From Thiomicrorhabdus sp. Kp2 (GTDB lineage: Bacteria > Pseudomonadota > Gammaproteobacteria > Thiomicrospirales > Thiomicrospiraceae): a stretch of DNA of 64,000 nucleotides. The stretch lies in NCBI RefSeq assembly GCF_000478585.1, contig NZ_ARWI01000001.1, positions 2,604,001 to 2,668,000 of the forward strand, given 5' to 3'. The first letter of the stretch is position 1. Each line of letters begins with the position of its first letter. The notes beneath the pieces were generated by a model that worked only from the letters and a program-made list of their open reading frames with translations, did not search any database and was not told the origin of the DNA. Positions 1-64,000 of this stretch are shown here, in pieces. A program made the position numbers and the translations under genes.

Positions 1-23
1 ATTTTACTGCCGATATTTTCCAT
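1..23 (-). CDS. Start of an unidentified reverse-strand gene (partial)
   Basis: An ATG on the reverse strand at 23 opens a frame reading MENIGSK before the window edge. A GAGA stretch lies just upstream, but it is a weak ribosome binding site. Only seven codons are visible, so neither the product nor the reality of the gene can be established. It lies downstream of rpiA in the same direction, with a terminator-like hairpin between them. Confidence 0.3.
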
Positions 24-90
24 AATATTTCTCTAAATATTCTCTAATTATCACACCCTAAAGGAGGGTGGTTCAATAAAGTAGCTCAAT

Positions 91-122
91 AAAAAAGGGT
101 CATTGTAAAGATGACCCTTTTT
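91..122 (-). terminator. Terminator after rpiA
   Basis: A perfect inverted repeat, AAAAAGGGTCAT and ATGACCCTTTTT, encloses a 7-base loop. It is flanked by A and T runs, so it can act in both directions. It lies 74 bases past the rpiA stop and should end the rpiA transcript. Confidence 0.8.
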
Positions 123-195
123 GCTGTCTTGATGTAATCATACGTTGTCATTGCGTATTGACAATATCCTACAAATGATTGTCAGACTTTTTTCA

Positions 196-861
196 TTATT
201 TTGCGGTGATAGTCTCAACGCCGTTTGCTGTACCACAAAGGAAAATATCCGCTTTACGAGCTGCAAACAAACCATTAGTGACTACGCCAACAATGCTGTT
301 TAATTCATTTTCCATGGCAACAGGGTCAACAATTTCTAGGCCGTGAATGTCTATAATGATATTGCCGTTATCGGTTGTAAAACCATCACGCAATACTGGC
401 TCACCACCAAAGCGTTTAACAATTTCACGCGCCACATAACTGCGCGCCATTGGAATCACTTCCACAGGCAGTGGGAATTTACCTAAAACATCGACTTTTT
501 TACTGTCATCAGCAATACAGATAAATTTGTCTGCAACCGCTAATACAATTTTTTCACGAGTAAGTGCACCACCACCACCTTTTACCAGGTGAAGACTTGG
601 ATCGGCTTCATCAGCACCATCAATGTAAACAGACATCTCTGCAACACTGTTTAAATCAAACACAGGAATTCCGTGACCTTTTAAGCGTTCCGCAGTGGCT
701 TCTGAACTTGCAACCGCACCTTCAATGCTACCTTTGATTTTAGCCAACTCATCAATGAAAAAGTTAGCCGTTGAACCTGTTCCCACACCAATAATCGTGT
801 CTGGAACAACGTATTCAATTGCCGCTTGTGCTACTTTTTGTTTAAGTTCATCTTGTGTCAT
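196..861 (-). CDS. rpiA: Ribose-5-phosphate isomerase A
   Basis: The 221-residue protein interconverts ribose 5-phosphate and ribulose 5-phosphate in the pentose phosphate pathway, and also in the Calvin cycle of autotrophs. Family hallmarks are all present: the phosphate loop GVGTGSTA near residue 27, DGADEAD near residue 82, and the [11 protein letters not shown] active-site segment near residue 95. Length matches the E. coli enzyme (219 aa). The start has a clear AGAGGT ribosome binding site six bases upstream. The gene is monocistronic as far as visible, with a hairpin terminator downstream. Confidence 0.97.
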
Positions 862-1008
862 GGGAGACCTCTTCTTTGCTATTACTATTATTATTTTATT
901 TTTTTGTAACTGGTAATTTTAATCAATTAACGGAGACTTGTATAGGAGATATTACGGATTGTTTTGAATGTTGACAGAATCTATTGAGCGAATAGGAGAG
1001 GGAAAATC

Positions 1009-1020
1009 ACCAGGCCTGGT
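1009..1020. repeat. Iterated palindrome copy 1 (ACCAGGCCTGGT)
   Basis: Exact 12-bp palindrome in the gap between rpiA and the exported protein gene at 1060. It lies 3' of the latter. Confidence 0.9.
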
Positions 1021-1059
1021 AAGACAAGCCTGATGATTGAGTTTAGTGAAAAGACACTA

Positions 1060-1557
1060 TTACGGCTTTAAAGTAGGCGATGGCTCAACTTTTGGTTTTT
1101 CTTGAACCAGTGCAGGTGGCATAGAGCCTTCTGTGCGCGGGTAAACTTCAACAATCATCCCAGACTGTGAAACGTAGTACATATCAGGGTAAATGTGTAC
1201 TGTTTTAAAGGTCATTGGACGAATCTGGCGAGATTTCTCGGCAAGAGGCTTGCCTAGATTCATATACATACCGCACATCGTCATACTGGTAACGACTTTT
1301 TTCTGTCCCATAAAGTCATGGTCTTTTTGACTAAGCTGAGAACGAAGGTCAAGCTCTTTAATATGCTCTTGGCGTTCAGCATCGCTTGTTAAGGTTGAAT
1401 AGTTAACACACAGTTCTAAAGTGCCTGATTTTGATAAAGAACCTTCACGCTCAAGTACGCGTTTAGCCGCTTCTGTTTGTGCAATCGCTGAATTGGCGAT
1501 TGCTAATGTGAAAATAAGCCCGATTGCCATAGTGGCTTGTTTAATATTGTTTTTCAT
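1060..1557 (-). CDS. Exported protein of unknown function
   Basis: The 165-residue protein has a clear signal peptide with probable cleavage after ANSAIA (residue 26), so it should be periplasmic. The mature part contains two cysteines, near residues 50 and 95, the second in a Met-rich segment TMCGMYM, and ends in a proline-rich tail. I do not recognise the family. It is the last gene of the reverse-strand copper cluster (receptor, Sco, PCuAC), 78 bases after the PCuAC gene. A role in copper handling is an inference from position and the Cys/Met content only. Confidence 0.75.
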   Translation of the reverse strand: MKNNIKQATMAIGLIFTLAIANSAIAQTEAAKRVLEREGSLSKSGTLELCVNYSTLTSDAERQEHIKELDLRSQLSQKDHDFMGQKKVVTSMTMCGMYMNLGKPLAEKSRQIRPMTFKTVHIYPDMYYVSQSGMIVEVYPRTEGSMPPALVQEKPKVEPSPTLKP

Positions 1558-1635
1558 ACAGCTCTTCTATTATTGGTCATCCATTTTTGGATTGTGAATT
1601 TCTATCGACGACAGATTTTAACAGGAAATAACAAT

Positions 1636-2187
1636 TTAATGCATGTGCTCGTGTGAATGCTCCATCATTTGTTCATGCTTCATTTCATGTTCCATTTGAT
1701 GATTGTTATCGTCAGTCATTGGCATTTTATGTTTCATCATCATGCCTTTCATTGATTTAACTGGCATGGTTACCATTTTAGAACTACCATCTTCAAAGTT
1801 TAATTTTACGGTGATTTCTTGCCCCATTTTTAATGGTTTATGCGGGCCAATTAGCATAATGTGTAAACCACCTGGTTTTAATTCGGTTTTACCCGAAGCA
1901 GGAACATCAATCGCTGGAATTTTTCGCATACGCATTACACCATTGTCATTGGTGTGAGTGTGAAGTTCTACAACCTTAGATACATCCGATTCAGCCGAGA
2001 TAATTTTAAGTGGTACGCCCGACTTGTTTTCAATTGTCATAAAACTAGCACTTGCTGGAGCTCCTGGAGGGACTTCGCGAGCAAATGGAGCGTTTACCGT
2101 TGCGTCTTCAGCTTGGTTTGCAAATACTGGCAAGCTTGAAAGTGAAGTTAAAAGGCTTAAAGAAAGAATGCTGAGTGTTTTTTTCAT
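1636..2187 (-). CDS. Periplasmic copper chaperone, PCu(A)C family
   Basis: The 183-residue protein has a signal peptide ending at VFA (residue 23) and a PCu(A)C domain. It carries the full copper-binding pattern of the family: H76, ten residues, M87, 21 residues, then H109-x-M111. Such chaperones deliver Cu(I) to the CuA and CuB centres of cytochrome oxidases, often together with Sco. A C-terminal tail of about 35 residues is unusually rich in Met and His and could be an extra metal-binding segment. It lies 55 bases downstream of the Sco gene, and the two are probably co-transcribed. Confidence 0.92.
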   Translation of the reverse strand: MKKTLSILSLSLLTSLSSLPVFANQAEDATVNAPFAREVPPGAPASASFMTIENKSGVPLKIISAESDVSKVVELHTHTNDNGVMRMRKIPAIDVPASGKTELKPGGLHIMLIGPHKPLKMGQEITVKLNFEDGSSKMVTMPVKSMKGMMMKHKMPMTDDNNHQMEHEMKHEQMMEHSHEHMH

Positions 2188-2242
2188 TTTTATTCCTGTA
2201 AATGAAGCTTGGTTTCAAATAAATAGTTAGTTATTAAATCTG

Positions 2243-2842
2243 TTATTTCACATATTGCTGAATGATTTTAATAAACATATCAGGTGATGTGGCGTGTGGT
2301 AATTGGTTTTGTAATTTACCCTCTTGGTCAACCACATAAGTAAAGGCAGAGTGGTCAACGGCATAATTGGTACCGTTATTAGGGTCATCTACTTTGGCAT
2401 AAACAACACCATAATTTTTAGCAATTTTAGCGATGGTTTGTGCATCACTGGTTAAGCCAATCATATTGGCATCAAAGTAATTTACATATTCCTGCAAACG
2501 GCTAGGCGTATCTCGTTCTGGATCAACTGAAACAAAAATAATTTGTAACGCCGCTTTTTCTTTATCTGATAACTGTTGATAAGCCATAGATAGGTTGCCT
2601 AGATTGGTTGGGCAAATATCAGGACAATAGGTGTAACCAAAATAGAGTAATACAAGCTTACCTTGGTAATCACTTAACTGGGTTTTTCCATTAATACCCT
2701 GAAGAGCAAAGTCACCACCAATGGGTTTATCTGCAGTGATGATTTGAGTTTGATTGTTCACTTTATTAAAAGGTTGAACAATCCACGCTGTTCCAAGAAT
2801 GGCACTCAAGGTAACGATAAATAGAATGACTTTAGTATTCAT
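2243..2842 (-). CDS. Sco1/SenC-family copper-binding thioredoxin-fold protein
   Basis: The 199-residue protein has one N-terminal membrane anchor (about residues 5-22) followed by a periplasmic Sco domain. The copper ligands are visible: C73 and C77 in YCPDICP, and H164 in DHSAF. Sco proteins help load copper into cytochrome c oxidase. The gene sits between the copper receptor and the PCu(A)C chaperone, so the cluster forms an import-to-oxidase route. A hairpin separates it from the receptor gene, so its expression may be lower or independently driven. Confidence 0.94.
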   Translation of the reverse strand: MNTKVILFIVTLSAILGTAWIVQPFNKVNNQTQIITADKPIGGDFALQGINGKTQLSDYQGKLVLLYFGYTYCPDICPTNLGNLSMAYQQLSDKEKAALQIIFVSVDPERDTPSRLQEYVNYFDANMIGLTSDAQTIAKIAKNYGVVYAKVDDPNNGTNYAVDHSAFTYVVDQEGKLQNQLPHATSPDMFIKIIQQYVK

Positions 2843-2859
2843 GTAAATCTCTTTGTGTA

Positions 2860-2899
2860 AAAAACAATAAAGCCATTTATTGAATCAATAAATGGCTTT
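2860..2899 (-). terminator. Hairpin terminator between the copper receptor and Sco genes
   Basis: A 15-bp perfect inverted repeat (2869-2883 and 2885-2899) forms AAAGCCATTTATTGA and its complement. On the reverse strand it is followed by TTGTTTTTT. It lies 30 bases after the receptor stop and should terminate or attenuate before the Sco gene. Confidence 0.75.
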
Positions 2900-2928
2900 T
2901 GGTGTAAAACGATATTTAATTCAGAAAA

Positions 2929-4998
2929 TTAAAATTTAGCATTCAGTTTAGCCCAAACTACACGGCCTGGTTCGTAGACTTTATAGGTTGCACCTGTTGT
3001 CGCATCTGTGCGATTGAAATAGGTGTAGTAAGCGTGGTCAAAGAGATTATCTACACCAGCTGAAAGCTTGATGTTTTTATTGATTTTGTAGTTACCAAAT
3101 AAATCTAATGTACTCCAGCCTGCTGTTTCAAGCTCATTAAAGTCAGTGTTTACAGAATCTTGATTGGTTGCGAAATTAAAACGTGAACCTGCATCCCAGT
3201 TAGAGCCTGCATATTGAGCATAAACACTACCTGAAAGCGGTGCGATATTGCTTAGATTGCGGTTGTCAGTTTCATTGGTTCCATTAGCTAGACTGGCATT
3301 ACCACCAAGCGTAATATTTTGTGTTGCTTTCATATTACCCGACATTTCTAAACCAACAATGGTGGCATCCTTGTTTAGATAAACTGTACGGTTATCAACC
3401 CCTCCTGAGTGTGCCTTAAGATAAGCGGTTTGATTTTTACCTAAGTCTTTCAAAATATAATCATTCACTACATCGTAGTAAGCTGATACAGACCAATTAG
3501 AACTTGAACTTTTTTGTGAGATTCCAATGTCAAGTTGGTTATGCTGTTCAGGATTCAGGTCTGGGTTACCGACCCATGAAATATCATTTCCATTCTTAGT
3601 GCCGCCTTTCGCAATAAATAACTCAGTTGCATCAGCATAGCGGTGAGTGCGGCTTAAGCCCGCAAATAAATTAATTTCATTTTCAAGAGTACGTTCATAT
3701 CTTAAAAGGCCATTTAGGTTACCTTGTTCAGTATTTGTGTCAGTTGAATTATTACTGTACGTTGCGTTATATAATTCACTTGCTATATTGGTAGTACCGC
3801 CTCCTGAATGACCATCTAAATCGGCGGCATTAGCATCGGCATTGTAGGCGTCATACCTTAAACCTAAGATAACTTTTTGATTGTCTCTAAAGAACGAGGT
3901 GGACTCTGCAAAAATACTTTTGGTTTCACTTTTTACGTCTGGCCACATGTACCACATACTTTGACCACTTGCAGCATTAGATAATGTGGAAATTTTATCG
4001 ACGCCTTCAAACTGAATACCATAATCTAATTGTGTGTGCCCAACCATGCTTGTTAACTGAATTTTTGCTCCCTGCGTTTTAACATTGGTTATGTTTAGAG
4101 ACTTCATTCCAGGTGTATTTTCTCTTAAAGTATAGTTGTCCATTTCATGGTCAACATCAGAGCTGTAGATATCAACTTCAATATTTTGAATGTTTTCTGA
4201 AATATTGGCGCCTTTGTATCTTAGGCTGGTGGTTGTACCGTCTGATTTAGGGGAATCCATCGAAGCACCTGCAAATAAAGCATCTTCAACTAGTGTGTTT
4301 TCATAGGATAAACGCAGTTCATGGTTTTCATTCGGCGTCCAACCTAAGTCGATATGACCCTGTTGGCTTTCATAACTCGATTCAACTTCATTGCCATTAC
4401 CATCGGTATAGTTATCGGCTGATTTTTTTGAACCCTGTAAAACGATATAACCTTTGTCACCACCAGCAGAAATCGTGGCATTCATATCTTTGGTTACACC
4501 ATTGTTGGTGCCACCAATATTGATTTCACCGTTATAAGGTTTGCCTTCTTCAAAGGTTGGTGCCTTACGCTCAAACAGCACGGTACCACCAGTTCCACCT
4601 GAGCCATAAGTTACCGAGTTAACACCTTTGACCACGGTTACTTCATCAAAACTGCTCATTTCAGCATAGGCCGTTGGAGGGTCCATGCGGTTAGGGCAAC
4701 CACCTTCGATTTTAGCCCCGTCAATCAGTACATTTAACTGTGATGCACTTTGTCCGCGAATTACTAAATCCACACCGTGACCACCCATTCGAGAAGCATC
4801 TACACCAGAAATTTGGCGTAAGGTTGTTCCTGTCTCGGAGTTACCTGAATTGAGTAATGTTGTTGCGTCTGTAGTAATTTGTTGTGCAGTATCTTTGGTT
4901 GCTGTAACTTCAACAGGCGCTAAATCAGTCGCTAAAGTGTAAGTTGGCACTAAACAAGCAGATAAGATGGCAATGTGGATTTTTTTACGTGTGAACAT
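2929..4998 (-). CDS. oprC: TonB-dependent copper receptor (OprC/NosA type)
   Basis: The 689-residue outer-membrane protein has a signal peptide ending near LAT (residue 24), a plug domain, and a 22-strand-type barrel ending in phenylalanine. Plug motifs include VDLVIRG, LIDGAKIEGG and VVKGVNSVTYGSGG. The copper-site pattern known from Pseudomonas OprC, CxxxM with HxM, is present as C101/M105 (CPNRM) and H284/M286 (HEM). It should import copper across the outer membrane using TonB energy. The start has an AAGGGT ribosome binding site. It is the first gene of the copper cluster; a strong hairpin follows it. Confidence 0.93.
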   Translation of the reverse strand: MFTRKKIHIAILSACLVPTYTLATDLAPVEVTATKDTAQQITTDATTLLNSGNSETGTTLRQISGVDASRMGGHGVDLVIRGQSASQLNVLIDGAKIEGGCPNRMDPPTAYAEMSSFDEVTVVKGVNSVTYGSGGTGGTVLFERKAPTFEEGKPYNGEINIGGTNNGVTKDMNATISAGGDKGYIVLQGSKKSADNYTDGNGNEVESSYESQQGHIDLGWTPNENHELRLSYENTLVEDALFAGASMDSPKSDGTTTSLRYKGANISENIQNIEVDIYSSDVDHEMDNYTLRENTPGMKSLNITNVKTQGAKIQLTSMVGHTQLDYGIQFEGVDKISTLSNAASGQSMWYMWPDVKSETKSIFAESTSFFRDNQKVILGLRYDAYNADANAADLDGHSGGGTTNIASELYNATYSNNSTDTNTEQGNLNGLLRYERTLENEINLFAGLSRTHRYADATELFIAKGGTKNGNDISWVGNPDLNPEQHNQLDIGISQKSSSSNWSVSAYYDVVNDYILKDLGKNQTAYLKAHSGGVDNRTVYLNKDATIVGLEMSGNMKATQNITLGGNASLANGTNETDNRNLSNIAPLSGSVYAQYAGSNWDAGSRFNFATNQDSVNTDFNELETAGWSTLDLFGNYKINKNIKLSAGVDNLFDHAYYTYFNRTDATTGATYKVYEPGRVVWAKLNAKF

Positions 4999-5428
4999 GG
5001 TTGACCCTTAAGAACGTGTATCTATCGAGTTTTATTTATTAAGTGATAGGGATTTAAATTTGGATGTATTGTAAGTATGGAGAAAATAAATACTGTTAAG
5101 AAATTACTGAAAGTTTACCATGTAGATTGACTAAACATTAAAGAAAGTCTTAAGAGAGTTTGGATTATTGATTAGAGTTAAGAATGGGTTAAATGGTTAT
5201 ATAAATTATTAGTGATGCTTGATTAATTTTCCTAATAAAAGAGTTCGACAACAGAGTTATCTTTTATATGGAAAACGGTTGTTTACAGGCTAAATTATCG
5301 CTTGATAAGCGCCAATTTTTAATGTGTTTGGATGCTATAATGAGGACAATTTATTGATAATGTTTAAAGCGTTTTTACTTTTTGTCCATCCAAATTAAGG
5401 CACTGGGTATAAACCGTTAGGAATGTGA
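4999..5428. other. Divergent intergenic region between oprC and ilvA
   Basis: About 430 AT-rich bases separate two divergent genes and must hold both promoters. An extended -10 element for ilvA is visible at 5333-5341. A 12-codon open frame (5360-5398, MFKAFLLFVHPN) lies between it and ilvA. I could not identify a convincing promoter or metal-responsive operator for the copper receptor on the other strand. Confidence 0.6.
5333..5341 (+). promoter_or_regulatory. Candidate extended -10 promoter for ilvA
   Basis: TGCTATAAT matches the extended -10 consensus TGnTATAAT. No good -35 hexamer is spaced correctly, which is tolerated for extended -10 promoters. It would give a leader of about 80 bases before ilvA. 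Confidence 0.5.
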
Positions 5429-6958
5429 ATGCCAGAAGAAATCCTTAAAAGAGTCTTAACCGCACCTGTTTATGATGTGGCGAGAGAAACACCGCTAGAG
5501 CTAGCGCCACTTTTATCTAAACGTTTACAAAATAAGATTTATTTAAAGCGCGAAGATTTACAGCCTGTTTTTTCCTTTAAACTGCGTGGCGCTTATAACC
5601 GAATGGTGCAACTTTCTGATGAGGAGAAAAAAGCGGGGGTGATTGCCGCTTCAGCTGGAAATCACGCTCAAGGGGTTGCGTTGGCGGCATCAAAATTGGG
5701 TGTTGAAGCAACCATTGTTATGCCAGAAACTACGCCACCTATTAAAGTGAATGCGGTTCGTGATATGGGCGGTAATGTGGTTTTGGTTGGCGACTCTTAT
5801 GATCAAGCTTCTGCTTATGCTAAAAAATTGGTTGAAGAGAAGCAGCTTACTTATATTCACCCTTATGATGATTTAGATGTGATTGCAGGCCAGGGTACGG
5901 TTGCTTTAGAGATGCTTAGGCAGTTTAGTAAACCGCTTGATGTCATTTTTGTTTGCGTTGGCGGCGGTGGTTTAATTGCTGGAATTGCTTCGGTCATTAA
6001 ACAGGTTTCACCTAAGACTCGAATCATTGGGGTTGAACCTGAAGATGCGGCTTGTATGACTGAGGCGCTTAAAGCGAATAAAAGAGTGGTTTTAGATGAA
6101 GTCGGCATTTTTGCCGATGGGGTTGCGGTAGCTCAAGTGGGAGAGATTCCATTTAGAATTGCTCAGACTTGCGTCGATGAGATGATTACCGTTAAAACAG
6201 ATGAAATTTGTGCCGCGGTAAAAGATATTTTTGAAGATACCCGTGCCATTGCTGAACCAGCGGGGGCTTTAGCGGTTGCGGGGGCTAAAAAGTTTGTTGA
6301 GAAATACCAGGTGTCGGGTTTGAATATGGCCGCTACCGTCAGTGGCGCTAATATGAATTTTGATCGTTTACGCCATATTTCTGAAAGAACGGAATTGGGT
6401 GAGAAACGAGAAGCGATCTTTGCGGTCACCATTGATGAAACTCCTGGGAGTTTTAAAGAGTTTTGCGAGCTGTTGGGTAAACGTCGCGCCATTACTGAGT
6501 TTAATTATCGTTACTCAGACAGTAATCACGCTGTGGTATTTGTGGGGGTACGTACTGAGGGTGGTTATGCTGAAAAAGAAGCCATTCTGGCAGAATTAAA
6601 AGCAGCTAATTATTCTGTACAAGATATGTCAGATAATGAGATGGCTAAATTGCATCTGCGTTTTATGGTCGGTGGTCATGCTAATGGTGTGCAAAACGAA
6701 TTGCTGTATCGTTTTCAATTTCCTGAGCGTCCAGGAGCCTTATTGAATTTCTTGATTCATATGAGTGAAGAGTGGAATATCAGTTTATTTCATTATCGTA
6801 ATCATGGCTCAGCTTATGGGCGAGTTTTGGTTGGGGTGCAAGTTCCACCCGAGCAACATGCTGATTTTGAAGCGTATTTAGAAAGTTTAGGTTATCCCTT
6901 TGTTAATGAACAAGATAACCTTGGTTATCAACTTTTTTTACGACCAACAAATGATTAA
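5429..6958 (+). CDS. ilvA: Threonine ammonia-lyase, biosynthetic
   Basis: The 509-residue PLP enzyme deaminates threonine to 2-oxobutanoate, the first committed step of isoleucine synthesis. The PLP lysine is K51 in SFKLRGAYNRM, and the phosphate-binding glycine loop VGGGGLIAG lies near residue 177. The C-terminal third carries the two ACT-like regulatory domains typical of the long, isoleucine-inhibited form (E. coli 514 aa). A TAGGA ribosome binding site precedes the ATG. It appears monocistronic; the next gene is 140 bases away across a dispersed repeat. Confidence 0.97.
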   Translation: MPEEILKRVLTAPVYDVARETPLELAPLLSKRLQNKIYLKREDLQPVFSFKLRGAYNRMVQLSDEEKKAGVIAASAGNHAQGVALAASKLGVEATIVMPETTPPIKVNAVRDMGGNVVLVGDSYDQASAYAKKLVEEKQLTYIHPYDDLDVIAGQGTVALEMLRQFSKPLDVIFVCVGGGGLIAGIASVIKQVSPKTRIIGVEPEDAACMTEALKANKRVVLDEVGIFADGVAVAQVGEIPFRIAQTCVDEMITVKTDEICAAVKDIFEDTRAIAEPAGALAVAGAKKFVEKYQVSGLNMAATVSGANMNFDRLRHISERTELGEKREAIFAVTIDETPGSFKEFCELLGKRRAITEFNYRYSDSNHAVVFVGVRTEGGYAEKEAILAELKAANYSVQDMSDNEMAKLHLRFMVGGHANGVQNELLYRFQFPERPGALLNFLIHMSEEWNISLFHYRNHGSAYGRVLVGVQVPPEQHADFEAYLESLGYPFVNEQDNLGYQLFLRPTND

Positions 6959-6980
6959 TAGATTTTTTTAGTTATTTTAA

Positions 6981-7070
6981 TTGACCACGAAGTTACGAAG
7001 ACACGAAGTTTATTTAAAACTAAACTTTATTAAAAACACTTAGACCCTCGTCTTAGTGTCTTTGTGATTG
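6981..7070. repeat. Imperfect inverted repeat of CACGAAG type
   Basis: The left arm contains ACCACGAAG, TTACGAAG and ACACGAAG in series. The right arm, TCTTAGTGTCTTTGTGATT, is its imperfect complement (about 14 of 19 positions). The element fills most of the ilvA-arfB gap. Elements with CCACGAAG/CTTCGTGG arms are scattered in many bacterial genomes; its mobility here is unknown. Confidence 0.6.
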
Positions 7071-7098
7071 AATTTTAAAATGAATAAGCTGTCTTTTT

Positions 7099-7512
7099 AT
7101 GATTACTATCTCAAATAATATTTCAATTGCAGATGATGAAGTTGAGCTTACAGCCATTCGTTCTCAAGGGGCTGGGGGTCAAAATGTCAATAAGGTGTCG
7201 TCTGCCATTCATCTACGTTTTGATATTGTGCAATCCTCCTTGCCTGAACCTTATAAAACTCGATTGTTAGCACTTAAAGATAAACGTATCAGTAAAGAGG
7301 GCGTTTTGGTTATCAAGGCTCAGAAGTTTCGCACTCAAGAAAAAAACAGAGACGATGCTTTTAAACGATTGCGAGAGCTTATACAGTCCGTTATGGTTGT
7401 GGCCAAAGCCAGGCTTGCAACAAAGCCAACAAAAGGTTCTCAAAAAAGGCGTTTGGAAGGAAAGGCTAAGCGAGGTCAGATTAAAAGTTTGCGCGGTAAA
7501 ATAGATTATTAA
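7099..7512 (+). CDS. arfB: Alternative ribosome-rescue factor ArfB (peptidyl-tRNA hydrolase)
   Basis: The 137-residue protein has the release-factor GGQ motif in RSQGAGGQNVNKV (near residue 27) and a Lys/Arg-rich C-terminal tail, but no codon-recognition domain. This is the ArfB/YaeJ layout: the tail enters the empty mRNA channel of stalled ribosomes and the GGQ loop hydrolyses the peptidyl-tRNA. Length matches E. coli ArfB (140 aa). No clear ribosome binding site is visible before the ATG. It converges with the DUF4395-like gene. Confidence 0.93.
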   Translation: MITISNNISIADDEVELTAIRSQGAGGQNVNKVSSAIHLRFDIVQSSLPEPYKTRLLALKDKRISKEGVLVIKAQKFRTQEKNRDDAFKRLRELIQSVMVVAKARLATKPTKGSQKRRLEGKAKRGQIKSLRGKIDY

Positions 7513-7574
7513 AGGTTGGAATAGTACTTTTGAAGTTGTCCTGTGTTTACATAATTGAGTTAATCACAGGGCAA

Positions 7575-7586
7575 ACCAGGCCTGGT
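7575..7586. repeat. Iterated palindrome copy 2
   Basis: Exact ACCAGGCCTGGT in the convergent gap between arfB and the DUF4395-like gene. A one-mismatch copy follows 24 bases on. Confidence 0.9.
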
Positions 7587-7598
7587 AAAAAAGAATTA

Positions 7599-7610
7599 GC
7601 CAGGCCTGGT
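7599..7610. repeat. Iterated palindrome, one-mismatch copy
   Basis: GCCAGGCCTGGT, 24 bases centre-to-centre from the exact copy at 7575. The two make a close pair in a convergent intergenic gap. Confidence 0.75.
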
Positions 7611-7639
7611 TGTTTAGTGTTTAGGTGTAGAAGTTTAGA

Positions 7640-8380
7640 TTAGCTTGATGAGCTTTCAGCGACCTGTTTTTCTTTATGTTTACGAGCGATTTCATCCCAG
7701 TCAATATTGTTACATTCGTAACACTCTTCTTTGATAACGCCCATCCATACTAATAATGAGTGAACTTTACAGCCCACACAAAAACCTAAAATAGCCTCTA
7801 GCCACATAAATGCAATACAGACCCAAACGAGGTTTACAGGCACCCAATAAGGGATAAAGTTTTCAGTTTCCGAAACAAGTGTTTGTCCCGCCACACTATT
7901 AATCCAACCAGCTACTGTATCTGGATTAAAAAACATTAAACAAACGGTAATTAAAGACGCACCTATCGTCCAGGCAAAACGTTTTGGAACGAGAGGTTTC
8001 CAGACTGGAGGAACGTTACGAGCTAAAAAAGTCGCTAAATAGATGGTTGGAGACAGGCGAGAAGTTAAGACAAACATGCCCGCTATCATTTCAAACAAGC
8101 CATAAAAGAGTAACCAGGTTTGCACGGTGTAGTCATAAGTCCGTTTTACCGCCTCAACCTGGTAAATAATTTGGTCATCCCAGTTGGTATCGTAAGTATC
8201 TACCGCAGTATTGCCATCAACAACCCAACTACTTGTGTAAACAACATCGTAAAGTGTAAGACCCATATAAAGAGGAATCAGCAGTAACATGCCTGCGCGA
8301 ATACGCATAGCCACTTCATTGATATAGATGGCTTGTTCATTAGTGTCTCTAAACCATAAATTTTTAAACATATCGAGCAT
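7640..8380 (-). CDS. Integral membrane protein with a DUF4395-like domain
   Basis: The 246-residue protein has about five hydrophobic segments. The C-terminal half resembles DUF4395: a RLSPTIYLATFLAR helix, a FCVGCKVHSLLVW motif in the last membrane segment, and a CYEC pair just after it. The CxxC pairs suggest thiol redox or metal binding at the membrane face, but no activity can be assigned. The N-terminal 110 residues, with a large loop between the first two segments, are not familiar to me. It stands alone, convergent with arfB. Confidence 0.75.
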   Translation of the reverse strand: MLDMFKNLWFRDTNEQAIYINEVAMRIRAGMLLLIPLYMGLTLYDVVYTSSWVVDGNTAVDTYDTNWDDQIIYQVEAVKRTYDYTVQTWLLFYGLFEMIAGMFVLTSRLSPTIYLATFLARNVPPVWKPLVPKRFAWTIGASLITVCLMFFNPDTVAGWINSVAGQTLVSETENFIPYWVPVNLVWVCIAFMWLEAILGFCVGCKVHSLLVWMGVIKEECYECNNIDWDEIARKHKEKQVAESSSS

Positions 8381-8574
8381 CCGTTGCTCCTTATTTAACT
8401 ACGGTGATAAATTAGGCCAAAAAAATCACTTTAATGGCGACCTTATAAGTTAGACCTCAGAGTATCTGTTTTCTTTCACTCGGGGTCAATTCAGTAAATT
8501 TAATCAGTAAGTAAATAAGATTTATCTAATATGTTTTGAAGGGCTTGTAGGTAGTATTGCGATAAAAATTATTT

Positions 8575-8991
8575 CTAATGCTTATCACGTTCATCACAAA
8601 TGTGGCGATCACCTAAGTCATCAAAGTCAGGCATAGGCGGCATAAAACCATTTGTTTGCATGTTTTTAGTACACTCTTTAATGATTTTTATAGACGATGA
8701 GTTGGCGACTTCTTTACCAAAGGCAATGGCTTTATTTTGCGCTTCATCACGCTTACCTTGCTGGCAAAGTGATTTTAACTCAGGTTCAAGCTGGTTAATC
8801 CTTGCCTCGTATTGACGTAATTCAGCTTCATCAACTTGAAGTAAGCATTGTTGCATTTTTTGCATTTGTGCCATCATCTGTTGCATGTTCATGCCATTTA
8901 TATTTGACATCTGTTCTGCATAAGAGATCGATGTAAAGCCAACGCTGATAAGAATAACAAAGGATTGAAGTAAGGTTTTCATATTAGTCAT
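8575..8991 (-). CDS. Exported Met/Gln-rich protein with four cysteines
   Basis: The 138-residue protein has a signal peptide cleaved near SYA (residue 25). A Met/Gln-rich segment (MNMQQMMAQMQKMQQ) follows. Cysteines sit near residues 49, 76, 107 and 132, compatible with two disulfides in the periplasm. The middle looks helical. I do not recognise the family. ATG codons at positions 1 and 4 are both possible starts; either leaves a working signal peptide. No operon partner is evident: 168 bases separate it from dcd. Confidence 0.7.
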   Translation of the reverse strand: MTNMKTLLQSFVILISVGFTSISYAEQMSNINGMNMQQMMAQMQKMQQCLLQVDEAELRQYEARINQLEPELKSLCQQGKRDEAQNKAIAFGKEVANSSSIKIIKECTKNMQTNGFMPPMPDFDDLGDRHICDERDKH

Positions 8992-9159
8992 CTCTTTTAA
9001 GTTAAGGGTTGCTAGTCTTAATCCACTCGGGAAATCTCAGCTTTAGTTTGTATTATATAGATAGTAAGTAGAAAGATTCTGAAGGGTTTATGACCGTAGA
9101 GACTGGCCAAAATCTATCTGAAAAAGGATTTTGGCAATATTAACGCATCAGCTTGAGTG

Positions 9160-9783
9160 TTAATGTTCGTTTAAAAGTTCTAGCTGGCGGTCATTTAATT
9201 TTTGGTCTTCATTAATGCGGCTAGATGTTGGGCCTGTCTGGTTTTTATATTTTGCATCTGCACGTTTATTGTAGGGTTTGGTTGCGGCACTGGAAAGGGT
9301 TTCAAAGTTAATAGCGCAAATGTCCATGCCTGGGCGCAGTGCTAATGGCAATTTACCGCTGTTAAAAATTTCTAATACAATTTGTCCATGCCAGCCTGGA
9401 TCAATTCGGTGTGCAGTAACATGAACCATTAAGCCAAGACGTGCCAGGCTTGAACGACCATCTAACCAGCCAACCAAGTCATCAGGGATGGTAATCGATT
9501 CTAGCGTTGCTGCTAAAGCGAGTTCGCCTGGGTGCAAAAAGAAGGCTTGGTCTTCAGCGATTAAAATTTCATCGCCCATCACCGTATCCATAATTTTTTG
9601 TACTTCATCTTTTGGGCCGCTTAAATCAATGTAAGGTGCGGTGTGGTCATTAAACACTCTAAAGCGGTTATCTAACCGTAAATCAACACTGATACCTTTG
9701 ATTTTATCTGGTCCAGGCTCTGGGCTAATGGCAATTTTACCAACCTTAAGGTGTTGGATGATGTCTCTATCACTTAATTTCAT
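9160..9783 (-). CDS. dcd: dCTP deaminase
   Basis: The 207-residue enzyme deaminates dCTP to dUTP, feeding dTMP synthesis. The family core [20 protein letters not shown] (residues 105-124) is present. So is the catalytic glutamate E138 in QIVLEIFN, at the same number as in the E. coli enzyme. A C-terminal tail of about 15 residues makes it slightly longer than usual (193 aa). It is the last gene of the purM-purN-DUF3108-dcd run, starting 10 bases after the DUF3108 stop; no clear ribosome binding site is visible. Confidence 0.96.
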
Positions 9784-9793
9784 AATGCTGTAT

Positions 9794-10561
9794 TCACAAA
9801 AATTTAGGGGGCTCTGCTAATGTCAGAGTGATGGTTTTTTCTTCTTTATTTACAATGCGTATTTTACCTGGAAAATAATTATATTTTGGCAATAACCACA
9901 ACTCAATTTCAACATGTTGGCTGGTAAAGCGATATTTTACGGCATCAATATTATCATCAGCAAAATCCAACGCAACAAAGTTATGTTTATCGGTTGATTT
10001 AAGGTTAAGTTTGTCTTGAAAATTGCCATCTTGTAACGTGAAACTGTCAATGGGTTGTTGATTGATGACGGCATGCTGGATTGCGTAGGCGATGGATATA
10101 CTGTCAAAAAGTTTTGGTTGCATAGGCCATTCACGGTTTTTTTCAGGGTAGACAACACTGTTTTTATCCGCATTAAACACAAAATTTTGGTGTTTCTCTT
10201 TTGCTTTGTCATCTTTGTAGCTAATACCGAGTTTGTGGTAGCTTTGCCAAGTTAAATTGTCTTTGGTTTGTTTTAGATGAATGGTTTCATGAGAAGAGTC
10301 TTTAAAAAATGCAGCAGCAAAACCAGAAGGTTTAGCGTCACTTTTTAAAACACAGTTTGAGTTTTGGCAGGTGAACTGGTGTTTTGCTTGACCCAACGTT
10401 AAACCGAGTGCGTCAACGTCATAAGTTGCCTTAAAATCAGATAGTTCCGCTGAATAAGATGGATTGATTGAAAATAGACCCAAAAGGATTGCGCTATAAA
10501 AAGCGTGTTTAAGTTTGGTTTTTTTAATTAAACGCTTATGTTTGAAAGATATGTTGAACAT
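9794..10561 (-). CDS. Exported DUF3108-family protein
   Basis: The protein has a signal peptide ending in NPSYSA and a mature DUF3108-type domain that begins [16 protein letters not shown]. The family is envelope-associated, and its biochemical role is not established. An upstream ATG at 10606 is possible. I chose the ATG at 10561 because AAGAGGT lies six bases before it and the resulting 255-residue protein has a normal signal peptide. It follows purN by about 50 bases, a common arrangement in Gammaproteobacteria. Confidence 0.85.
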
Positions 10562-10610
10562 GTAAGACCTCTTAATGAGAAGTAAGCTGAGCATGTTCTT
10601 TAGCATACCC

Positions 10611-11279
10611 TTAGTTTAGGTTGTTTAACAAGATAGGAGTATGAAGGCAGCTTTGATTTAACCAGGCCTGGTTGTTTTTTAACGCTAGTTTGCCAGTGAC
10701 GAACCATTCCACCACAAGAGGGTAAGCAATATGCTCTTGTGTGTGAACTTTATTCGCTAAGCTCTCTTCTGTATCGTTTGTTTCAATAGGTACTTCAGCT
10801 TGTAAAATGACTGGCCCACCATCCAGTTCAGCCGTTACAAAGTGGATGCTCAGGCCGTGTTTTTTATCACCCGCCTCTAATGCACGTTGATGGGTGTTTA
10901 GGCCTGTATATTTAGGCAGTAATGAAGGGTGAATATTAAGCATTTTGCCTAAAAAATGTTGGGTAAAGCCAGTGGTCAAAATTCGCATAAAACCAGCCAG
11001 CACAATTAAGTCAATATTGATTGAGTCAATGGCTTTTTGTAAAACTGCATCAAAACTTTCACGAGATTCAAACTTTTTATGATCAATCACTAAGGTCTGA
11101 ATGCCTGCGTTTTGAGCGCGAGTAACGCCATAGGCGTCAGGTCGGTTAGAAATCACTAAAGCAATCTCATACAACTCAGCATGCTCTTTTTGATGGTCAA
11201 TGATGGCTTGAAGATTGGAGCCACTACCCGAGATGAGTATGGCAATTTTTTTGGGTGATAGAGTGTTCATTGATTGCAT
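10611..11279 (-). CDS. purN: Phosphoribosylglycinamide formyltransferase 1
   Basis: The enzyme transfers a formyl group from 10-formyl-THF to GAR, the third step of purine synthesis. Visible motifs are the N-terminal ISGSGSNLQAI loop, the active-site NIHPSLLPKYTG, and the DGGPVILQ segment with the catalytic Asp. ATG codons at residues 1 and 4 are both possible starts. The gene carries an iterated palindrome near its 3' end, read as NNQAWLN. It is separated from purM by 198 bases that hold two long hairpins. Confidence 0.96.
   Translation of the reverse strand: MQSMNTLSPKKIAILISGSGSNLQAIIDHQKEHAELYEIALVISNRPDAYGVTRAQNAGIQTLVIDHKKFESRESFDAVLQKAIDSINIDLIVLAGFMRILTTGFTQHFLGKMLNIHPSLLPKYTGLNTHQRALEAGDKKHGLSIHFVTAELDGGPVILQAEVPIETNDTEESLANKVHTQEHIAYPLVVEWFVTGKLALKNNQAWLNQSCLHTPILLNNLN
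10661..10672. repeat. Iterated palindrome copy 3 (inside purN)
   Basis: Exact copy within the 3' end of purN, extending to the 14-bp palindrome AACCAGGCCTGGTT. Read on the reverse strand it encodes Gln-Ala-Trp. Confidence 0.9.
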
Positions 11280-11357
11280 ATTGATTGGCTGTGTTTCTAA
11301 ATGAGGGGGTTGAATTTAATCATTTGAAATTAAAAAAAGAGTGATGCTTTGAGAAAA

Positions 11358-11409
11358 GTTAATCTTTAAACGAGTCATATAGATAGCTATAACTTTTTTA
11401 AAGATTAAC
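11358..11409 (-). terminator. Long hairpin 2 in the purM-purN gap
   Basis: The 13-bp arms GTTAATCTTTAAA (11358-11370) and TTTAAAGATTAAC (11397-11409) enclose a 26-base loop containing a smaller TATAG/CTATA stem. On the reverse strand TTTTC follows, so it may terminate or attenuate the purM transcript. It could equally be an RNA-processing or stabilising structure. Confidence 0.55.
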
Positions 11410-11415
11410 CTTATC

Positions 11416-11457
11416 TTTAAGAGCTTAGTTTTGTTAAGACTAAACTAAGCTCTTAAA
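11416..11457 (-). terminator. Long hairpin 1 in the purM-purN gap
   Basis: A perfect 16-bp stem (11416-11431 with 11442-11457) has a 10-base loop and begins 20 bases after the purM stop. It is not followed by a T run, so simple intrinsic termination is doubtful on its own. Together with the next hairpin it forms a tandem structure. Confidence 0.55.
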
Positions 11458-11477
11458 TGATAGGGAATATCGATTGA

Positions 11478-12527
11478 TTAACCTTGAACTAATTGAACTG
11501 TAGGTTCAGTTTGTTCTGAGGTTTCAATCTGACCAATTACCGATACGGTTTCACCAGCTTTAGTTAGAATTTCAATCGCTTTTTCTTGCACTGCGGCATC
11601 AACCACAATGACCAAACCAATACCGCAGTTCAATGTACGGTGCATCTCTTCAAATTCAACGTTGCCATTTGCTTGAATCCAATCAAATACCGCAGGGCGT
11701 TTCCAGCTGTTAGTGTCAATATTGGCCATAGTGTTAGCAGGCATAACACGAGGTAGGTTTTCTAATAAACCACCACCTGTGATATGAGATACCGCATGAA
11801 TATCAACCGACTTCATTAGCTCTAATAATGATTTAACGTAAATCTTAGTTGGTGCCATTAGCGCATCAATCAGTGGTTGACCGTCCATATCCATTTGTAA
11901 ATCAGCATTGCTGACTTCTAAGATTTTACGAATTAAAGAGTAACCGTTTGAGTGTGGGCCAGTTGATGCTAAACCAAGCATTACATCACCCGCTTTAACT
12001 TTAGTGCCATCAATCAAATCAGCTTTTTCAACAATACCTACACAGAATCCAGCAAGGTCATAATCGCCATCAGGGTACATGCCAGGCATCTCAGCGGTTT
12101 CACCACCGATTAATGCGCAACCAGACTGAAGGCAACCTTCACCAATGCCTTTAACTACGTCAGTCGCCACTGGAAGGTCTAACTTACCCGTTGCATAATA
12201 ATCTAAGAAGAAAAGAGGCTCTGCACCTTGAACAATCAAGTCGTTAACACACATGGCAACTAAGTCGATACCCACTTTGTCATGTTTACCGCTATCAATG
12301 GCTAAACGCAGTTTTGTACCCACACCATCCGTACCTGAAACTAAAATTGGATTTTTGTACTTACTCATATCCAATTCAAATAGTGCACCAAAGCCACCTA
12401 AAGAAGCAGGAACTTCTGGACGAGTTGTGGCTTTTGCAATGGGTTTGATGGCTTCAACTAATGCGTTACCCGCATCAATATCAACACCAGCATCTTTATA
12501 ACTAATGGATTGTGTATTTGTTGTCAT
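11478..12527 (-). CDS. purM: Phosphoribosylformylglycinamidine cyclo-ligase
   Basis: The 349-residue enzyme closes the imidazole ring of AIR in purine synthesis. Family motifs are complete: [13 protein letters not shown] at the N terminus, [12 protein letters not shown] near residue 65, [19 protein letters not shown] near residue 92, and [11 protein letters not shown] near residue 141. Length matches E. coli PurM (345 aa). It is the first gene of the reverse-strand pur/dcd run and diverges from the DUF2066-hda pair, a conserved gammaproteobacterial arrangement. Confidence 0.97.
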
Positions 12528-12726
12528 AATCTCGAATCTATAATCTAACGGTTTAAAATGAGTTAAGGTACTGAAGGCTGTATTATCAGTACAATTTCGT
12601 AATTTTGCGAATTGAGTGTATTTATGACTCTCAAGCCTTGAAAAAAGCTGACCATGTCAGGCAAAAGTCTGTACTGACTTTACGAAAAAATATTATGATA
12701 TTGTAACGAAATTTTGTGGGTCAGAT

Positions 12727-13881
12727 ATGAGAAGTTTTCACCTATTATTAGTAATTTTAAGTTTGTTGGTTTTACCGTTTGGTTCTTTTGCAAGTTCGGT
12801 TGTTATGCCACAAACCTTTTTTACGGTTACCTTACCTTATGATGAGGCCTTAAATGTGGCCAAAATACCTCAAGGTAAAGAGGCTCAAAACCTTTCATTG
12901 GTTGCTAGGCAAGCCCAAAAAGGGATGCGGTTGTTACTGATGCGTTTAACTGGACAAACCCGTCTCATAGATTCGAAAATTGGACAGAATTATATTAATA
13001 CTGCAAATGATTGGTTAGCGAGTTACAACATCAAAGCCCGACAGGAAGATGGGGTAACGGTTGGTCAAGATATTGAAATGAACTTTGATGCCGATCGACT
13101 CAAAGCCTCTTTTTCTGCCCACCACATTAAACTTTGGGCGTATTCGCAGCGTCCAAAAACGCTTGTTATGGGGTCTTTTGTTCAACAAGGTCGCCTGGTG
13201 AAATTAAATACCGAAATTTTAGACTACCGAGTTGATGTCGATTTTAGGGATTATCCAAAGATGTTAGGTTTGCCGGTTTCGATTCCTGATGAAAATACCA
13301 ATTGGGTCTATCCTGTAAATCCTGAAAGTAGCTACACAAGAATTCAAGAAGTGCTGTTGAGTCAGAGTCAGCAAAATTTATTGAGTTTTAAATTATTGGC
13401 TAAAACCCAAGGTGAGTATGAGCTGGCTTGGTATTTATTTAGCCTTTCGGGTAAAACATTGGCTAAAAATATTGTGATGGGTTCCAATCGACAAGCATTA
13501 ATGGAGCAGATGTTTGAATCTATCATGCAACAATATGTTAAGTTAGCCGCCGTTAGAAATATACGTAAAAATCATATTTTGGTTAATGTGAATCAAATTA
13601 CCTTTGGTGATCAGGTAAATCAACTTGAGCAAGACTTAAAAGAGCAGCAACCAATGATTAGAAAAGCTGACCTGGTCACTCTTTCAGCAGGTAAAGCGCA
13701 ATTTGATATTGAATACCAAGGCGATTTACAAACCGTATTAGATTGGTTTAAACGTTGGAATAAAGTGCAGTTTTTGAGTATCTCTGCTGACAAGCAAGAA
13801 CTTGAAGTAAACGCGCACTATCAAAACTTTAAGCCACAATTTCAAAATAAAACCGAGCCTGCTAGTCAGTCGGATATGTAA
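12727..13881 (+). CDS. Exported DUF2066-domain protein
   Basis: The 384-residue protein starts with a signal peptide ending in SFAS. The N-terminal half matches DUF2066, including the MRLLLMRLTGQTRL segment near residue 67 and a VGQDIEMNFDADRL stretch. The family almost always lies between purM and hda, as here, but its function is not known. Its stop is 11 bases from the hda start, so the two are co-transcribed. It should be periplasmic or envelope-associated. Confidence 0.88.
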   Translation: MRSFHLLLVILSLLVLPFGSFASSVVMPQTFFTVTLPYDEALNVAKIPQGKEAQNLSLVARQAQKGMRLLLMRLTGQTRLIDSKIGQNYINTANDWLASYNIKARQEDGVTVGQDIEMNFDADRLKASFSAHHIKLWAYSQRPKTLVMGSFVQQGRLVKLNTEILDYRVDVDFRDYPKMLGLPVSIPDENTNWVYPVNPESSYTRIQEVLLSQSQQNLLSFKLLAKTQGEYELAWYLFSLSGKTLAKNIVMGSNRQALMEQMFESIMQQYVKLAAVRNIRKNHILVNVNQITFGDQVNQLEQDLKEQQPMIRKADLVTLSAGKAQFDIEYQGDLQTVLDWFKRWNKVQFLSISADKQELEVNAHYQNFKPQFQNKTEPASQSDM

Positions 13882-13892
13882 AAGGTTCGTTA

Positions 13893-14600
13893 ATGTTTGT
13901 ACAAATGCCACTAAAAATAGGGCTTAGAGATGATGCGTGTTTTCAAACCTTTGTCACAGAAAAAGAATCCATTGCGGTTGCCTTAAATGCGCTACAGGCC
14001 GCACTACTCAAAAATAGTGGCAATGCTTTCTATTTATATGGAAAAGGTGGTGTGGGTAAAACACACCTTTTGCAAGCGGCCTGTCGATTTGTCACTGAGA
14101 AAGAGAGCGCTAGCGTCTATTTACCCATGAGTGATGATGGCTTACCGCTTATTCCTGATGTATTACATGGTCTTGAGCAAACGCCGTTGGTTTGCCTAGA
14201 TGATATGAATCATCTTATTGGTAATGCTAAGTGGGAAGTGGCGTTAGCGAATTTAATTACTAAATCAAGTGTGCAGGGTCATACAATAATCCTTTCTGGA
14301 GAGAAAGCCATTAATGATTGGGATATTTGTACTCAGGAGTTAGCTAAGGCGTTAATGAATGTATTGCCTATTGCGATGCAGGGGCTTGAAGAAAAAGCTG
14401 AGGTGATTGAAGCTTTGCAAAGACACAGTGCCAAAATGGGGTTTGAATTACCTAATGAGGTAGGGAATTTTCTGGTTAAGCAGTTTTCTAGTGACCTGCA
14501 AGAGCTTTTGGCCGTTTTAAAGTTGCTGGAACAAGCGACCCTGGTTGAGAAAAGAAGGTTAACGCTTCCTTTTGTAAAACAAGTTTTAAAACAAGTTTAG
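13893..14600 (+). CDS. hda: DnaA regulatory inactivator Hda
   Basis: This 235-residue AAA+ protein is homologous to the ATPase region of DnaA. With the sliding clamp, Hda stimulates hydrolysis of DnaA-bound ATP to prevent re-initiation. The N-terminal MPLKIGLRDDACFQTF segment resembles the clamp-binding region of the family. The nucleotide loop reads YGKGGVGKTHLL near residue 48, a full Walker A with Lys-Thr; as I recall, E. coli Hda has Arg-Ser there. Position after DUF2066 and next to purM supports the call. Confidence 0.93.
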   Translation: MFVQMPLKIGLRDDACFQTFVTEKESIAVALNALQAALLKNSGNAFYLYGKGGVGKTHLLQAACRFVTEKESASVYLPMSDDGLPLIPDVLHGLEQTPLVCLDDMNHLIGNAKWEVALANLITKSSVQGHTIILSGEKAINDWDICTQELAKALMNVLPIAMQGLEEKAEVIEALQRHSAKMGFELPNEVGNFLVKQFSSDLQELLAVLKLLEQATLVEKRRLTLPFVKQVLKQV

Positions 14601-14632
14601 TTATGGCTTGCGCCTATTAAGGATTTAAAAGA

Positions 14633-15166
14633 ATGAAATTTCAAAAAACAGTATTCAGTTTAATTTTAGTGATAATGAGTTTTTTAGTTGGGATGAATGC
14701 ATCTTATGCAAAAGAGCAACCTGAAGATGTTGAATTTATTGACTTAGATGGTAATAAGACGTATCTTTCGGACTACAAAGGAAAGTGGGTTATTATTAAT
14801 TTATGGGCAACATGGTGCCCGCCATGTTTGGTTGAAATTCCTGATTTAGTATTGTTTCATGAAGCACATAAAGATAAAGATGCCGTTGTTATTGGTGTTA
14901 ACTACGAAGCAAATGACCCTCAAAAAGTGAAAAATTTTGCAGAGTCACAGATGATTAACTACCCAGTAGTTCGCTTTAAAGGTAAAGTTGATGGCCGAAC
15001 TACGCCGTTTGGTGACTTAAAAGGATTGCCTACCACCTATATGGTTACGCCAGCGGGTGATGTGGTTGCAGCAAGAGTAGGTATGGTAGACCAAAATATG
15101 TTAGAAACCTTTATGGAAAGATATACCACCATTCAAGATAAGAAAACTGAAGAAGCCAAAAAATAA
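14633..15166 (+). CDS. TlpA/ResA-like periplasmic thiol-disulfide oxidoreductase
   Basis: The 177-residue protein has a signal peptide ending near SYA (residue 26) and a thioredoxin fold with the active site WCPPC in NLWATWCPPCLVEIPDL. The cis-proline segment is present as KGLPTTYMV. The family reduces disulfides in the periplasm, often for cytochrome c or Cu-centre assembly. It lies 32 bases after hda and 66 bases before a second thioredoxin-fold gene. The two probably act in the same redox pathway. Confidence 0.9.
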   Translation: MKFQKTVFSLILVIMSFLVGMNASYAKEQPEDVEFIDLDGNKTYLSDYKGKWVIINLWATWCPPCLVEIPDLVLFHEAHKDKDAVVIGVNYEANDPQKVKNFAESQMINYPVVRFKGKVDGRTTPFGDLKGLPTTYMVTPAGDVVAARVGMVDQNMLETFMERYTTIQDKKTEEAKK

Positions 15167-15232
15167 TCTCATGTTTTAGTTAACTTTAGTTAATTAAAGA
15201 TAGATTTGATTTCATTGTTAAGAGAGAAAATT

Positions 15233-15784
15233 ATGTTTAAGAGTTCCGTTTTAAATATTAAAAATCTATTTGTCTTGTGTTTAAGTAGTTTTATGCTTTT
15301 TACAAGTTACCAGGCCTGGTCAGCTGAGGATGCGTTTTTTTCGGAGACGTTTGGTAACTATCAAGAAGAGCTAGAAGTGGCTAAGGAAGATGGTAAAAAA
15401 GGGGTGTTTATCTTTTATCATATGGATGAATGTCCGTTTTGCCATCGTATGAGAACAACGATTATGACCGAGCCTGATGTCATTAAACTCTATAAAGATA
15501 ACTTTACTAACTTAATGCATGACATTGAAGGCAGCAACGAAATTACTGACTTTGATGGAACCAAAGATACCGCTCAAAATATTGCAGAGAAAAAATATCG
15601 TGTACGCGCCACACCTGTGATGATGATTTTTGATTTGGAAGGAAAGCCCGTAGTGAAATATACTGGACCTACTCGCACCAAAGAAGAGTTTAAATGGTTA
15701 GCTGAGTACGTTATTGATGGCAGTTACAAAAAAGAGTCATTCACGGCCTACAAGCGTGCTCGCAAGAAAGCGAATAGAGAATAA
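15233..15784 (+). CDS. Exported thioredoxin-fold protein (SoxW-like)
   Basis: The start at ATG 15233 is chosen because AGAGAG precedes it and the reading frame then opens with a good signal peptide; an upstream TTG lacks support. The mature protein (about 155 aa) has a redox motif CPFCHRM, and a cis-Pro segment VRATPVMMIFD. This resembles SoxW and related periplasmic thioredoxins that keep sulfur-oxidation proteins reduced. SoxW itself is not proven here, as soxB lies 46 kb away. An iterated palindrome encodes YQAWS at the signal-peptide cleavage region. Confidence 0.85.
   Translation: MFKSSVLNIKNLFVLCLSSFMLFTSYQAWSAEDAFFSETFGNYQEELEVAKEDGKKGVFIFYHMDECPFCHRMRTTIMTEPDVIKLYKDNFTNLMHDIEGSNEITDFDGTKDTAQNIAEKKYRVRATPVMMIFDLEGKPVVKYTGPTRTKEEFKWLAEYVIDGSYKKESFTAYKRARKKANRE
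15309..15320. repeat. Iterated palindrome copy 4 (inside the SoxW-like gene)
   Basis: Exact copy in the signal-peptide region, encoding Tyr-Gln-Ala-Trp-Ser. Confidence 0.9.
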
Positions 15785-15893
15785 TCTAAACAACTGCTTA
15801 TTTGTAATGGTCGATGACGAATCTTCTTTAGTTGGCGGCTATTACATTGAGCCTGATAATTACTTGCTAATAATCCAATAAGAGGTCAAATCC

Positions 15894-17306
15894 TTGATCA
15901 CACATTCTATTGATATAAAGCCATTCTTGTCTAATAAAAGAGCCAAATTGTTTCCAGTTATTGCGCTGTTTTTAAGTGCGACTGTTAGCTATTCGGCTAT
16001 TTCTAAAGCTGAAATACCCACTGAAAAAACACCTGAACAAGCCGTTGTTCAAGAAATACAAAAACCAAACTTACCAAATCCATTAGATTTAACTACCTTA
16101 TTGGCCTCTTTTGCCCATACCTCTCCTGAGATTAGCATGCAGTTGGCAAATATTGATTTGGCTAAAGCAAACTTAGATGGCAATCAAGTTGATAATGGTT
16201 GGCAGGCCAATATAGAAGGTCGTTTGGGGCGAAGAGATTATGCCGAAGAGAGTCAACCTCATAATTTATTGGCTTTGCATGTCGGTAAGGTCTTATACGA
16301 TTTTGATCGTTCAGAAACCTTGTTACAAGCTGATCAAACACGATTAGCACAACAGTCTGTGTTGCTGGAGATGTATGAAAACAAACAGCGTTTAAATGTG
16401 GTTAAGGCCTATTTCAATGTTTTGCTAGCCGATTTTCAATATCGTATTGATAATGAAGGCATGGCCATAGAGTATGTGAGCTTTGATAAAGTCAAAGATA
16501 GGCATGCCATAGGACAGCTCTCTGATGTTGATTTGTTAGAATCAGAACAACGCTATGAAGCGGCATTAGTTAAACGAATGAAAGCGGAACAGATGCAGTT
16601 ACAAACTCGAATTGAGTTGGCTAATGTTCTAGGTCTGCCTGATGCACGACCAGATGAACTCAGCTTTCCTGCACTTAACTCTTTTAATTCACGTTCTGTA
16701 AAAGAGTTGAGTTTACAGGACTTACAAAAACAAGTCATGCAAAAAAACCCACAATTGGTTGCTTTACAACAGGCGCAGCAGGCGCAATTGTTTATGGCAC
16801 AAAATGCCCAAAAAACCTCTTCGCCAAGTTTGCGCGCAGATGCGTGGGTTGGTCAACTATCGAGCTATCCAGAGATACGTGAAGGAAATTGGAAAGCCAC
16901 ACTTTCAGTTGATGTGCCGTTGTATGATGGCGGAGCTAAAAACTCAGCCATGGCAAAGTCTCAAGCAGAGCTTAATAAAATAAAAGCACAAACGCAGCAA
17001 CTAGAACAGTCATTAAGAACTCAGGTAAGCGAAATCTATTTTCAATTAAAGTTGCTTGATGCTGATAAAAAGCAACGTCGAGCTTTTGGTGATTACGCTG
17101 ACTTGTATTTAGACTATAGCCGTGCGCTCTATGAAAATGAGAGCTCTACCGATTTGGGTGATGCGATGGTTCGTTTATCAGAAGCAAACTACAAAATGGT
17201 GGAGTGGCGTTTTAAACAAGCTTTATTGTGGTTACAGTTAGATTATTTGTTAGGTGAAAAAATCGCTTTAACACCCGTTGAAACCACGCTCGCTCAAACC
17301 AAATAA
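15894..17306 (+). CDS. TolC-family outer-membrane efflux/secretion protein
   Basis: The 470-residue protein shows the two-repeat, long-helix pattern of TolC trimers (residues about 65-260 and 270-460), with a VDVPLYDGGAKNSAMAKSQ segment typical of the second repeat. An N-terminal hydrophobic stretch ending SYSAISKA acts as signal peptide. Translation likely begins at TTG 15894, since AGAGGT lies seven bases upstream. It pairs with the short adaptor gene that follows. No inner-membrane pump is encoded nearby. Confidence 0.88.
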   Translation: MITHSIDIKPFLSNKRAKLFPVIALFLSATVSYSAISKAEIPTEKTPEQAVVQEIQKPNLPNPLDLTTLLASFAHTSPEISMQLANIDLAKANLDGNQVDNGWQANIEGRLGRRDYAEESQPHNLLALHVGKVLYDFDRSETLLQADQTRLAQQSVLLEMYENKQRLNVVKAYFNVLLADFQYRIDNEGMAIEYVSFDKVKDRHAIGQLSDVDLLESEQRYEAALVKRMKAEQMQLQTRIELANVLGLPDARPDELSFPALNSFNSRSVKELSLQDLQKQVMQKNPQLVALQQAQQAQLFMAQNAQKTSSPSLRADAWVGQLSSYPEIREGNWKATLSVDVPLYDGGAKNSAMAKSQAELNKIKAQTQQLEQSLRTQVSEIYFQLKLLDADKKQRRAFGDYADLYLDYSRALYENESSTDLGDAMVRLSEANYKMVEWRFKQALLWLQLDYLLGEKIALTPVETTLAQTK

Positions 17307-17360
17307 TAGACGACTCGTAAGGTGATTATGATGAGTAATTTTGTATCTAAGGAAATAAAA

Positions 17361-17873
17361 GTGACTAAACAATTTAAACAAGGTTTATTCGTGAGTGCAT
17401 TATTGCTTGCCAGTAGTATGGCTTTTGCAGAAAGTACAGCGGTTAAAGTAGGGGCATTAGTTTCAGGTCAAGTGACTAAAGTGTATGTAACAGAAGGTCA
17501 GGCTGTTAAAGCAGGCGAAAAATTACTCGATTTAGACAGCAGTCGTTATCAAGCAAAATTAAGCTTATTAAAATCGCAGCAAAATATGGCTAAGTTTGCG
17601 ATGAATGATGCCAAAATTGAGCTAAATCAGGCTTTAGATTTATATGATAGAACCGTGACCTCAAAACGTACTTTAGATGCTTCTCAATTACGCTACGATT
17701 TGGCTAAAGCCGCTTATGAAAAAGCCAAGGCGGAAGTCGCTTTTCACCAGGCCTGGTCAAAATATGTATATATCAAGGCACCAGTGAATGGCAAAGTGGT
17801 TAAAATATATGCACCAGTTGGCACGACGGTATTTAAAGAAAATACCCCTATGCTTGAGTTACAGCCAGAATAA
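17361..17873 (+). CDS. Short HlyD/RND-type periplasmic adaptor
   Basis: I place the start at GTG 17361: AAGGAA lies six bases before it and the protein then opens with a textbook signal peptide ending MAFAES. ATG codons at 17328 and 17331 would add an unusual extension. The mature part holds a split lipoyl domain (VSGQVTKVYVTEGQAVKAGE and IKAPVNGKVVKIYAPVG) around a short helical hairpin. The beta-barrel and membrane-proximal domains of normal adaptors (350-400 aa) are absent. It begins about 55 bases after the TolC-like gene. An iterated palindrome encodes HQAWS near its end. Confidence 0.8.
   Translation: MTKQFKQGLFVSALLLASSMAFAESTAVKVGALVSGQVTKVYVTEGQAVKAGEKLLDLDSSRYQAKLSLLKSQQNMAKFAMNDAKIELNQALDLYDRTVTSKRTLDASQLRYDLAKAAYEKAKAEVAFHQAWSKYVYIKAPVNGKVVKIYAPVGTTVFKENTPMLELQPE
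17746..17757. repeat. Iterated palindrome copy 5 (inside the adaptor gene)
   Basis: Exact copy encoding His-Gln-Ala-Trp-Ser in the adaptor. Confidence 0.9.
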
Positions 17874-17888
17874 TGATTAATAAAAGTT

Positions 17889-17900
17889 ACCAGGCCTGGT
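17889..17900. repeat. Iterated palindrome copy 6
   Basis: Exact copy 15 bases after the adaptor stop and 24 bases before the next start. It is only 143 bases from the previous copy. Confidence 0.9.
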
Positions 17901-17924
17901 TGTTTGTAAATAATAAGGAATAAG

Positions 17925-18185
17925 ATGTTAAAAACACGTTTTCAATATGCCCTAAAATACTGGCGTTTAGCCATTCATCTTGTGTTTAAAACTAAACATT
18001 TTGGCGTGAATAACCTTTGGTGGGCACAACAACCCTCTGCCATTGGTTGGCATTGGTATCAAATCTTATTTGGTATGATTACTGTTTTACCGATTCTAAG
18101 AAATTATCAATCACTTAAGGTGCGTAGTTGTTTAGGCTGGTTGCCTGAATCTGAATGTTTAGCTTTAGGCTTTAAATCAAAGTAA
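17925..18185 (+). CDS. Small protein of unknown function
   Basis: The 86-residue protein has a strong ribosome binding site (AAGGAA, five bases from ATG). It is rich in aromatic residues and carries one moderately hydrophobic stretch (WYQILFGMITVLPIL). It may be membrane-associated. I do not recognise it. It lies directly downstream of the TolC-like and adaptor genes, in the same direction, so it could be a third member of that set. Confidence 0.6.
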   Translation: MLKTRFQYALKYWRLAIHLVFKTKHFGVNNLWWAQQPSAIGWHWYQILFGMITVLPILRNYQSLKVRSCLGWLPESECLALGFKSK

Positions 18186-18267
18186 TTGCACAGCATTTAA
18201 CGATTTTGCTGTTACGAGTATTTACACCATTTTATTTATACTATTCTAATGAAGGGGAGCGTGGACG

Positions 18268-19092
18268 ATGATTCAAATGGATTTGGAACAACGCCAATCC
18301 TCTCGATTCTCTCGAACTTTTCTGGTTACCAATTTAGAAGACAGTGATTTTTCATCACCTTTTGAAGGCTATGACGTTAATCTTACTGGTTTGAGTTTTT
18401 GGGTTGATGACGGAGATCTTTTTCTACCAGGCCAGGTTGTTAGTGTTTGTGTTAAAAACACTGAAAATGATGAAATCTATTGCTTAGAAGGTATTGAGGT
18501 TGTTCATCAACGGCAGCAGGGTGAAAGACTTTTGTGTGGTTGTCATATTTCACAAGTCACGAGTACACAGTTGTTAGCTCACCATAGAACATTGATGACC
18601 GATGAAAGAACGGCATTGGTTTCTATGCAAAATACTCGTTTAAACGAGTTTGATTTTGTTGAAGATGGCTCTGAATTATCGGCTGACGAAGCGGATTATC
18701 AGGAAGCCAGTATGGCACTGAATTTAGCCGTTTCTCAACTTCAAATGGGTAAAGAATGGGGTGCGAGTTTGCTTAAAGATATTGCCGATACTTTGCAAGT
18801 AGTAAACAATGAAACCTTAGATGTAGCTGAAATTCAAAACCTATTTCAACACTTCACTAAGTATTACGATCACATGAGTGATACAACGGTTGCTTTAGCT
18901 ATGCTGGCTAAATTACTTGCGCATACCCCAGATAATCCAGTAGATAAACAGGCTTGGAAAACGCTTATTGCCGATTTTGAATCTCGTTTTTTAACGGAGC
19001 AACAGCAAATTGCCTATGATTTTATGCATCAAGGAATGAGCGCAGAAGAGGCGATGAAGTTAGCCGAATCTTATCTATCCGAAAATACATAA
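18268..19092 (+). CDS. Probable PilZ-domain protein
   Basis: The 274-residue protein opens with QRQSSRFSRTF and, about 25 residues later, DVNLTGLSFW. These match the PilZ c-di-GMP-binding pattern RxxxR followed by (D/N)xSxxG, with Thr in place of Ser. The rest of the first 110 residues fits a PilZ beta-barrel. The C-terminal 150 residues are helical and unassigned. No signal peptide or membrane segment is seen, so it is cytoplasmic. A diguanylate cyclase is encoded about 5 kb downstream. Confidence 0.6.
   Translation: MIQMDLEQRQSSRFSRTFLVTNLEDSDFSSPFEGYDVNLTGLSFWVDDGDLFLPGQVVSVCVKNTENDEIYCLEGIEVVHQRQQGERLLCGCHISQVTSTQLLAHHRTLMTDERTALVSMQNTRLNEFDFVEDGSELSADEADYQEASMALNLAVSQLQMGKEWGASLLKDIADTLQVVNNETLDVAEIQNLFQHFTKYYDHMSDTTVALAMLAKLLAHTPDNPVDKQAWKTLIADFESRFLTEQQQIAYDFMHQGMSAEEAMKLAESYLSENT
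18426..18437. repeat. Iterated palindrome, one-mismatch copy
   Basis: ACCAGGCCAGGT inside the PilZ-like gene, where it encodes Pro-Gly-Gln-Val. Confidence 0.5.
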
Positions 19093-19136
19093 TCGTTCAC
19101 TTTCGTTAAAATACTATTTGTTGTTTTTCATCGTTG

Positions 19137-19988
19137 TTATTCAGCTACTAACTGTTCACAGCGATAGCGCCCATTTTTACCCGCCAGCAATGTAGCTAAT
19201 AATGGTAATGCGTCTTTGGCTTGTTTCATCAATGTCCAGGGTGGGTTAATCACAATCATACCGCTGGATGTCATACCTTTTTCTTTATCTGCTTGAATAC
19301 CGAGTTCAAACAACTGAATATTTTTAATACCACTTTTAATAAAGTCTTGCTCTATCTCATCTATACGATAGCGGTCAACTACTGGATACCAAAGGGCATA
19401 AGTACCAGTCGCAAATTTTTTATGTGCTTCAATCAGTGTTTGGGTGGCTGTTTTGTAGTCTTGTTTTACTTCATACGGCGGATCCATCAATACATAACCG
19501 CGGCGCTCTTTAGGCGGTAATTGGCTGATACAGGCGTGAAACCCATCTTTTTGAAAGGCTTTAATACGTCTGTCGCCACGAATATTTTGTAAAAGTGTTT
19601 TAAATTCACGCGGGTGAAGTTCAAATAAACTCATACGGTCGTGTTCACGTAAAATTTCTTTAGCAAACCAAGGTGAGCCAGGGTAGGTTTCTAGCGCTTG
19701 AGTTTCATTAAAGGTTTTTATTAAATCAATGTACTCGGTTACCAGGCCTGGTAAGTTGGCCTTTTCGCTTTCGGTTAGATTCCATAACTTAGCAATACCA
19801 TTTAAATATTCCTGAGTTTTTTGCGCTTCATTATCTTGAAGTGAAAAGGCCGCTGTACCAGAGTGGGTATCTAAATAAAAAACGGGTTTCGGTTTTTCTA
19901 TTAAGTAGTTAAGAATGTGGGCACTGATGCTATGTTTTAAAACATCGGCAAAGTTGCCTGCGTGAAAAGAGTGTAAATAACTCAACAT
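19137..19988 (-). CDS. rlmJ: 23S rRNA (adenine(2030)-N6)-methyltransferase RlmJ
   Basis: The 283-residue enzyme methylates A2030 of 23S rRNA. The N terminus MLSYLHSFHAGNFADVLKH is the family signature. The catalytic motif DPPYE (in YVLMDPPYEVK) and a YLDTHSGTAAF S-adenosylmethionine segment are present. Length matches E. coli RlmJ (280 aa). It converges with the PilZ-like gene and starts 18 bases from the GTPase stop, so it is probably co-transcribed with it. An iterated palindrome encodes Pro-Gly-Leu-Val inside it. Confidence 0.95.
   Translation of the reverse strand: MLSYLHSFHAGNFADVLKHSISAHILNYLIEKPKPVFYLDTHSGTAAFSLQDNEAQKTQEYLNGIAKLWNLTESEKANLPGLVTEYIDLIKTFNETQALETYPGSPWFAKEILREHDRMSLFELHPREFKTLLQNIRGDRRIKAFQKDGFHACISQLPPKERRGYVLMDPPYEVKQDYKTATQTLIEAHKKFATGTYALWYPVVDRYRIDEIEQDFIKSGIKNIQLFELGIQADKEKGMTSSGMIVINPPWTLMKQAKDALPLLATLLAGKNGRYRCEQLVAE
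19741..19752. repeat. Iterated palindrome copy 7 (inside rlmJ)
   Basis: Exact copy extending to the 16-bp palindrome TTACCAGGCCTGGTAA. On the reverse strand it encodes Pro-Gly-Leu-Val, a different frame from the Gln-Ala-Trp copies. Confidence 0.9.
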
Positions 19989-20005
19989 AAATGATTATCC
20001 AGCTG

Positions 20006-20950
20006 TTAGCGTTTATTCTTTTTATGGCGTGCTCGACGTACTTTTTTGAGTTCTTCACGAGCTTGCTTTTTTTCTTCTTTTAATTTGCGTTGAATTTCAA
20101 CTTGAACCCACTCTTCTTTAATCATTTCAGGTGTTTCTAAAGAGAGATTTCCAATTGAGTGATCACGGTATTCCATAATTAAAATACGCGAAACCTTGTC
20201 TAAATCAACGCGGCCTCCACCACGTAGACAACCGCGTTGACGACCGATGGCTTCTAAAAGTTCCATGTCTGTTTCAGGCAGTTCTGTTAAGTTAAAGCGC
20301 GTTTTTAACTCTTCAGGATACGCCTTAAGAAAGTATTCAGCAGCGTAGGAGGCAATGTCTGGCAGTTCAAAAGCTGTCTCTTTAATGCCGCCTGTAATCG
20401 CTAATCGATAACCGCTGTTTTCATTTTCAATATTAGGCCATAACATGCCTGGTGTATCAATGAGAGTAATATTGTCTTCAAGTTTAATTCGTTGTTGGTT
20501 TTTTGTTACCGCAGGTTCATTACCTGTTTTAGCAATGGTTCGCCCAGTAATGCTATTAATTAAGGTTGATTTGCCAACATTGGGAATTCCAATGATTAAA
20601 GCGTGAATGGTTTTTACACTATTGGCTTTTTCGGGCACCATTTTTTTGATTAGGCTCAGTAACTGTTCACGTTTGTCCGAGTTTTGGGTATTAAACGCTA
20701 GAGTTTTAATGGTTGACTCTTGTTCCATGTGCTTTTGCCAAATATCGGTAATGGCTGGGTCAGCTAAATCTGTTTTACTTAAAATTTTAATGGTGGGTTT
20801 ATCTTGACGAATTTCTTCAATAAGCGGGTTTTGGCTGCTGAATGGAATGCGAGCATCAAGCACTTCAATAAATACATCTACCTGGTTAAAAATTTCACGC
20901 ACCTCTTTTTGAGCTTTGTGCATGTGACCTGGGTACCATTGTATTGCCAT
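20006..20950 (-). CDS. ylqF: Ribosome-biogenesis GTPase YlqF/RbgA family
   Basis: This circularly permuted GTPase acts in large-subunit assembly in the family. It begins MAIQWYPGHMHKAQKEV, the family N terminus. G4 (SKTD) precedes G1 (GIPNVGKSTLINS) and G3 (DTPG), as expected for the permuted order. The C terminus is strongly basic. The frame stays open to 21046 through a 12-bp tandem repeat that would add 32 residues of LLHN/LIHN repeats. I reject that extension because the family N terminus starts at 20950 and a TAGG site lies just upstream. Confidence 0.92.
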   Translation of the reverse strand: MAIQWYPGHMHKAQKEVREIFNQVDVFIEVLDARIPFSSQNPLIEEIRQDKPTIKILSKTDLADPAITDIWQKHMEQESTIKTLAFNTQNSDKREQLLSLIKKMVPEKANSVKTIHALIIGIPNVGKSTLINSITGRTIAKTGNEPAVTKNQQRIKLEDNITLIDTPGMLWPNIENENSGYRLAITGGIKETAFELPDIASYAAEYFLKAYPEELKTRFNLTELPETDMELLEAIGRQRGCLRGGGRVDLDKVSRILIMEYRDHSIGNLSLETPEMIKEEWVQVEIQRKLKEEKKQAREELKKVRRARHKKNKR

Positions 20951-20959
20951 TTTAGTGCC

Positions 20960-21030
20960 TATTAAGTTATGTATTAAGTTATGTATTAAGTTGTGTAATA
21001 AGTTGTGTAATAAGTTGTGTAATAAGTTAC
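20960..21030. repeat. 12-bp tandem repeat (six units) upstream of the GTPase gene
   Basis: Six units of a 12-bp sequence (TATTAAGTTATG, drifting to TAATAAGTTGTG) run head to tail, with A/G variants confined to two positions. It begins nine bases before the GTPase start codon. Because 12 is a multiple of three, it stays in frame with the gene. Confidence 0.85.
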
Positions 21031-21288
21031 AAAGTATATGGGACATTGCCTTTTAAAGGCAGTCTGAATGCCCATATTATAAACGCAGAGTATCTCTTAA
21101 TCTTAGTTAATCTTTACCAATCCGTTTAGAGGTTTAAACGTTTAAAAATTTCACAGTGTTAAAAGCTTTTGTATATGCTCATAAAAATAAAAAACCTTGA
21201 AATTACAAATAACTGTGTGTATAAATAATAGTAACCAAGTAAAAAGGTTGGTTATTATTTTTTGAAACAACTATACAAGGAGGGCGTC

Positions 21289-22128
21289 ATGGCTCATCTA
21301 ATTAGTGCTCAAAATACACATGATCATTACACAGAAAGTGGAGAACATATTGTTTCTAGAGATGTCTCAATCTCACAAATTGGTGTTTGGTTAAAAAAAG
21401 GGTGGATGGATATGGCGCACGCGCCTGTTGCATCTTTATTCTATGGTTTAGTTATAGCTTTTACAGTCTACGCAGTACATAGCGTTTTTAAAGCTGAACC
21501 ATTGATGTTATTTAACTTATCAACATTCTTCATTATGTTAACACCGTTCTTAGCAACGGGCTTGTATGCAATTTCAATCAATATTTCTAAAGGTGAATAC
21601 CCTAATCTATTCAATTCAATGTTCGCTTGGCGAAAAAACGTCACGGAGTTTGCGCTTTTTGCACTTGCTTTGGGTATTATTATTGCCATTTGGGGACGAA
21701 TCACGCCGCTGATTGCGGCAGTTGTAAAATCAAATAGCTTGCTAATTGTTAACCCTGACTTAGGGGTAATGGGCTTTTTAGCCTCTGATGCAGGTATGAG
21801 TTTTATGGCTTATTTCTTAGTGGGGGCGGCGATAGTTTCTGCCTTTGTATTTGCTATTAGTGTGGTCACCATTCCGCTGCTATTAAGAGATACCAAAGTA
21901 GGTGTGATATCAGCGATGGTATTAAGTTTTCAAGTCGTAATGGAAAACAAATTAACAATGGCCGTATGGGCATTAGTGATTGCTTCATCCATTGTTTTGG
22001 GATTAGTCACATTGGGTCTAGCCATGATTATTGTTATGCCATTGTTAGGCTATGCCAGTTGGCATGCGTTTAATGACTTAATTGAAGTCGATGACAATAA
22101 AACGGTAAATGATATTGATTTGTCATAA
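21289..22128 (+). CDS. DUF2189-family integral membrane protein
   Basis: The 279-residue protein has about six hydrophobic segments and the DUF2189 pattern, with GWMDMAHAPVASLFYGL before the first membrane helix and a LATGLYAISINISKGE segment after the second. The family is of unknown function. I chose ATG 21289 because a strong AAGGAGGG site lies just upstream; the TTG at 21262 precedes that site. A good terminator follows 15 bases after the stop. Confidence 0.85.
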   Translation: MAHLISAQNTHDHYTESGEHIVSRDVSISQIGVWLKKGWMDMAHAPVASLFYGLVIAFTVYAVHSVFKAEPLMLFNLSTFFIMLTPFLATGLYAISINISKGEYPNLFNSMFAWRKNVTEFALFALALGIIIAIWGRITPLIAAVVKSNSLLIVNPDLGVMGFLASDAGMSFMAYFLVGAAIVSAFVFAISVVTIPLLLRDTKVGVISAMVLSFQVVMENKLTMAVWALVIASSIVLGLVTLGLAMIIVMPLLGYASWHAFNDLIEVDDNKTVNDIDLS

Positions 22129-22142
22129 CGCAAATCATCTAT

Positions 22143-22172
22143 GAGACCTCAATTGTGTAGAGGTCTCTTTTT
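22143..22172 (+). terminator. Terminator after the DUF2189 gene
   Basis: GAGACCTC (22143-22150) pairs with GAGGTCTC (22160-22167), followed by TTTTT. Confidence 0.85.
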
Positions 22173-22190
22173 ATTGTGAGGAGAGTCATT

Positions 22191-22415
22191 ATGAAAATTG
22201 TAATAGGTCTTTTTACCATTGTTGGGATGCTAAATTCACCCTTGAGTTTTGCTGAAACTAAGCAAGCTACACCAGTTCAACAAGCCTATTCTAAGCATAT
22301 TGAAAGTGGTAAGAGCTATAAAGATGCTTATGCTGCACTTGCCTATGAGATTGCTTATGAAACCGCCTCTGTGCAAAGCAAACAGCCTTGTAGAAAAATG
22401 GTGCGTGGGCTTTAA
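22191..22415 (+). CDS. Small exported protein of unknown function
   Basis: The 74-residue protein has a signal peptide ending SFAE and a mature part of about 50 residues with a single cysteine near the end (QPCRKM). A GAGGAG ribosome binding site supports ATG 22191 over an upstream GTG at 22176. It is bracketed by strong terminators on both sides, so it may be transcribed separately or by read-through from the DUF2189 gene. The product is not recognised. Confidence 0.65.
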   Translation: MKIVIGLFTIVGMLNSPLSFAETKQATPVQQAYSKHIESGKSYKDAYAALAYEIAYETASVQSKQPCRKMVRGL

Positions 22416-22450
22416 TTAGCACCGCTAATATTTGATATTTTGATTATTCA

Positions 22451-22477
22451 CTCTGCGATCTGTTCGCAGAGTTTTTT
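22451..22477 (+). terminator. Terminator after the small exported protein
   Basis: CTCTGCGA pairs with TCGCAGAG around a 5-base loop and is followed by TTTTTT. Confidence 0.9.
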
Positions 22478-22616
22478 ATAGAGGGATAAATAGAAAAGTT
22501 AAAAAGTTTAATTTCCTAGTTTTTTACTAGGTTATACTGTTAATGAGGTAAAGTTAAATTCAATAGCTAACTAAACAATTTTCGGGATCTTTAGTTTTTA
22601 TTAAGGAGTCCTTATT

Positions 22617-22943
22617 ATGGCTACTGTTGCAAATCTAATGCCTAAGATGTCGGTTGAATCTGGAGTGATTTATTCAGGTTCTAATTCATCAAACCACTCA
22701 AATAATACTGGAAAGCTTTTTCAGTTTCATGACAAAGAAGTCGATATGATGCCTGGTCAGTGGGCAGAACCAGGTAATCCAACGCCTTATGAATTACGGG
22801 TAACGATTCATACTTGTAAACGACTTTGGTATCTAAATAAAGATGCACTAAATTATGTCGATTGCGACACAGACGCCACTTTGCACAATATTAAAGTGTT
22901 AGAGAAACTGTATATTCACTTAATGGAATACTTATCGGGCTAA
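22617..22943 (+). CDS. Small protein of unknown function
   Basis: The 108-residue protein has a strong AAGGAG ribosome binding site eight bases before ATG. The first 35 residues are Ser/Asn-rich and probably flexible; the C-terminal half (about residues 55-105) looks helical, with cysteines in HTCKRLW and VDCDTD. There is no signal peptide. It is flanked by terminators on both sides, so it is a single-gene unit. I do not recognise the family. A -10-like TATACT at 22533 with an adjacent inverted repeat may be its promoter. Confidence 0.65.
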   Translation: MATVANLMPKMSVESGVIYSGSNSSNHSNNTGKLFQFHDKEVDMMPGQWAEPGNPTPYELRVTIHTCKRLWYLNKDALNYVDCDTDATLHNIKVLEKLYIHLMEYLSG

Positions 22944-22980
22944 GGGAATACATCCCCTTAATCATATACACTCACTAAAG

Positions 22981-23010
22981 CCAACCTCTATAGAGGTTGG
23001 ACTATTTTCT
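22981..23010 (+). terminator. Terminator-like palindrome between convergent genes
   Basis: CCAACCTCTATAGAGGTTGG is a perfect 20-bp palindrome followed on the + strand by a weak T-rich stretch (ACTATTTTCT). It overlaps the 3' end of the next gene on the opposite strand. Confidence 0.6.
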
Positions 23011-23241
23011 AAACATTCTCATTAAAAATCGTGCAAATAAGAAAATGGCCGATGCCATCCAAACATAGACGATCCAGCGAAAAAACTCATAAAAAGAAAC
23101 AAACTGACCTTCTAAATGAGACAAACCTTCTACGGTAAGTTGGCCATTCTCTGCATTAGAAAGTGCAATTAAGGCAACAATCAAAAAGCTTGCGGCAATG
23201 AGTGCGCCTAAATAAAGAAAGATTTTTTGAAAAATATCCAT
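23002..23241 (-). CDS. Small membrane protein, two predicted helices
   Basis: The 79-residue protein has hydrophobic segments at about residues 7-27 and 55-73 and ends with a basic tail (RFLMRMFRK), placing the C terminus in the cytoplasm. The central loop is acidic. No family recognised. It is 100 bases from the 3' end of the GGDEF gene, which lies upstream in the same direction, so co-transcription is possible. Confidence 0.55.
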   Translation of the reverse strand: MDIFQKIFLYLGALIAASFLIVALIALSNAENGQLTVEGLSHLEGQFVSFYEFFRWIVYVWMASAIFLFARFLMRMFRK

Positions 23242-23341
23242 GGTTACCCTGGTAAATTAACAATTAAAATGAGTTGAAGATTGTAGCATGACCCAATTCA
23301 TAGGTGCTTGCAAAGTCGTTTATTATTGAATGATAGTTTTG

Positions 23342-24877
23342 TTATTCATTTGGGGTCAATTCTTCAGAAAACTCTCTAAACTGACCCTTACCAGCTCTTT
23401 TGGCTTGATACATGGCCATATCCGACGCTTTTATGAGTGATTGGCGATCAAAAGATTGTTGAGGATAGTGGGCGATGCCAATACTTGACCCAATATGAAC
23501 TTGATGATTTTTAATAACAAAAGGTTGTTTGAGTCGATCTGTAATACGTTGGGCTATTTCGGTTGACGATAAATTGCTCAAATGTGGTTCATAGTAAAAA
23601 ACAAATTCGTCACCACCAACACGAGCAAGTAGTGAGTTGTTTGGGATCAATTTACCTATCTCTTTACCAACTTGTTTGAGTAATAAATCGCCAATGTCGT
23701 GACCTAAAGTGTCGTTAACGTTTTTAAAGTTATCCAAGTCTAAGAACATCAGGGTAACTTCACTTTTAGAATTTAGGGCGGTTTCTAAAATATTATAAAG
23801 TTTATGGCGATTGGCTAATCCTGTAACACTGTCCACATTAGCTAGATTATCTAAAGCGGCTTGCGTTTTTTTAAGGTCGGTAATATCCGAGTGGATAAAG
23901 CTGTAATGAGTCGTTTGGGTTGTATCATGAAAAATCTTTTTAATGCTAATGCGGCTTGCCATTCTGATTTCATTATTCTCATCAAACAGACTTAACTCTC
24001 CACGCCAAGCTCCTTTTGATTCTAAAGATGTGATTATGGCGTCATCTGCTTTGCTTTGTAGTCCGTTAATTAACTCAAGTAAACTTGAGCCTTCTAACGC
24101 TTGCCGAGTTTGATTTAACGATTGGCAAAGCGCGTTATTACAGCGTTTAATTTTAAAATCTTCGCCTGCAACGGCGATACCTTCAAGTGCGTGCTCAATA
24201 ATAATGGAATCGACCTCTAATTCGTCTTCAATCCATTTTTGTTCACTCACATCAACACGAATGGAGAATATACGCTCAATCTTGCCATCACTGCCTAAAT
24301 AAACTTGTCCCTTATCGTGAACCCAAATGTAGTGGCCATCGGCATGCTGAATACGGTGGGTACACTCAAATAGCGGTTCTTTACCGCTTAACACCTTGAG
24401 AAATTTTTGCTGAACGGCTTTTTGATCTTTGGGATGAATGCGGTTTTGCATGTCGTGAAGACTTGTTAATTGGAGGTCGTGTTCCAAGCCGAGCATTTTT
24501 TTCCATTGTGCAGAATATTGCACGTCATTGGTTTTTACATTCCATTCCCAATAGGCAAATTGTTCATTTTGCATTAAAGCTTGAATTCGGTAGTTTTCCT
24601 TTTGGTGAGTTTGTTTAAGGGCTTTAATAACTTGCTGACTTTGTGCAGATTGTTGTGCCAGTTCTTTTTGCATGTTTCTTGTTTGCAGTGGGCTAAGCAG
24701 TGATAGCGTTATTAAGGCAATAAATAGTGAAATAACGATTTGTTCAGAGTGCCAAGGGATAAATGAAATATCAATCACAAAAGGAGGTGACAAGCTGTAC
24801 CAAATGCTGATTACAAGGCTAACCCATAACAGTGAAATAACGAGGGGACGGGTTAAGAACAGCAGGGTGTTTGTCAT
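23342..24877 (-). CDS. Membrane-bound PAS-GGDEF diguanylate cyclase
   Basis: The 511-residue protein has two N-terminal membrane helices (about residues 8-27 and 40-62) and a short coiled linker. A PAS fold with a PAC segment follows (ADGHYIWVHDKGQVY, IFSIRVDVSEQ), then a second PAS-like region beginning EHALEGIAVAG. A GGDEF domain completes it, with an intact RVGGDEFVFYYE active site. It should make c-di-GMP. There is no RxxD inhibitory site in the usual place before GGDEF, and no EAL domain. A PilZ-like protein is encoded about 4 kb away. Confidence 0.93.
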   Translation of the reverse strand: MTNTLLFLTRPLVISLLWVSLVISIWYSLSPPFVIDISFIPWHSEQIVISLFIALITLSLLSPLQTRNMQKELAQQSAQSQQVIKALKQTHQKENYRIQALMQNEQFAYWEWNVKTNDVQYSAQWKKMLGLEHDLQLTSLHDMQNRIHPKDQKAVQQKFLKVLSGKEPLFECTHRIQHADGHYIWVHDKGQVYLGSDGKIERIFSIRVDVSEQKWIEDELEVDSIIIEHALEGIAVAGEDFKIKRCNNALCQSLNQTRQALEGSSLLELINGLQSKADDAIITSLESKGAWRGELSLFDENNEIRMASRISIKKIFHDTTQTTHYSFIHSDITDLKKTQAALDNLANVDSVTGLANRHKLYNILETALNSKSEVTLMFLDLDNFKNVNDTLGHDIGDLLLKQVGKEIGKLIPNNSLLARVGGDEFVFYYEPHLSNLSSTEIAQRITDRLKQPFVIKNHQVHIGSSIGIAHYPQQSFDRQSLIKASDMAMYQAKRAGKGQFREFSEELTPNE

Positions 24878-25039
24878 GGTATTAAATACTGTGAAATCAG
24901 ATTAAAACCATTATAACCTTATGCTTTTTACAAGGTTATGGAATAAAAATAGGCAGGTATAAAATAAATTTGGTTCTCTGGCTTGGTGTGACTTAAAGAG
25001 GTGGAAATAGCTTGTTTTGTAGGAGTGTAAGTTATGAGT

Positions 25040-25116
25040 AATCTATAGCCAGTCTATAACCAGTCTATAACCAGTCTATAACCAGTCTATAACCAGTCTA
25101 TAATCAGCCTATAACC
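25040..25116. repeat. 11-bp tandem repeat (about seven units)
   Basis: Units of AGTCTATAACC run head to tail from 25051, with a degenerate unit before and slightly varied units at 25095 and 25106. The 11-bp period is close to one DNA helical turn. It lies between the phosphoribosyltransferase stop and the GGDEF gene start, about 160 bases upstream of the latter. Confidence 0.9.
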
Positions 25117-25147
25117 ATAACCCATTAAATGACTCTTCTCCTATTAG

Positions 25148-25801
25148 TTACCAGGCCTGGTTTAATTGGGCTTTGACTTCGGCATCACTCACCTGAGAAA
25201 AATCGCTGTAATATTGGCCAATAGAACCTAAATCATTAGGTTGTAAAAGGCAGATAACCTTATCAACCTGTTGGCTAATTTGTTTAAGCGTGTCTGCAGG
25301 TGCAACGGGTACTGCAACCGTAATAGAGCTTGGATTTTGGCTTTTAACCGCTTTGATGGCAGCAAACATAGTCGCGCCTGTTGCTAAACCATCGTCTACT
25401 AAAATAATGTTTTTATTGTTCAGAACTACTGGAGGTTTATTGCCTTTATATAAGGTTTCTCGGCGTTTGAGCTCCTGAGTTTCAAAGGCTTTTACTTTTT
25501 CAATTTCTGGTTGTTGGATACTATAGCTTTGTATCACCGTCTGGTTCAGAAATTCAATATCACCACTCGCAATAGCCCCCATGGCGAGTTCAGGGAATTG
25601 TGGTACACCTAGTTTTCTAACTAAAATAAGGTCGAGTGGGGCATGTAAAGACTTTGCAATTTCATAGGCTACTGGAACACCGCCTCTTGGCAGGGCAAGA
25701 ACCACTGGGTGACTGATTAAAGGTTCATTTGATATGAATTCGGATAACCACTGTCCAGCTATAGAGCGGTTAGGGATTGGCGATTGTATTGTGCTGTGCA
25801 T
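25148..25801 (-). CDS. Phosphoribosyltransferase-family protein
   Basis: The 217-residue protein has the type I phosphoribosyltransferase fold, with the PRPP-binding loop ILVDDGLATGATM near residue 133 and an N-terminal VLALPRGGVPVAYEIA segment. This subgroup is usually annotated only as a phosphoribosyltransferase; the base it uses is unknown. A GAGG site lies seven bases before ATG. The last codons, Asn-Gln-Ala-Trp and the stop, are formed by an iterated palindrome. Confidence 0.85.
   Translation of the reverse strand: MHSTIQSPIPNRSIAGQWLSEFISNEPLISHPVVLALPRGGVPVAYEIAKSLHAPLDLILVRKLGVPQFPELAMGAIASGDIEFLNQTVIQSYSIQQPEIEKVKAFETQELKRRETLYKGNKPPVVLNNKNIILVDDGLATGATMFAAIKAVKSQNPSSITVAVPVAPADTLKQISQQVDKVICLLQPNDLGSIGQYYSDFSQVSDAEVKAQLNQAW
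25150..25161. repeat. Iterated palindrome copy 8 (overlaps a stop codon)
   Basis: Exact copy covering the last sense codons of the phosphoribosyltransferase gene; its final base is the first base of the TAA stop on the reverse strand. Confidence 0.9.
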
Positions 25802-25957
25802 CTAAAGCCTCGCTATTCATCTGTTATCAAAATGCTTGTTATTTAAAGAATAAAGATGTGAGCTAAGAACTTCAAGTGAAACGTGTTTTAAGGGTTGAAA
25901 GTGAAGGGGGGATTAAACAGCCACGAGATGAAAACCGTGGCTGTATATAGTAAATAA

Positions 25958-27673
25958 TTAAGCGTTTAATTTAGCCATTAAGAAATCCATAAAACCATCG
26001 GCTGCAATATCTTGCGCTTTTTCATCACGACGGTATTTGTATTCGATTTGACCATTGTCTAAACCACGTTCACCAATAACAATGCGATGCGGAATACCGA
26101 TTAAATCCATGTCCGAGAACATAACGCCAGGGCGTTCGCTTCGGTCATCGAATAATACTTCGATACCTTTAGCCGTTAGCTCGTTATACATCGCTTCAGC
26201 CGCGTCTTTGACTCGCGGAGATTTATGCATTTGCATAGGCACAATACAAACCTGGAAAGGGGCTAGGGCTTCAGGCCAAATAATCCCTTTATCGTCGTAG
26301 TTTTGTTCAATGGCTGCCGCCACAACACGTGTTACACCAATACCGTAACAACCCATCTCTAAGATTTGCGAGCGACTGTTTTCATTTTGAACTGTGGCGT
26401 TTAATGCAGTTGAGTATTTATTACCCAGTTGGAATATATGCCCCACTTCAATACCACGACGGATTTCGATTTTACCGTTACCGCATGGGCTTGGATCCCC
26501 TTTAACCACATTACGAATATCGGCAACTAAAGTGGCGGTTGCGTCACGATCCCAGTTAACACCTGTAACGTGAAAACCATCTTTATTTGCGCCACATACA
26601 AAGTCACTCATATGTGCGGCAGTACGGTCAACAATCACTGGAATGGTTAAACCACATGGGCCAATAGAACCCGCATTACAACCTGCTGCATTCAAAATTT
26701 CTTCATCGGTTGCCATTTCAAATGGTTCGGCAACAAGCTCTAATTTTTCAGCTTTAATTTCATTTAATTCATGGTCACCACGAAGGACTAAAGCCACAAC
26801 TGGAGCGTCTTTTGTTGCCCCTTTTACTAATAAAGTTTTGACGATTTTCTTTTTCTTAAGCTGTAAGAAATCACAGACCTCTTCAATTGAATGTTTATTT
26901 GGCGTTTCAACTTCAGTAAACGCTTCAGAGGCTTCTGCACGTTCACCACGTGGTGCTAAAGCTTCGGCCAGTTCCACATTGGCGGCAAAGTCTGAAGCCG
27001 TTGAGAAAGCAATATCGTCTTCACCTGATTCGGCTAATACATGGAATTCGTGAGAAGCGTCACCACCGATTGAACCCGTGTCGGCTTGAACTGGACGGAA
27101 ATCTAAACCTAATCGTGTAAAAATACGGTTATAGGCATCAAACATCTCATTGTAAGTTTCTTGCAGACTCTCTTTATCCATATGAAAAGAGTAGGCGTCT
27201 TTCATAATGAATTCACGTGAACGCATTACCCCAAAACGTGGGCGAATTTCATCACGGAACTTGGTTTGGATTTGGTAAAAATTGGCTGGTAATTGTTTGT
27301 AACTGCGAATCTCTTTACGTACTAAATCGGTAATGATTTCTTCGTGTGTTGGCCCCAATGCAAAATCTCTGCCATGACGGTCAATAAAACGCAATAGTTC
27401 AGGGCCGTAATCTTGTGCACGACCTGACTCTTCCCAGAGCTCCATTGGTTGAACCACTGGCATTAACACCTCTTGCGCGCCTGAACGGTTCATCTCTTCG
27501 CGAACAATCGCTTCTACTTTTCTTAAAACACGTACACCTAGCGGCAGCCAGTTATATAGTCCACCTGCTAAAGGGCGAATAATGCCTGCTCTAAGCATGA
27601 GTTGGTGGCTAATAACCACTGCATCTGAAGGAGTTTCACGTGTGGTAGAGATAAGTAAATTAGAAGTTCTCAT
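25958..27673 (-). CDS. proS: Prolyl-tRNA synthetase
   Basis: The 571-residue class II enzyme charges tRNA-Pro. The N terminus [18 protein letters not shown] and the motif 1 region [17 protein letters not shown] segment match the bacterial long form. An inserted editing domain spans about residues 225-400, and the anticodon-binding domain is at the C terminus. Length equals E. coli ProS (572 aa). I chose ATG 27673 over the TTG at 27700 because the family N terminus starts there. Confidence 0.97.
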
Positions 27674-27802
27674 GATTGGGGAATTACCTTGAATTTTCAA
27701 AACGATTAAATTGCGCGTATTTTAGCATGTCAAAGAGTTCATGAAACATGATTATGTAATGAATGTGATGTCATATTTATTAGCTAATAAAACGATATTT
27801 GA

Positions 27803-27824
27803 AACTTACCAGGCCTGGTAAGTT
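27803..27824. repeat. Iterated palindrome copy 9, 22-bp perfect palindrome
   Basis: The 12-bp core at 27808-27819 is extended to 22 bp (arms AACTTACCAGG and CCTGGTAAGTT). It lies in the gap between the DUF924 stop and the proS start. Confidence 0.92.
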
Positions 27825-27909
27825 GCTAATCATTTTTATTTTGATTAAAGGCATTTCCCTTTAATATCGAGGTTATTAATGAAGTCCTTTTATGAGTAGC
27901 TTTCTCATT

Positions 27910-28461
27910 CTATCCAGTAAAAGCCTCTTTTGATGCAAGGTAACTCAACTCTGCTGGTGTACTGGTTCGACCAAGAATGGTATTCCGATGAGGAAAGCGA
28001 CCAAACTTTTCAATTAATTCTTTATGGTGTTGAGCAAAGCGAATATTGTTGGTTAGATTGGCTTGAGTAAAAAGTTTGAGCGATTGTTCTTGGTCAGCCA
28101 AGTTTTCACTGTGCATTAATGGCATATACATAAACATGAGTTGTGATTTAGGAATCTTTTTATCAAAGCCTCGACTAATGGCATGCTTTGCTACTTGTAT
28201 AGATTGGGCTTCTGTTTTAAACGCTTTAGCCTGACCGCGAAACATATTTAACGGGAGTTGGTCTAATAAAATGATTAGGGCTAAAGCGCTATCAGGTGCG
28301 TTTTGCCAATTGTTGAGACGGCCTTCTCTCGCTTTGTTCCAAAGTGGTTCGTACTGTTTACGAATTTCTTCATCTATTTGCGGGGTTGAGTTGAACCAGT
28401 GCGGTTGCATCTCATCGGCAAACCAAAAATCAAGTAATTCTTGGTGGGAACTACTATTCAT
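27910..28461 (-). CDS. DUF924-family protein
   Basis: The 183-residue protein has the DUF924 signature: an N-terminal LLDFWFADEMQPHWF, then LIILLDQLPLNMFRGQAKAF near residue 68, and a C-terminal FGRFPHRNTILGR. It is predicted all-helical and soluble. The molecular function of the family is not established. It starts 15 bases after the DUF2062 stop, so the two form an operon. Confidence 0.92.
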   Translation of the reverse strand: MNSSSHQELLDFWFADEMQPHWFNSTPQIDEEIRKQYEPLWNKAREGRLNNWQNAPDSALALIILLDQLPLNMFRGQAKAFKTEAQSIQVAKHAISRGFDKKIPKSQLMFMYMPLMHSENLADQEQSLKLFTQANLTNNIRFAQHHKELIEKFGRFPHRNTILGRTSTPAELSYLASKEAFTG

Positions 28462-28476
28462 GCTAGATCCGTTCTC

Positions 28477-29001
28477 TTAACGTTGCAAAGTAATACGTTT
28501 AAAAACAGCGACCACGCTTGACCAATGAAAATGCGCAATAGCGGTATACATTAAAGCGCCAATCACAGTGCCTAAAATCATATTGCCAATGTAAAACGGT
28601 TTCCATATTAGCGGGAAGACTTCATCAAACCAAAGTTGAGAGCCGATGGTGATATGTGCAGAGGCTTGAAACAGGTCTGGAGTGCCTAAAATCCATGTGC
28701 CAAAGACATAACCGCCATACCAAATAGGCCACATGGTGAGCGGGTTAGTAATCCAGGCTAAGGCGGTTGCAAGCGGAATATTGGCTCTAAAGTAATAGGC
28801 AAAAACCGAACCTAATACCATTTGAAAAGGCACAGGCAGCATCATGCAAAAAGAACCAATAAAACCCGCACGTGCAAAGGAGGTTCTATCACCAGCCCAG
28901 TAGATGCGGTCTTTGAATTTTGGAAAATACTTATTCAAAAAGGTAGAGCGTTTGGTTGCTCTACCAATTTGATGCATTTTGAGTTTAAGGTATCTAATCA
29001 T
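28477..29001 (-). CDS. DUF2062-family membrane protein
   Basis: The 174-residue protein has three or four hydrophobic segments and the family core GSFCMMLPVPFQMVLGSVFA followed by ITNPLTMWPIWYGGYVFG. The N terminus is basic and cytoplasmic. Function unknown; the family often sits among envelope or DNA-uptake genes. It is followed closely by the DUF924 gene. Confidence 0.9.
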   Translation of the reverse strand: MIRYLKLKMHQIGRATKRSTFLNKYFPKFKDRIYWAGDRTSFARAGFIGSFCMMLPVPFQMVLGSVFAYYFRANIPLATALAWITNPLTMWPIWYGGYVFGTWILGTPDLFQASAHITIGSQLWFDEVFPLIWKPFYIGNMILGTVIGALMYTAIAHFHWSSVVAVFKRITLQR

Positions 29002-29086
29002 TTTGTGAGTATATCAGAACATACTTATGTTTAGAGTGTTAAATCATTAACTTAGTTAGGATAGTTGTTCAGGTTTTTTGCAGTCT

Positions 29087-29863
29087 TTAAAGATTTTTTA
29101 CGGTTGTCGGGCCTGCGAGTGCTTGATGAATGGGCATGATTTCAATATTGTTGATATTGATATGGGCGGGTTGTGCAAGAATCCAGCGAATCGTTTCAGC
29201 GATATCTTCAGAGCGTAACGGCTCTAAACCAGAATAAACGTCATTGGCTTGCTCTTGATTACCTTTAAAGCGCACTAAAGAAAATTCACTTTCATTGAGC
29301 ATACCTGGTTCTACGTTGGTGACTCGAATGGCTGTGCCCAATAAGTCAGAACGTAAATTACTTGAGAACTGTTCCACAAAGGCCTTGGTTGCGCCATAGA
29401 CATTAGCGCCCTTATAGGCATAGCTTCCTGCAATAGAACCGATATTAATAATATGACCATGATTACGTTTTACCAGGCCTGGTAAGATTTGGCGTGTTAA
29501 AAACGCTAAAGATAAACAGTTGGTGTTAATCATGGTTTGCCAATCAATCCAGTCGGTCTCATGTGCGGGATTTAAACCTAAGGCTAATCCTGCATTATTG
29601 ATAAGAATATCAATCTGTTTAAATTCATTGGGTAAGTCGGCTAAAGCTTGTAACAGTTTGCCATGGTTATTGATATCGCAAGCGACAATATGGCATTTGG
29701 TGAGTGGAGATAAGTCTGCTTGAAGCTCCTTTAAAAGCGCTTCTCTTCTTGCTAATAAAATCAGTTTAATGCCTTGTTTAGCAAGGATTTCAGCGGTAGC
29801 TTTACCTATCCCGCTAGAGGCGCCAGTAATTAGGGCTGTTTGTTCGTTCAGGTTATTAGTCAT
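29087..29863 (-). CDS. Short-chain dehydrogenase/reductase
   Basis: The 258-residue SDR has the cofactor loop TGASSGIGKATAE near residue 14, the NNAGLALG structural motif near residue 87, and the catalytic Ser with YxxxK as YGATKAF near residue 153. The pattern is closest to YdfG-type NADP-dependent 3-hydroxy-acid dehydrogenases, but substrate cannot be assigned. I chose ATG 29863; the TTG at 29878 is an unlikely alternative. An iterated palindrome encodes Pro-Gly-Leu-Val in the middle. Confidence 0.9.
   Translation of the reverse strand: MTNNLNEQTALITGASSGIGKATAEILAKQGIKLILLARREALLKELQADLSPLTKCHIVACDINNHGKLLQALADLPNEFKQIDILINNAGLALGLNPAHETDWIDWQTMINTNCLSLAFLTRQILPGLVKRNHGHIINIGSIAGSYAYKGANVYGATKAFVEQFSSNLRSDLLGTAIRVTNVEPGMLNESEFSLVRFKGNQEQANDVYSGLEPLRSEDIAETIRWILAQPAHININNIEIMPIHQALAGPTTVKNL
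29472..29483. repeat. Iterated palindrome copy 10 (inside the SDR gene)
   Basis: Exact copy extending to 16 bp (TTACCAGGCCTGGTAA). It encodes Pro-Gly-Leu-Val on the reverse strand. Confidence 0.9.
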
Positions 29864-29928
29864 GCAATTTCTCAACAATGAATTTTAATAAACCTATTTT
29901 AGACCTGTTTAACCTAGTCGCAAGGGCT

Positions 29929-31149
29929 TTATGCCAGACGTGAATAAATTGAAATAATCACAAAGCTTGTGCTGCTTATAAAAGCAAGTAATGCTACATA
30001 ACGAGGTAGGCTAATACAGCCTTCTATAATCGGTTCTGTTTGTTTGATACGCCATAGGGCTAGGTTGACAATTGAAAAGACGATGAGCATTAGAAAGGAG
30101 GTGATTTCGGCCAGTGTAGATAAGTGCCCAATTAAAGCAAGAGTCATAACGGTTAATCCAGCTAAAAGCGTGGCAATTATTGGGGTTTGGGTTTTAGGGT
30201 GGATATAGCTCAATAAAGCGGGGAGCTGGTGTCGGTAACTTAATCCATAAATGACTCTGGAAGCCATAATGATTTGAATCAGTGAACCATTGATTATCGC
30301 TAAGATACTAATCAAAGAGATGATTTCAGCAGATTTGCCTGTATGCAAGGTAAATAAGGTGGCTAAAGGCGCTGAGCTTTGTGCCAGTTCTTGTGGAGGA
30401 ATGGAGAGTACTGCCAAGGTCATTATCAGCATATAGAGAATAGTCGTAATGCCTAATGTAATCAGGATAGCTAAGGGTAAATTACGTTTTACATCCTGAA
30501 CTTCTTCAGCCACATCAACCATGTCTTCAAAGCCAATAAAGGCATAAAAAGCCATCAGAGTTCCTGTAAAAATAATACTTAGACTGGTTAAATTAAACTC
30601 TGGTATGAGTAGTGCGCCAATCTCTGGAAGCTGCGCTATCGCTCCTTGGCTAATGAAAATAATCCAGATTAATCCGCCCACTTCAATAAGCGTGATTAAC
30701 GAAGCGAGAAAAACTGATTGAGCAATACCATAAACCGCAATAGACGTTAACAGCAAGGTAACCAAAATAATAGATGAACTGTTGTTTATAGCAATAAGTT
30801 GGTTCAAATAGCCTGAGAACGCATTAATTAACGCTGCAGAAGAGACCAGGCCTGCCAAAATGACTAAAAGGCCAATAATCAAAGTGAGATGATGAGAGTG
30901 AAAGCCTTGCTGTGTATAGAGCGCCGCGCCCGCAGCACGAGGATAACGACATGAAAGTTCAGCAAAAGAGAGAGCGGTTAGCCCAGCAAGAATTGCAGCA
31001 AAAAGAAAAGAGGTTGGCGCTAGGTAACCAGAGATGCCCGCCAATTCTCCGATTAAAGCATAAATGCCAGCACCGACCGTTGTTCCCAATCCGTAGAGAA
31101 CCATTTGAGGTAAACTTAAAGTGCGTTTTAAAGTGGTGTTATTGTCCAT
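29929..31149 (-). CDS. APC-family amino acid permease
   Basis: The 406-residue protein has about 12 hydrophobic segments and the APC start LSLPQMVLYGLGTTVGAGIYAL, with the unwound GAGI helix of the substrate site. A conserved FYAFIGFEDMVDVAEEVQD follows the sixth segment. It should be a proton-coupled amino acid transporter; the substrate is not evident. It starts 67 bases from the end of the S8 protease gene, facing the same way. Confidence 0.9.
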   Translation of the reverse strand: MDNNTTLKRTLSLPQMVLYGLGTTVGAGIYALIGELAGISGYLAPTSFLFAAILAGLTALSFAELSCRYPRAAGAALYTQQGFHSHHLTLIIGLLVILAGLVSSAALINAFSGYLNQLIAINNSSSIILVTLLLTSIAVYGIAQSVFLASLITLIEVGGLIWIIFISQGAIAQLPEIGALLIPEFNLTSLSIIFTGTLMAFYAFIGFEDMVDVAEEVQDVKRNLPLAILITLGITTILYMLIMTLAVLSIPPQELAQSSAPLATLFTLHTGKSAEIISLISILAIINGSLIQIIMASRVIYGLSYRHQLPALLSYIHPKTQTPIIATLLAGLTVMTLALIGHLSTLAEITSFLMLIVFSIVNLALWRIKQTEPIIEGCISLPRYVALLAFISSTSFVIISIYSRLA

Positions 31150-31216
31150 TTACAGCCTAAATCAAATGTTGTTTGTTAGCAGAGTGAATGGGGTTACGCT
31201 CATTCTTTAATTCATT

Positions 31217-33571
31217 TTAAAAGGTTTGATAAAGGCTAATGCCTACACCTGAGTCATCTGGATTATTAATGGCATTGAGTTGTAGTTGAGACTGTTTAGA
31301 AGTTTTTAGATGAACAAACAGTTCAATAGTGTCTGGGTTTAAGTTGCGTTTTTGCTTAAAACTCACTGTTTGGCTTTCAACGGTACCATCAGCAGACATG
31401 CCAGTTGGCAAGGTTAGGTTGATGTCTGAATGTAATAAGGTATTGTAGTTGTAGGTCTGTAAACCCCAAGAGCTATTGTTTCCGACTGCTCTCATAATAC
31501 CGAGTTTTAATTGACCTAATTCGGCATTTTTGACATTGATATAACTGCCATTGGAGAGGTTGGATTCAAGCAATTGTCCATTTTGGATTTGCCCAAAAAT
31601 ATGCATGCCATTATGACTGTATTGCAAAGCAAAAGTATTGATTTGGCTAAGATTACTCTCACCAAATGAGAAGGCACCACTTCCTTGCATACCCAATAAT
31701 GAGTCCTGTTCATCTCGTAATTGAGATGTAAGGTTTAGGGCGATATGAGGTGTGACTTGATAATTTAATCCAACACTTTGTAATTTGGCCAGCGACTTGG
31801 TTTCATTAATTCCAACTCGTGTAGGCGTTTCTTTTTCTTGCAAAGAACTGAATATCGAAAGATTCGCTGTTAACGCTTGTGTAAAGGCGAATGTATTTCC
31901 AAAATCTTGTTGGTTATTCGCATAAAAGTGTTTCGTTAAAGGCGCAAACTGGCTTTGTATGAAGTTTGAAGAACTGTTTTGGGCGTACAAAATGGAGCTT
32001 TTATCATTATAGAGAGCAAAGTTTTTTAGGCTATTGGCCTTATGGTAATCAAAGTTAGCGGAGATTGTCAGATTGGCAAAGTTAGTTTCTGTATTGAGCC
32101 CAGGTTGAGAGTTAGCCCAAAACCGATTCCAGGAAATAGGCGTTTTTTCGATTTGAATAGCGGGAGTGATATCCACTAAAAAATCACGATTATAATCATC
32201 AAAATAGGCCACAGATTTAAGTGCCGATAAGCTCGATAAACCACTTAATGAAGAGGGAATAGTGACGCTAGACTCTCCTAAATTATAAGACGTGGTGGTT
32301 GATGAACTTGATTTTAACGTGCCTAGTGGCGTCATAGCGGCTTGTAAGTCTAACAGGCCGACGCCATAAGTGGCTGGGTCGCTATAGACGCCAGTATTAT
32401 TTGCCGAAGTTTTTAAAATATCGACAGCTTGTTGAATAGTAAGTTGATTCCAGCCCGATAATAATACTGCCAAACTGCCGCTGACAACTGGGGTGGCCAT
32501 TGACGTTCCACTATATTCAACCGTGCTTGTTGTATCACCGCCATAAGCTGCTTCAATGCTCACTCCAGGAACTGAAATAAACGTATTTTGTATCGCTGAC
32601 ATCACTGTGCTGTCACAAGCGATGTCAGGTGAACCTGTTACATCACTACAGCTTCCAGGGTAGTTTGAAAAGCTAGCTATACTTCCAGAATCGTTTAAAG
32701 CAATAGCAGATAAAACTTGGTTTTCGATACCCGCTTGAATCGCTAAGTTTTGCGCTGTGGAATAATTAATAAAATGTTCTGCGCCTACTGGATCACCTAT
32801 ACCATCAATTCCACCATTACCAGCCGCATTGACTAATGCTACATCGTAACTTTGAAGCGTATTTAAATAAGCGTTTAGTTCACTATTGGCACCACCTGTG
32901 GTGGTTAAATTAACCATTCCACTAATAGAGGCATTGACAATAGGAGCTTTGGAAGCAATGTAGTTGGCGCCTTCATGAATGGCAATATTATAGGCGGTAG
33001 AATTGTCTAGAAAGACATTTACTGGTAACAGCGTTGCTTCAGGAGCGACTCCGTATTCACGACCTAAAGCAATGGATGAAACATGTGTTCCGTGATAGTC
33101 GGGGGAATCAATGTCGCGATAATCATTTGTATAAACAATAGAGTCTGATGAAAGAATGTATTCTATACTTTTGCCATCACTCCAGTTGATTCTAGTGTTT
33201 CCATTATCATCATAAAACTCAATATGATTAGGATTAACGCCCGAATCAACAACACCAATGGTTATGCCTTGGCCTTTATAACCTAAGTCCCAAGCAGCCT
33301 GTGCATTAATCACTGTTTGCTGCTCTTTGGTTCCAGATATTGTTGAGACAGGAAAAGGGGGGTAAGTTACGGGTATTAGTGAATTATTTACTGGAATAAC
33401 TGGGGTTGTAGTAGTTCCACCGCCTCCGCCTCCACCGCAAGCGGTTAGGCTTGTGGTGATAAAAAGAGCAATCAATGTTTTAGATAGTTTCTGTTTGGAT
33501 AGGCATGTAATGCATTCTTTATTTAAGGAAAGGCTCATTGGGTTTCTGGCCATTTCTAAAAACGCCTTCAT
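31217..33571 (-). CDS. Subtilisin-family (S8) serine protease lipoprotein, possible autotransporter
   Basis: The 784-residue protein has a lipoprotein signal (SLTAC, lipidated Cys near residue 45) followed by a poly-Gly linker and an S8 domain. The catalytic triad is complete: D109 in VVDSGVN, H160 in HGTHVS, S357 in SGTSMATP, with oxyanion N252. The C-terminal 270 residues alternate polar and apolar residues, show strand-like segments and end in Phe. This suggests an outer-membrane barrel as in NalP-type autotransporters. The ATG directly follows the AsmA-family stop (TAA-ATG), so translation may be coupled. An internal ATG at residue 12 is an alternative start. Confidence 0.85.
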   Translation of the reverse strand: MKAFLEMARNPMSLSLNKECITCLSKQKLSKTLIALFITTSLTACGGGGGGGTTTTPVIPVNNSLIPVTYPPFPVSTISGTKEQQTVINAQAAWDLGYKGQGITIGVVDSGVNPNHIEFYDDNGNTRINWSDGKSIEYILSSDSIVYTNDYRDIDSPDYHGTHVSSIALGREYGVAPEATLLPVNVFLDNSTAYNIAIHEGANYIASKAPIVNASISGMVNLTTTGGANSELNAYLNTLQSYDVALVNAAGNGGIDGIGDPVGAEHFINYSTAQNLAIQAGIENQVLSAIALNDSGSIASFSNYPGSCSDVTGSPDIACDSTVMSAIQNTFISVPGVSIEAAYGGDTTSTVEYSGTSMATPVVSGSLAVLLSGWNQLTIQQAVDILKTSANNTGVYSDPATYGVGLLDLQAAMTPLGTLKSSSSTTTSYNLGESSVTIPSSLSGLSSLSALKSVAYFDDYNRDFLVDITPAIQIEKTPISWNRFWANSQPGLNTETNFANLTISANFDYHKANSLKNFALYNDKSSILYAQNSSSNFIQSQFAPLTKHFYANNQQDFGNTFAFTQALTANLSIFSSLQEKETPTRVGINETKSLAKLQSVGLNYQVTPHIALNLTSQLRDEQDSLLGMQGSGAFSFGESNLSQINTFALQYSHNGMHIFGQIQNGQLLESNLSNGSYINVKNAELGQLKLGIMRAVGNNSSWGLQTYNYNTLLHSDINLTLPTGMSADGTVESQTVSFKQKRNLNPDTIELFVHLKTSKQSQLQLNAINNPDDSGVGISLYQTF

Positions 33572-35908
33572 TTAGAACTTAAAGCCTTTAAGTAGAGAGT
33601 CTTTTAGTTTATCTTCGACTTTTTTCTGAACATCTTTTACGACTTCGTCCTTTTTCTTTTCAATTTCAGCTTTGGCTTTTTCTTCAAGTAAAGAGGCTAA
33701 GTCTAAAGAGACACTTGGACTGGTTAAATCGCCTTTTAATTTAACAGGAATGGTTAAACCGTTAAGGTCTTTCAAGTCTTCACCGCCTTGACCTTTATCA
33801 GAGGCAACAATTTTGGTTTTAACCAGGTAGTTAAGTTGGTCTTTACCTAAATCAACCGTACCAGAGCCATTAACACGCATAAAAGGCGCTTGGGCTGAGA
33901 GCGTGTTGGTATTGACTATGCCATCTTTGATGGTGACATCAGCCACAAGAGAGCTAAAGTCTGTTTTAGCTTCTTTATCTTGTGTTTTGCTTGGCTTACC
34001 ACTGATTTTAGCTTGCGCATCTCGAATAGACTGAGCAAGGTTAAAGCCTTTGATTGCGCCATCTACTAAGTTGACGTTTGCTTTACCATTAAGGTTCTTT
34101 TTAAACTCGGAGACTCTTTCACCTGACGTGGTTACATCTGCATTCAGTGTGCCTGTACCACTCAATTTATCGGTATCAGCAAAAGCCATAAGCACTTCAC
34201 CAATTGGTAGGTTTTTGGTATTGGTTTTTACGCTGTATTTAGGTGTTTTCCCTCTTACATCCAGGCCTGCTATAACCACGGCTTGCGTTTTGAAAATATC
34301 GGCTTTTAACGGGTTAACCGTTAAATTGCCTTTAGCCGCTTTGGTGGCCATCACAATATTTTTTGGGTTCAGTTTGTCATAGGTTGCACTGCCAACTTTA
34401 ATGGTGCCGTTAATGGTTAATTTGCGAAGTAACTCAACAGGTAGCTCCATTTTGGCATCGGCTTCACCTTGTGTTTCTGGTGTTGTTTCAGGTTGCTCTT
34501 TTTTAGGCGGTAAATAACGACTGACATTGATTTTATTTAACGCTAAATCGTAAGCGATATTGGGGGCGTCAAATTGGCTAACAGAAGCGTTACCTGTCAG
34601 TTCGCTATCATCTAAATTAAGTTTAAGTTTATTGACTTTAAGTGCTTGTGTCTTAGATGCAAACTGCACACCTAAAGAAGCGGCAAACTTGGTTAGAGTT
34701 TTACTGTCGCTCATCTCTGGCAATGTTACTTTTAATTGCTGTAGTAGATTACGTAAGTTTGTCTCAGCAATATTTAGATTAGCGTTGACGATAGCATCAC
34801 TAGTGATTTGTGTAGCACTCACATCGCCATTGGCTGTTAAGTCTAATAGCTTTAATGAAAATTTTGGTAACTTGGCCGTTTGTGCTTTTAAATCAATATC
34901 TGCGGAGGTATTTAGTGTAATGCTTGCACTCCCATTGGGAATCGCTTCACCCGTGACATCTGAATCTAATGAAATTTGTTTTGCTTTAAAGGACTGGTTT
35001 TCAATATTCCCTGTTAAATCAGATAGGTTTAATTGGCCTTTTATGGTTTGTAATGGGAACTCTTTACCGCCAATAACATCATAATCAATAGCAAGAGAGG
35101 TTAAAGAGAGCATATTGTTTTCGAGCGAAAAACTCGGTAGTTGAACTTTGGTTGTGGCTTTTTCAACAGGGATTCCTTTCCCAGAGGTGGTGTTACTCAC
35201 CACCAAGTTACGAATAGCGTATTGACCGTCTTTTTCTAGTTTAGCTTCTAGGTTTATCGCCAGTTTGCTAGCAATCTCTGGGTTGCTGACTTTACTGTCG
35301 CCAGAAAGCGCGATACTGAAAAATTCACCAAAGGTGATGGCACCACTACTGAAATTAAGATTTTCTAAGGTTACTTTTTGTTGATTTTGTTCGTCATTCC
35401 AAGTCATTGAACCATCTTGAATATCAATACCACCAAAGTTAAGCGATGCCAATTTATCCATAGGATGGCCAGAAATTTCAGCGTCGATTTCTTCTGATTT
35501 ATCTTCTTTTGGCTTTGTGAGATCATCCCAGTTGGTTTTGCCGTCTGCATTTTTTTCTAGGTTTAATTTAAGGCCATGCAGGGTTAAAGTGTCGACTTCT
35601 AAATTTTGGCTCAGTAACGGAAGGATTGCGGCGCCTAATTGTACTTTTTCGATGCTAACGAAAGGTGTCTGGCTAAAACCTTCGGCATTACTTAAAGAGG
35701 CGGATTCTAAGTTAATTCCTAAGTGTGGAAACAGTGAAAGACTCATGCTTTCGACTTTGAAGTCGCGTCCAGTCTCTTTTTTAACTAAGGTGGTGATTTC
35801 ATCATGGTAGTCATTTGGATCAACCGTTGCCACTATTACGGCTACAGCAATGATAATTACAGCTATAAAACCAGCCAAAATTTTAAGAATTAAACCAAAC
35901 GCTTTCAT
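33572..35908 (-). CDS. AsmA-family protein
   Basis: The 778-residue protein has one N-terminal membrane helix (residues 7-29) and a long periplasmic part with the AsmA N-terminal pattern (VDPNDYHDEITTLVKKETGRDF) and C-terminal AsmA region (LVDGAIKGFNLAQSIRDAQ, then FSSLVADVTIKDGIV). AsmA-like proteins form bridge-like beta-grooves implicated in phospholipid transport between membranes. The neighbouring YdbL-YnbE-YdbH genes encode a second AsmA-like system. It ends in a Lys-rich helical tail. Confidence 0.92.
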   Translation of the reverse strand: MKAFGLILKILAGFIAVIIIAVAVIVATVDPNDYHDEITTLVKKETGRDFKVESMSLSLFPHLGINLESASLSNAEGFSQTPFVSIEKVQLGAAILPLLSQNLEVDTLTLHGLKLNLEKNADGKTNWDDLTKPKEDKSEEIDAEISGHPMDKLASLNFGGIDIQDGSMTWNDEQNQQKVTLENLNFSSGAITFGEFFSIALSGDSKVSNPEIASKLAINLEAKLEKDGQYAIRNLVVSNTTSGKGIPVEKATTKVQLPSFSLENNMLSLTSLAIDYDVIGGKEFPLQTIKGQLNLSDLTGNIENQSFKAKQISLDSDVTGEAIPNGSASITLNTSADIDLKAQTAKLPKFSLKLLDLTANGDVSATQITSDAIVNANLNIAETNLRNLLQQLKVTLPEMSDSKTLTKFAASLGVQFASKTQALKVNKLKLNLDDSELTGNASVSQFDAPNIAYDLALNKINVSRYLPPKKEQPETTPETQGEADAKMELPVELLRKLTINGTIKVGSATYDKLNPKNIVMATKAAKGNLTVNPLKADIFKTQAVVIAGLDVRGKTPKYSVKTNTKNLPIGEVLMAFADTDKLSGTGTLNADVTTSGERVSEFKKNLNGKANVNLVDGAIKGFNLAQSIRDAQAKISGKPSKTQDKEAKTDFSSLVADVTIKDGIVNTNTLSAQAPFMRVNGSGTVDLGKDQLNYLVKTKIVASDKGQGGEDLKDLNGLTIPVKLKGDLTSPSVSLDLASLLEEKAKAEIEKKKDEVVKDVQKKVEDKLKDSLLKGFKF

Positions 35909-36113
35909 GTTGTGACTCCATCGTATTTTTACGAGTATTTAATAATACAAATCTTAACAGATGAGATAGGTGAATCAATCTTTAGTTCATGGATTTTAAG
36001 AAAACTCAGTACAAATGTATTAAAACTTAATGAAATGATTGTTTGTTGTTGGAGGTGAAATAAATTGGAATAGAAGCCTCGATTAAATTTCATCAAGGCT
36101 TCTATGTTTTGGG

Positions 36114-36467
36114 TTAGGGTTTTTTTATCCATTGCCCATTTATTTGAATGAATAAGCCAGAGGGCGTTTTTTCGATTGCTTTTTTACCAGCTAACAGTTC
36201 AATTTCACTTAAAGGAACCTTGTGGTTTTGAGCCAGCTTTTGATATTGCTCTTTACGAGCATTGTTAATTAACTGCACAATATCTTGCGCATTGTTTTGG
36301 TTTTTAACTACACCTAAATAACCATTGGTTTGTTCACCAACCAGGCCTTGAGACTTGGCTGAACCGAGTTGATTCATGGCGGTTGACAAGTTCATTGACC
36401 ATACATTGCTAGAAAGCGCTAAGAGAAAACTCAGCAGTAATATTTGGATGGATTTATAAAAAGTCAT
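36114..36467 (-). CDS. ydbL: YdbL-family periplasmic protein (DUF1318)
   Basis: The 117-residue protein has a signal peptide ending VWS and a DUF1318 domain: LGSAKSQGLVGEQTNGYLG followed by VQLINNARKEQYQKLAQ. In E. coli, YdbL works with YnbE and the AsmA-like YdbH in outer-membrane lipid homeostasis. All three are adjacent here: YdbH, then YnbE, then YdbL 10 bases later. The arrangement is strong support. Confidence 0.93.
   Translation of the reverse strand: MTFYKSIQILLLSFLLALSSNVWSMNLSTAMNQLGSAKSQGLVGEQTNGYLGVVKNQNNAQDIVQLINNARKEQYQKLAQNHKVPLSEIELLAGKKAIEKTPSGLFIQINGQWIKKP
36340..36351. repeat. Iterated palindrome, degenerate (two mismatches)
   Basis: ACCAGGCCTTGA inside ydbL. It is listed because similar degenerate copies cluster in this part of the window. 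Confidence 0.3.
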
Positions 36468-36476
36468 ATTCTTCTC

Positions 36477-36716
36477 CTAAAATAAGCCGCTAGAACTGCT
36501 GAACATATTGTCGAGTTGTTTATCAATTTTAATCAGAATTTCATGTTGTATCTTGACATTTAAATTTATGTTAATGGGTTCATTGGGTAACGCAACCTGC
36601 ACTGAAGGCGTACAGGCTGTTATTGAGGTAATCGCAAATACTTCTATAAGGAATACGACAATTAATCCCTTTTGGGTATAGGGAGATAAAAGTGATTGTT
36701 TTGTGGGTGAGTGCAT
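36477..36716 (-). CDS. ynbE: YnbE-family outer-membrane lipoprotein
   Basis: The 79-residue protein has a lipoprotein signal with lipobox SITAC (Cys near residue 35). The mature part carries the YnbE signature: PSVQVALPNEPININLNVKI and a charged helix with KIDKQLDNMF. In E. coli YnbE is the lipoprotein partner at the outer-membrane end of YdbH. Gene order here is the same as in E. coli. Confidence 0.93.
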   Translation of the reverse strand: MHSPTKQSLLSPYTQKGLIVVFLIEVFAITSITACTPSVQVALPNEPININLNVKIQHEILIKIDKQLDNMFSSSSGLF

Positions 36717-36822
36717 CGTGAATTCCGTCTATGTAATGAACTTAAATTAGTTTAGCAGATTAATCGTTATGAACTAGTGCCTTGTGAGTGATATTTATAG
36801 TGGGTTCACTTTATGCCGCATT

Positions 36823-39822
36823 TTATTGTTGTAGCTTTTCTTGAATACGTTTTTTGATGGTTTCACTCACTTGATTACTTAATTGCATCGTTGTAATTAA
36901 AGCGGGTAAGTCTTCTTCTAGTTGAATATTAAAATTCACTTGCCTACCATTTTCAACGCTAGGGTTTTGGCCTTTTAAATGCAATTTAAGGTGTAGTTTT
37001 TTGTCCGCGCCATAGCTGACATTGCTGTCTAGAACCGAGTAGTGAAAGTCTTCGAGTACACTGAATACCAATTTCATACTCTGGTGAGTTTGCTTCAGAC
37101 CTGAAGCGGCATGGTACTGTATTTTGCCTCCTGAAGAATCTGCTTGGATTATGCCTTTATCAAGCGTAAAAAACGGCGGTTTAATCAAATCAATACTAAA
37201 GGGAAGATTGCCGTCAATAATCCCACTGCCTTGAATCTCTGCAGATGGGTATTGTTCTAATAATGCTTTAAGGTCAATGTGAGAAAGATGGAGCTGACTA
37301 TTAATGCGTTGACTTAAATCAAAGGTTTGACTGTCTAACCAGGCCTGGCCATTAAAGAGCTGAGCATTAAATTGGGTTAATTTGAGTTTGCCTTTTAATA
37401 AAGAATCTATTGAGGTTTGATAGTTTCCAGAGAACACGACAGGGCCAAAAATCAGACCATGATTCACTTGTACTAAATTTAATTTATTAATCTCACTGTT
37501 TAAAACGCCTCGTTTTAGACTCAAGTTTAAATGGCTATCTATCTGATTTAGCGTGGTTTCATTGTAAATACCGCTTATGCCTTGCAGAGTAATTTCGGCT
37601 TTTGTATTTAGTGTGTTGAGCAAGCTTGTTTTATTATTCTGAGCCGATAGGTTTAGTTGACTATTGCCTTTGGCTTTTAGCTGACCACTGCCTAAAGTAA
37701 GCAGTTTAGGCCAATCTTTAAAAGTCTTTTGCAAAGGATTGCCTGCTAAAAAATAGATATTGGGGAGTTCCCAGTCGGCATATAAGTGAGTGGGTTTATA
37801 AAAGGCATTATGAAAAACAACCAGGCCTGCTTGGTTTGAAACGCTACCTTGTAGATTGAGTTGATTGATTGAACTCAATGTTGGTAGAAGCTCAGATTTG
37901 ATTTTACCTCGTAAAGTCCAAGAGAGAGGCTGAATATTTTGTTGTTCAAGTAAAGCTGTTTTTACAATATATTGTGAGGTGAATTGCTTTGAATGAGCTT
38001 TGTTTGAAGCTGTTTTGGGCTCAAGCTTTGACTTGGTTAAGATCGCATCCATCTTTTTAACGAATATTTTTTGGTTATCTTTAGACGAATAACCCAAGTC
38101 GGTTTTAAGGTGAATTGATTGTGCCGATGCTTCAAGTTTATCCAAAAAAACATGAAGTCCTTCGCTTTTTAGCGAGAGGTTTTTTATACCGATTTGGGTG
38201 TTATCTAACGCCAAATTTTGGTTCTTGTCTTGGTAGTTGCCAATCACATTAAGTTTCGGTATATCTAAATGGATTGCAGAGCTTTTTAGTTCACCAGTAA
38301 AAAGAAGCTCTCCAGTTTGCGCTTTGAGTAACTGTTCATGCGTCAGTGCAAGGTTGAGCTTTGAAAAAATCAGGCTTCCTTTATTTATATTTAAGTTTGG
38401 TATTTCACCCAATTGAATCATCCCTTCAGCTTGCAGCGTAGTGGGAGGGTTTGATTTTATTGAGAGTGTAAAGGGGAGTTTTTTTAGCTTATTAATGTCT
38501 GTTTGTTGTTTTTGGGTAGTGCTTGCTGAAAATGTAAAATCTTTAAACTGTTCTGTTTTTTGATGATCAAGTAATGAAATGACTAGGCTTCTTTGAAAAT
38601 GGCCATTGGCTGCTAAATGATAGGATTGAACTTCCCCCTTTTTAAGTGCGAGTGCCGCATTGATTGTGCCTTGAATTGAACCAAGAGAAGGGATTGGAAA
38701 AGGCGCGTTAAACTGGGCTTTGCTATCGCCCGAAAATTCAATGGTTTTCAATAATTCAGTTACGGTTGTTTTGTCGTTAATATTCTCAAGTGAATTCAAT
38801 TGAATGACGGCGTTGAGTACAATTTCAAAGTCTAAATTGGAGGGTAGTTTAACGGCTTGAGACTCATCTTTATTAGAGGTGTTTAGAGGTAAATAATCAC
38901 GAATAGAATCAAGCCCTAATGAATGACCGCTCCAATTTTGATAAATGTTTTGAAGGTTTTGCCAGACTTCATCTGGCGTATTTTGTTTATTGCTAGGCAG
39001 TAAACCTGCAAAATGACTGGATACGGATAATTCTTGTTGATTCGTTATCTTTCCTGTTTGTGAAAATTGCATCAGACTGGTTGTGCTAGTATCCGTTTTG
39101 ATCTCGCTTTCAAGCGAATATTCTACTAGGGTATTTGAGGCGGGAGCTTTTAGCTCTTTGGTGTGGCTAGGTATCTTGACTAAAAACTGACTTTGTATAT
39201 GTGGGCTAACAATCTCTTTATCATGGAGCTTGAAATGACCTTCTGCCTGAATGTCTGTTTGGGTGTTGAGTAGCTGTAAACCTGCAGAACCTTTAACAGA
39301 GCATGGTTTGTCTGAGCAGGGTGCTTGAATCATAAAGGAGGCAATCTCAACCTTTTGAGGTAAAAAGGCTAGCCATTCAGGTCTGTTTTGAATTGTTTGT
39401 AGTTGCGTTGTTAACGCTTTAAGCGTTGCCTGTAAAGTAGGGTTACTGTCGTTTTTAATTGGGTTTTGTGGCTTATTTAAAATAACAATCTTAACCAAAC
39501 CAATACTGACTTTGTTTGCAGAAAAAAAGGGGAACCGCTCTTTTTTGACTGAGGAATCGGCTTCAGAAAAATGAATGTTTTCTAGGTGAATATCGAGTTG
39601 GTTATTAAAGATAAAGTCAACGTGATTAAAGCGCAAGGATCCATCCTGAATGGTATCAAACTGCCACGAGTAATCGCTGATTTTTTGCTCAGTGAGTTGT
39701 TGATTGATCAAGTACAGTGCGACTGAGATTAGAATCGCAAAAAACACAATTGGCAAGAGGGCGCTTATCGCCATAAACTTTGAAATAGTCTGATATTTAA
39801 TCATTGGGTATGACACATTCAA
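36823..39822 (-). CDS. ydbH: YdbH-family AsmA-like intermembrane protein
   Basis: The 999-residue protein has one N-terminal membrane helix (about residues 16-38) and a very long periplasmic part with repeated beta-strand-rich segments. Its C-terminal region ending in NFNIQLEEDLPALITTMQLS is characteristic of YdbH. YdbH, TamB and YhdP share partly redundant roles in phospholipid supply to the outer membrane in E. coli. It heads the ydbH-ynbE-ydbL run. Two degenerate palindrome copies lie inside it. Confidence 0.9.
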   Translation of the reverse strand: MNVSYPMIKYQTISKFMAISALLPIVFFAILISVALYLINQQLTEQKISDYSWQFDTIQDGSLRFNHVDFIFNNQLDIHLENIHFSEADSSVKKERFPFFSANKVSIGLVKIVILNKPQNPIKNDSNPTLQATLKALTTQLQTIQNRPEWLAFLPQKVEIASFMIQAPCSDKPCSVKGSAGLQLLNTQTDIQAEGHFKLHDKEIVSPHIQSQFLVKIPSHTKELKAPASNTLVEYSLESEIKTDTSTTSLMQFSQTGKITNQQELSVSSHFAGLLPSNKQNTPDEVWQNLQNIYQNWSGHSLGLDSIRDYLPLNTSNKDESQAVKLPSNLDFEIVLNAVIQLNSLENINDKTTVTELLKTIEFSGDSKAQFNAPFPIPSLGSIQGTINAALALKKGEVQSYHLAANGHFQRSLVISLLDHQKTEQFKDFTFSASTTQKQQTDINKLKKLPFTLSIKSNPPTTLQAEGMIQLGEIPNLNINKGSLIFSKLNLALTHEQLLKAQTGELLFTGELKSSAIHLDIPKLNVIGNYQDKNQNLALDNTQIGIKNLSLKSEGLHVFLDKLEASAQSIHLKTDLGYSSKDNQKIFVKKMDAILTKSKLEPKTASNKAHSKQFTSQYIVKTALLEQQNIQPLSWTLRGKIKSELLPTLSSINQLNLQGSVSNQAGLVVFHNAFYKPTHLYADWELPNIYFLAGNPLQKTFKDWPKLLTLGSGQLKAKGNSQLNLSAQNNKTSLLNTLNTKAEITLQGISGIYNETTLNQIDSHLNLSLKRGVLNSEINKLNLVQVNHGLIFGPVVFSGNYQTSIDSLLKGKLKLTQFNAQLFNGQAWLDSQTFDLSQRINSQLHLSHIDLKALLEQYPSAEIQGSGIIDGNLPFSIDLIKPPFFTLDKGIIQADSSGGKIQYHAASGLKQTHQSMKLVFSVLEDFHYSVLDSNVSYGADKKLHLKLHLKGQNPSVENGRQVNFNIQLEEDLPALITTMQLSNQVSETIKKRIQEKLQQ
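37338..37349. repeat. Iterated palindrome, one-mismatch copy
   Basis: ACCAGGCCTGGC inside ydbH. Confidence 0.6.
37820..37831. repeat. Iterated palindrome, one-mismatch copy
   Basis: ACCAGGCCTGCT inside ydbH. Confidence 0.6.
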
Positions 39823-39871
39823 TAGAACTCACTGGAAGCAAATTGCCCCAAGAAAATCATTATGGACCTGT

Positions 39872-40078
39872 TTAGTCTTTTTTGCATTTTGCAACGGCAT
39901 CCCAATAGGCTTTATTGGCACTCTTATCATTGGTTTTATTGTCCCAAAGATGGCTTTGTTTATCGATACAAAGTTCCTCTTCAGTTTTGCTGCAAGCCGT
40001 TATCGATATAGCCACAAGAACTATACAAACGCCTGTTATTAGGCTGCTTTTAGGGTGGATAAGAGATGAAATGTTCAT
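39872..40078 (-). CDS. Small lipoprotein of unknown function
   Basis: The 68-residue protein has a lipoprotein signal with lipobox SITAC and a short charged mature part with two further cysteines (EELCIDK and VAKCKKD). A GGAGA site five bases before ATG 40078 decides the start over an open frame reaching 40141. It lies 49 bases upstream of ydbH and points the same way, so it may lead that operon. Family not recognised. Confidence 0.7.
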   Translation of the reverse strand: MNISSLIHPKSSLITGVCIVLVAISITACSKTEEELCIDKQSHLWDNKTNDKSANKAYWDAVAKCKKD

Positions 40079-40330
40079 AAGATCTCCATAAGTTGAATTA
40101 GGATATGGTTGTAGATTAAAGCCTTTAAAATACAATATCATTTAAGACATCAGCATAACCATAAAAGTAAAAAACGTCTATTTTTGATTACACGTTGTTA
40201 GATAGACAGTGTAATCATTTCTATATCAATAGGAAAACAGGTTTTTATTCAGTATGATAAGCATCATTAATAGATCGTTTTGTGCGTTTTGAATGAGCAG
40301 TCATTCATTTAAGAAGGAATAAAAATCGCT

Positions 40331-41695
40331 ATGGATTCAATCGAAACTCAGCAGTGGACTCAACGCTATTCAGATTGTTTGCAATCATTGCCATCCAGAC
40401 CTGCCCGTATCGTTTATCAACGTGATCGAGCTAGGGTCATTCACTCAGCCTCCTTTAGACGTTTACAAGCTAAAACCCAGATATTTGGGTTAAGTGAGTC
40501 TGACTTTTATCGAACGCGTTTGACGCATTCGATGGAAGTGGCACAGATTGGTTCTGGCCTAGTCGAACAGCTTATTACCGTAGGTATGAACGATCATGGT
40601 AAAGATGCAGATTATATGGAGTGGTTACCTTCGTTTTATTTGATTGAAGCAATCTGTTTAGCGCATGATCTTGGTCACCCTCCTTATGGGCATGGAGGAG
40701 AGGTGGCTTTAAATTATATGATGCGTCATTACGGTGGCTTTGAGGGTAATGCACAAACGTTAAGGATTTTGGCTCAGTTGGGTGAGTATACCGCACACAA
40801 TGGTTTGGATTTGTCTCGCAGAACGGCATTGGGGGTAATGAAATATCCTGCTATCTATAATGATGTGATTTCCGCCAATACAACCTATCAAGCACAGCTA
40901 CGTGAACCACAAGTGGACGACTTTAGAACCCTACAAATGAATCGTTGGTCTCCGCCTAAAAGTTTGTATTTAGAAGAGAAAGCGTTGTTCGATTGGGTCT
41001 TAGCTCCTTTTTCTACCGAAGACAGGTTACGTTTTACCCAGTTGGCAGACTGTAAAGGTTGTCACCGTCAAACCCAATATAAAGCCTTAGATACAACCAT
41101 TATGGAATTGGCAGATGATATTGCCTATGGCATACACGACCTAGAAGATGCGGTGGCTATGAAAATGGTCGCCCGTGACTTATGGCAAGCTGAGGTGATG
41201 GAAAACCCAGTATTTAAAGAGTACGCTTTGTGGGATAGTAAAATGACCGATTTGCTTTTTAGTAACTCGTCAAAAGGGCGTAAGCATGCAGTGAGCAAGA
41301 TGGTGGGTATTATGGTTGAATCGATTTATATGGATGAGAATCCAGATTTTGAACACCCATTATTGCGATATCAAGCGCGATTAAAAGAGGGAGAAACGGC
41401 TGTTTTAGAACTGTTAAAAACGTTTGTCTTTAAAAATGTGATTACCATTCCTGAAGTAAAGCAGATGGAATACAAAGGGCAGTTGATTGTTCTAGAACTG
41501 TTTAAATCATTAAGAGCCAATCCCAGTGCTTTATTGCCATCAAATGCTTATGAAAAATATAAAAGGGCAGAAAATGAGCAAGCACAACAACGAATCATAT
41601 CGGACTATATTGCTGGTATGACAAACACTTATGCGTCTAGGCTTTATGCTAAGTTGTTTACACCGACACAAGGTTCTATTTTTGACCGATTATAG
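40331..41695 (+). CDS. dgt: dGTP triphosphohydrolase (dGTPase) family
   Basis: The 454-residue HD-domain enzyme hydrolyses dGTP, and related proteins other dNTPs, to deoxynucleoside and triphosphate. Motifs present: an N-terminal RDRARVIHSASFRRLQAKTQ segment, H in RLTHSMEVAQI, the HD pair in CLAHDLGHPPYGHGGE, and a distal D in ELADDIAYGIHDLEDA. An AAGGAA site lies upstream. It is convergent with queG, with an iterated palindrome after its stop. Confidence 0.93.
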   Translation: MDSIETQQWTQRYSDCLQSLPSRPARIVYQRDRARVIHSASFRRLQAKTQIFGLSESDFYRTRLTHSMEVAQIGSGLVEQLITVGMNDHGKDADYMEWLPSFYLIEAICLAHDLGHPPYGHGGEVALNYMMRHYGGFEGNAQTLRILAQLGEYTAHNGLDLSRRTALGVMKYPAIYNDVISANTTYQAQLREPQVDDFRTLQMNRWSPPKSLYLEEKALFDWVLAPFSTEDRLRFTQLADCKGCHRQTQYKALDTTIMELADDIAYGIHDLEDAVAMKMVARDLWQAEVMENPVFKEYALWDSKMTDLLFSNSSKGRKHAVSKMVGIMVESIYMDENPDFEHPLLRYQARLKEGETAVLELLKTFVFKNVITIPEVKQMEYKGQLIVLELFKSLRANPSALLPSNAYEKYKRAENEQAQQRIISDYIAGMTNTYASRLYAKLFTPTQGSIFDRL

Positions 41696-41710
41696 TTTTA
41701 GTATAGCGTT

Positions 41711-41722
41711 ACCAGGCCTGGT
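41711..41722. repeat. Iterated palindrome copy 11
   Basis: Exact copy 15 bases after the dgt stop, in the dgt-queG convergent gap. Confidence 0.9.
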
Positions 41723-41790
41723 AGCTTAATGCTATTTTGCATAACTATTTTGTATAACGGTTTTTAATGTTTGCTTTGAATTAGGTGTTT

Positions 41791-42996
41791 TTATTTGAAC
41801 TTAGGTAAATAGTACTTTTTAGCGACAAAAGGTTTAATGGATTCTTTTTTAAGTCTGTTTTCAAAGTTACCAGGCCTGGTAACTTCTAAACTAGAGGTTT
41901 GATTCATTAATTCATTCTGTGCCCACTCTATGTGTTCATCAACCAGGGCGCTGATTTTGCCAAATTTTTGCTGTAAGGCTTTACTCGCCTTATCGACCGT
42001 TAGAGTGTCACCTTTTATATTGCCTATTGAAACCGCTAGATTACGATTCCATTGCTCATAACCTATTCGGCGTATTGGCGAGCCCTCAAAACGTTTTAAA
42101 AACAGTGCCTCACTCCAAGACCATAACTCAAGAAGTGTGGCAGAATCTAGTTCATGGTTCGCTTTAAAAGCCTCTTCTGCAGTGGCTTCAGTGAATTTAT
42201 TCCACGGGCAAACCAGTTGGCAATCATCGCAACCGTAAATTCGATTGCCCATAAGAGAGCGTAATTCAATAGGGATTGAACCTTTGAATTCAATGGTTAA
42301 ATAGGAGATGCAGCGACGAGCATCGACCACGGCATTATCAACAATCGCTTGTGTTGGGCACTCTTGAATACAGGCGGTGCAAGGCCCACAACCTTGCTTA
42401 GTAAAAGGTTTGTCAGCAGGGAGGTTTAAATTGGTGTAAATCTCACCAAGAAAAAACCATGAGCCAGCCCTTGGGTGAATAATAAGGCTGTTTTTACCAA
42501 TAAATCCTAACCCCGCTTTTTCAGCAATAGGGCGTTCCAAGACGGGGGCGCTGTCAGAAAAGGCACGGTAACTAAAATGTTCAGTGACCTCAGTAATTTT
42601 ATTGGCGAGGACCTGTAGTCGTTTACGCATTAGTTTATGATAATCTTTACCCAACGCATACCGAGAGATATAGGCGCTTTCACTGGAGTGAAGTTGTTGA
42701 GTGGCGTGATTAGAGTTCGAGTCAAAGTAGTTCATTCGAACACTGATAATACTTATTGTGCCTGGTTCTAACTCATTTGGGCGTGTTCTTTTTGTGCCGT
42801 GACGCTCCATATAATCCATTTCGCCATGAAAGTTTTCACCTATCCAGTTAAAATAGTTGGCTTCGTAAGCCGATAGCTGGATATCAGAAATACCAATATC
42901 CGCAAACCCAAGTTCTTTGCCCCAATCTTTTATTTGGGTGGCGAGATATTCGGGTCTGTTATTTGGCAAGTTGGGGCGGATTATGGCTTCTTTCAT
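41791..42996 (-). CDS. queG: Epoxyqueuosine reductase
   Basis: The enzyme performs the last step of queuosine tRNA modification using cobalamin and two 4Fe-4S clusters. Both cluster motifs are clear: CGPCTACIQECP near residue 205 and CDDCQLVCPWN near residue 255. The SDSAPVLERPIAEKAGLGFIG region matches the family. I chose ATG 42996 over the TTG at 43002. It diverges from tsaE, a common gammaproteobacterial pairing. The C terminus, about 20 residues beyond the family core, carries an iterated palindrome (Thr-Arg-Pro-Gly-Asn). Confidence 0.96.
   Translation of the reverse strand: MKEAIIRPNLPNNRPEYLATQIKDWGKELGFADIGISDIQLSAYEANYFNWIGENFHGEMDYMERHGTKRTRPNELEPGTISIISVRMNYFDSNSNHATQQLHSSESAYISRYALGKDYHKLMRKRLQVLANKITEVTEHFSYRAFSDSAPVLERPIAEKAGLGFIGKNSLIIHPRAGSWFFLGEIYTNLNLPADKPFTKQGCGPCTACIQECPTQAIVDNAVVDARRCISYLTIEFKGSIPIELRSLMGNRIYGCDDCQLVCPWNKFTEATAEEAFKANHELDSATLLELWSWSEALFLKRFEGSPIRRIGYEQWNRNLAVSIGNIKGDTLTVDKASKALQQKFGKISALVDEHIEWAQNELMNQTSSLEVTRPGNFENRLKKESIKPFVAKKYYLPKFK
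41864..41885. repeat. Iterated palindrome copy 12, 22-bp perfect palindrome (inside queG)
   Basis: Core 41869-41880, extended to 22 bp with arms AAGTTACCAGG and CCTGGTAACTT. It encodes Thr-Arg-Pro-Gly in a third reading frame, near the queG 3' end. Confidence 0.92.
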
Positions 42997-43129
42997 GGAC
43001 AATAGTGTATCAAATTAACAATGTTGTAATTGCACCACAACTGAGACATAAATATCTGCTTAATAGTGCGTTTACGAATACGAGTCTATCTCCTTAATCT
43101 TTAATTTTTAAAATAGGTAAATATTGCTA

Positions 43130-43618
43130 ATGATGACAGAAGTAAACTTGCTCGATGAGTCTGAAAGTATTGAGTTTGCTAGGATAGTGGCCAGTTTGGT
43201 TGAACAAGATAAAGCCTTTGACGATGGTATGATTTTCTATTTACATGGTGATTTAGGTACTGGAAAGTCTTTTTTTTCACGAGCCTTTGTGCAGTATTTT
43301 TTACCAGGTCAAAAAGTTAAAAGCCCAACCTATACTATTGTTGAAAGTTACAATTTTTCTACAAATACGATACATCACCTTGATTTATATAGACTTTGCG
43401 ATCCAGAAGAGTTAGAGTATTTAGCCATAAGAGATTTGCTTAAGAAAAATTACGTTGCATTAGTTGAATGGCCTCAAAAAGGCGCCCCTATTTTGCCCAA
43501 GGCAGACGTTAAATTTGAGTTTTTTTATGCAGATGAAGGTCGAAAAGTTGTTCTTGAGGGCATTTCAGAAAAAGGCAACTTACTTGTAGAGCAATTGATG
43601 TCACAAAACGAGAACTAA
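43130..43618 (+). CDS. tsaE: tRNA threonylcarbamoyladenosine biosynthesis ATPase TsaE
   Basis: This small P-loop ATPase supports TsaB-TsaD in making the t6A modification of tRNA. The Walker A GDLGTGKSFFSR lies near residue 42, SPTYTIVESY and HHLDLYR follow, and VEWPQKG closes the core. ATG 43130 is preferred to the TTG at 43124, with TAGGTAA upstream. It is followed by the amidase gene, as in E. coli (tsaE-amiB). Confidence 0.95.
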   Translation: MMTEVNLLDESESIEFARIVASLVEQDKAFDDGMIFYLHGDLGTGKSFFSRAFVQYFLPGQKVKSPTYTIVESYNFSTNTIHHLDLYRLCDPEELEYLAIRDLLKKNYVALVEWPQKGAPILPKADVKFEFFYADEGRKVVLEGISEKGNLLVEQLMSQNEN

Positions 43619-43743
43619 TCTTGGTTTTGAGATAACAAAAAATTGACATATTTTATGGCATGGTTTTTGTTATACCCCTCTAGGTAAGGGGCTTTTGAAG
43701 AGAGTCTGCGAAAGTAAAAAAGTAAAAAGGTTGGGCTAAGAAC

Positions 43744-45354
43744 ATGAAATCGCTAGAATTGACCAAAAAAACAATCTCATTGGTTTTGGGTGCATTTCTT
43801 TTTTTATGGATGCAAAACGCTGTGGCAGGTGGAGTATTATCTTCAATGCGTATTGGGCAGACATCAGATAAAACACGTGTAGTGTTTGACTTAAAAGATA
43901 CTCAAACCTATAAAGTGTCGGAGCTCACCAACCCATCTCGCCTTGTTGTTGATTTTTATAATACGGCGAATTACTTGTCTTTCAAAAACAAACATATCAC
44001 TGATAGTCGCCTTTTTAAAATTCGTGTATCTAAAAACAGTAAACGTGTTCGAGTGGTTTTAGATTTACATAAAACGCCCGAATATAAAGCGTTTTTATTA
44101 GATGAAAACTCAAAAAAAGCACGTTTAGTTGTCGATTTAACGGACAAAAAAATTATTACAAAAACCAATAAGTCCTTAGCTAAAGCAACAAAAAACAACG
44201 TTAAACCCGCATTATCAAAAAATACAGTTTTAAGCAAATCAAAGTCTGAAGCATTGGATAACACCAAGACTAAAGTCACTCAGCAAGCGGTATTAACTGC
44301 ACATTCAGCCAGTAGTACATCAATTAAAAAAGAAGTTAATACACCTCCCAAAATAACGGCTCCGTTAGTCAAAATGGCAAGTGTTGATAATAATCAAAAA
44401 ATGATTAAAGCAACGAAACCGAGCGTTAATAAAAAAACTGAGAGCTTATTGAATAAAGAGAGTGCTGTTTTTGCCAAATCACATGAGTTTGTGGTTGCCA
44501 TTGACGCTGGACACGGTGGAAAAGACACTGGAGCAATCGGTCATAACCGTATCTATGAAAAAGATGCTACCTTAACTATGGCAAAAGAGTTAAAGAAAAT
44601 TATTGACCGCCAACCTGGGATGCATGCGGTATTAACACGAGATAAAGATGTTTTTATTCCGCTTTCTAAACGTGTACAAATTGCTAAACAAAAAAACGCC
44701 GATTTATTTATCTCAATTCATGCTGACGCTTTTCACGACCACTCTGTTAGAGGCGGCTCGGTTTATATTTTGTCTGAACGTGGTGCGAGTAGCACGATGG
44801 CAAAACTATTGGCAAGAAGTGAAAACGCCTCGTTACAGGACGTTAGCTTAAATGGCTTAGATGACGATGTGGCATTTGCATTAAGTGACTTGTCTAGAGA
44901 TGCAAACATTAAAGCCAGTAGAAAATTAGCGGTAACGGTTTTAAAAGAGATGCAAAAAACTGTGAAAATGCACAAGCATTCGGTTCAATCAGCGGGTTTT
45001 GCAGTATTAAAGTCAATTGATATGCCTTCGTTACTGATTGAAACAGCTTTTATTTCGAATCCGCATGAAGCTAGAAATTTAATGAGTAAAAAGTTTCAAT
45101 TGAAAATGGCAAATGCCATTGCCGATGGGTTAAATAAGTATGTTGATCAGTATGGTAAAAAACCAAGTTGGGGTGAAACACTTTACGTTCAATACAAAGT
45201 ACAAAAGGGAGATACGCTCTCACAAATTGCAGCAAACTATGAAGTCAGCACAAAAACATTGAAAAAATTGAATGGTATTAAAAATGCGAATTCATTATAT
45301 GTAGGCAAGAAACTTAAAATCCCAGTATCAGAGAAATTACTCGCAGGTATTTAG
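43744..45354 (+). CDS. N-acetylmuramoyl-L-alanine amidase (AmiB/AmiC type) with LysM
   Basis: The 536-residue periplasmic enzyme cleaves peptide stems from septal peptidoglycan during cell separation. In order: signal peptide ending AVAG, an AMIN domain (residues about 30-130), and a Lys/Ser-rich linker (140-245). An Amidase_3 domain follows, with zinc ligands in AIDAGHGGKDTGAIG and SIHADAF and the catalytic Glu in LLIETAFISN. A C-terminal LysM repeat (YKVQKGDTLSQIA) completes it. It follows tsaE by 125 bases and ends at a strong terminator. Assignment between amiB and amiC is not secure. Confidence 0.94.
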   Translation: MKSLELTKKTISLVLGAFLFLWMQNAVAGGVLSSMRIGQTSDKTRVVFDLKDTQTYKVSELTNPSRLVVDFYNTANYLSFKNKHITDSRLFKIRVSKNSKRVRVVLDLHKTPEYKAFLLDENSKKARLVVDLTDKKIITKTNKSLAKATKNNVKPALSKNTVLSKSKSEALDNTKTKVTQQAVLTAHSASSTSIKKEVNTPPKITAPLVKMASVDNNQKMIKATKPSVNKKTESLLNKESAVFAKSHEFVVAIDAGHGGKDTGAIGHNRIYEKDATLTMAKELKKIIDRQPGMHAVLTRDKDVFIPLSKRVQIAKQKNADLFISIHADAFHDHSVRGGSVYILSERGASSTMAKLLARSENASLQDVSLNGLDDDVAFALSDLSRDANIKASRKLAVTVLKEMQKTVKMHKHSVQSAGFAVLKSIDMPSLLIETAFISNPHEARNLMSKKFQLKMANAIADGLNKYVDQYGKKPSWGETLYVQYKVQKGDTLSQIAANYEVSTKTLKKLNGIKNANSLYVGKKLKIPVSEKLLAGI

Positions 45355-45399
45355 GTTTGATTGCTTGATAAGATTGAGTGATGAGTTTGACTTGAAAGT

Positions 45400-45420
45400 A
45401 GCGCCGAAAGGCGCTTTTTT
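45400..45420 (+). terminator. Terminator after the amidase gene
   Basis: AGCGCC and GGCGCT pair around a GAAA loop and are followed by a T run. Confidence 0.92.
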
Positions 45421-45462
45421 GTAGGTAAATAAAGAGCGATGGCTAGGGGATACAGCCTATTT

Positions 45463-46068
45463 CTAAAATAGTTTAAAGCCCTTTTCTGTCAAAATTCCAT
45501 CTAGTGGAACATCCCATGGTTCAGCGGGAAGGGTTTCAACCCTTTGGCATTCATGCGCCCAACCAATGAGTTTGGTCGAGGATTGTTTTTGATGCAGTTT
45601 AAACTCAAATGTTCGATCGTAATAACCCCCCCCCATTCCTAAACGGTTGCCTTGTTTATCAAAGCCAACTAATGGCATAAACACCCAATTCATCGCTTCG
45701 CCAGATAAGTGTTTATTTAGTGGGGCTGATGGCTCTTGGATACCAAATTGGTTGGCTATCATTTCACTGTGATTTGTGTATTGAACAAAGGCCATATGCC
45801 ATTCATCCCGGGTTTCCAATACAGGGAGATAAACCTGGTGGTTGGTATTTTCCCAAAGGTGTTGAATTGTTTTTTGAGTGGATAGTTCGCCATCTTGCGA
45901 TAAGAAAAGGGCAATCTTTTTTGGGGTTCTAAAATAGGAATTGGATTCAAGAAGGTGTTTTACGTGTTGGAATGCGAGTTCAGAGTGTTCTGTTTGCTCA
46001 AGTACCGTTAAGTTTTTTCGATTATTTCTGAGGTGTTTACGTAGGCTTGTTGAATCAAGAGGTCTCAT
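45463..46068 (-). CDS. fau: 5-formyltetrahydrofolate cyclo-ligase
   Basis: The 201-residue enzyme converts 5-formyl-THF to 5,10-methenyl-THF. The family motif GMGGGYYDRTF lies near residue 144; an N-terminal R-rich LRKHLRNNRKNL segment is typical. It sits directly downstream of the 6S RNA gene, the same coupling as ssrS-ygfA in E. coli. It is probably expressed by read-through of the 6S promoter. It converges with the amidase gene. Confidence 0.95.
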   Translation of the reverse strand: MRPLDSTSLRKHLRNNRKNLTVLEQTEHSELAFQHVKHLLESNSYFRTPKKIALFLSQDGELSTQKTIQHLWENTNHQVYLPVLETRDEWHMAFVQYTNHSEMIANQFGIQEPSAPLNKHLSGEAMNWVFMPLVGFDKQGNRLGMGGGYYDRTFEFKLHQKQSSTKLIGWAHECQRVETLPAEPWDVPLDGILTEKGFKLF

Positions 46069-46092
46069 AAAAATGGGGTCTCAAAAAAGAAA

Positions 46093-46266
46093 AAAGCACA
46101 TAGCCACCAAACTAAAATCCCTAGACCGTAAAGTCCAGGTGGCAGTCTCCTCAAAAAATTTAGGCTTCTCGGGTTAGCAAGCTAACGAGATGCACACCAT
46201 TTTTAGCATCTGACCCCAATATTGTAATTATCGGAACGGGGTTTATGTTTGGTAACCATATGCCGT
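46093..46266 (-). ncRNA. ssrS: 6S RNA
   Basis: On the reverse strand this stretch folds as a long rod. The 5' arm GCATATGGTTACCAAAC (46247-46263) pairs with the 3' arm GTTTGGTGGCTATGTGC (46096-46112), allowing G-U pairs. The conserved CCGAGAAGCCT segment of E. coli 6S RNA is present near 46165. The zapA-ssrS-fau order is the classic gammaproteobacterial one. 6S RNA mimics an open promoter and sequesters sigma-70 RNA polymerase in stationary phase. A T-rich run after the 3' arm may end the RNA. Ends are estimated. Confidence 0.9.
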
Positions 46267-46272
46267 GAAAGT

Positions 46273-46278
46273 ATTATA
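46273..46278 (-). promoter_or_regulatory. -10 box of the 6S RNA promoter
   Basis: A perfect TATAAT on the reverse strand lies 6-7 bases before the inferred 5' end of the 6S RNA. Confidence 0.65.
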
Positions 46279-46345
46279 TCAAATAGAATGAGCTGAATGC
46301 TTGAGGAGTGAGTGATTTTTGATTAGTTTTTTTTATTTAAAAGGG

Positions 46346-46382
46346 CAAAAATAATCAATGCTAAGCGAGCTTACTTAGCATT
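46346..46382 (-). terminator. Terminator after zapA
   Basis: AATGCTAAG (46357-46365) pairs with CTTAGCATT (46374-46382). On the reverse strand the stem is followed by ATTATTTTTG. It separates zapA from the 6S RNA promoter. Confidence 0.75.
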
Positions 46383-46415
46383 TCTTACGGTAGCCACCAC
46401 ATAAGGTTAGCTGAG

Positions 46416-46700
46416 TTATACGTTGGTTGGTGTTTCTTGCTTCGACTCGCTGGCAACTTGGTTAATAACCGTATCAAGTTGATCTTCCAATCTTAAACTG
46501 TACTGAGTGGTATCTTCTTTTAGTTGCAAATAGTCAAAACAGAGGTTAAGCGCCACCATTAGCACCTTACTTTCGCCTTTTAAACCAGGCAGTTGGTCAA
46601 GTTTATCTTCAAGTAGGGTGGCGGCTTCAATTAACTTTTCACGCTCGTGGGCTTCGCATGGAATTTCAAAAGTATGATTCATTAAGGTTAATGTTAGCAC
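46416..46700 (-). CDS. zapA: Cell division protein ZapA
   Basis: The 94-residue protein binds and bundles FtsZ filaments at the division ring. The N-terminal globular segment includes NHTFEIPCEAHEREKLIEAA; a C-terminal coiled-coil helix follows (LKEDTTQYSLRLEDQLDTVI). Size is slightly shorter than E. coli ZapA (109 aa). Position opposite ygfB and beside 6S RNA is conserved. Confidence 0.92.
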   Translation of the reverse strand: MLTLTLMNHTFEIPCEAHEREKLIEAATLLEDKLDQLPGLKGESKVLMVALNLCFDYLQLKEDTTQYSLRLEDQLDTVINQVASESKQETPTNV

Positions 46701-46850
46701 TGGACACTCCTGGTCTTTAGTTTAGAAGGGGTTCTTTTGATGGTAAAAGGGCGCTTTAAAATCCATTTGCTTTCAGTATTTGATTAAACGGTAACCACTT
46801 TAATTTGATATTATTCCCCAATCATTCAAGTTTAACAAGAGATAGTTGTA

Positions 46851-47438
46851 ATGGATTTTGAACAAGTCAATGAGGTGATTGCACCTTTTCCCGAACTCGA
46901 GTCACCAGCATTTATTCAAGGTATGCTTATAGGCCTGTTGTGCGGAGATAGTGATATACAAGAGGCTGTATGGATTAAAAAGCTCATTGAAGAGGCGCAG
47001 ATTAAGTCGGTAAAAGAGTCTTTTTTAAAGGTGTTGGACGATGTTTTCCAAGAGACCAATAAAGGCATGAATGGTTCAGGTTTTGAACTGAACTTATGTA
47101 TTCCTGAAGATACAGAATCTCTCGTGTTTAGAGCTGCCATGTTGGGGCAGTTGTGTGAAGGTATTCTTTACGGGTTAGGATTGATTGGCGCATTGAATGA
47201 ATCAGAAAATGAGATTCCAAAGGAAGTACGCGAGTTGATTGAAGACTTTGGTCAAATTTCTCGTATAGATATTGGCAGTTTGAGTGATTCAGAGCAACTA
47301 ACGGATGCTGAAGAGTCAGACTTTATGGAATTAGTTGAGTTTGTGCGTGTTGGTATTTTAACGATTAATGAAGAGTTAAATCCAACACAGGCACCTCCAA
47401 TTATGGACGCAACGCCTGAAACAGATACTCTGCATTAA
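46851..47438 (+). CDS. ygfB: UPF0149 (YgfB) family protein
   Basis: The 195-residue acidic, mostly helical protein matches the UPF0149/YgfB family: an N-terminal FIQGMLIGLLCGDSD and a central GQLCEGILYGLGLIG. The biochemical role is not settled. It is the first gene of the conserved ygfB-pepP-ubiH-ubiI run; pepP starts about 25 bases downstream. Confidence 0.92.
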   Translation: MDFEQVNEVIAPFPELESPAFIQGMLIGLLCGDSDIQEAVWIKKLIEEAQIKSVKESFLKVLDDVFQETNKGMNGSGFELNLCIPEDTESLVFRAAMLGQLCEGILYGLGLIGALNESENEIPKEVRELIEDFGQISRIDIGSLSDSEQLTDAEESDFMELVEFVRVGILTINEELNPTQAPPIMDATPETDTLH

Positions 47439-47463
47439 ATTAGCAAATCAGGACATGGAGTTT

Positions 47464-48780
47464 ATGGATCAAAATCATTTTTATCAACAGAATCGAGAAC
47501 GTCTTTTAGAAAAAATGCCAAATAATAGCGTGGCTATTATTGCTTCTGGAGAAGAACAAATACGCAATCGTGATGTCGAATTTCCTTTTAGAGCCGAAAG
47601 CGATTTTTTCTACTTAACGGGGTTTACTGAGCCTGATTCTGTGTTGTTTCTGGTTAAGCAAGAGGCAACACAAAGTGTGCTCTTTTTACGCCCTAAAGAT
47701 CCAGAGCAAGAAACTTGGCAAGGAAGACGTTTGGGAGTAGATGCCGCGTGTAATGCTTTGTTAACTGACCAGGCCTGGTCGATTGATGAATTAGAAGAGC
47801 AAGCGGTTGTTTTATTAGAAAACATTGAAAATATCTACCTTAGTTTTAGTCATTTGAACCAGTGGAGCGAATTACTAAACAGCTGGATTACGTCACTTAA
47901 ACAGAAAGTGCGAAAAGGTATTTCAGCCCCTTCAAATATCTCTGACTTGGATAAGATCCTTCATGAAATGCGTGTCTGCAAAACGCCTGAAGAAATTGAG
48001 CGTATGCGTCATGCGGCTCAAATTTCGGTAAAGGGTCATTTAGCGGCAATGCGTGCTGTTTTAGAATGTGATTATGAGTATCAGGTTCAAGCGGCCTTAG
48101 AAGCCGAATTTGTTAGGCAAGGTTCACCAAGAGTGGCGTTTAGTTCAATTGTCGCTTCGGCTGAAAATGCTTGTATTTTGCACTATACAGAAAATCGTTC
48201 AGAAATTAATAAACAAGCTTTATTGCTTGTTGATGCGGGTGCAGAATGGGCGGGTTATGCGGGGGATATCACCACAACATTTCCTGCAAGTGGTCACTTT
48301 TCAGAAGCTCAAGCGTTACTTTATAGCCTGGTTTTAAAAGCCCAACGAGCAGCAATTGAAGTGATTAAACCAAATGTTAGTTATGACCAGGCTCACCAAG
48401 CTTCGGTTAAGGTGTTAACAGCAGGCCTGGTAGAGTTGGGTATATTGCAAGGTGATACCGATGAACTGATTAAAGCTGAAGCTTATAAGCCCTTTTTTAT
48501 GCATGGTACTGGGCATTGGTTAGGAATGGATGTGCATGATGTGGGTGAGTATAAAATCAACCAGCAATGGCGTGATTTTAAACCTGGAATGGTCGTAACG
48601 GTTGAACCAGGCATGTATATTTCTGCTGAACATGAGAGTGTTGATGGTAAGTGGCATAATATTGGTATTCGTATTGAAGATGATATTTTGGTTACTAAAT
48701 CGGGTCATGAAGTTTTAACAAAAGGGTTACCAAGAACGGTTAAAGAGATTGAGGCTTGGATGGCCTCTTGTGGCGATTAG
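47464..48780 (+). CDS. pepP: Xaa-Pro aminopeptidase
   Basis: This metallopeptidase removes an N-terminal residue next to proline. It has the AMP_N domain (residues about 5-130) and a pita-bread peptidase domain. Metal ligands are visible: VDAGAEWAGYAGDITTTFP, the His in MHGTGHWLGMDVHD, and Glu residues in VEPGMY and GIRIEDDI. A second ATG at 47455 is possible, but GGAG sits just before 47464. An iterated palindrome encodes DQAWS near residue 104. Order ygfB-pepP-ubiH-ubiI is conserved. Confidence 0.95.
   Translation: MDQNHFYQQNRERLLEKMPNNSVAIIASGEEQIRNRDVEFPFRAESDFFYLTGFTEPDSVLFLVKQEATQSVLFLRPKDPEQETWQGRRLGVDAACNALLTDQAWSIDELEEQAVVLLENIENIYLSFSHLNQWSELLNSWITSLKQKVRKGISAPSNISDLDKILHEMRVCKTPEEIERMRHAAQISVKGHLAAMRAVLECDYEYQVQAALEAEFVRQGSPRVAFSSIVASAENACILHYTENRSEINKQALLLVDAGAEWAGYAGDITTTFPASGHFSEAQALLYSLVLKAQRAAIEVIKPNVSYDQAHQASVKVLTAGLVELGILQGDTDELIKAEAYKPFFMHGTGHWLGMDVHDVGEYKINQQWRDFKPGMVVTVEPGMYISAEHESVDGKWHNIGIRIEDDILVTKSGHEVLTKGLPRTVKEIEAWMASCGD
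47768..47779. repeat. Iterated palindrome copy 13 (inside pepP)
   Basis: Exact copy extending to the 14-bp palindrome GACCAGGCCTGGTC. It encodes Asp-Gln-Ala-Trp-Ser. Confidence 0.9.
48420..48431. repeat. Iterated palindrome, one-mismatch copy
   Basis: AGCAGGCCTGGT inside pepP, encoding Ala-Gly-Leu-Val. Confidence 0.55.
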
Positions 48781-48834
48781 TTAATATTTTCGAATAGGCT
48801 GTAACGAATCAAATAGAACTGGGCAAATATATTG

Positions 48835-50064
48835 ATGACAAATAAACCAAACCAAACTGAAACTTACCAGGCTGATGTTTTTATTGCAGGAGGCGGTCCT
48901 GTCGGGCTTATGCTTGCTATTGGGCTGTCTCGTTTGGGCAAAAAAGTCGTTTTAGCTGAACGTTTTATGCCTAAAAAGAATGATTTTGAAGAGGCTCAAA
49001 ATTCATTTGATGGCCGCGTTTTGGCTTTATCGAAAGGTTCACAAACCTTTCTTGAAGAGATTGGTGTTTGGCAAACGTTAAAGCCTTTTACCACGTCCAT
49101 TGAGCATATTCATGTGTCACAAAAAGGTTACATGGGGATTACCACTCTGCATGCAGAAGAGGTGGATGTGGATGCGCTAGGTTTTAGTGTGCAGTCGAGT
49201 GATTTAGGTGCCGTTTTATGGACGTTAGCCAATCAAGAAGAGAATATCCGTTTACTTTGCCCTGCTGTATTAGAAAGTTTTGTTGAGTCCGATGATGCTG
49301 TTCAAATAACAGTGGCATTAAATCCTGAGCAAGAAGGGCAGGTTATTTATAAGGTTTCTGCCCAGCTGATTGTAGGCGCAGATGGAACGCAATCTAAAGT
49401 AAGAGAGATTTTAGGTCTTGAGATTGAAGAGAAGTCTTATGATGCGTTTGGTGTTTTGGCACAAATAGAGACTGAGCTGCATCCTAACGGATGGGCGTAT
49501 GAACGTTTTACAACAGAAGGGCCTGTTGCTTTATTGCCTATGTTTGGCCATTCACATAAAGCCGTTTTGGTTTGCTCAGCACAACAAGTGGCTGATATTC
49601 AAGCTTTATCTGATGAAGAGTATATTGCATTATTCACTGCCAAAATGGGCGAGCGTTTAGGTCGTTTTGTCAAAATAAGTCCACGTATTGTATATCCATT
49701 AAAAGAAACCTATGTTCCGCAAATGACAAAAGGGCGTGCGGTATTGATGGGAAATGCTTCACATACTCAACACCCAGTTGCCGCACAAGGTTTAAATTTA
49801 GGTATTAGAGATATCGAGGTTTTTCTACAAGGTTTATCTGAATGTGAAGGTTTAGGTGAGCAGGCCTGGTTAAATGATTATGCAAAAAGTCGTGCTCCTG
49901 ATCATGAGAAGGTAATGGGGTTAACCGATGGCTTAATTCAAATTTTTCAACACTCTTCTCCATTAGTTGGTCACCTAAGAGGTATCGGTTTAATGGCAAT
50001 GCAAGCAATGCCTGGTTTAAAACGCCGTTTTTCAAAATTTGCAATGAGAGGTAGCCGAGCATGA
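48835..50064 (+). CDS. ubiH: FAD-dependent ubiquinone hydroxylase UbiH
   Basis: The protein (about 409 aa) hydroxylates the ring of a ubiquinone precursor. It has the FAD dinucleotide fold VFIAGGGPVGLMLAIGLSRLG near the N terminus and LIVGADGTQSKVRE near residue 180. A third FAD motif, VLMGNASHTQHPVAAQGLN, lies near residue 304. ATG 48835 is chosen over the TTG at 48832. The last four bases overlap the next gene (ATGA), so translation is coupled. Which of the paired paralogues does which position is inferred from gene order. Confidence 0.9.
   Translation: MTNKPNQTETYQADVFIAGGGPVGLMLAIGLSRLGKKVVLAERFMPKKNDFEEAQNSFDGRVLALSKGSQTFLEEIGVWQTLKPFTTSIEHIHVSQKGYMGITTLHAEEVDVDALGFSVQSSDLGAVLWTLANQEENIRLLCPAVLESFVESDDAVQITVALNPEQEGQVIYKVSAQLIVGADGTQSKVREILGLEIEEKSYDAFGVLAQIETELHPNGWAYERFTTEGPVALLPMFGHSHKAVLVCSAQQVADIQALSDEEYIALFTAKMGERLGRFVKISPRIVYPLKETYVPQMTKGRAVLMGNASHTQHPVAAQGLNLGIRDIEVFLQGLSECEGLGEQAWLNDYAKSRAPDHEKVMGLTDGLIQIFQHSSPLVGHLRGIGLMAMQAMPGLKRRFSKFAMRGSRA
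49859..49870. repeat. Iterated palindrome, one-mismatch copy
   Basis: AGCAGGCCTGGT inside ubiH, encoding Gln-Ala-Trp. Confidence 0.55.
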
Positions 50065-51317
50065 GTGGTGAATCTATTCAAACTGAAGGTTTAAAAAACA
50101 GTGTTTGGGATGTTGTTGTTGTGGGCGGCGGGATGGTTGGTGCTGCAACAGCTTTAGGCTTAGGTCAACAGGGTATAAAGGTTCTTTTGCTAGAGAATAA
50201 GCCTGTTGATTTGCAGTGGAGTTCTGAAAAGCCTTATCAAGTTCGAGTGAGTGCTTTAACGCGAGCTTCTGAAAAAATTTTAAAAAACTTAGGTGCTTGG
50301 GCGGGTATTGAAAAAAGGCGCTATCACCCCTTCACGGCTATGCATGTTTGGGATGAAGTGACGCCAGGTGAGGTACATTTTTCTGCTCAAGATATGAACG
50401 AGCCAAACCTAGGTTATACCGTTGAAAATGATGTTATTCAAGCGGCCTTGTGGGAGCAAGTTGAAGCTTGCGATATGATTAAAGTGCTATTTGGCGTGAA
50501 TATTGAAGCCTTAGATTTTAAAAATAACCAGGCCTGGTTAACCTTAGAGAATATCGGTTGTTTAAAAACAGAATTAGTTATTGGTGCGGACGGTGCTTTT
50601 TCAAAGATACGTCAGTTAGCTAATATTGGTTTAGATACCCATGATTATGAGCAGTGCGCAGTGGTGGGTTGTGTTAGGACTGAACTGTCAAATCAAGATA
50701 CTTGCTGGCAACGTTATACCCAAAATGGCCCCTTTGCCTTTTTATCGATGGGGGATAATGTCAGCTCAATTGCTTGGTATTTACCAATGGATAAAATGCA
50801 GTGGGCATTAGGGTTGTCAGACGAAGAGTTTGCAAAAGAAATATCCCAAGCATCGGATTATCGTTTGGGGCAGGTGGTTGAAGTTGCAGAAAGAGGGGCT
50901 TTTCCATTGGTTAGAAGGCATGCTGAACACTATGTAAAGTCGAACCTCGCTTTAGTGGGGGATGCGGCTCATACAATTCACCCTCAAGCTGGTCAGGGGG
51001 TTAATTTAGGCCTGTTAGATGCGGCCGCGCTGGTGGAGGTTATCATTAACGCTAAAGATGCGTCTAAGCGTTGGGGTAGTTTTTCTGTTTTAAGAAAGTA
51101 TGAGCGATGGCGTCGTGGAGATAATGCTTTAGTTCAAAGGTCGATGGAAGGTTTTGACTGGTTATTTAAACAAGACGCCTCTCTTAAAACGGTCTTTAGA
51201 AAGCCATTTTTACCGATGGCGAATAAGTTGACTTTTGTTAAAAATTGGTTGATGGGGCAAGCTTTAAATGGTCGTGAAGCTCTACCAAGGCTCGCTAAAA
51301 ATTTTCCTAAAAGCTAA
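50061..51317 (+). CDS. ubiI: FAD-dependent ubiquinone hydroxylase UbiI/VisC type
   Basis: The 418-residue protein is a paralogue of UbiH. FAD motifs: VVVVGGGMVGAATALGLGQQG near residue 18, LVIGADGAFSKIRQ near residue 175, and LVGDAAHTIHPQAGQGVNLG near residue 298. It should hydroxylate another position of the ubiquinone ring; UbiF-type activity is an alternative. It overlaps ubiH by four bases. An iterated palindrome encodes NNQAWLT. Confidence 0.9.
   Translation: MSGESIQTEGLKNSVWDVVVVGGGMVGAATALGLGQQGIKVLLLENKPVDLQWSSEKPYQVRVSALTRASEKILKNLGAWAGIEKRRYHPFTAMHVWDEVTPGEVHFSAQDMNEPNLGYTVENDVIQAALWEQVEACDMIKVLFGVNIEALDFKNNQAWLTLENIGCLKTELVIGADGAFSKIRQLANIGLDTHDYEQCAVVGCVRTELSNQDTCWQRYTQNGPFAFLSMGDNVSSIAWYLPMDKMQWALGLSDEEFAKEISQASDYRLGQVVEVAERGAFPLVRRHAEHYVKSNLALVGDAAHTIHPQAGQGVNLGLLDAAALVEVIINAKDASKRWGSFSVLRKYERWRRGDNALVQRSMEGFDWLFKQDASLKTVFRKPFLPMANKLTFVKNWLMGQALNGREALPRLAKNFPKS
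50527..50538. repeat. Iterated palindrome copy 14 (inside ubiI)
   Basis: Exact copy extending to the 16-bp palindrome TAACCAGGCCTGGTTA. It encodes Asn-Gln-Ala-Trp-Leu. Confidence 0.9.
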
Positions 51318-51345
51318 CAAATTTTACGAGGAATATAAATAAATT

Positions 51346-52218
51346 ATGAGGTTAAATGCGCTTTTAGGTGTCGCTGGGGTGAACTATTTAGAGTCTGAAA
51401 AGGCTCAAAAAATAGGTCGGATGTTTGAGTTTATAGTTCTGATTGCTCTTCTGGTAGTTTTTGCCCAGGTGTTTATGCTGTTTAGTGAAGAGTTGATTCA
51501 CTCTCATTGGATTAATAGTTTAATTTGGCTTGTCTTTTTTGCTGAATTAGTCGTTAACTTGTTTTTTGTAAAAAATAAAGTTCGCTATCTTAAAGAGAAT
51601 TGGTTAAACGTTGCCATTGTTCTAGTTGCTTTTCCTGGATTTAACTGGGGTAGTGATTGGGCGCTGATTGTGCGCTCCCTTCGTTTATTATTGTTTGTTC
51701 GTTTTTTTACCAGTTTTTTTAAAGATTTTATCTCCATCTTAAATCGAAACCGTTTTGGTCAAATCTTAGTAGCATCGGCTTTTATTATTTTAGGAGCAGG
51801 GGCGCTGTTTGCATTTCTGGAGGATAAGACATTTTGGGATGGAGTTTGGTACTCTTTAGTTACCATTACGACCGTGGGTTATGGGGATATTGTTCCTGTT
51901 TCTGAGTATGGGCGCATTTTTGGTGTTTTTCTCATTTTGTTTGGCGTGGTGTTTTTCTCGTTGGTTACTGCAAATATTTCGGCTTTCTTAATCGGTTCTG
52001 AACAGCGTAAGTTAGAGCGTGATATTTTGGATTACATGAAAGCAACAGAGAAGCGTTTAGCAAATCAACAGCTTGTTAATGATGAGCATGTTGAGCGAAT
52101 TATTATGCATATGAGTAATGAGATTAGGTCGTTAAAAACGGAAATGAAAAAGCTTCAGGCAGAGAGTATAACTAAGTTAAGGCAAGAAAATCTTGAACGC
52201 CATAAAGATGACCATTAA
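51346..52218 (+). CDS. Voltage-gated-type potassium channel protein
   Basis: The 290-residue protein has six hydrophobic segments. The fourth is Arg-rich (IVRSLRLLLFVRFF, residues about 108-121), as in voltage sensors. The selectivity filter TVGYGD lies at residues 176-181 between the last two segments. A C-terminal charged helix of about 70 residues may form a coiled coil and assemble the tetramer. It starts 28 bases after ubiI and may be read from the same transcript. Confidence 0.9.
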   Translation: MRLNALLGVAGVNYLESEKAQKIGRMFEFIVLIALLVVFAQVFMLFSEELIHSHWINSLIWLVFFAELVVNLFFVKNKVRYLKENWLNVAIVLVAFPGFNWGSDWALIVRSLRLLLFVRFFTSFFKDFISILNRNRFGQILVASAFIILGAGALFAFLEDKTFWDGVWYSLVTITTVGYGDIVPVSEYGRIFGVFLILFGVVFFSLVTANISAFLIGSEQRKLERDILDYMKATEKRLANQQLVNDEHVERIIMHMSNEIRSLKTEMKKLQAESITKLRQENLERHKDDH

Positions 52219-52386
52219 AACGCTAAACTTAGTATGAATCTCGTATTGGTGTCGTGGTTTTGCACCGAGTATAATTAAATGGACAAAAAACCCTTATACA
52301 GTGATTAAGTTCATTGACTTTTAATAGCGAAACCCCTATATTCATTGCAGCAAATTAATTTTATAGAGCATAAAGGAAATTTACGG

Positions 52387-53343
52387 ATGGCAGATAGACG
52401 TCTTCAGGTGTTCCACACTGTTGCAAAGGTAATGAGTTTTACAAAAGCGGCAGAAACCCTTCACATGACTCAGCCGGCAGTGACATTCCAAGTTAAGCAG
52501 TTAGAAGATTTCTTTAATACCCGTCTTTTTGATCGTACCCATAATAAGATTACTCTGACAGATGCTGGTAAGGTTGTTTATGACTATGCTGATCAGATTC
52601 TTGAGCATTATGAGAAGATGAATAGTGAAGTACGAGAGCTGACTGGTGAAGTAACTGGTACTTTGGTTATTGGCGCAAGTACAACCATTGCAGAATATAT
52701 GTTGCCAAGTCTTTTGGGCGCATTTAAGAAACAATTTCAAGATGTTAATATTCGTTTACAAGTAGGTAATACTGACGCTATCGTTTCTATGGTCGAAAAT
52801 AATATGATTGACTTAGGTTTGGTTGAAGCTCCTGTGCAAAACAAGAACCTTGAAGTTGACGTTTGCCGTATTGATGAAATGCAGTTGATTTGCCCGTTAG
52901 ACCATCCTTTAGCTAAGCGAGATAAAGTCACGGTTGAAGATTTCCGTAAGTTTGGTTATATCTCTCGTGAAGAAGGTTCAGGTTCTCGTTCGGTAATCGA
53001 TACTTATATTCGTGAGCAAGGCTTTAGCTACAGTGATTTAAATGTGGTCATGGAGTTAGGTAGTCCAGAAGCGGTTAAGATGGCTGTTGAGTCTGAAGTC
53101 GGTTTGGCGGTTGTATCTCGTACCACGCTTTCAAAAGAATTACGTTTAGGGACTTTAAAAGCGATTCCTTTAGACCCACCAATTTTACGTCCTTTTTCTC
53201 ATGTAAGACAAAAGCACAAATTCCGTCATCGTGCAGTGGGTGAATTGCTTGAGTTTGCAGTGGAATATTGTCGCGAAAGAGCGACTGAGTTAGGATTTAG
53301 AGTGCCAACTGAAGAAGAACAGGCGCTAGGCAGATCAAAGTAG
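52387..53343 (+). CDS. LysR-family transcriptional regulator
   Basis: The 318-residue regulator has an N-terminal winged helix-turn-helix (VMSFTKAAETLHMTQPAVTFQV in two parts, residues about 14-35) and a LysR substrate-binding domain (residues about 93-300). I chose ATG 52387, preceded by AAGGAA, over an open frame from 52345. It resembles the branch that includes CbbR-type and selenium-associated regulators. The effector and targets are unknown. A strong terminator follows. Confidence 0.92.
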   Translation: MADRRLQVFHTVAKVMSFTKAAETLHMTQPAVTFQVKQLEDFFNTRLFDRTHNKITLTDAGKVVYDYADQILEHYEKMNSEVRELTGEVTGTLVIGASTTIAEYMLPSLLGAFKKQFQDVNIRLQVGNTDAIVSMVENNMIDLGLVEAPVQNKNLEVDVCRIDEMQLICPLDHPLAKRDKVTVEDFRKFGYISREEGSGSRSVIDTYIREQGFSYSDLNVVMELGSPEAVKMAVESEVGLAVVSRTTLSKELRLGTLKAIPLDPPILRPFSHVRQKHKFRHRAVGELLEFAVEYCRERATELGFRVPTEEEQALGRSK

Positions 53344-53362
53344 TTTCTGTATCTGATTCATT

Positions 53363-53387
53363 AAAAAGGCCCTTGTGGGCCTTTTTT
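53363..53387 (+). terminator. Terminator after the LysR gene
   Basis: AGGCCC and GGGCCT pair around TTGT, with A and T runs on each side. It is bidirectional, serving the convergent PhoH-family gene too. Confidence 0.92.
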
Positions 53388-53406
53388 GTTTTATGGGGTA
53401 AGGGTG

Positions 53407-54813
53407 TTATAAGTTGTCAGAAGCGAACTCTGCAAGCCTTGATCTTTCACCTTGTTGAAGTGTGATATGTGCGCTGTGATCCCAGTTTTTGAATCGGTCA
53501 ACGATATAGGTTAAACCTGTTGTTGTTTCGGTCAAATAAGGTGAATCTATTTGACCTATATTTCCTAAACAAACTACTTTCGTGCCCTCTCCTGCGCGAG
53601 TAACTAGTGTCTTCATTTGTTTAGGGGTTAAGTTTTGCGCTTCATCAAGAATAATGAATTTTTTCTGGAAAGTGCGTCCACGCATAAAGTTCATTGATTT
53701 GATTTTTATGCGCTTACTGAGTAGTTGTTGAGTGCTTTCTTTTTCCCAATCGGTATAGCCGTCGGAATCGGTTAATACTTCAAGATTGTCCATTAGGGCT
53801 CCCATCCAAGGCGTCATTTTCTCTTCTTCTGTTCCTGGTAAGAAGCCAATATCTTCGCCTACAGGAATCGTTGCGCGAGTCATAATAATCTCGTTGTATC
53901 TGTTCAAATCTAAGGTCTGTTCAAGTGCGGCAGCCAGTGCTAATAGTGTTTTACCTGTGCCTGCTGTACCAAGTAATGAAACAAAATCAATGTCAGGGTC
54001 CATTAGATAGTTTAGTGCAATGTTTTGCTCTGAGTTTCTTGCTGTTATTCCCCAGATAGAGTGATTGGGATTCTCATGGTCATGTAAGTACTCAAGTATG
54101 GCTTTTCCGTGAGATATTTCTCTAACGATGGCGTTGAATCCAGCATCATTTTCACTGATAAGGCATTGATTTGGATGCCATTTGCACTTTTCATCGACTT
54201 CGAGTTCGTAAAAGGTTCGGCTGCCTTCTTGCCATGACTTCATAGTTTTGCCGTGTTTTTCAAAAAAATGCGGTTCAAGCATTTCCCAACCAGTATAGAG
54301 AAGATCAGCATCTTCTAGAACGCGGTCATTGTAGTAATCTTCTGAATGTAAACCAACCGTAGAAGACTTAATACGCATGTTAATGTCTTTGGTAACCAGT
54401 GTGACGTTTCGGTTGCTGTACAACTCTTTTAGAGCAAGCCCTGTTTGCAGAATGTGGTTATCTGCTTTGTGACTAGGAAGGGAGCTGGGAAGATCGTAGG
54501 TTAAAGGTTCGGTTTCAAAAAAAAGTTTGCCAAGATGGAGTTGCTCTTGCGATGAGTTTGGATGGATTCGTTCTAATGAAAGACCTGCTTTGATATCTTC
54601 AAAGCTTGCATCACTAATGATTTCATCAATTAATCGGTTGGTTTCACGCACGTTTCGGGAGACTTCAGACATGCCTTTTTTGCCAGCATCAAGCTCTTCT
54701 AATACGGTCATGGAGATGAATATATCGTGCTCTTCAAAGTTAAAAAGAGCCATAGGATCGTGCATTAAAACATTTGTATCTAGAATAAATAACCTTTTTG
54801 CTTCATTGGTCAT
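53407..54813 (-). CDS. PhoH-family protein with PIN domain (PhoH2/YlaK type)
   Basis: The 468-residue protein joins an N-terminal PIN nuclease domain (LFILDTNVLMHDP, residues about 9-21, and a later acidic VTKDINMR) to a C-terminal PhoH ATPase. The ATPase has Walker A LLGTAGTGKTLLALA near residue 283 and Walker B FIILDEAQNLTP near residue 386. Such fusions are RNA helicase-nucleases in other bacteria. It starts 32 bases after the bcp stop, so the two may be co-transcribed. Confidence 0.92.
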   Translation of the reverse strand: MTNEAKRLFILDTNVLMHDPMALFNFEEHDIFISMTVLEELDAGKKGMSEVSRNVRETNRLIDEIISDASFEDIKAGLSLERIHPNSSQEQLHLGKLFFETEPLTYDLPSSLPSHKADNHILQTGLALKELYSNRNVTLVTKDINMRIKSSTVGLHSEDYYNDRVLEDADLLYTGWEMLEPHFFEKHGKTMKSWQEGSRTFYELEVDEKCKWHPNQCLISENDAGFNAIVREISHGKAILEYLHDHENPNHSIWGITARNSEQNIALNYLMDPDIDFVSLLGTAGTGKTLLALAAALEQTLDLNRYNEIIMTRATIPVGEDIGFLPGTEEEKMTPWMGALMDNLEVLTDSDGYTDWEKESTQQLLSKRIKIKSMNFMRGRTFQKKFIILDEAQNLTPKQMKTLVTRAGEGTKVVCLGNIGQIDSPYLTETTTGLTYIVDRFKNWDHSAHITLQQGERSRLAEFASDNL

Positions 54814-54845
54814 GAGAAATCCTTAGGTGTTTTAAATGATGTTTT

Positions 54846-55310
54846 TTAAAGGTTTTTAATTGTGTCGAGTACTTCTTGTGCGTGTCCTTTTACTTTAACG
54901 TTTCTCCATTCATTAATAAGGGTGCCAGTTTTATCAAAAAGAAAGGTGCTGCGCACAATTCCCATATATTCTTTACCAAAGTTCTTTTTTAATTGATAGA
55001 CGCCAAAAAGATTGCAAAATTCTGCTTCGGGATCTGAGATGAGGTTAAAAGTGAAATTTTGTCTGGCGATAAAGTTATCGTGACGTTTCATGCTGTCGAG
55101 AGAGGCGCCAAAGATTTGTGTGTTATGTTGGTCGAATTCAGCCTGAAGGGCGCTAAAATCTCGGCCTTCGGTTGTACAGCCTGGAGTGCTGTCTTTAGGG
55201 TAAAAATAGATGACAGTGTATTTATCAATAAGATCTGGATTGGTTATGGTTAGGTTTGATGTTGCTTTTACATTGAAAGGAGGGAGTTTGTCTCCAATTT
55301 TTATACTCAT
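54846..55310 (-). CDS. bcp: Thioredoxin-dependent peroxiredoxin, Bcp/PrxQ family
   Basis: The 154-residue enzyme reduces peroxides. The peroxidatic Cys is C45 in STPGCTTEGRDF, exactly as in E. coli Bcp. The resolving Cys five residues later is missing (Arg-Asp occupy the segment); another Cys occurs in AEFCNLFGVY near residue 98. It may work as a 1-Cys enzyme or use the distant Cys. It is upstream of the PhoH-family gene. Confidence 0.93.
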   Translation of the reverse strand: MSIKIGDKLPPFNVKATSNLTITNPDLIDKYTVIYFYPKDSTPGCTTEGRDFSALQAEFDQHNTQIFGASLDSMKRHDNFIARQNFTFNLISDPEAEFCNLFGVYQLKKNFGKEYMGIVRSTFLFDKTGTLINEWRNVKVKGHAQEVLDTIKNL

Positions 55311-55525
55311 TTAGCTATTCCAAATTAGATGTGAACGCTTTCAGTATGCCCAACTTCATTACTCTAATCAACCGTAAATGTGTGATGTTTTTTCTTATTT
55401 ATCCTTAAGTCCTTTTGGGTAAGTTAAGAGTCTGGGATAAACGCCATTAATTGGTTGAAGTGTCGGGGTGGAAAGGGTAATATTACACTTTTTATATTAC
55501 TGTAAAATGAATGGAGAAATTCACC

Positions 55526-56407
55526 GTGTTTAGAGGCAGTATGGTGGCGCTAGTCACGCCGATGTTAGAAGATGAATCTGTCGATTTTGACGCCCTAGAA
55601 AAATTGATTGAATTCCATATAGCTTCTGAAACCGATGCCATTGTTGCAATGGGTACGACAGGTGAATCTGCTACTTTAGATATGGAAGAGCATTGTGAAG
55701 TCGTTCGTTTTGTTGTTGAAAAAGTGAACGGGCGAATTCCAGTGATTGCTGGAACGGGCGCTAACTCAACGAGTGAAGCAATCTCTTTAACACAATGCGC
55801 TAAAGAGGCTGGGGCAGATGCTTGTTTGTTAGTGACTCCATATTACAATAAGCCAACTCAAGAAGGCTTATATCAGCATTACAAGAAAATTGCTGAAACG
55901 GTTGATATTCCTCAGGTTTTATACAATGTTCCAGGCCGTACTGCTTGTGACCTATTGCCAGAAACGGTGATTAGGCTGGCTCAGGTTAAAAATATTATTG
56001 GTATCAAAGAAGCAACAGGGGATATCAGTAGAGTCGCGCAGATTAAAGCTGGGGTGTCGCCAGAATTTGATTTATATACGGGTGACGATGCAACGGCAAT
56101 TGATTTTATTTTGGCAGGAGGTCATGGCGGTATCTCTGTGACAGCGAATGTTGCGCCTAAGCAGTTACATGATGCTTATGCTGCCGCTTTGGCTGGAGAT
56201 GAAGTCAAAGCTAAAGAGTTAGATGCTCCACTTCAGGCTATTCATAGGGATATTTTTATTGAGTCAAATCCAATTCCTGTGAAATGGGCCGTTGCTGAAA
56301 TGGGGTTAATGGGAGGAACGCTTCGTTTACCTATGACGCCATTATCAGAATCTTGTAAACCAATTGTGCGTAAAGCGCTTATTGAAGCTGGCATAGCACT
56401 TAACTAA
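55526..56407 (+). CDS. dapA: 4-hydroxy-tetrahydrodipicolinate synthase
   Basis: The enzyme condenses pyruvate with aspartate semialdehyde, the first step to lysine and diaminopimelate. I place the start at GTG 55526 rather than ATG 55511: GGAGA lies just before it and the protein then opens MFRGSMVALVTPM like other DapA. With this start the catalytic residues fall at Y133 and K161, the same numbers as in E. coli, and length (293 aa) matches. It is followed by bamC, as in E. coli. Confidence 0.96.
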   Translation: MFRGSMVALVTPMLEDESVDFDALEKLIEFHIASETDAIVAMGTTGESATLDMEEHCEVVRFVVEKVNGRIPVIAGTGANSTSEAISLTQCAKEAGADACLLVTPYYNKPTQEGLYQHYKKIAETVDIPQVLYNVPGRTACDLLPETVIRLAQVKNIIGIKEATGDISRVAQIKAGVSPEFDLYTGDDATAIDFILAGGHGGISVTANVAPKQLHDAYAAALAGDEVKAKELDAPLQAIHRDIFIESNPIPVKWAVAEMGLMGGTLRLPMTPLSESCKPIVRKALIEAGIALN

Positions 56408-56444
56408 GTGTATTTTATTGACTAATCTAAAGGTAAAAAGTTTT

Positions 56445-57566
56445 ATGCGTCTTTATGCAAAAACATTTGTATTATCAACATCGATTGCGACGTTGAGTTT
56501 AACAGGTTGTTCTACTATTTCGAATATGTTCGGTACTGATGGTAGTTACAGAGACAATGAAGCCAAGTTAGTTAAATCTCTTGAAATGCCCCCCAATCTA
56601 TTTAATCCTGCTAAACCGCAAACAGAAATGTCTTTAGCGCTTCAGAAAGCTGAGCAGGATGCTTTAGCAGAAAAAGATCAATATGATTATATTCCCAACT
56701 TCAAAGCGCAAGGTTTAGCTATTAAAAGCAACCTGTCTGAGCGTTGGTTGGAAATTGATTCCTCAAACAGTGAACAGGTTTGGTCTAGCTTAAAACGTTT
56801 CTTTATTTCTAAAGGTTTTGAGGTAGCTGAAGAGCGTAAAGATATCGGTGTTATGAAGACCAATTACCTTGCTCGAACAGAATTGGTGCCTTTAGATGAT
56901 GTGGGTCCTCTAACTAGGTTGTTTAACAGTTGGCGCCCAGAGTTGGCTGATGGTGTTTATGATAAGTTTACTGCTAGAGTTGAAACGGTTCCAGAATCAG
57001 GGTTAGTCAAAGTCTATGTTAATCATGGTGAACTTTACTCTCCTGATGCGAATGAGGCGCGTGAAATTGATAGACAGTGGCGTATTAAGCCTTATAACCC
57101 AGTGATGGAAGCGCAAGCGCTTTATGAAACAATGGTGTTTTTTGGTTCAAGTAGTGAAAAAGCTTTGGCTCAGTTGAAAGTGACTGAAGAGATGGTTGAA
57201 GTTGTAGAGGGCGAGGAGTTAGAAGGTCTTGCATTTAGAAGTAGCCTTGATAAGAGTTGGAGTTACCTTCAAGCGATGATTTATCGTGCTAGTTGGTCAG
57301 TAGATAAAGTAAAAGCATCACATTATGAATTATGGGCCTTGGTTCCAAAATCGGTAAAAGAAGATGACTCATTTATCTCTAGCCTCGCTTTTTGGAAGGA
57401 CTCAGGTAAAAAGGCCTTACCAGACTTGGTTAAATTAAAGTTAACTCAATCCGAAACGGATGCTGAAAAAGTCATATTAACGGTTTCAGCTCCTGAAAAC
57501 GCTTCTCCTTTAAATGAGAAGCAGAGACGTTATATTTTTGAAAGTCTTGGATTGTTAGTAGAATAA
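56445..57566 (+). CDS. bamC: Outer-membrane assembly lipoprotein BamC
   Basis: The 373-residue lipoprotein has the signal MRLYAKTFVLSTS and lipobox LTGC. An unstructured, BamD-binding N-terminal segment follows (YRDNEAKLVKSLEMPPNL), then two helix-grip domains (about residues 85-215 and 240-370). It belongs to the BAM complex that inserts outer-membrane proteins. ATG 56445 has AAGGT upstream and is preferred to TTG 56418. It lies just after dapA, as in E. coli (dapA-bamC). Confidence 0.9.
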   Translation: MRLYAKTFVLSTSIATLSLTGCSTISNMFGTDGSYRDNEAKLVKSLEMPPNLFNPAKPQTEMSLALQKAEQDALAEKDQYDYIPNFKAQGLAIKSNLSERWLEIDSSNSEQVWSSLKRFFISKGFEVAEERKDIGVMKTNYLARTELVPLDDVGPLTRLFNSWRPELADGVYDKFTARVETVPESGLVKVYVNHGELYSPDANEAREIDRQWRIKPYNPVMEAQALYETMVFFGSSSEKALAQLKVTEEMVEVVEGEELEGLAFRSSLDKSWSYLQAMIYRASWSVDKVKASHYELWALVPKSVKEDDSFISSLAFWKDSGKKALPDLVKLKLTQSETDAEKVILTVSAPENASPLNEKQRRYIFESLGLLVE

Positions 57567-57581
57567 TCGGACATTATTATT

Positions 57582-57608
57582 GCCCTCATTATTGAGGGCT
57601 TTGTTTTT
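57582..57608 (+). terminator. Terminator between bamC and purL
   Basis: GCCCTCA (57582-57588) pairs with TGAGGGC (57593-57599) around TTAT and is followed by TTTGTTTTTT. It overlaps the leader of purL. Confidence 0.85.
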
Positions 57609-57625
57609 TGTATAAGGGTAAAAGT

Positions 57626-60600
57626 ATGCAAGTTATCTGGGGAAATCCAGCTCATTCAGCCTATCGTTTAAATCAACTATTAATTAAATTACAAACTATT
57701 GGTGCGATTGAGAGTATTCAATCACAGTTTGTTTATTTTGTGGATTTGGATGGTGAATTAACTGAAACTGAATTAGCGCATTTGAAGGTGCTATTAAATA
57801 ATTCTGAAGCCGAAAAAGCCGCAGAGCTATCTTCAGATAGTTGTATTGTTACTCCGCGACTAGGTACTATTTCACCATGGTCTTCTAAGGCAACAGATAT
57901 TACTCATACTTGTGGTATTGAGCATGTGCATAGAATTGAACGTGGAATCGTTTATAGTTTTACTGGTGTATCTAAGCAAGATAAATCTGCCATGGAAGGT
58001 GCTGTTCATGATCGTATGATGGAGCAAGTATCTTATGATTTCGAGTCTTTAGAAGGATTGTTCTCCCATCAATCACCTAAGCCATACTCAACAGTTGATA
58101 TTGTTGGTGGTGGTCGTCAAGCGTTGGAAGTTGCCAATGTGGAAATGGGCTTGGCACTGAGTTCTGATGAAATTGATTACTTGGTAGAGGCGTTTAATGG
58201 TTTAAATCGTAACCCAGTCGATGCTGAACTCATGATGTTTGCACAAGCAAACTCTGAACATTGTCGTCATAAAATCTTTAATGCGGACTGGACAATTGAT
58301 GGTGAAGATAAGCCTAATTCACTGTTCGGTATGATTCGTAATACCTATCAAAAAAACCCACAAGGCGTGTTGTCTGCTTATAGCGATAATGCGGCAGTAG
58401 TAGAAGGTTATCCTGCTTCAAGATTTTTTCCAAACCCTGAAACACGTCAATATCAAACTCATAAAGAGAATGTTCACTTTCAGATTAAAGTCGAAACCCA
58501 CAACCATCCAACGGCGATTTCTCCGTGGCCTGGTGCAGCGACAGGTTCTGGTGGTGAAATTCGTGATGAAGGTGCAACAGGTAAAGGCTCTAAACCAAAA
58601 GTTGGCTTAACAGGTTTTACGGTTTCTAATCTTAATATTCCTGGTTTTAAACAGCCTTGGGAGCGTGATTATGGTAAACCCGCACGTATTGTGACGCCTT
58701 TTGAAATTATGATGGAAGGGCCGCTAGGTGCAGCTGGTTTCAATAATGAATTTGGTCGTCCAGCCATCAACGGTTATTTCCGTACTTATGAAAATACTTT
58801 TACAACGAATGATGGTGAAGAAGTCCGTGGTTATCACAAGCCAATCATGTTGGCGGGTGGTCTAGGAAGTATCCGTGAAGAGCACGTTCAAAAAGGCGAT
58901 ATTCCTGTTGGTGCTAAATTAGTCATTCTTGGTGGGCCAGCCATGTTAATTGGCCTTGGTGGTGGAGCAGCCTCATCGGTCGATACGGGAGCTGGTTCCG
59001 AAGCTCTTGACTTTGCCTCTGTTCAGCGTGAAAACCCAGAGATGGAACGTCGTGCGCAAGAGGTCATTGACCGTTGTACCTATTTAGGTGAAGCAACACC
59101 GATTGCGTCTATTCACGATGTAGGTGCGGGCGGTATCTCTAATGCCTTCCCAGAGCTAGTAAATGATGCTGGTAAAGGTGGACGTATTGATTTACGTTCT
59201 GTACCAAATGATGAGCCTGGCATGTCGCCAATGGAGATTTGGAGTAATGAATCTCAAGAGCGTTATGTTATTGCGGTTCATGCAGATAAAATTGAGCAGT
59301 TTGAGGATATTTGTAAGCGTGAACGTTGTTTATACGCCATTGTAGGTGAAGCAACCAAAGAGCAAGAATTAATTGTTAACGACACCGTTTTTGACAATAA
59401 TCCAGTGGATATGCCTTTAAATGTATTGTTAGGTAAACCGCCTAAAATGCACCGCTCCGCCGAAACACGCAATATTCCTCAAGCAGGTTTTGAAACTGCA
59501 AATTTAGATTTTGAAGATGTTACTGAACGTTTATTAAAATTACCGACCATTGCCAGCAAAAACTTCTTAATTACCATTGGTGATAGAAGTATTACAGGTA
59601 TGGTAACTCGTGACCAGATGGTGGGGCCATGGCAAGTGCCAGTGGCTAATGCGGCTGTAACTTGTGCCGATTATTCTGGCTATACTGGTGAAGCAATGGC
59701 TTCTGGTGAAAGACCGCCTGTGGCTTTGATTAACCCAAAAGCTTCTGCTCGTTTGTCTATTGCTGAGGCGATTACCAATATTGCTTGTGCAAAAATCGCA
59801 AAAATGAGTGATATTAAAATCTCTGCAAACTGGATGGCAGCAGCAGGACATCCTGGTGAAGATTCGGCACTGTATGATGCTGTTGAGGCGGTTGGCTTGG
59901 AACTGTGCCCAGAGCTTGGTATTGCTGTGCCCGTTGGTAAAGATTCAATGTCTATGAAAACGGTTTGGCAAGACGGTGATGAATCTAAAGCAGTTATCTC
60001 TCCTGTATCTCTAAACATCACGACTTTTGCCCCTGTTCAAAATGTGCGTAAGACTGTGACTCCTCAATTGAGAACGGATTTGGGTGAAACCGAGTTATTA
60101 GTGATTGACCTTGGTAAAGGTCAGAACCGTGTGGGAGCAAGTTGTTTAGCACAGGTTTATAATCAAGTAGGTGATGTATCTGCTGATTTAGATGATTCAC
60201 AAGACCTACTTAATCTGTTTGATGCGACTCAAGAGATGTTGACTACTGATTTAATGACGGCCTATCATGATCGTGCTGATGGCGGTTTGCTGGTGACATT
60301 ATTAGAAATGGCCTTCGCTGGGCATTGTGGTTTAAATGTGGATGTGTCTGCATTAGGCTCAGAAGCAATTGCTGCGCTGTGTGCAGAAGAGATTGGGGTG
60401 GCTATACAAGTTACTACTGAAAATAAAGCTGCTGTGTCGGTCATTTTGGATAAATACAACCTAACGTCAATGTCACACTGGGTTGGCTCAACAGCGGATA
60501 ACGATCAAATTAATATTCAAGCGCATGGTAAAACGTTGCTTAACAAACCGCGTAAGACTTTACAGGCCTGGTGGTCTGAAACGTCTTATCGTATGCAAGC

Positions 60601-61495
60601 CTTGCGTGATAATGAAAATTGTGCGCAACAAGAATTTGATTCCATTCAAAATGATGAAAATACTCAGATTGCACCAGTGGTTACCTTTGATGCTAATGAT
60701 GATATTACATCTGAATTTACAGGTAAGCCACGCCCTAAAGTGGCTATTTTACGTGAACAAGGTGTAAATGGTCAGCAAGAGATGGCTGCGGCTTTTGATA
60801 AGGCAGGGTTTGATGCGATTGATGTGCATATGACTGATGTATTGTCTGGCTCAGTTAAGTTCGATGATTTCAAAGGTTTGGTTGCATGTGGTGGCTTCTC
60901 TTATGGTGATGTATTGGGTGCAGGTCGTGGTTGGGCTAATTCAATCTTATTTAATGAAACAGCCCGTTCAGAATTTGAAGGTTTCTTCAATCGCCAAGAT
61001 ACATTTACCTTGGGTGTGTGTAATGGTTGTCAGATGTTATCAAACCTTAAAGAAATTATTCCTGGTGCAGAAGGTTGGCCAGCGTTTGTTCGTAATGAGT
61101 CTGAGCAGTTTGAAGCACGTTTCTCTCAGGTAGAGATTCAAGATTCACCATCTATTCTATTAAAAGGGATGGAAGGAACGCGTATCCCTGTTGCAGTAGC
61201 GCACGGTGAAGGTCGTATGGATTTTGGAGCTGGATCATCTGCTGATGTAGCTGGACTGGTTGGTCTACGTTATGTTGATGCGATTGGTAATCCAACGGAA
61301 ACTTATCCATTTAATCCAAATGGAACAGAAGCAGGGATGACAGGGTTAACTACGCCTGATGGACGAGTTACCATTATGATGCCTCATCCAGAACGAGTAT
61401 TTAGAACCGTTCAAAACTCATGGCATCCAGATGGATGGCAAGAAGATGCTCCTTGGATGCGTTTATTTAGAAACGCTCGCAAATGGGTAGGGTAG
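57626..61495 (+). CDS. purL: Phosphoribosylformylglycinamidine synthase, large single-chain form
   Basis: The 1289-residue enzyme makes FGAM in purine synthesis. In order: N-terminal domain; linker with the [18 protein letters not shown] signature near residue 205; synthetase halves with [20 protein letters not shown] and [14 protein letters not shown] segments; and a C-terminal glutamine amidotransferase. The latter has the nucleophile Cys in GVCNGCQML and HPE near the end ([10 protein letters not shown]). Length matches E. coli PurL (1295 aa). ATG 57626 has AAGGG upstream; the TTG at 57608 lies before it. No gene partner is close. Confidence 0.97.
60561..60572. repeat. Iterated palindrome, degenerate (two mismatches)
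   Basis: TACAGGCCTGGT inside purL, encoding Gln-Ala-Trp as in several exact copies. Confidence 0.3.
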
Positions 61496-61595
61496 AAGTT
61501 TTATTTTTTTAGGGTATCGAAGCTTTAAGTACAAAATAAATGTTTATAAGAAATTGCTAATAAGTTTTTTCTGTTAATTGATAACTTTCATTTAT

Positions 61596-61624
61596 TTGAC
61601 TTTAATAGGACGAACCCTTAAATT
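61596..61624 (+). promoter_or_regulatory. Candidate sigma-70 promoter for soxB
   Basis: TTGACT (61596-61601) and TAAATT (61619-61624) are separated by 17 bases. This would leave a leader of about 70 bases before the soxB start. Confidence 0.5.
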
Positions 61625-61701
61625 GTTCTGACTAATTTAAAAGCCCTTGTTTTATAGTGTATAAAAAAGGGGTGTTATTTTCATTAAAACGGAGAGACCT
61701 A

Positions 61702-63615
61702 ATGTCTTTAAATCGCCGCGAATTTCTTCACGTAATGTCAATGGCTGCTGCAGCTGGAATGTTACCTGGTACTGCAAGTGCAATGTCTGGTGGAGCTGAT
61801 AAAGCTGCTATCGCTAAAGCTTCTGATGAGATCTATAACCAACCTATGAAAGGAAAGGTTCGTCTTTTACACATCACAGATACTCATGCACAGTTAAAGC
61901 CTATTTATTTCCGTGAACCTAACGTTAACTTAGGTACGGGTCCTGCGTTTGGTAAGTTACCGCATGTTGTTGGTACAAAATTGTTACAAGAAATTGGTGT
62001 TAAAGAAAACACTCCTCTAGCACATGCATTCTCATACATTAACTTTAAAGATGCTTCTGAACAGTACGGTAAAGTAGGTGGTTTTGCACACGTTAAAACA
62101 TTGTTAGATAAGTTGCGTGAGCAAGCTGGTGGTCGTGATAATACGTTAACTATGGATGGTGGTGATTTATGGCACGGTTCAGGTACTGCGTTATTTACAC
62201 GTGGTATGGACATGGTTGAAGCATCAAACCTATTAGGTGTTGATATTATGACTGGTCACTGGGAATTTACCTATGGTGAAGCAGAAGTATTTAAGAACCT
62301 AAATGCATTCAAAGGTGAGTTTTTAGCGCAAAACGTACGTATTAAAGAAGATTCACTGTTTGGTGATGATTACCGTGAAATGGTAGCAGCTCATAATGGT
62401 GTAGGTCTTTATGATGAAGATGAAGCTCGTGCATTTAAGCCGTATACAGTTAAGATTGTAAATGGTGAGCGTATTGCTGTTGTAGGTCAAGCATTCCCTC
62501 GTACTGCAAACGCAAACCCACAGTCAAACTTCCCAGATTGGTCTTTCGGTCTTCGTGAAGATGCTCTACAAGAGTTAGTTGACAAAATCCGTGAAAAAGA
62601 GAAAGTAGCGGCTATCGTTATGATCTCTCACAACGGTATGGATGTTGATATCAAGATGGCTTCACGCGTAAGCGGTATTGATGCAATCTTTGGTGGTCAC
62701 ACTCATGATGGTATTCCAAAGACGACTCCTGTTAAAACTCCTGAAGGTGGCGTATGTCACGTAACGAATGCGGGTTCTAACGGTAAGTTCGTAGGTTGCA
62801 TGGATTTAGATATTCAGAACGGTAAACTACGTGGTGTTGACTACAAATTACTTCCTGTATTCTCTAATGTGTTAGCTGCTGATGCAGAAGTTCAGACTTT
62901 CATTGATCACCTTTACACTAAGAAATATGATGAAAACATCATTGAATCACGTAACCCTGATCGCGCTGTAAACAAAGACCGTTTAGGTAAGACTTACGGT
63001 GAAATCTTAGGTGAAGAACTAGCTGTAGCAGAAGATACTCTATACCGTCGTGGTAACTTCATGGGTACTTGGGATCAGATTATCGTAAACTCTCTACGTG
63101 AAGAGCACGATACTCAAATCGCAATGTCTGCTGGTGTTCGTTGGGGTACTTCAGTTCTAGCTGGCGAAATGATTACTATGGAACGCGTTATGGATGAAAC
63201 GTCTATGACTTACGGTGAAACATACAAGTCAGAAGTGACAGGTGCTCAAATGAAAGATATCCTAGAAGGTATCTGTGAGAACCTATTCCAAAAAGACCCA
63301 TACCTACAGTCTGGTGGTGATATGGTACGTCTTGGTGGTATGGACTACGCTTGTGAGCCAAATGGTAAATTCGGTAGCCGTATTTCTGAAATGCGTCTAG
63401 ATGATGGTACGCCTTTAGAAGCAAACAAAACGTATACTGTTGCTGGTTGGGCGCAGGTTGAAGCTGTGGGTCAAGGTCGTCTAATGTGGGATGTTGCAGC
63501 TGATTACCTACGTAACCATAAAGGTTCTACTAAGCTTAAGAAAATTAACCATCCTAAGCTTAAAGGTGTTAAAAACAACCCTGGTATCGAAGCATACGAA
63601 GGTGAAATGGCTTAA
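61702..63615 (+). CDS. soxB: Thiosulfohydrolase SoxB
   Basis: The 637-residue periplasmic dimanganese enzyme releases sulfate from the SoxYZ carrier during thiosulfate oxidation. A twin-arginine-type signal (NRREFLHVMSMAAAAG) opens the protein. Metal-site segments are HITDTHAQL, MDGGDLWHGSG, GHWEFTYGE, MISHNGMD and GGHTHDG; the GHWEFTYG motif is specific to SoxB. A GGAGAG site decides ATG 61702 over an open frame from 61657. No other sox gene lies in the window, so soxB is separate here. An IS element starts 55 bases after its stop. Confidence 0.97.
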   Translation: MSLNRREFLHVMSMAAAAGMLPGTASAMSGGADKAAIAKASDEIYNQPMKGKVRLLHITDTHAQLKPIYFREPNVNLGTGPAFGKLPHVVGTKLLQEIGVKENTPLAHAFSYINFKDASEQYGKVGGFAHVKTLLDKLREQAGGRDNTLTMDGGDLWHGSGTALFTRGMDMVEASNLLGVDIMTGHWEFTYGEAEVFKNLNAFKGEFLAQNVRIKEDSLFGDDYREMVAAHNGVGLYDEDEARAFKPYTVKIVNGERIAVVGQAFPRTANANPQSNFPDWSFGLREDALQELVDKIREKEKVAAIVMISHNGMDVDIKMASRVSGIDAIFGGHTHDGIPKTTPVKTPEGGVCHVTNAGSNGKFVGCMDLDIQNGKLRGVDYKLLPVFSNVLAADAEVQTFIDHLYTKKYDENIIESRNPDRAVNKDRLGKTYGEILGEELAVAEDTLYRRGNFMGTWDQIIVNSLREEHDTQIAMSAGVRWGTSVLAGEMITMERVMDETSMTYGETYKSEVTGAQMKDILEGICENLFQKDPYLQSGGDMVRLGGMDYACEPNGKFGSRISEMRLDDGTPLEANKTYTVAGWAQVEAVGQGRLMWDVAADYLRNHKGSTKLKKINHPKLKGVKNNPGIEAYEGEMA

Positions 63616-63678
63616 TTTATTAGTTAATAGATTATTAAGTTATTTAACACTCAATAAAAAACCAGCTTTATGAAGTGA

Positions 63679-63713
63679 CCCCCAAATGTTGGACACCAAC
63701 TTTGGGGGTTTTT
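63679..63713 (+). terminator. Terminator-like hairpin in the IS leader
   Basis: CCCCCAAA plus GTTGG pairs with CCAAC plus TTTGGGGG around an ACA loop, with one bulged T, and is followed by TTTTT. It ends one base before the transposase start codon and overlaps the terminal repeat. Confidence 0.75.
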
Positions 63714-63714
63714 C

Positions 63715-64000
63715 ATGTCCAAATACAATCGAGAATTTAAACTGGCGATTGCTAAGCAATGCCTTTCTCATGAATCCAGTCTGTCCATTTCCAAGCGACT
63801 CGGTATTCCAGATCGCTATATCCGTTACTGGACACAAGTCTATCGTTTCCATGGTCAAAATGCGTTTATCAAACGAAACACACCATACTCTTTTGAAGAC
63901 AAATATCGTATCCTAAAACACATGCGTGAAAATAACTGGTCTATTAGTTATACCAGTATTGTCCATAACATGAGTTCTCCAGGTACGATTTCTACTTGGC
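63715..64000 (+). CDS. IS3-family transposase OrfA (partial)
   Basis: The visible 95 codons begin MSKYNREFKLAIAKQCLS and continue through a helix-turn-helix (SISKRLGIPDRYIRYW). A second helix-turn-helix follows (SFEDKYRILKHMRENNWSI), as in IS150 InsJ. There is no obvious ribosome binding site, because a hairpin and T run directly precede the ATG. The frame is open to the window end. The catalytic OrfB would lie beyond it. Confidence 0.85.
   Translation, partial: MSKYNREFKLAIAKQCLSHESSLSISKRLGIPDRYIRYWTQVYRFHGQNAFIKRNTPYSFEDKYRILKHMRENNWSISYTSIVHNMSSPGTISTW

Follow-up and report, generated by a model that had tools for sequence, protein, structure and literature searches.

A 64,000-nt stretch of the genome of Thiomicrorhabdus sp. 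Kp2 (the window, meaning the whole stretch of DNA analysed) carries a 12-bp palindrome, ACCAGGCCTGGT, in many copies, which raises the question of what kind of system spreads one symmetric word through genes and the gaps between them. The original prediction made from this window named three analogues: the cyanobacterial HIP1 palindrome, DNA-uptake sequences and sites for nucleoid proteins.

Results

Scanning the window for ACCAGGCCTGGT recovered 14 exact copies and six with one mismatch, reproducing every position originally listed; after 100 dinucleotide shuffles of the window, matches with zero or one mismatch had a mean of 0.07 and a maximum of 1. Gene context was taken from a greedy longest-ORF set (at least 90 aa; no annotation used), which again placed nine exact copies in or over ORFs and five between them (starting at 1009, 7575, 17889, 27808 and 41711), and a T precedes the word in 8 of the 14 exact copies, as had been described. 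The strict core of the word, CAGGCCTG, occurs 22 times in the window. The copies are given below with no strand assigned; G numbers denote genomes, Kp2 being G000.

1009..1020, exact copy of ACCAGGCCTGGT, intergenic (word scan, ORF set)
7575..7586, exact copy, intergenic between convergent genes, with another core 24 bp away (word scan, ORF set)
7599..7610, GCCAGGCCTGGT, outer mismatch with core intact, intergenic (word scan, ORF set)
10661..10672, exact copy in ORF 10611-11279 (word scan, ORF set)
15309..15320, exact copy in ORF 15206-15784 (word scan, ORF set)
17746..17757, exact copy in ORF 17322-17873; retained by G015 and G016, which share the dialect, but not by G022 or by motif-less G003, G014 and G031 (alignment)
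17889..17900, exact copy, intergenic; G016 retains it, G015 does not (word scan, alignment)
18426..18437, ACCAGGCCAGGT, core broken (word scan)
19741..19752, exact copy in ORF 19137-19988; retained by G022, G015 and G016 but not by motif-less G003 (alignment)
25150..25161, exact copy across the 3' end of minus-strand ORF 25148-25801; G022 retains the core, G009 has lost it (alignment)
27808..27819, exact copy, intergenic; retained by G022 (word scan, alignment)
29472..29483, exact copy in ORF 29087-29878; 12-mer kept in G022, G015, G016, G009 and G005, core kept in G028 (alignment)
30845..30856, additional core CAGGCCTG, as ACCAGGCCTGCC (core scan)
34260..34271, additional core CAGGCCTG, as TCCAGGCCTGCT (core scan)
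37338..37349, ACCAGGCCTGGC, core intact (word scan)
37820..37831, ACCAGGCCTGCT, core intact (word scan)
41711..41722, exact copy, intergenic between convergent genes (word scan, ORF set)
41869..41880, exact copy in ORF 41791-43002; retained by G019 (word scan, alignment)
47768..47779, exact copy in ORF 47455-48780 (word scan, ORF set)
48420..48431, AGCAGGCCTGGT, core intact (word scan)
49859..49870, AGCAGGCCTGGT, core intact (word scan)
50527..50538, exact copy in ORF 50061-51317 (word scan, ORF set)
60563..60570, additional core CAGGCCTG in ORF 57608-61495 (core scan)

The iterated palindrome is confirmed at the scale of the genome: the 2.73 Mb of G000 contain 557 copies of ACCAGGCCTGGT and none of a reversed control word, nowhere near the Markov-level count that the original prediction had set as its point of failure. 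In a sampled 1.264 Mb (~46% of the genome), 252 copies were observed versus 0.03, 0.17 and 0.69 expected from Markov models of order 0, 3 and 4, respectively; the order-5 expectation is 15.5, from a model that already includes the motif's own words. Genome-wide over-representation of this kind is a feature of uptake words. The sample contains 534 strict cores, their density is alike in two 600-kb regions (264 versus 248), and no large regional exclusion of the word was seen within the sampled 46%. A check for spacing, suggested at the outset, gave no regularity, with a coefficient of variation of 0.70-1.26, about random, in three regions.

ACCAGGCCTGGT proved to be the centre of a longer symmetric motif of ~22 bp, AAnTTACCAGGCCTGGTAAnTT, in which A/T blocks flank the core on both sides at a distance of about one helical turn. 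One-off variants of CAGGCCTG are nearly absent from the 1.264 Mb (7 versus 252 perfect), and since the core is this strict, the copy at 18426..18437, whose core is broken, is probably not functional. The flanks hold almost no information beyond ~11 bp from the dyad and the 359 coding cores use all three reading frames (215/108/36), which bears out the earlier view that neither a protein motif nor a single mobile element explains the word. REP/BIME or other mobile short repeats with homologous flanks were rejected on the same flanks and on the 120 of 252 12-mers that are coding. Half-sites outside the palindrome were not enriched in G000 (81, versus 29-79 for five control words and 78 from the Markov model); the half-site was therefore rejected as the unit in this genome, which argues against an uptake word acting as a monomer. 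Dyad symmetry with A/T contacts one turn out is typical of helix-turn-helix dimers.

The 12-mer is 7-fold denser between genes than within them (132 in 163 kb intergenic versus 120 in 1,101 kb coding), a bias in favour of an uptake word, with 48% of 12-mers and 67% of cores inside genes. Core density is highest in convergent and lowest in divergent gaps, and the odds ratio for 12-mers in convergent versus divergent gaps is 3.7 (p 4e-6). Perfect stems are longer at intergenic than at coding 12-mers (p 3e-6) and the arms of intergenic cores covary, a long-stem example being AAAAGCCGTTTTACCAGGCCTGGTAAAACGGCTTTT, while 40 of the 132 intergenic 12-mers have no stem extension past the 12-mer. Adjacent T-runs did not differ significantly between intergenic (40/132) and coding copies (27/120; p 0.20); at random intergenic places they are less frequent than at intergenic copies (540/3000).

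Counting the word in relatives, another check proposed with the original prediction, found it abundant in part of the group: 12 of 58 genomes, G000 counted in, hold 181-718 copies of ACCAGGCCTGGT, and among other genomes a different word or none was seen. G024 carries 1025 copies of ACCGGCCGGT and none of ACCAGGCCTGGT, G000 none of ACCGGCCGGT, and this mutual exclusion favours an uptake signal. AACAGGCCTGTT-like words occur in G005, G018 and G026, and G021 has an asymmetric word, AAAAAACTCAACAGGCCGGGT, with a one-sided A-tract; the assignments for G005, G026 and G021 refer to 40-60 kb per genome. Six sampled genomes yielded no such word in 40-60 kb each, the scale of all 'none' assignments; the relatives named as motif-less are G003, G014, G031, G020, G025 and G027. 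One stretch of G020, L143, was left out of one word search because a repeat fills it, and was included in another. Also in favour of an uptake signal, the words of G000, G024 and G018 all have GGCC at the centre and A/T blocks whose distance from the dyad hardly varies, with different letters in between. Dialects in related species are a feature of uptake signals, as the exchange of an iterated palindrome for alternates is of HIP words; both were found here. At orthologous positions, 12 of 17 aligned 12-mer sites are kept in same-dialect relatives versus 1 of 9 in relatives with another dialect or no motif (p 0.011), again in favour of uptake, so that the conservation asked about in the original prediction holds mainly within a dialect and rarely outside it.

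That prediction had also read the core as two back-to-back CCWGG (Dcm) sites, a hint that found no support as a cause. A Pfam C5 methyltransferase (PF00145) was found in four of the 12 high-copy genomes (G000, G007, G009 and G019), with a fifth, marginal hit in an open frame of G016 whose ORF has no Pfam match; the N4/N6 family PF01555 passed the cut-off in two of the 12, with a sub-threshold hit containing a stop in G036; Vsr was found in none of the 12; and CCWGG is absent from the dialect words ACCGGCCGGT and AACAGGCCTGTT. Seven of the 12 (G010, with an 86% complete assembly, G015, G016, G022, G028, G033 and G036) have neither class over cut-off. Very-short-patch repair by Dcm/Vsr was therefore rejected as the source of the word, as was a C5 or N4/N6 methyltransferase as common cause for those seven genomes, and the HIP feature of a matching methyltransferase wherever the word is frequent was not found for these two families. 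The best solved relative of the G000 C5 methyltransferase is M.HaeIII, whose target is GGCC.

Of the competence machinery, comEC was present in 36 of the 40 genomes searched for it, and in 23 of the 25 that belong to the genus, which favours uptake; as motif-less G003, G014 and G020 also have it, comEC does not track the word, which counts against uptake. The PilT family passed the cut-off in 50 of 58 genomes, and G000 has a PilT/PilU-family pair as well as MshL, the secretin of an MSHA-type system, over cut-off, both in favour of uptake. Against it, no PilT-family match passed the cut-off in G035 (complete, 181 copies), and none of any strength was found in G010 (197 copies). ComP_DUS (PF16732) passed the cut-off in none of 32 genus genomes, its one sub-threshold hit lying in motif-less G020; FimT/GspH (PF12019) occurs in three of 32, each with 0-2 copies of the word; and PilM_2 matches, present in 28 of 32, are weak (E 7.9e-9 to 1.9e-4), the strongest being FtsA. 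All three speak against uptake and were rejected as markers of receptor machinery. E. coli PpdA, PpdB and PpdC had no tblastn match in the sequence covered, ~46% of G000 together with portions of G018 and G024, and no uptake receptor was found among the families searched.

An exact IMG/VR search with the 16-mer TTACCAGGCCTGGTAA returned four stretches with one match each. Three contain one core; the other, the fragment L279, which carries phage replication genes of lambda-like type, contains four in 8.3 kb, a density close to that of G000. In the open-licence PMC literature, ACCAGGCCTGGT is absent as text, CAGGCCTG, AGGCCTGG, ACCGGCCGGT and AACAGGCCTG occur as whole words in unrelated use only, and among the matches listed there is neither a description of such a word system nor a report of transformation in this bacterial group.

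Discussion

The uptake-signal dialects compared here are those of the Neisseriaceae and Pasteurellaceae. Like the word in this genus, the DUS of Neisseriaceae, for which dialects exist (PMC3630211, in part), has many copies genome-wide, dialects with a common fixed part and many coding copies, with 35% of words in ORFs in N. gonorrhoeae according to a part of PMC1939737. The same part of PMC3630211 gives 5918 kingDUS in 2.4 Mb, ~6 (core) to 12 (12-mer) times denser than the word in G000, and 1294 DUS arranged as overlapping dyad pairs in Simonsiella, by analogy a precedent for a palindromic arrangement. Unlike DUS, the palindrome is obligatory in G000, ComP_DUS is absent over cut-off, the bacterial class is different and the uptake role is putative; moreover, one-off core variants fall well below the counts of one-mutation DUS in that part of PMC3630211, which argues against the uptake reading. 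The Pasteurellaceae USS likewise combines a core with discontinuous AT-rich regions but is not palindromic (PMC12616744, in part), whereas the word here is symmetric except in G021 and the Ppd queries found no PpdA/ComN-type receptor in the parts of G000, G018 and G024 that they covered. In cyanobacteria, HIP1 is replaced in relatives by alternate palindromes with a constant centre and deviations at outer positions (PMC4390886, in part), all of which the present word shares. It differs from HIP1 in being longer, with A/T blocks, in its strong intergenic and convergent bias and in lacking a consistent C5 or N4/N6 methyltransferase. SlmA, Noc and MatP sites are palindromic binding sites for nucleoid occlusion or macrodomains, and their anatomy is similar; the word differs from them in its 557 exact copies, half of them coding, in its lack of large exclusion zones in the sampled 46% and in its absence from some congeners. 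Of the three original analogues, the uptake signal is the best match, given the dialects, the patchy presence and the gene-end bias; a nucleoid-type protein is the main rival, and a C5 or N4/N6 methylase, as might be expected of HIP1, was not consistently found.

We therefore suggest, at a probability of about 0.5, that the palindrome is a local dialect of a DNA-uptake-signal-like system. Slightly more tentatively, this may be a third independently evolved uptake-signal system, in the sulfur-oxidising Thiomicrospira/Thiomicrorhabdus family, based on a true palindrome and a new kind of dimeric receptor, with at least four dialects (one asymmetric) and losses within one genus. In this model the core and flanking A/T blocks would be recognised by a DNA receptor at the cell surface, probably part of a retractile type IV (MSHA-type) pilus. 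Word-bearing fragments would be imported by way of ComEC and become part of the chromosome by recombination, so that the word would accumulate where coding permits, chiefly between genes, where some copies may become longer inverted repeats able to form hairpins. A shift in receptor specificity would rewrite the genome to a new dialect, and receptor loss would let the words decay. We infer that a protein binds the word, that it serves as uptake receptor, that the strain is transformable and that drive does the rewriting.

The main rival, which we consider unlikely, is an abundant cytoplasmic homodimer (nucleoid-associated, boundary or transcription-blocking) with a role in chromosome organisation or in keeping convergent genes apart as an insulator; its specificity would have changed in some species, and others would have lost the protein. 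The ~22-bp dyad with its strict core and helix-turn-helix-like A/T contacts, the unenriched half-sites, the wealth of cores in convergent and their scarcity in divergent gaps, the retention of sites in same-dialect relatives and the similar density of the two 600-kb regions are all consistent with such a dimer, but the many copies inside genes in every frame and the asymmetric G021 word are not, a chromosome organiser would not be expected to change its word genome-wide or be absent from congeners, and no candidate protein was found. Under both this reading and uptake, prophage residence would be expected to yield the core density of L279. Less probable still is a HIP1-like word, itself unselected, left by methyltransferase-linked repair bias (Elhai's methyl-C-directed mismatch-repair model). 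Its constant-centre palindrome (GGCC here, GATC in HIP1) with alternates in relatives resembles the cyanobacterial case in part of PMC4390886, and the M.HaeIII-like enzyme of G000 fits, but the lack of both methylase classes over cut-off in seven of 12 high-copy genomes and of Vsr in all 12 speaks against it, and the 22-bp footprint and gene-end bias would be left unexplained. A bidirectional terminator stem spread by selection at gene ends is highly improbable: the longer, covarying intergenic stems and the T-run excess over random intergenic places agree with it, but T-runs do not separate intergenic from coding copies, many intergenic copies stop at the 12-mer and half of 12-mers are coding. 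These statistics do not support a pure terminator role; inverted USS pairs are terminators in H. influenzae (PMC5217627, in part), and here termination is more likely a later, secondary use of existing copies.

If a palindromic word does change or vanish from species to species within one sulfur-oxidiser genus, it would offer a natural series for its rise, shift and decay. Such a series would help to decide whether iterated palindromes arise from uptake drive, from methylation-linked repair or from the binding of a chromosome protein, a question that HIP1 also poses, and the contrast in gene content between G024 and its motif-less sisters G025, G020 and G027 should expose the causal gene.

Distribution of the palindrome in Thiomicrorhabdus sp. 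Kp2

All 20 positions listed for the 12-bp palindrome ACCAGGCCTGGT in the original prediction are occupied in the window (G000:C1:2604001-2668000), and its excess holds genome-wide, with 557 copies in the single 2,725,706-base contig of Kp2 (G000) versus 0 for a backwards-read control. In 1.264 Mb of this genome (46%) we counted 252 copies, for which Markov models of orders 0 to 5 predict 0.03, 0.04, 0.13, 0.17, 0.69 and 15.5, as well as 534 copies of the 8-letter strict core, CAGGCCTG. Core density was alike across the sampled sequence (264 in 0-600 kb, 248 in 1,260-1,860 kb and 22 in the 64-kb window), and spacing was approximately random, with coefficients of variation of 0.70-1.26 in three regions. 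The biggest core-free gap sampled, 20.8 kb at G000:C1:1376652-1397483, is possibly an acquired region.

Alignment of the 534 cores in both orientations revealed a symmetric motif of ~22 bp, AAnTTACCAGGCCTGGTAAnTT, with hardly any information beyond it. Within the 12-mer frame the eight core letters are nearly invariant: among 145 one-mismatch 12-mers, 138 were changed in the outer two arm letters and 7 in the core, a number that barely exceeds chance, given the 0, 0 and 1 such neighbours of three control 12-mers. As loss of a core letter is rarely met as a standing intermediate, we infer that each site is under strong selection or drive. Lone half-sites, with the other half missing, were not enriched in G000. 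At coding cores of G000, the first letter outside the 12-mer agreed between the arms 162 times versus 127 expected (z 4.3), even inside genes.

The 12-mer occurred 132 times in the 163 kb between ORFs and 120 times in the 1,101 kb within them, a 7.4-fold difference in density. Cores were most frequent in convergent gaps (1.87 per kb), followed by tandem (1.01 and 1.30), divergent (0.46) and coding (0.33) sequence. Coding cores use all three frames; the commonest, in which the word translates as x-P-G-L-V, accounts for 215 of 359. Perfect stems were longer for intergenic than for coding 12-mers (p 3e-6), arm-to-arm covariation was seen in intergenic cores, and T-runs adjoined 40 of 132 intergenic versus 27 of 120 coding copies, a difference that was not significant (p 0.20), and 540 of 3000 random intergenic places. 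Together these observations suggest that some intergenic copies may have a side use as terminators or hairpin stems; transcription termination as the primary role of the word is very improbable.

Copies and dialects in relatives

The window's PhoH-like protein has named relatives in Thiomicrorhabdus (80-85% identity), Hydrogenovibrio (81%) and Thiomicrospira (76%). We counted ACCAGGCCTGGT in 58 genomes including G000, 21 of them outside the family, where it occurred 0-1 times. Twelve genomes, hereafter high-copy, carry 181-718 copies.

Copies of ACCAGGCCTGGT in the compared genomes
Genus of G000, high-copy: G000 557, G007 399, G009 454, G010 197, G015 446, G016 498, G019 718, G022 488, G028 333
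Other genera of the family, high-copy: G033 289, G035 181, G036 400
16-84 copies (five genomes): G005, G006, G008, G018, G026
6 copies: G002
0-2 copies: remaining genomes

Several relatives carry a different version, or dialect, of the word. G024 has no ACCAGGCCTGGT and 1025 copies of ACCGGCCGGT (control 1), which occurs at most 20 times in each of the other genomes. G005 and G018, of the same genus as G000, and G026 retain the core CAGGCCTG with different, AACAGGCCTGTT-like arms (17 cores in 60 kb, 64 in 260 kb and 24 in 60 kb, respectively). The G021 word, AAAAAACTCAACAGGCCGGGT, is asymmetric with a one-sided A-tract, ACAGGCCGG occurring 14 times in 40 kb. In G003, G014, G020, G025, G027 and G031, sampled over 40-60 kb per genome, the most frequent 8-mers included no such word. 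The logos of G000, G024 and G018 agree in a GGCC at the centre and in A/T blocks that end ~11-12 bp away from the dyad, and differ in the letters between. A ProS phylogeny with 21 rows, in which 6 of 18 inner branches have good support, is weak evidence on the history of the word, being a single-gene tree. In it, the clade of G000, G022, G015, G016 and G009 is uniform, G024 groups with motif-less G025, G020 and G027, and G014 and G031, both motif-less, are sisters.

Two further stretches stood out. G036:C1:209049-292354, ~83 kb without any listed copy in a genome that elsewhere has one per about 5-6 kb, is possibly a recently acquired island. L143 (G020:C1:100001-120000) holds a GC-rich repeat (CTCGCTGCCGCC...) 98 times within 20 kb, perhaps as a single very repetitive gene.

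Site histories were read from alignments of window positions 10-42 kb with 20-kb pieces around proS from 20 relatives, leaving out two gapped alignments. Where same-dialect relatives (71-76% identical overall to the window) covered an exact G000 12-mer, the 12-mer was kept in 12 and the core in 14 of 17 alignments, versus a 12-mer kept in 1 of 9 (G005 at 29472) for other-dialect or motif-less relatives (12-mer, p 0.011). This contrast is supportive rather than proof, as same-dialect relatives average closer and several sites enter the count through two or more relatives.

In IMG/VR, four stretches matched an exact 16-mer, once each. In L279 (IMGVR_UViG_3300005470_000015; 8269 of 31169 bases examined), the 8.3-kb sequence contains four copies of the core and two of the 12-mer, a core density close to that of G000, beside gene matches to an O-like replication initiation protein, a P-like helicase loader and an exonuclease. 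At least one temperate-phage-like contig therefore carries the word at about the G000 density; these copies do not separate the competing readings.

Candidate functions

Methylation-linked repair is an improbable origin of the word. Of the 12 high-copy genomes, four have a match to the C5 methyltransferase family PF00145, with a marginal fifth match in G016 in an open frame whose ORF lacks any Pfam match; the N4/N6 methyltransferase family PF01555 exceeded the cut-off only in G000 and G035, and Vsr was absent from all 12. Neither PF00145 nor PF01555 exceeded its cut-off in G010, G015, G016, G022, G028, G033 or G036. The G000 C5 methyltransferase (L119:504-2538, near 1.92 Mb) has an extra N-terminal stretch. 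As its nearest solved structure is M.HaeIII and the adjoining divergent gene weakly matches a type II restriction enzyme, the two look like an ordinary restriction-modification pair.

Of 40 genomes searched for the uptake gene comEC (PF03772), with G025-G036 lying outside this set, 36 had a match. Within the genus it was present in 23 of 25, motif-less G003, G014 and G020 among them, and missing from the drafts G004 and G006. PilT-family proteins exceeded the cut-off in 50 of 58 genomes, as an adjoining pair in G000, and did not in G035 and G010, both high-copy. A G000 secretin over the MshL cut-off has as neighbours a prepilin-type N-terminus and genes resembling PilB/GspE and GspF, neither of which reached its own cut-off. 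A predicted pilus able to carry a receptor exists in G000. Three pilus- or secretion-like ORF runs lie within about 130 kb of G000 (L238, L243 and L244, about 1.70-1.84 Mb): Tad-type pilus-like (TadA-like, below cut-off), type II secretion (GspD over cut-off) and MSHA-type pilus (MshL over cut-off).

Profiles for ComP_DUS, GspH/FimT and PilM_2 identified no receptor for the word in the 32 genus genomes. ComP_DUS exceeded its cut-off in none and GspH/FimT in three, G011, G020 and G027, each with 0-2 copies of the word. PilM_2 matched formally in 28 (E 7.9e-9 to 1.9e-4), its strongest match being FtsA, so that PilM is not clearly shown in the genus. A missing uptake receptor is what would be predicted if the word were the site of a cytoplasmic dimer, as are the dyad of the motif and the lack of enriched single half-sites in G000; we consider this reading rather unlikely, if less so than methylation-linked repair.

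No description of ACCAGGCCTGGT or its dialects was found by text searches, or among the matches listed by broader searches, of open-licence PMC papers. The sequence facts on the word are firm, and they are unusual. By analogy with known uptake signals, which it resembles in having dialects within one genus while being absent from some congeners, in being tolerated in coding sequence with a bias to gene ends, in the A/T blocks flanking its strict core and in its asymmetric variant, we put the probability that the word would serve as a DNA-uptake signal at roughly 50%.
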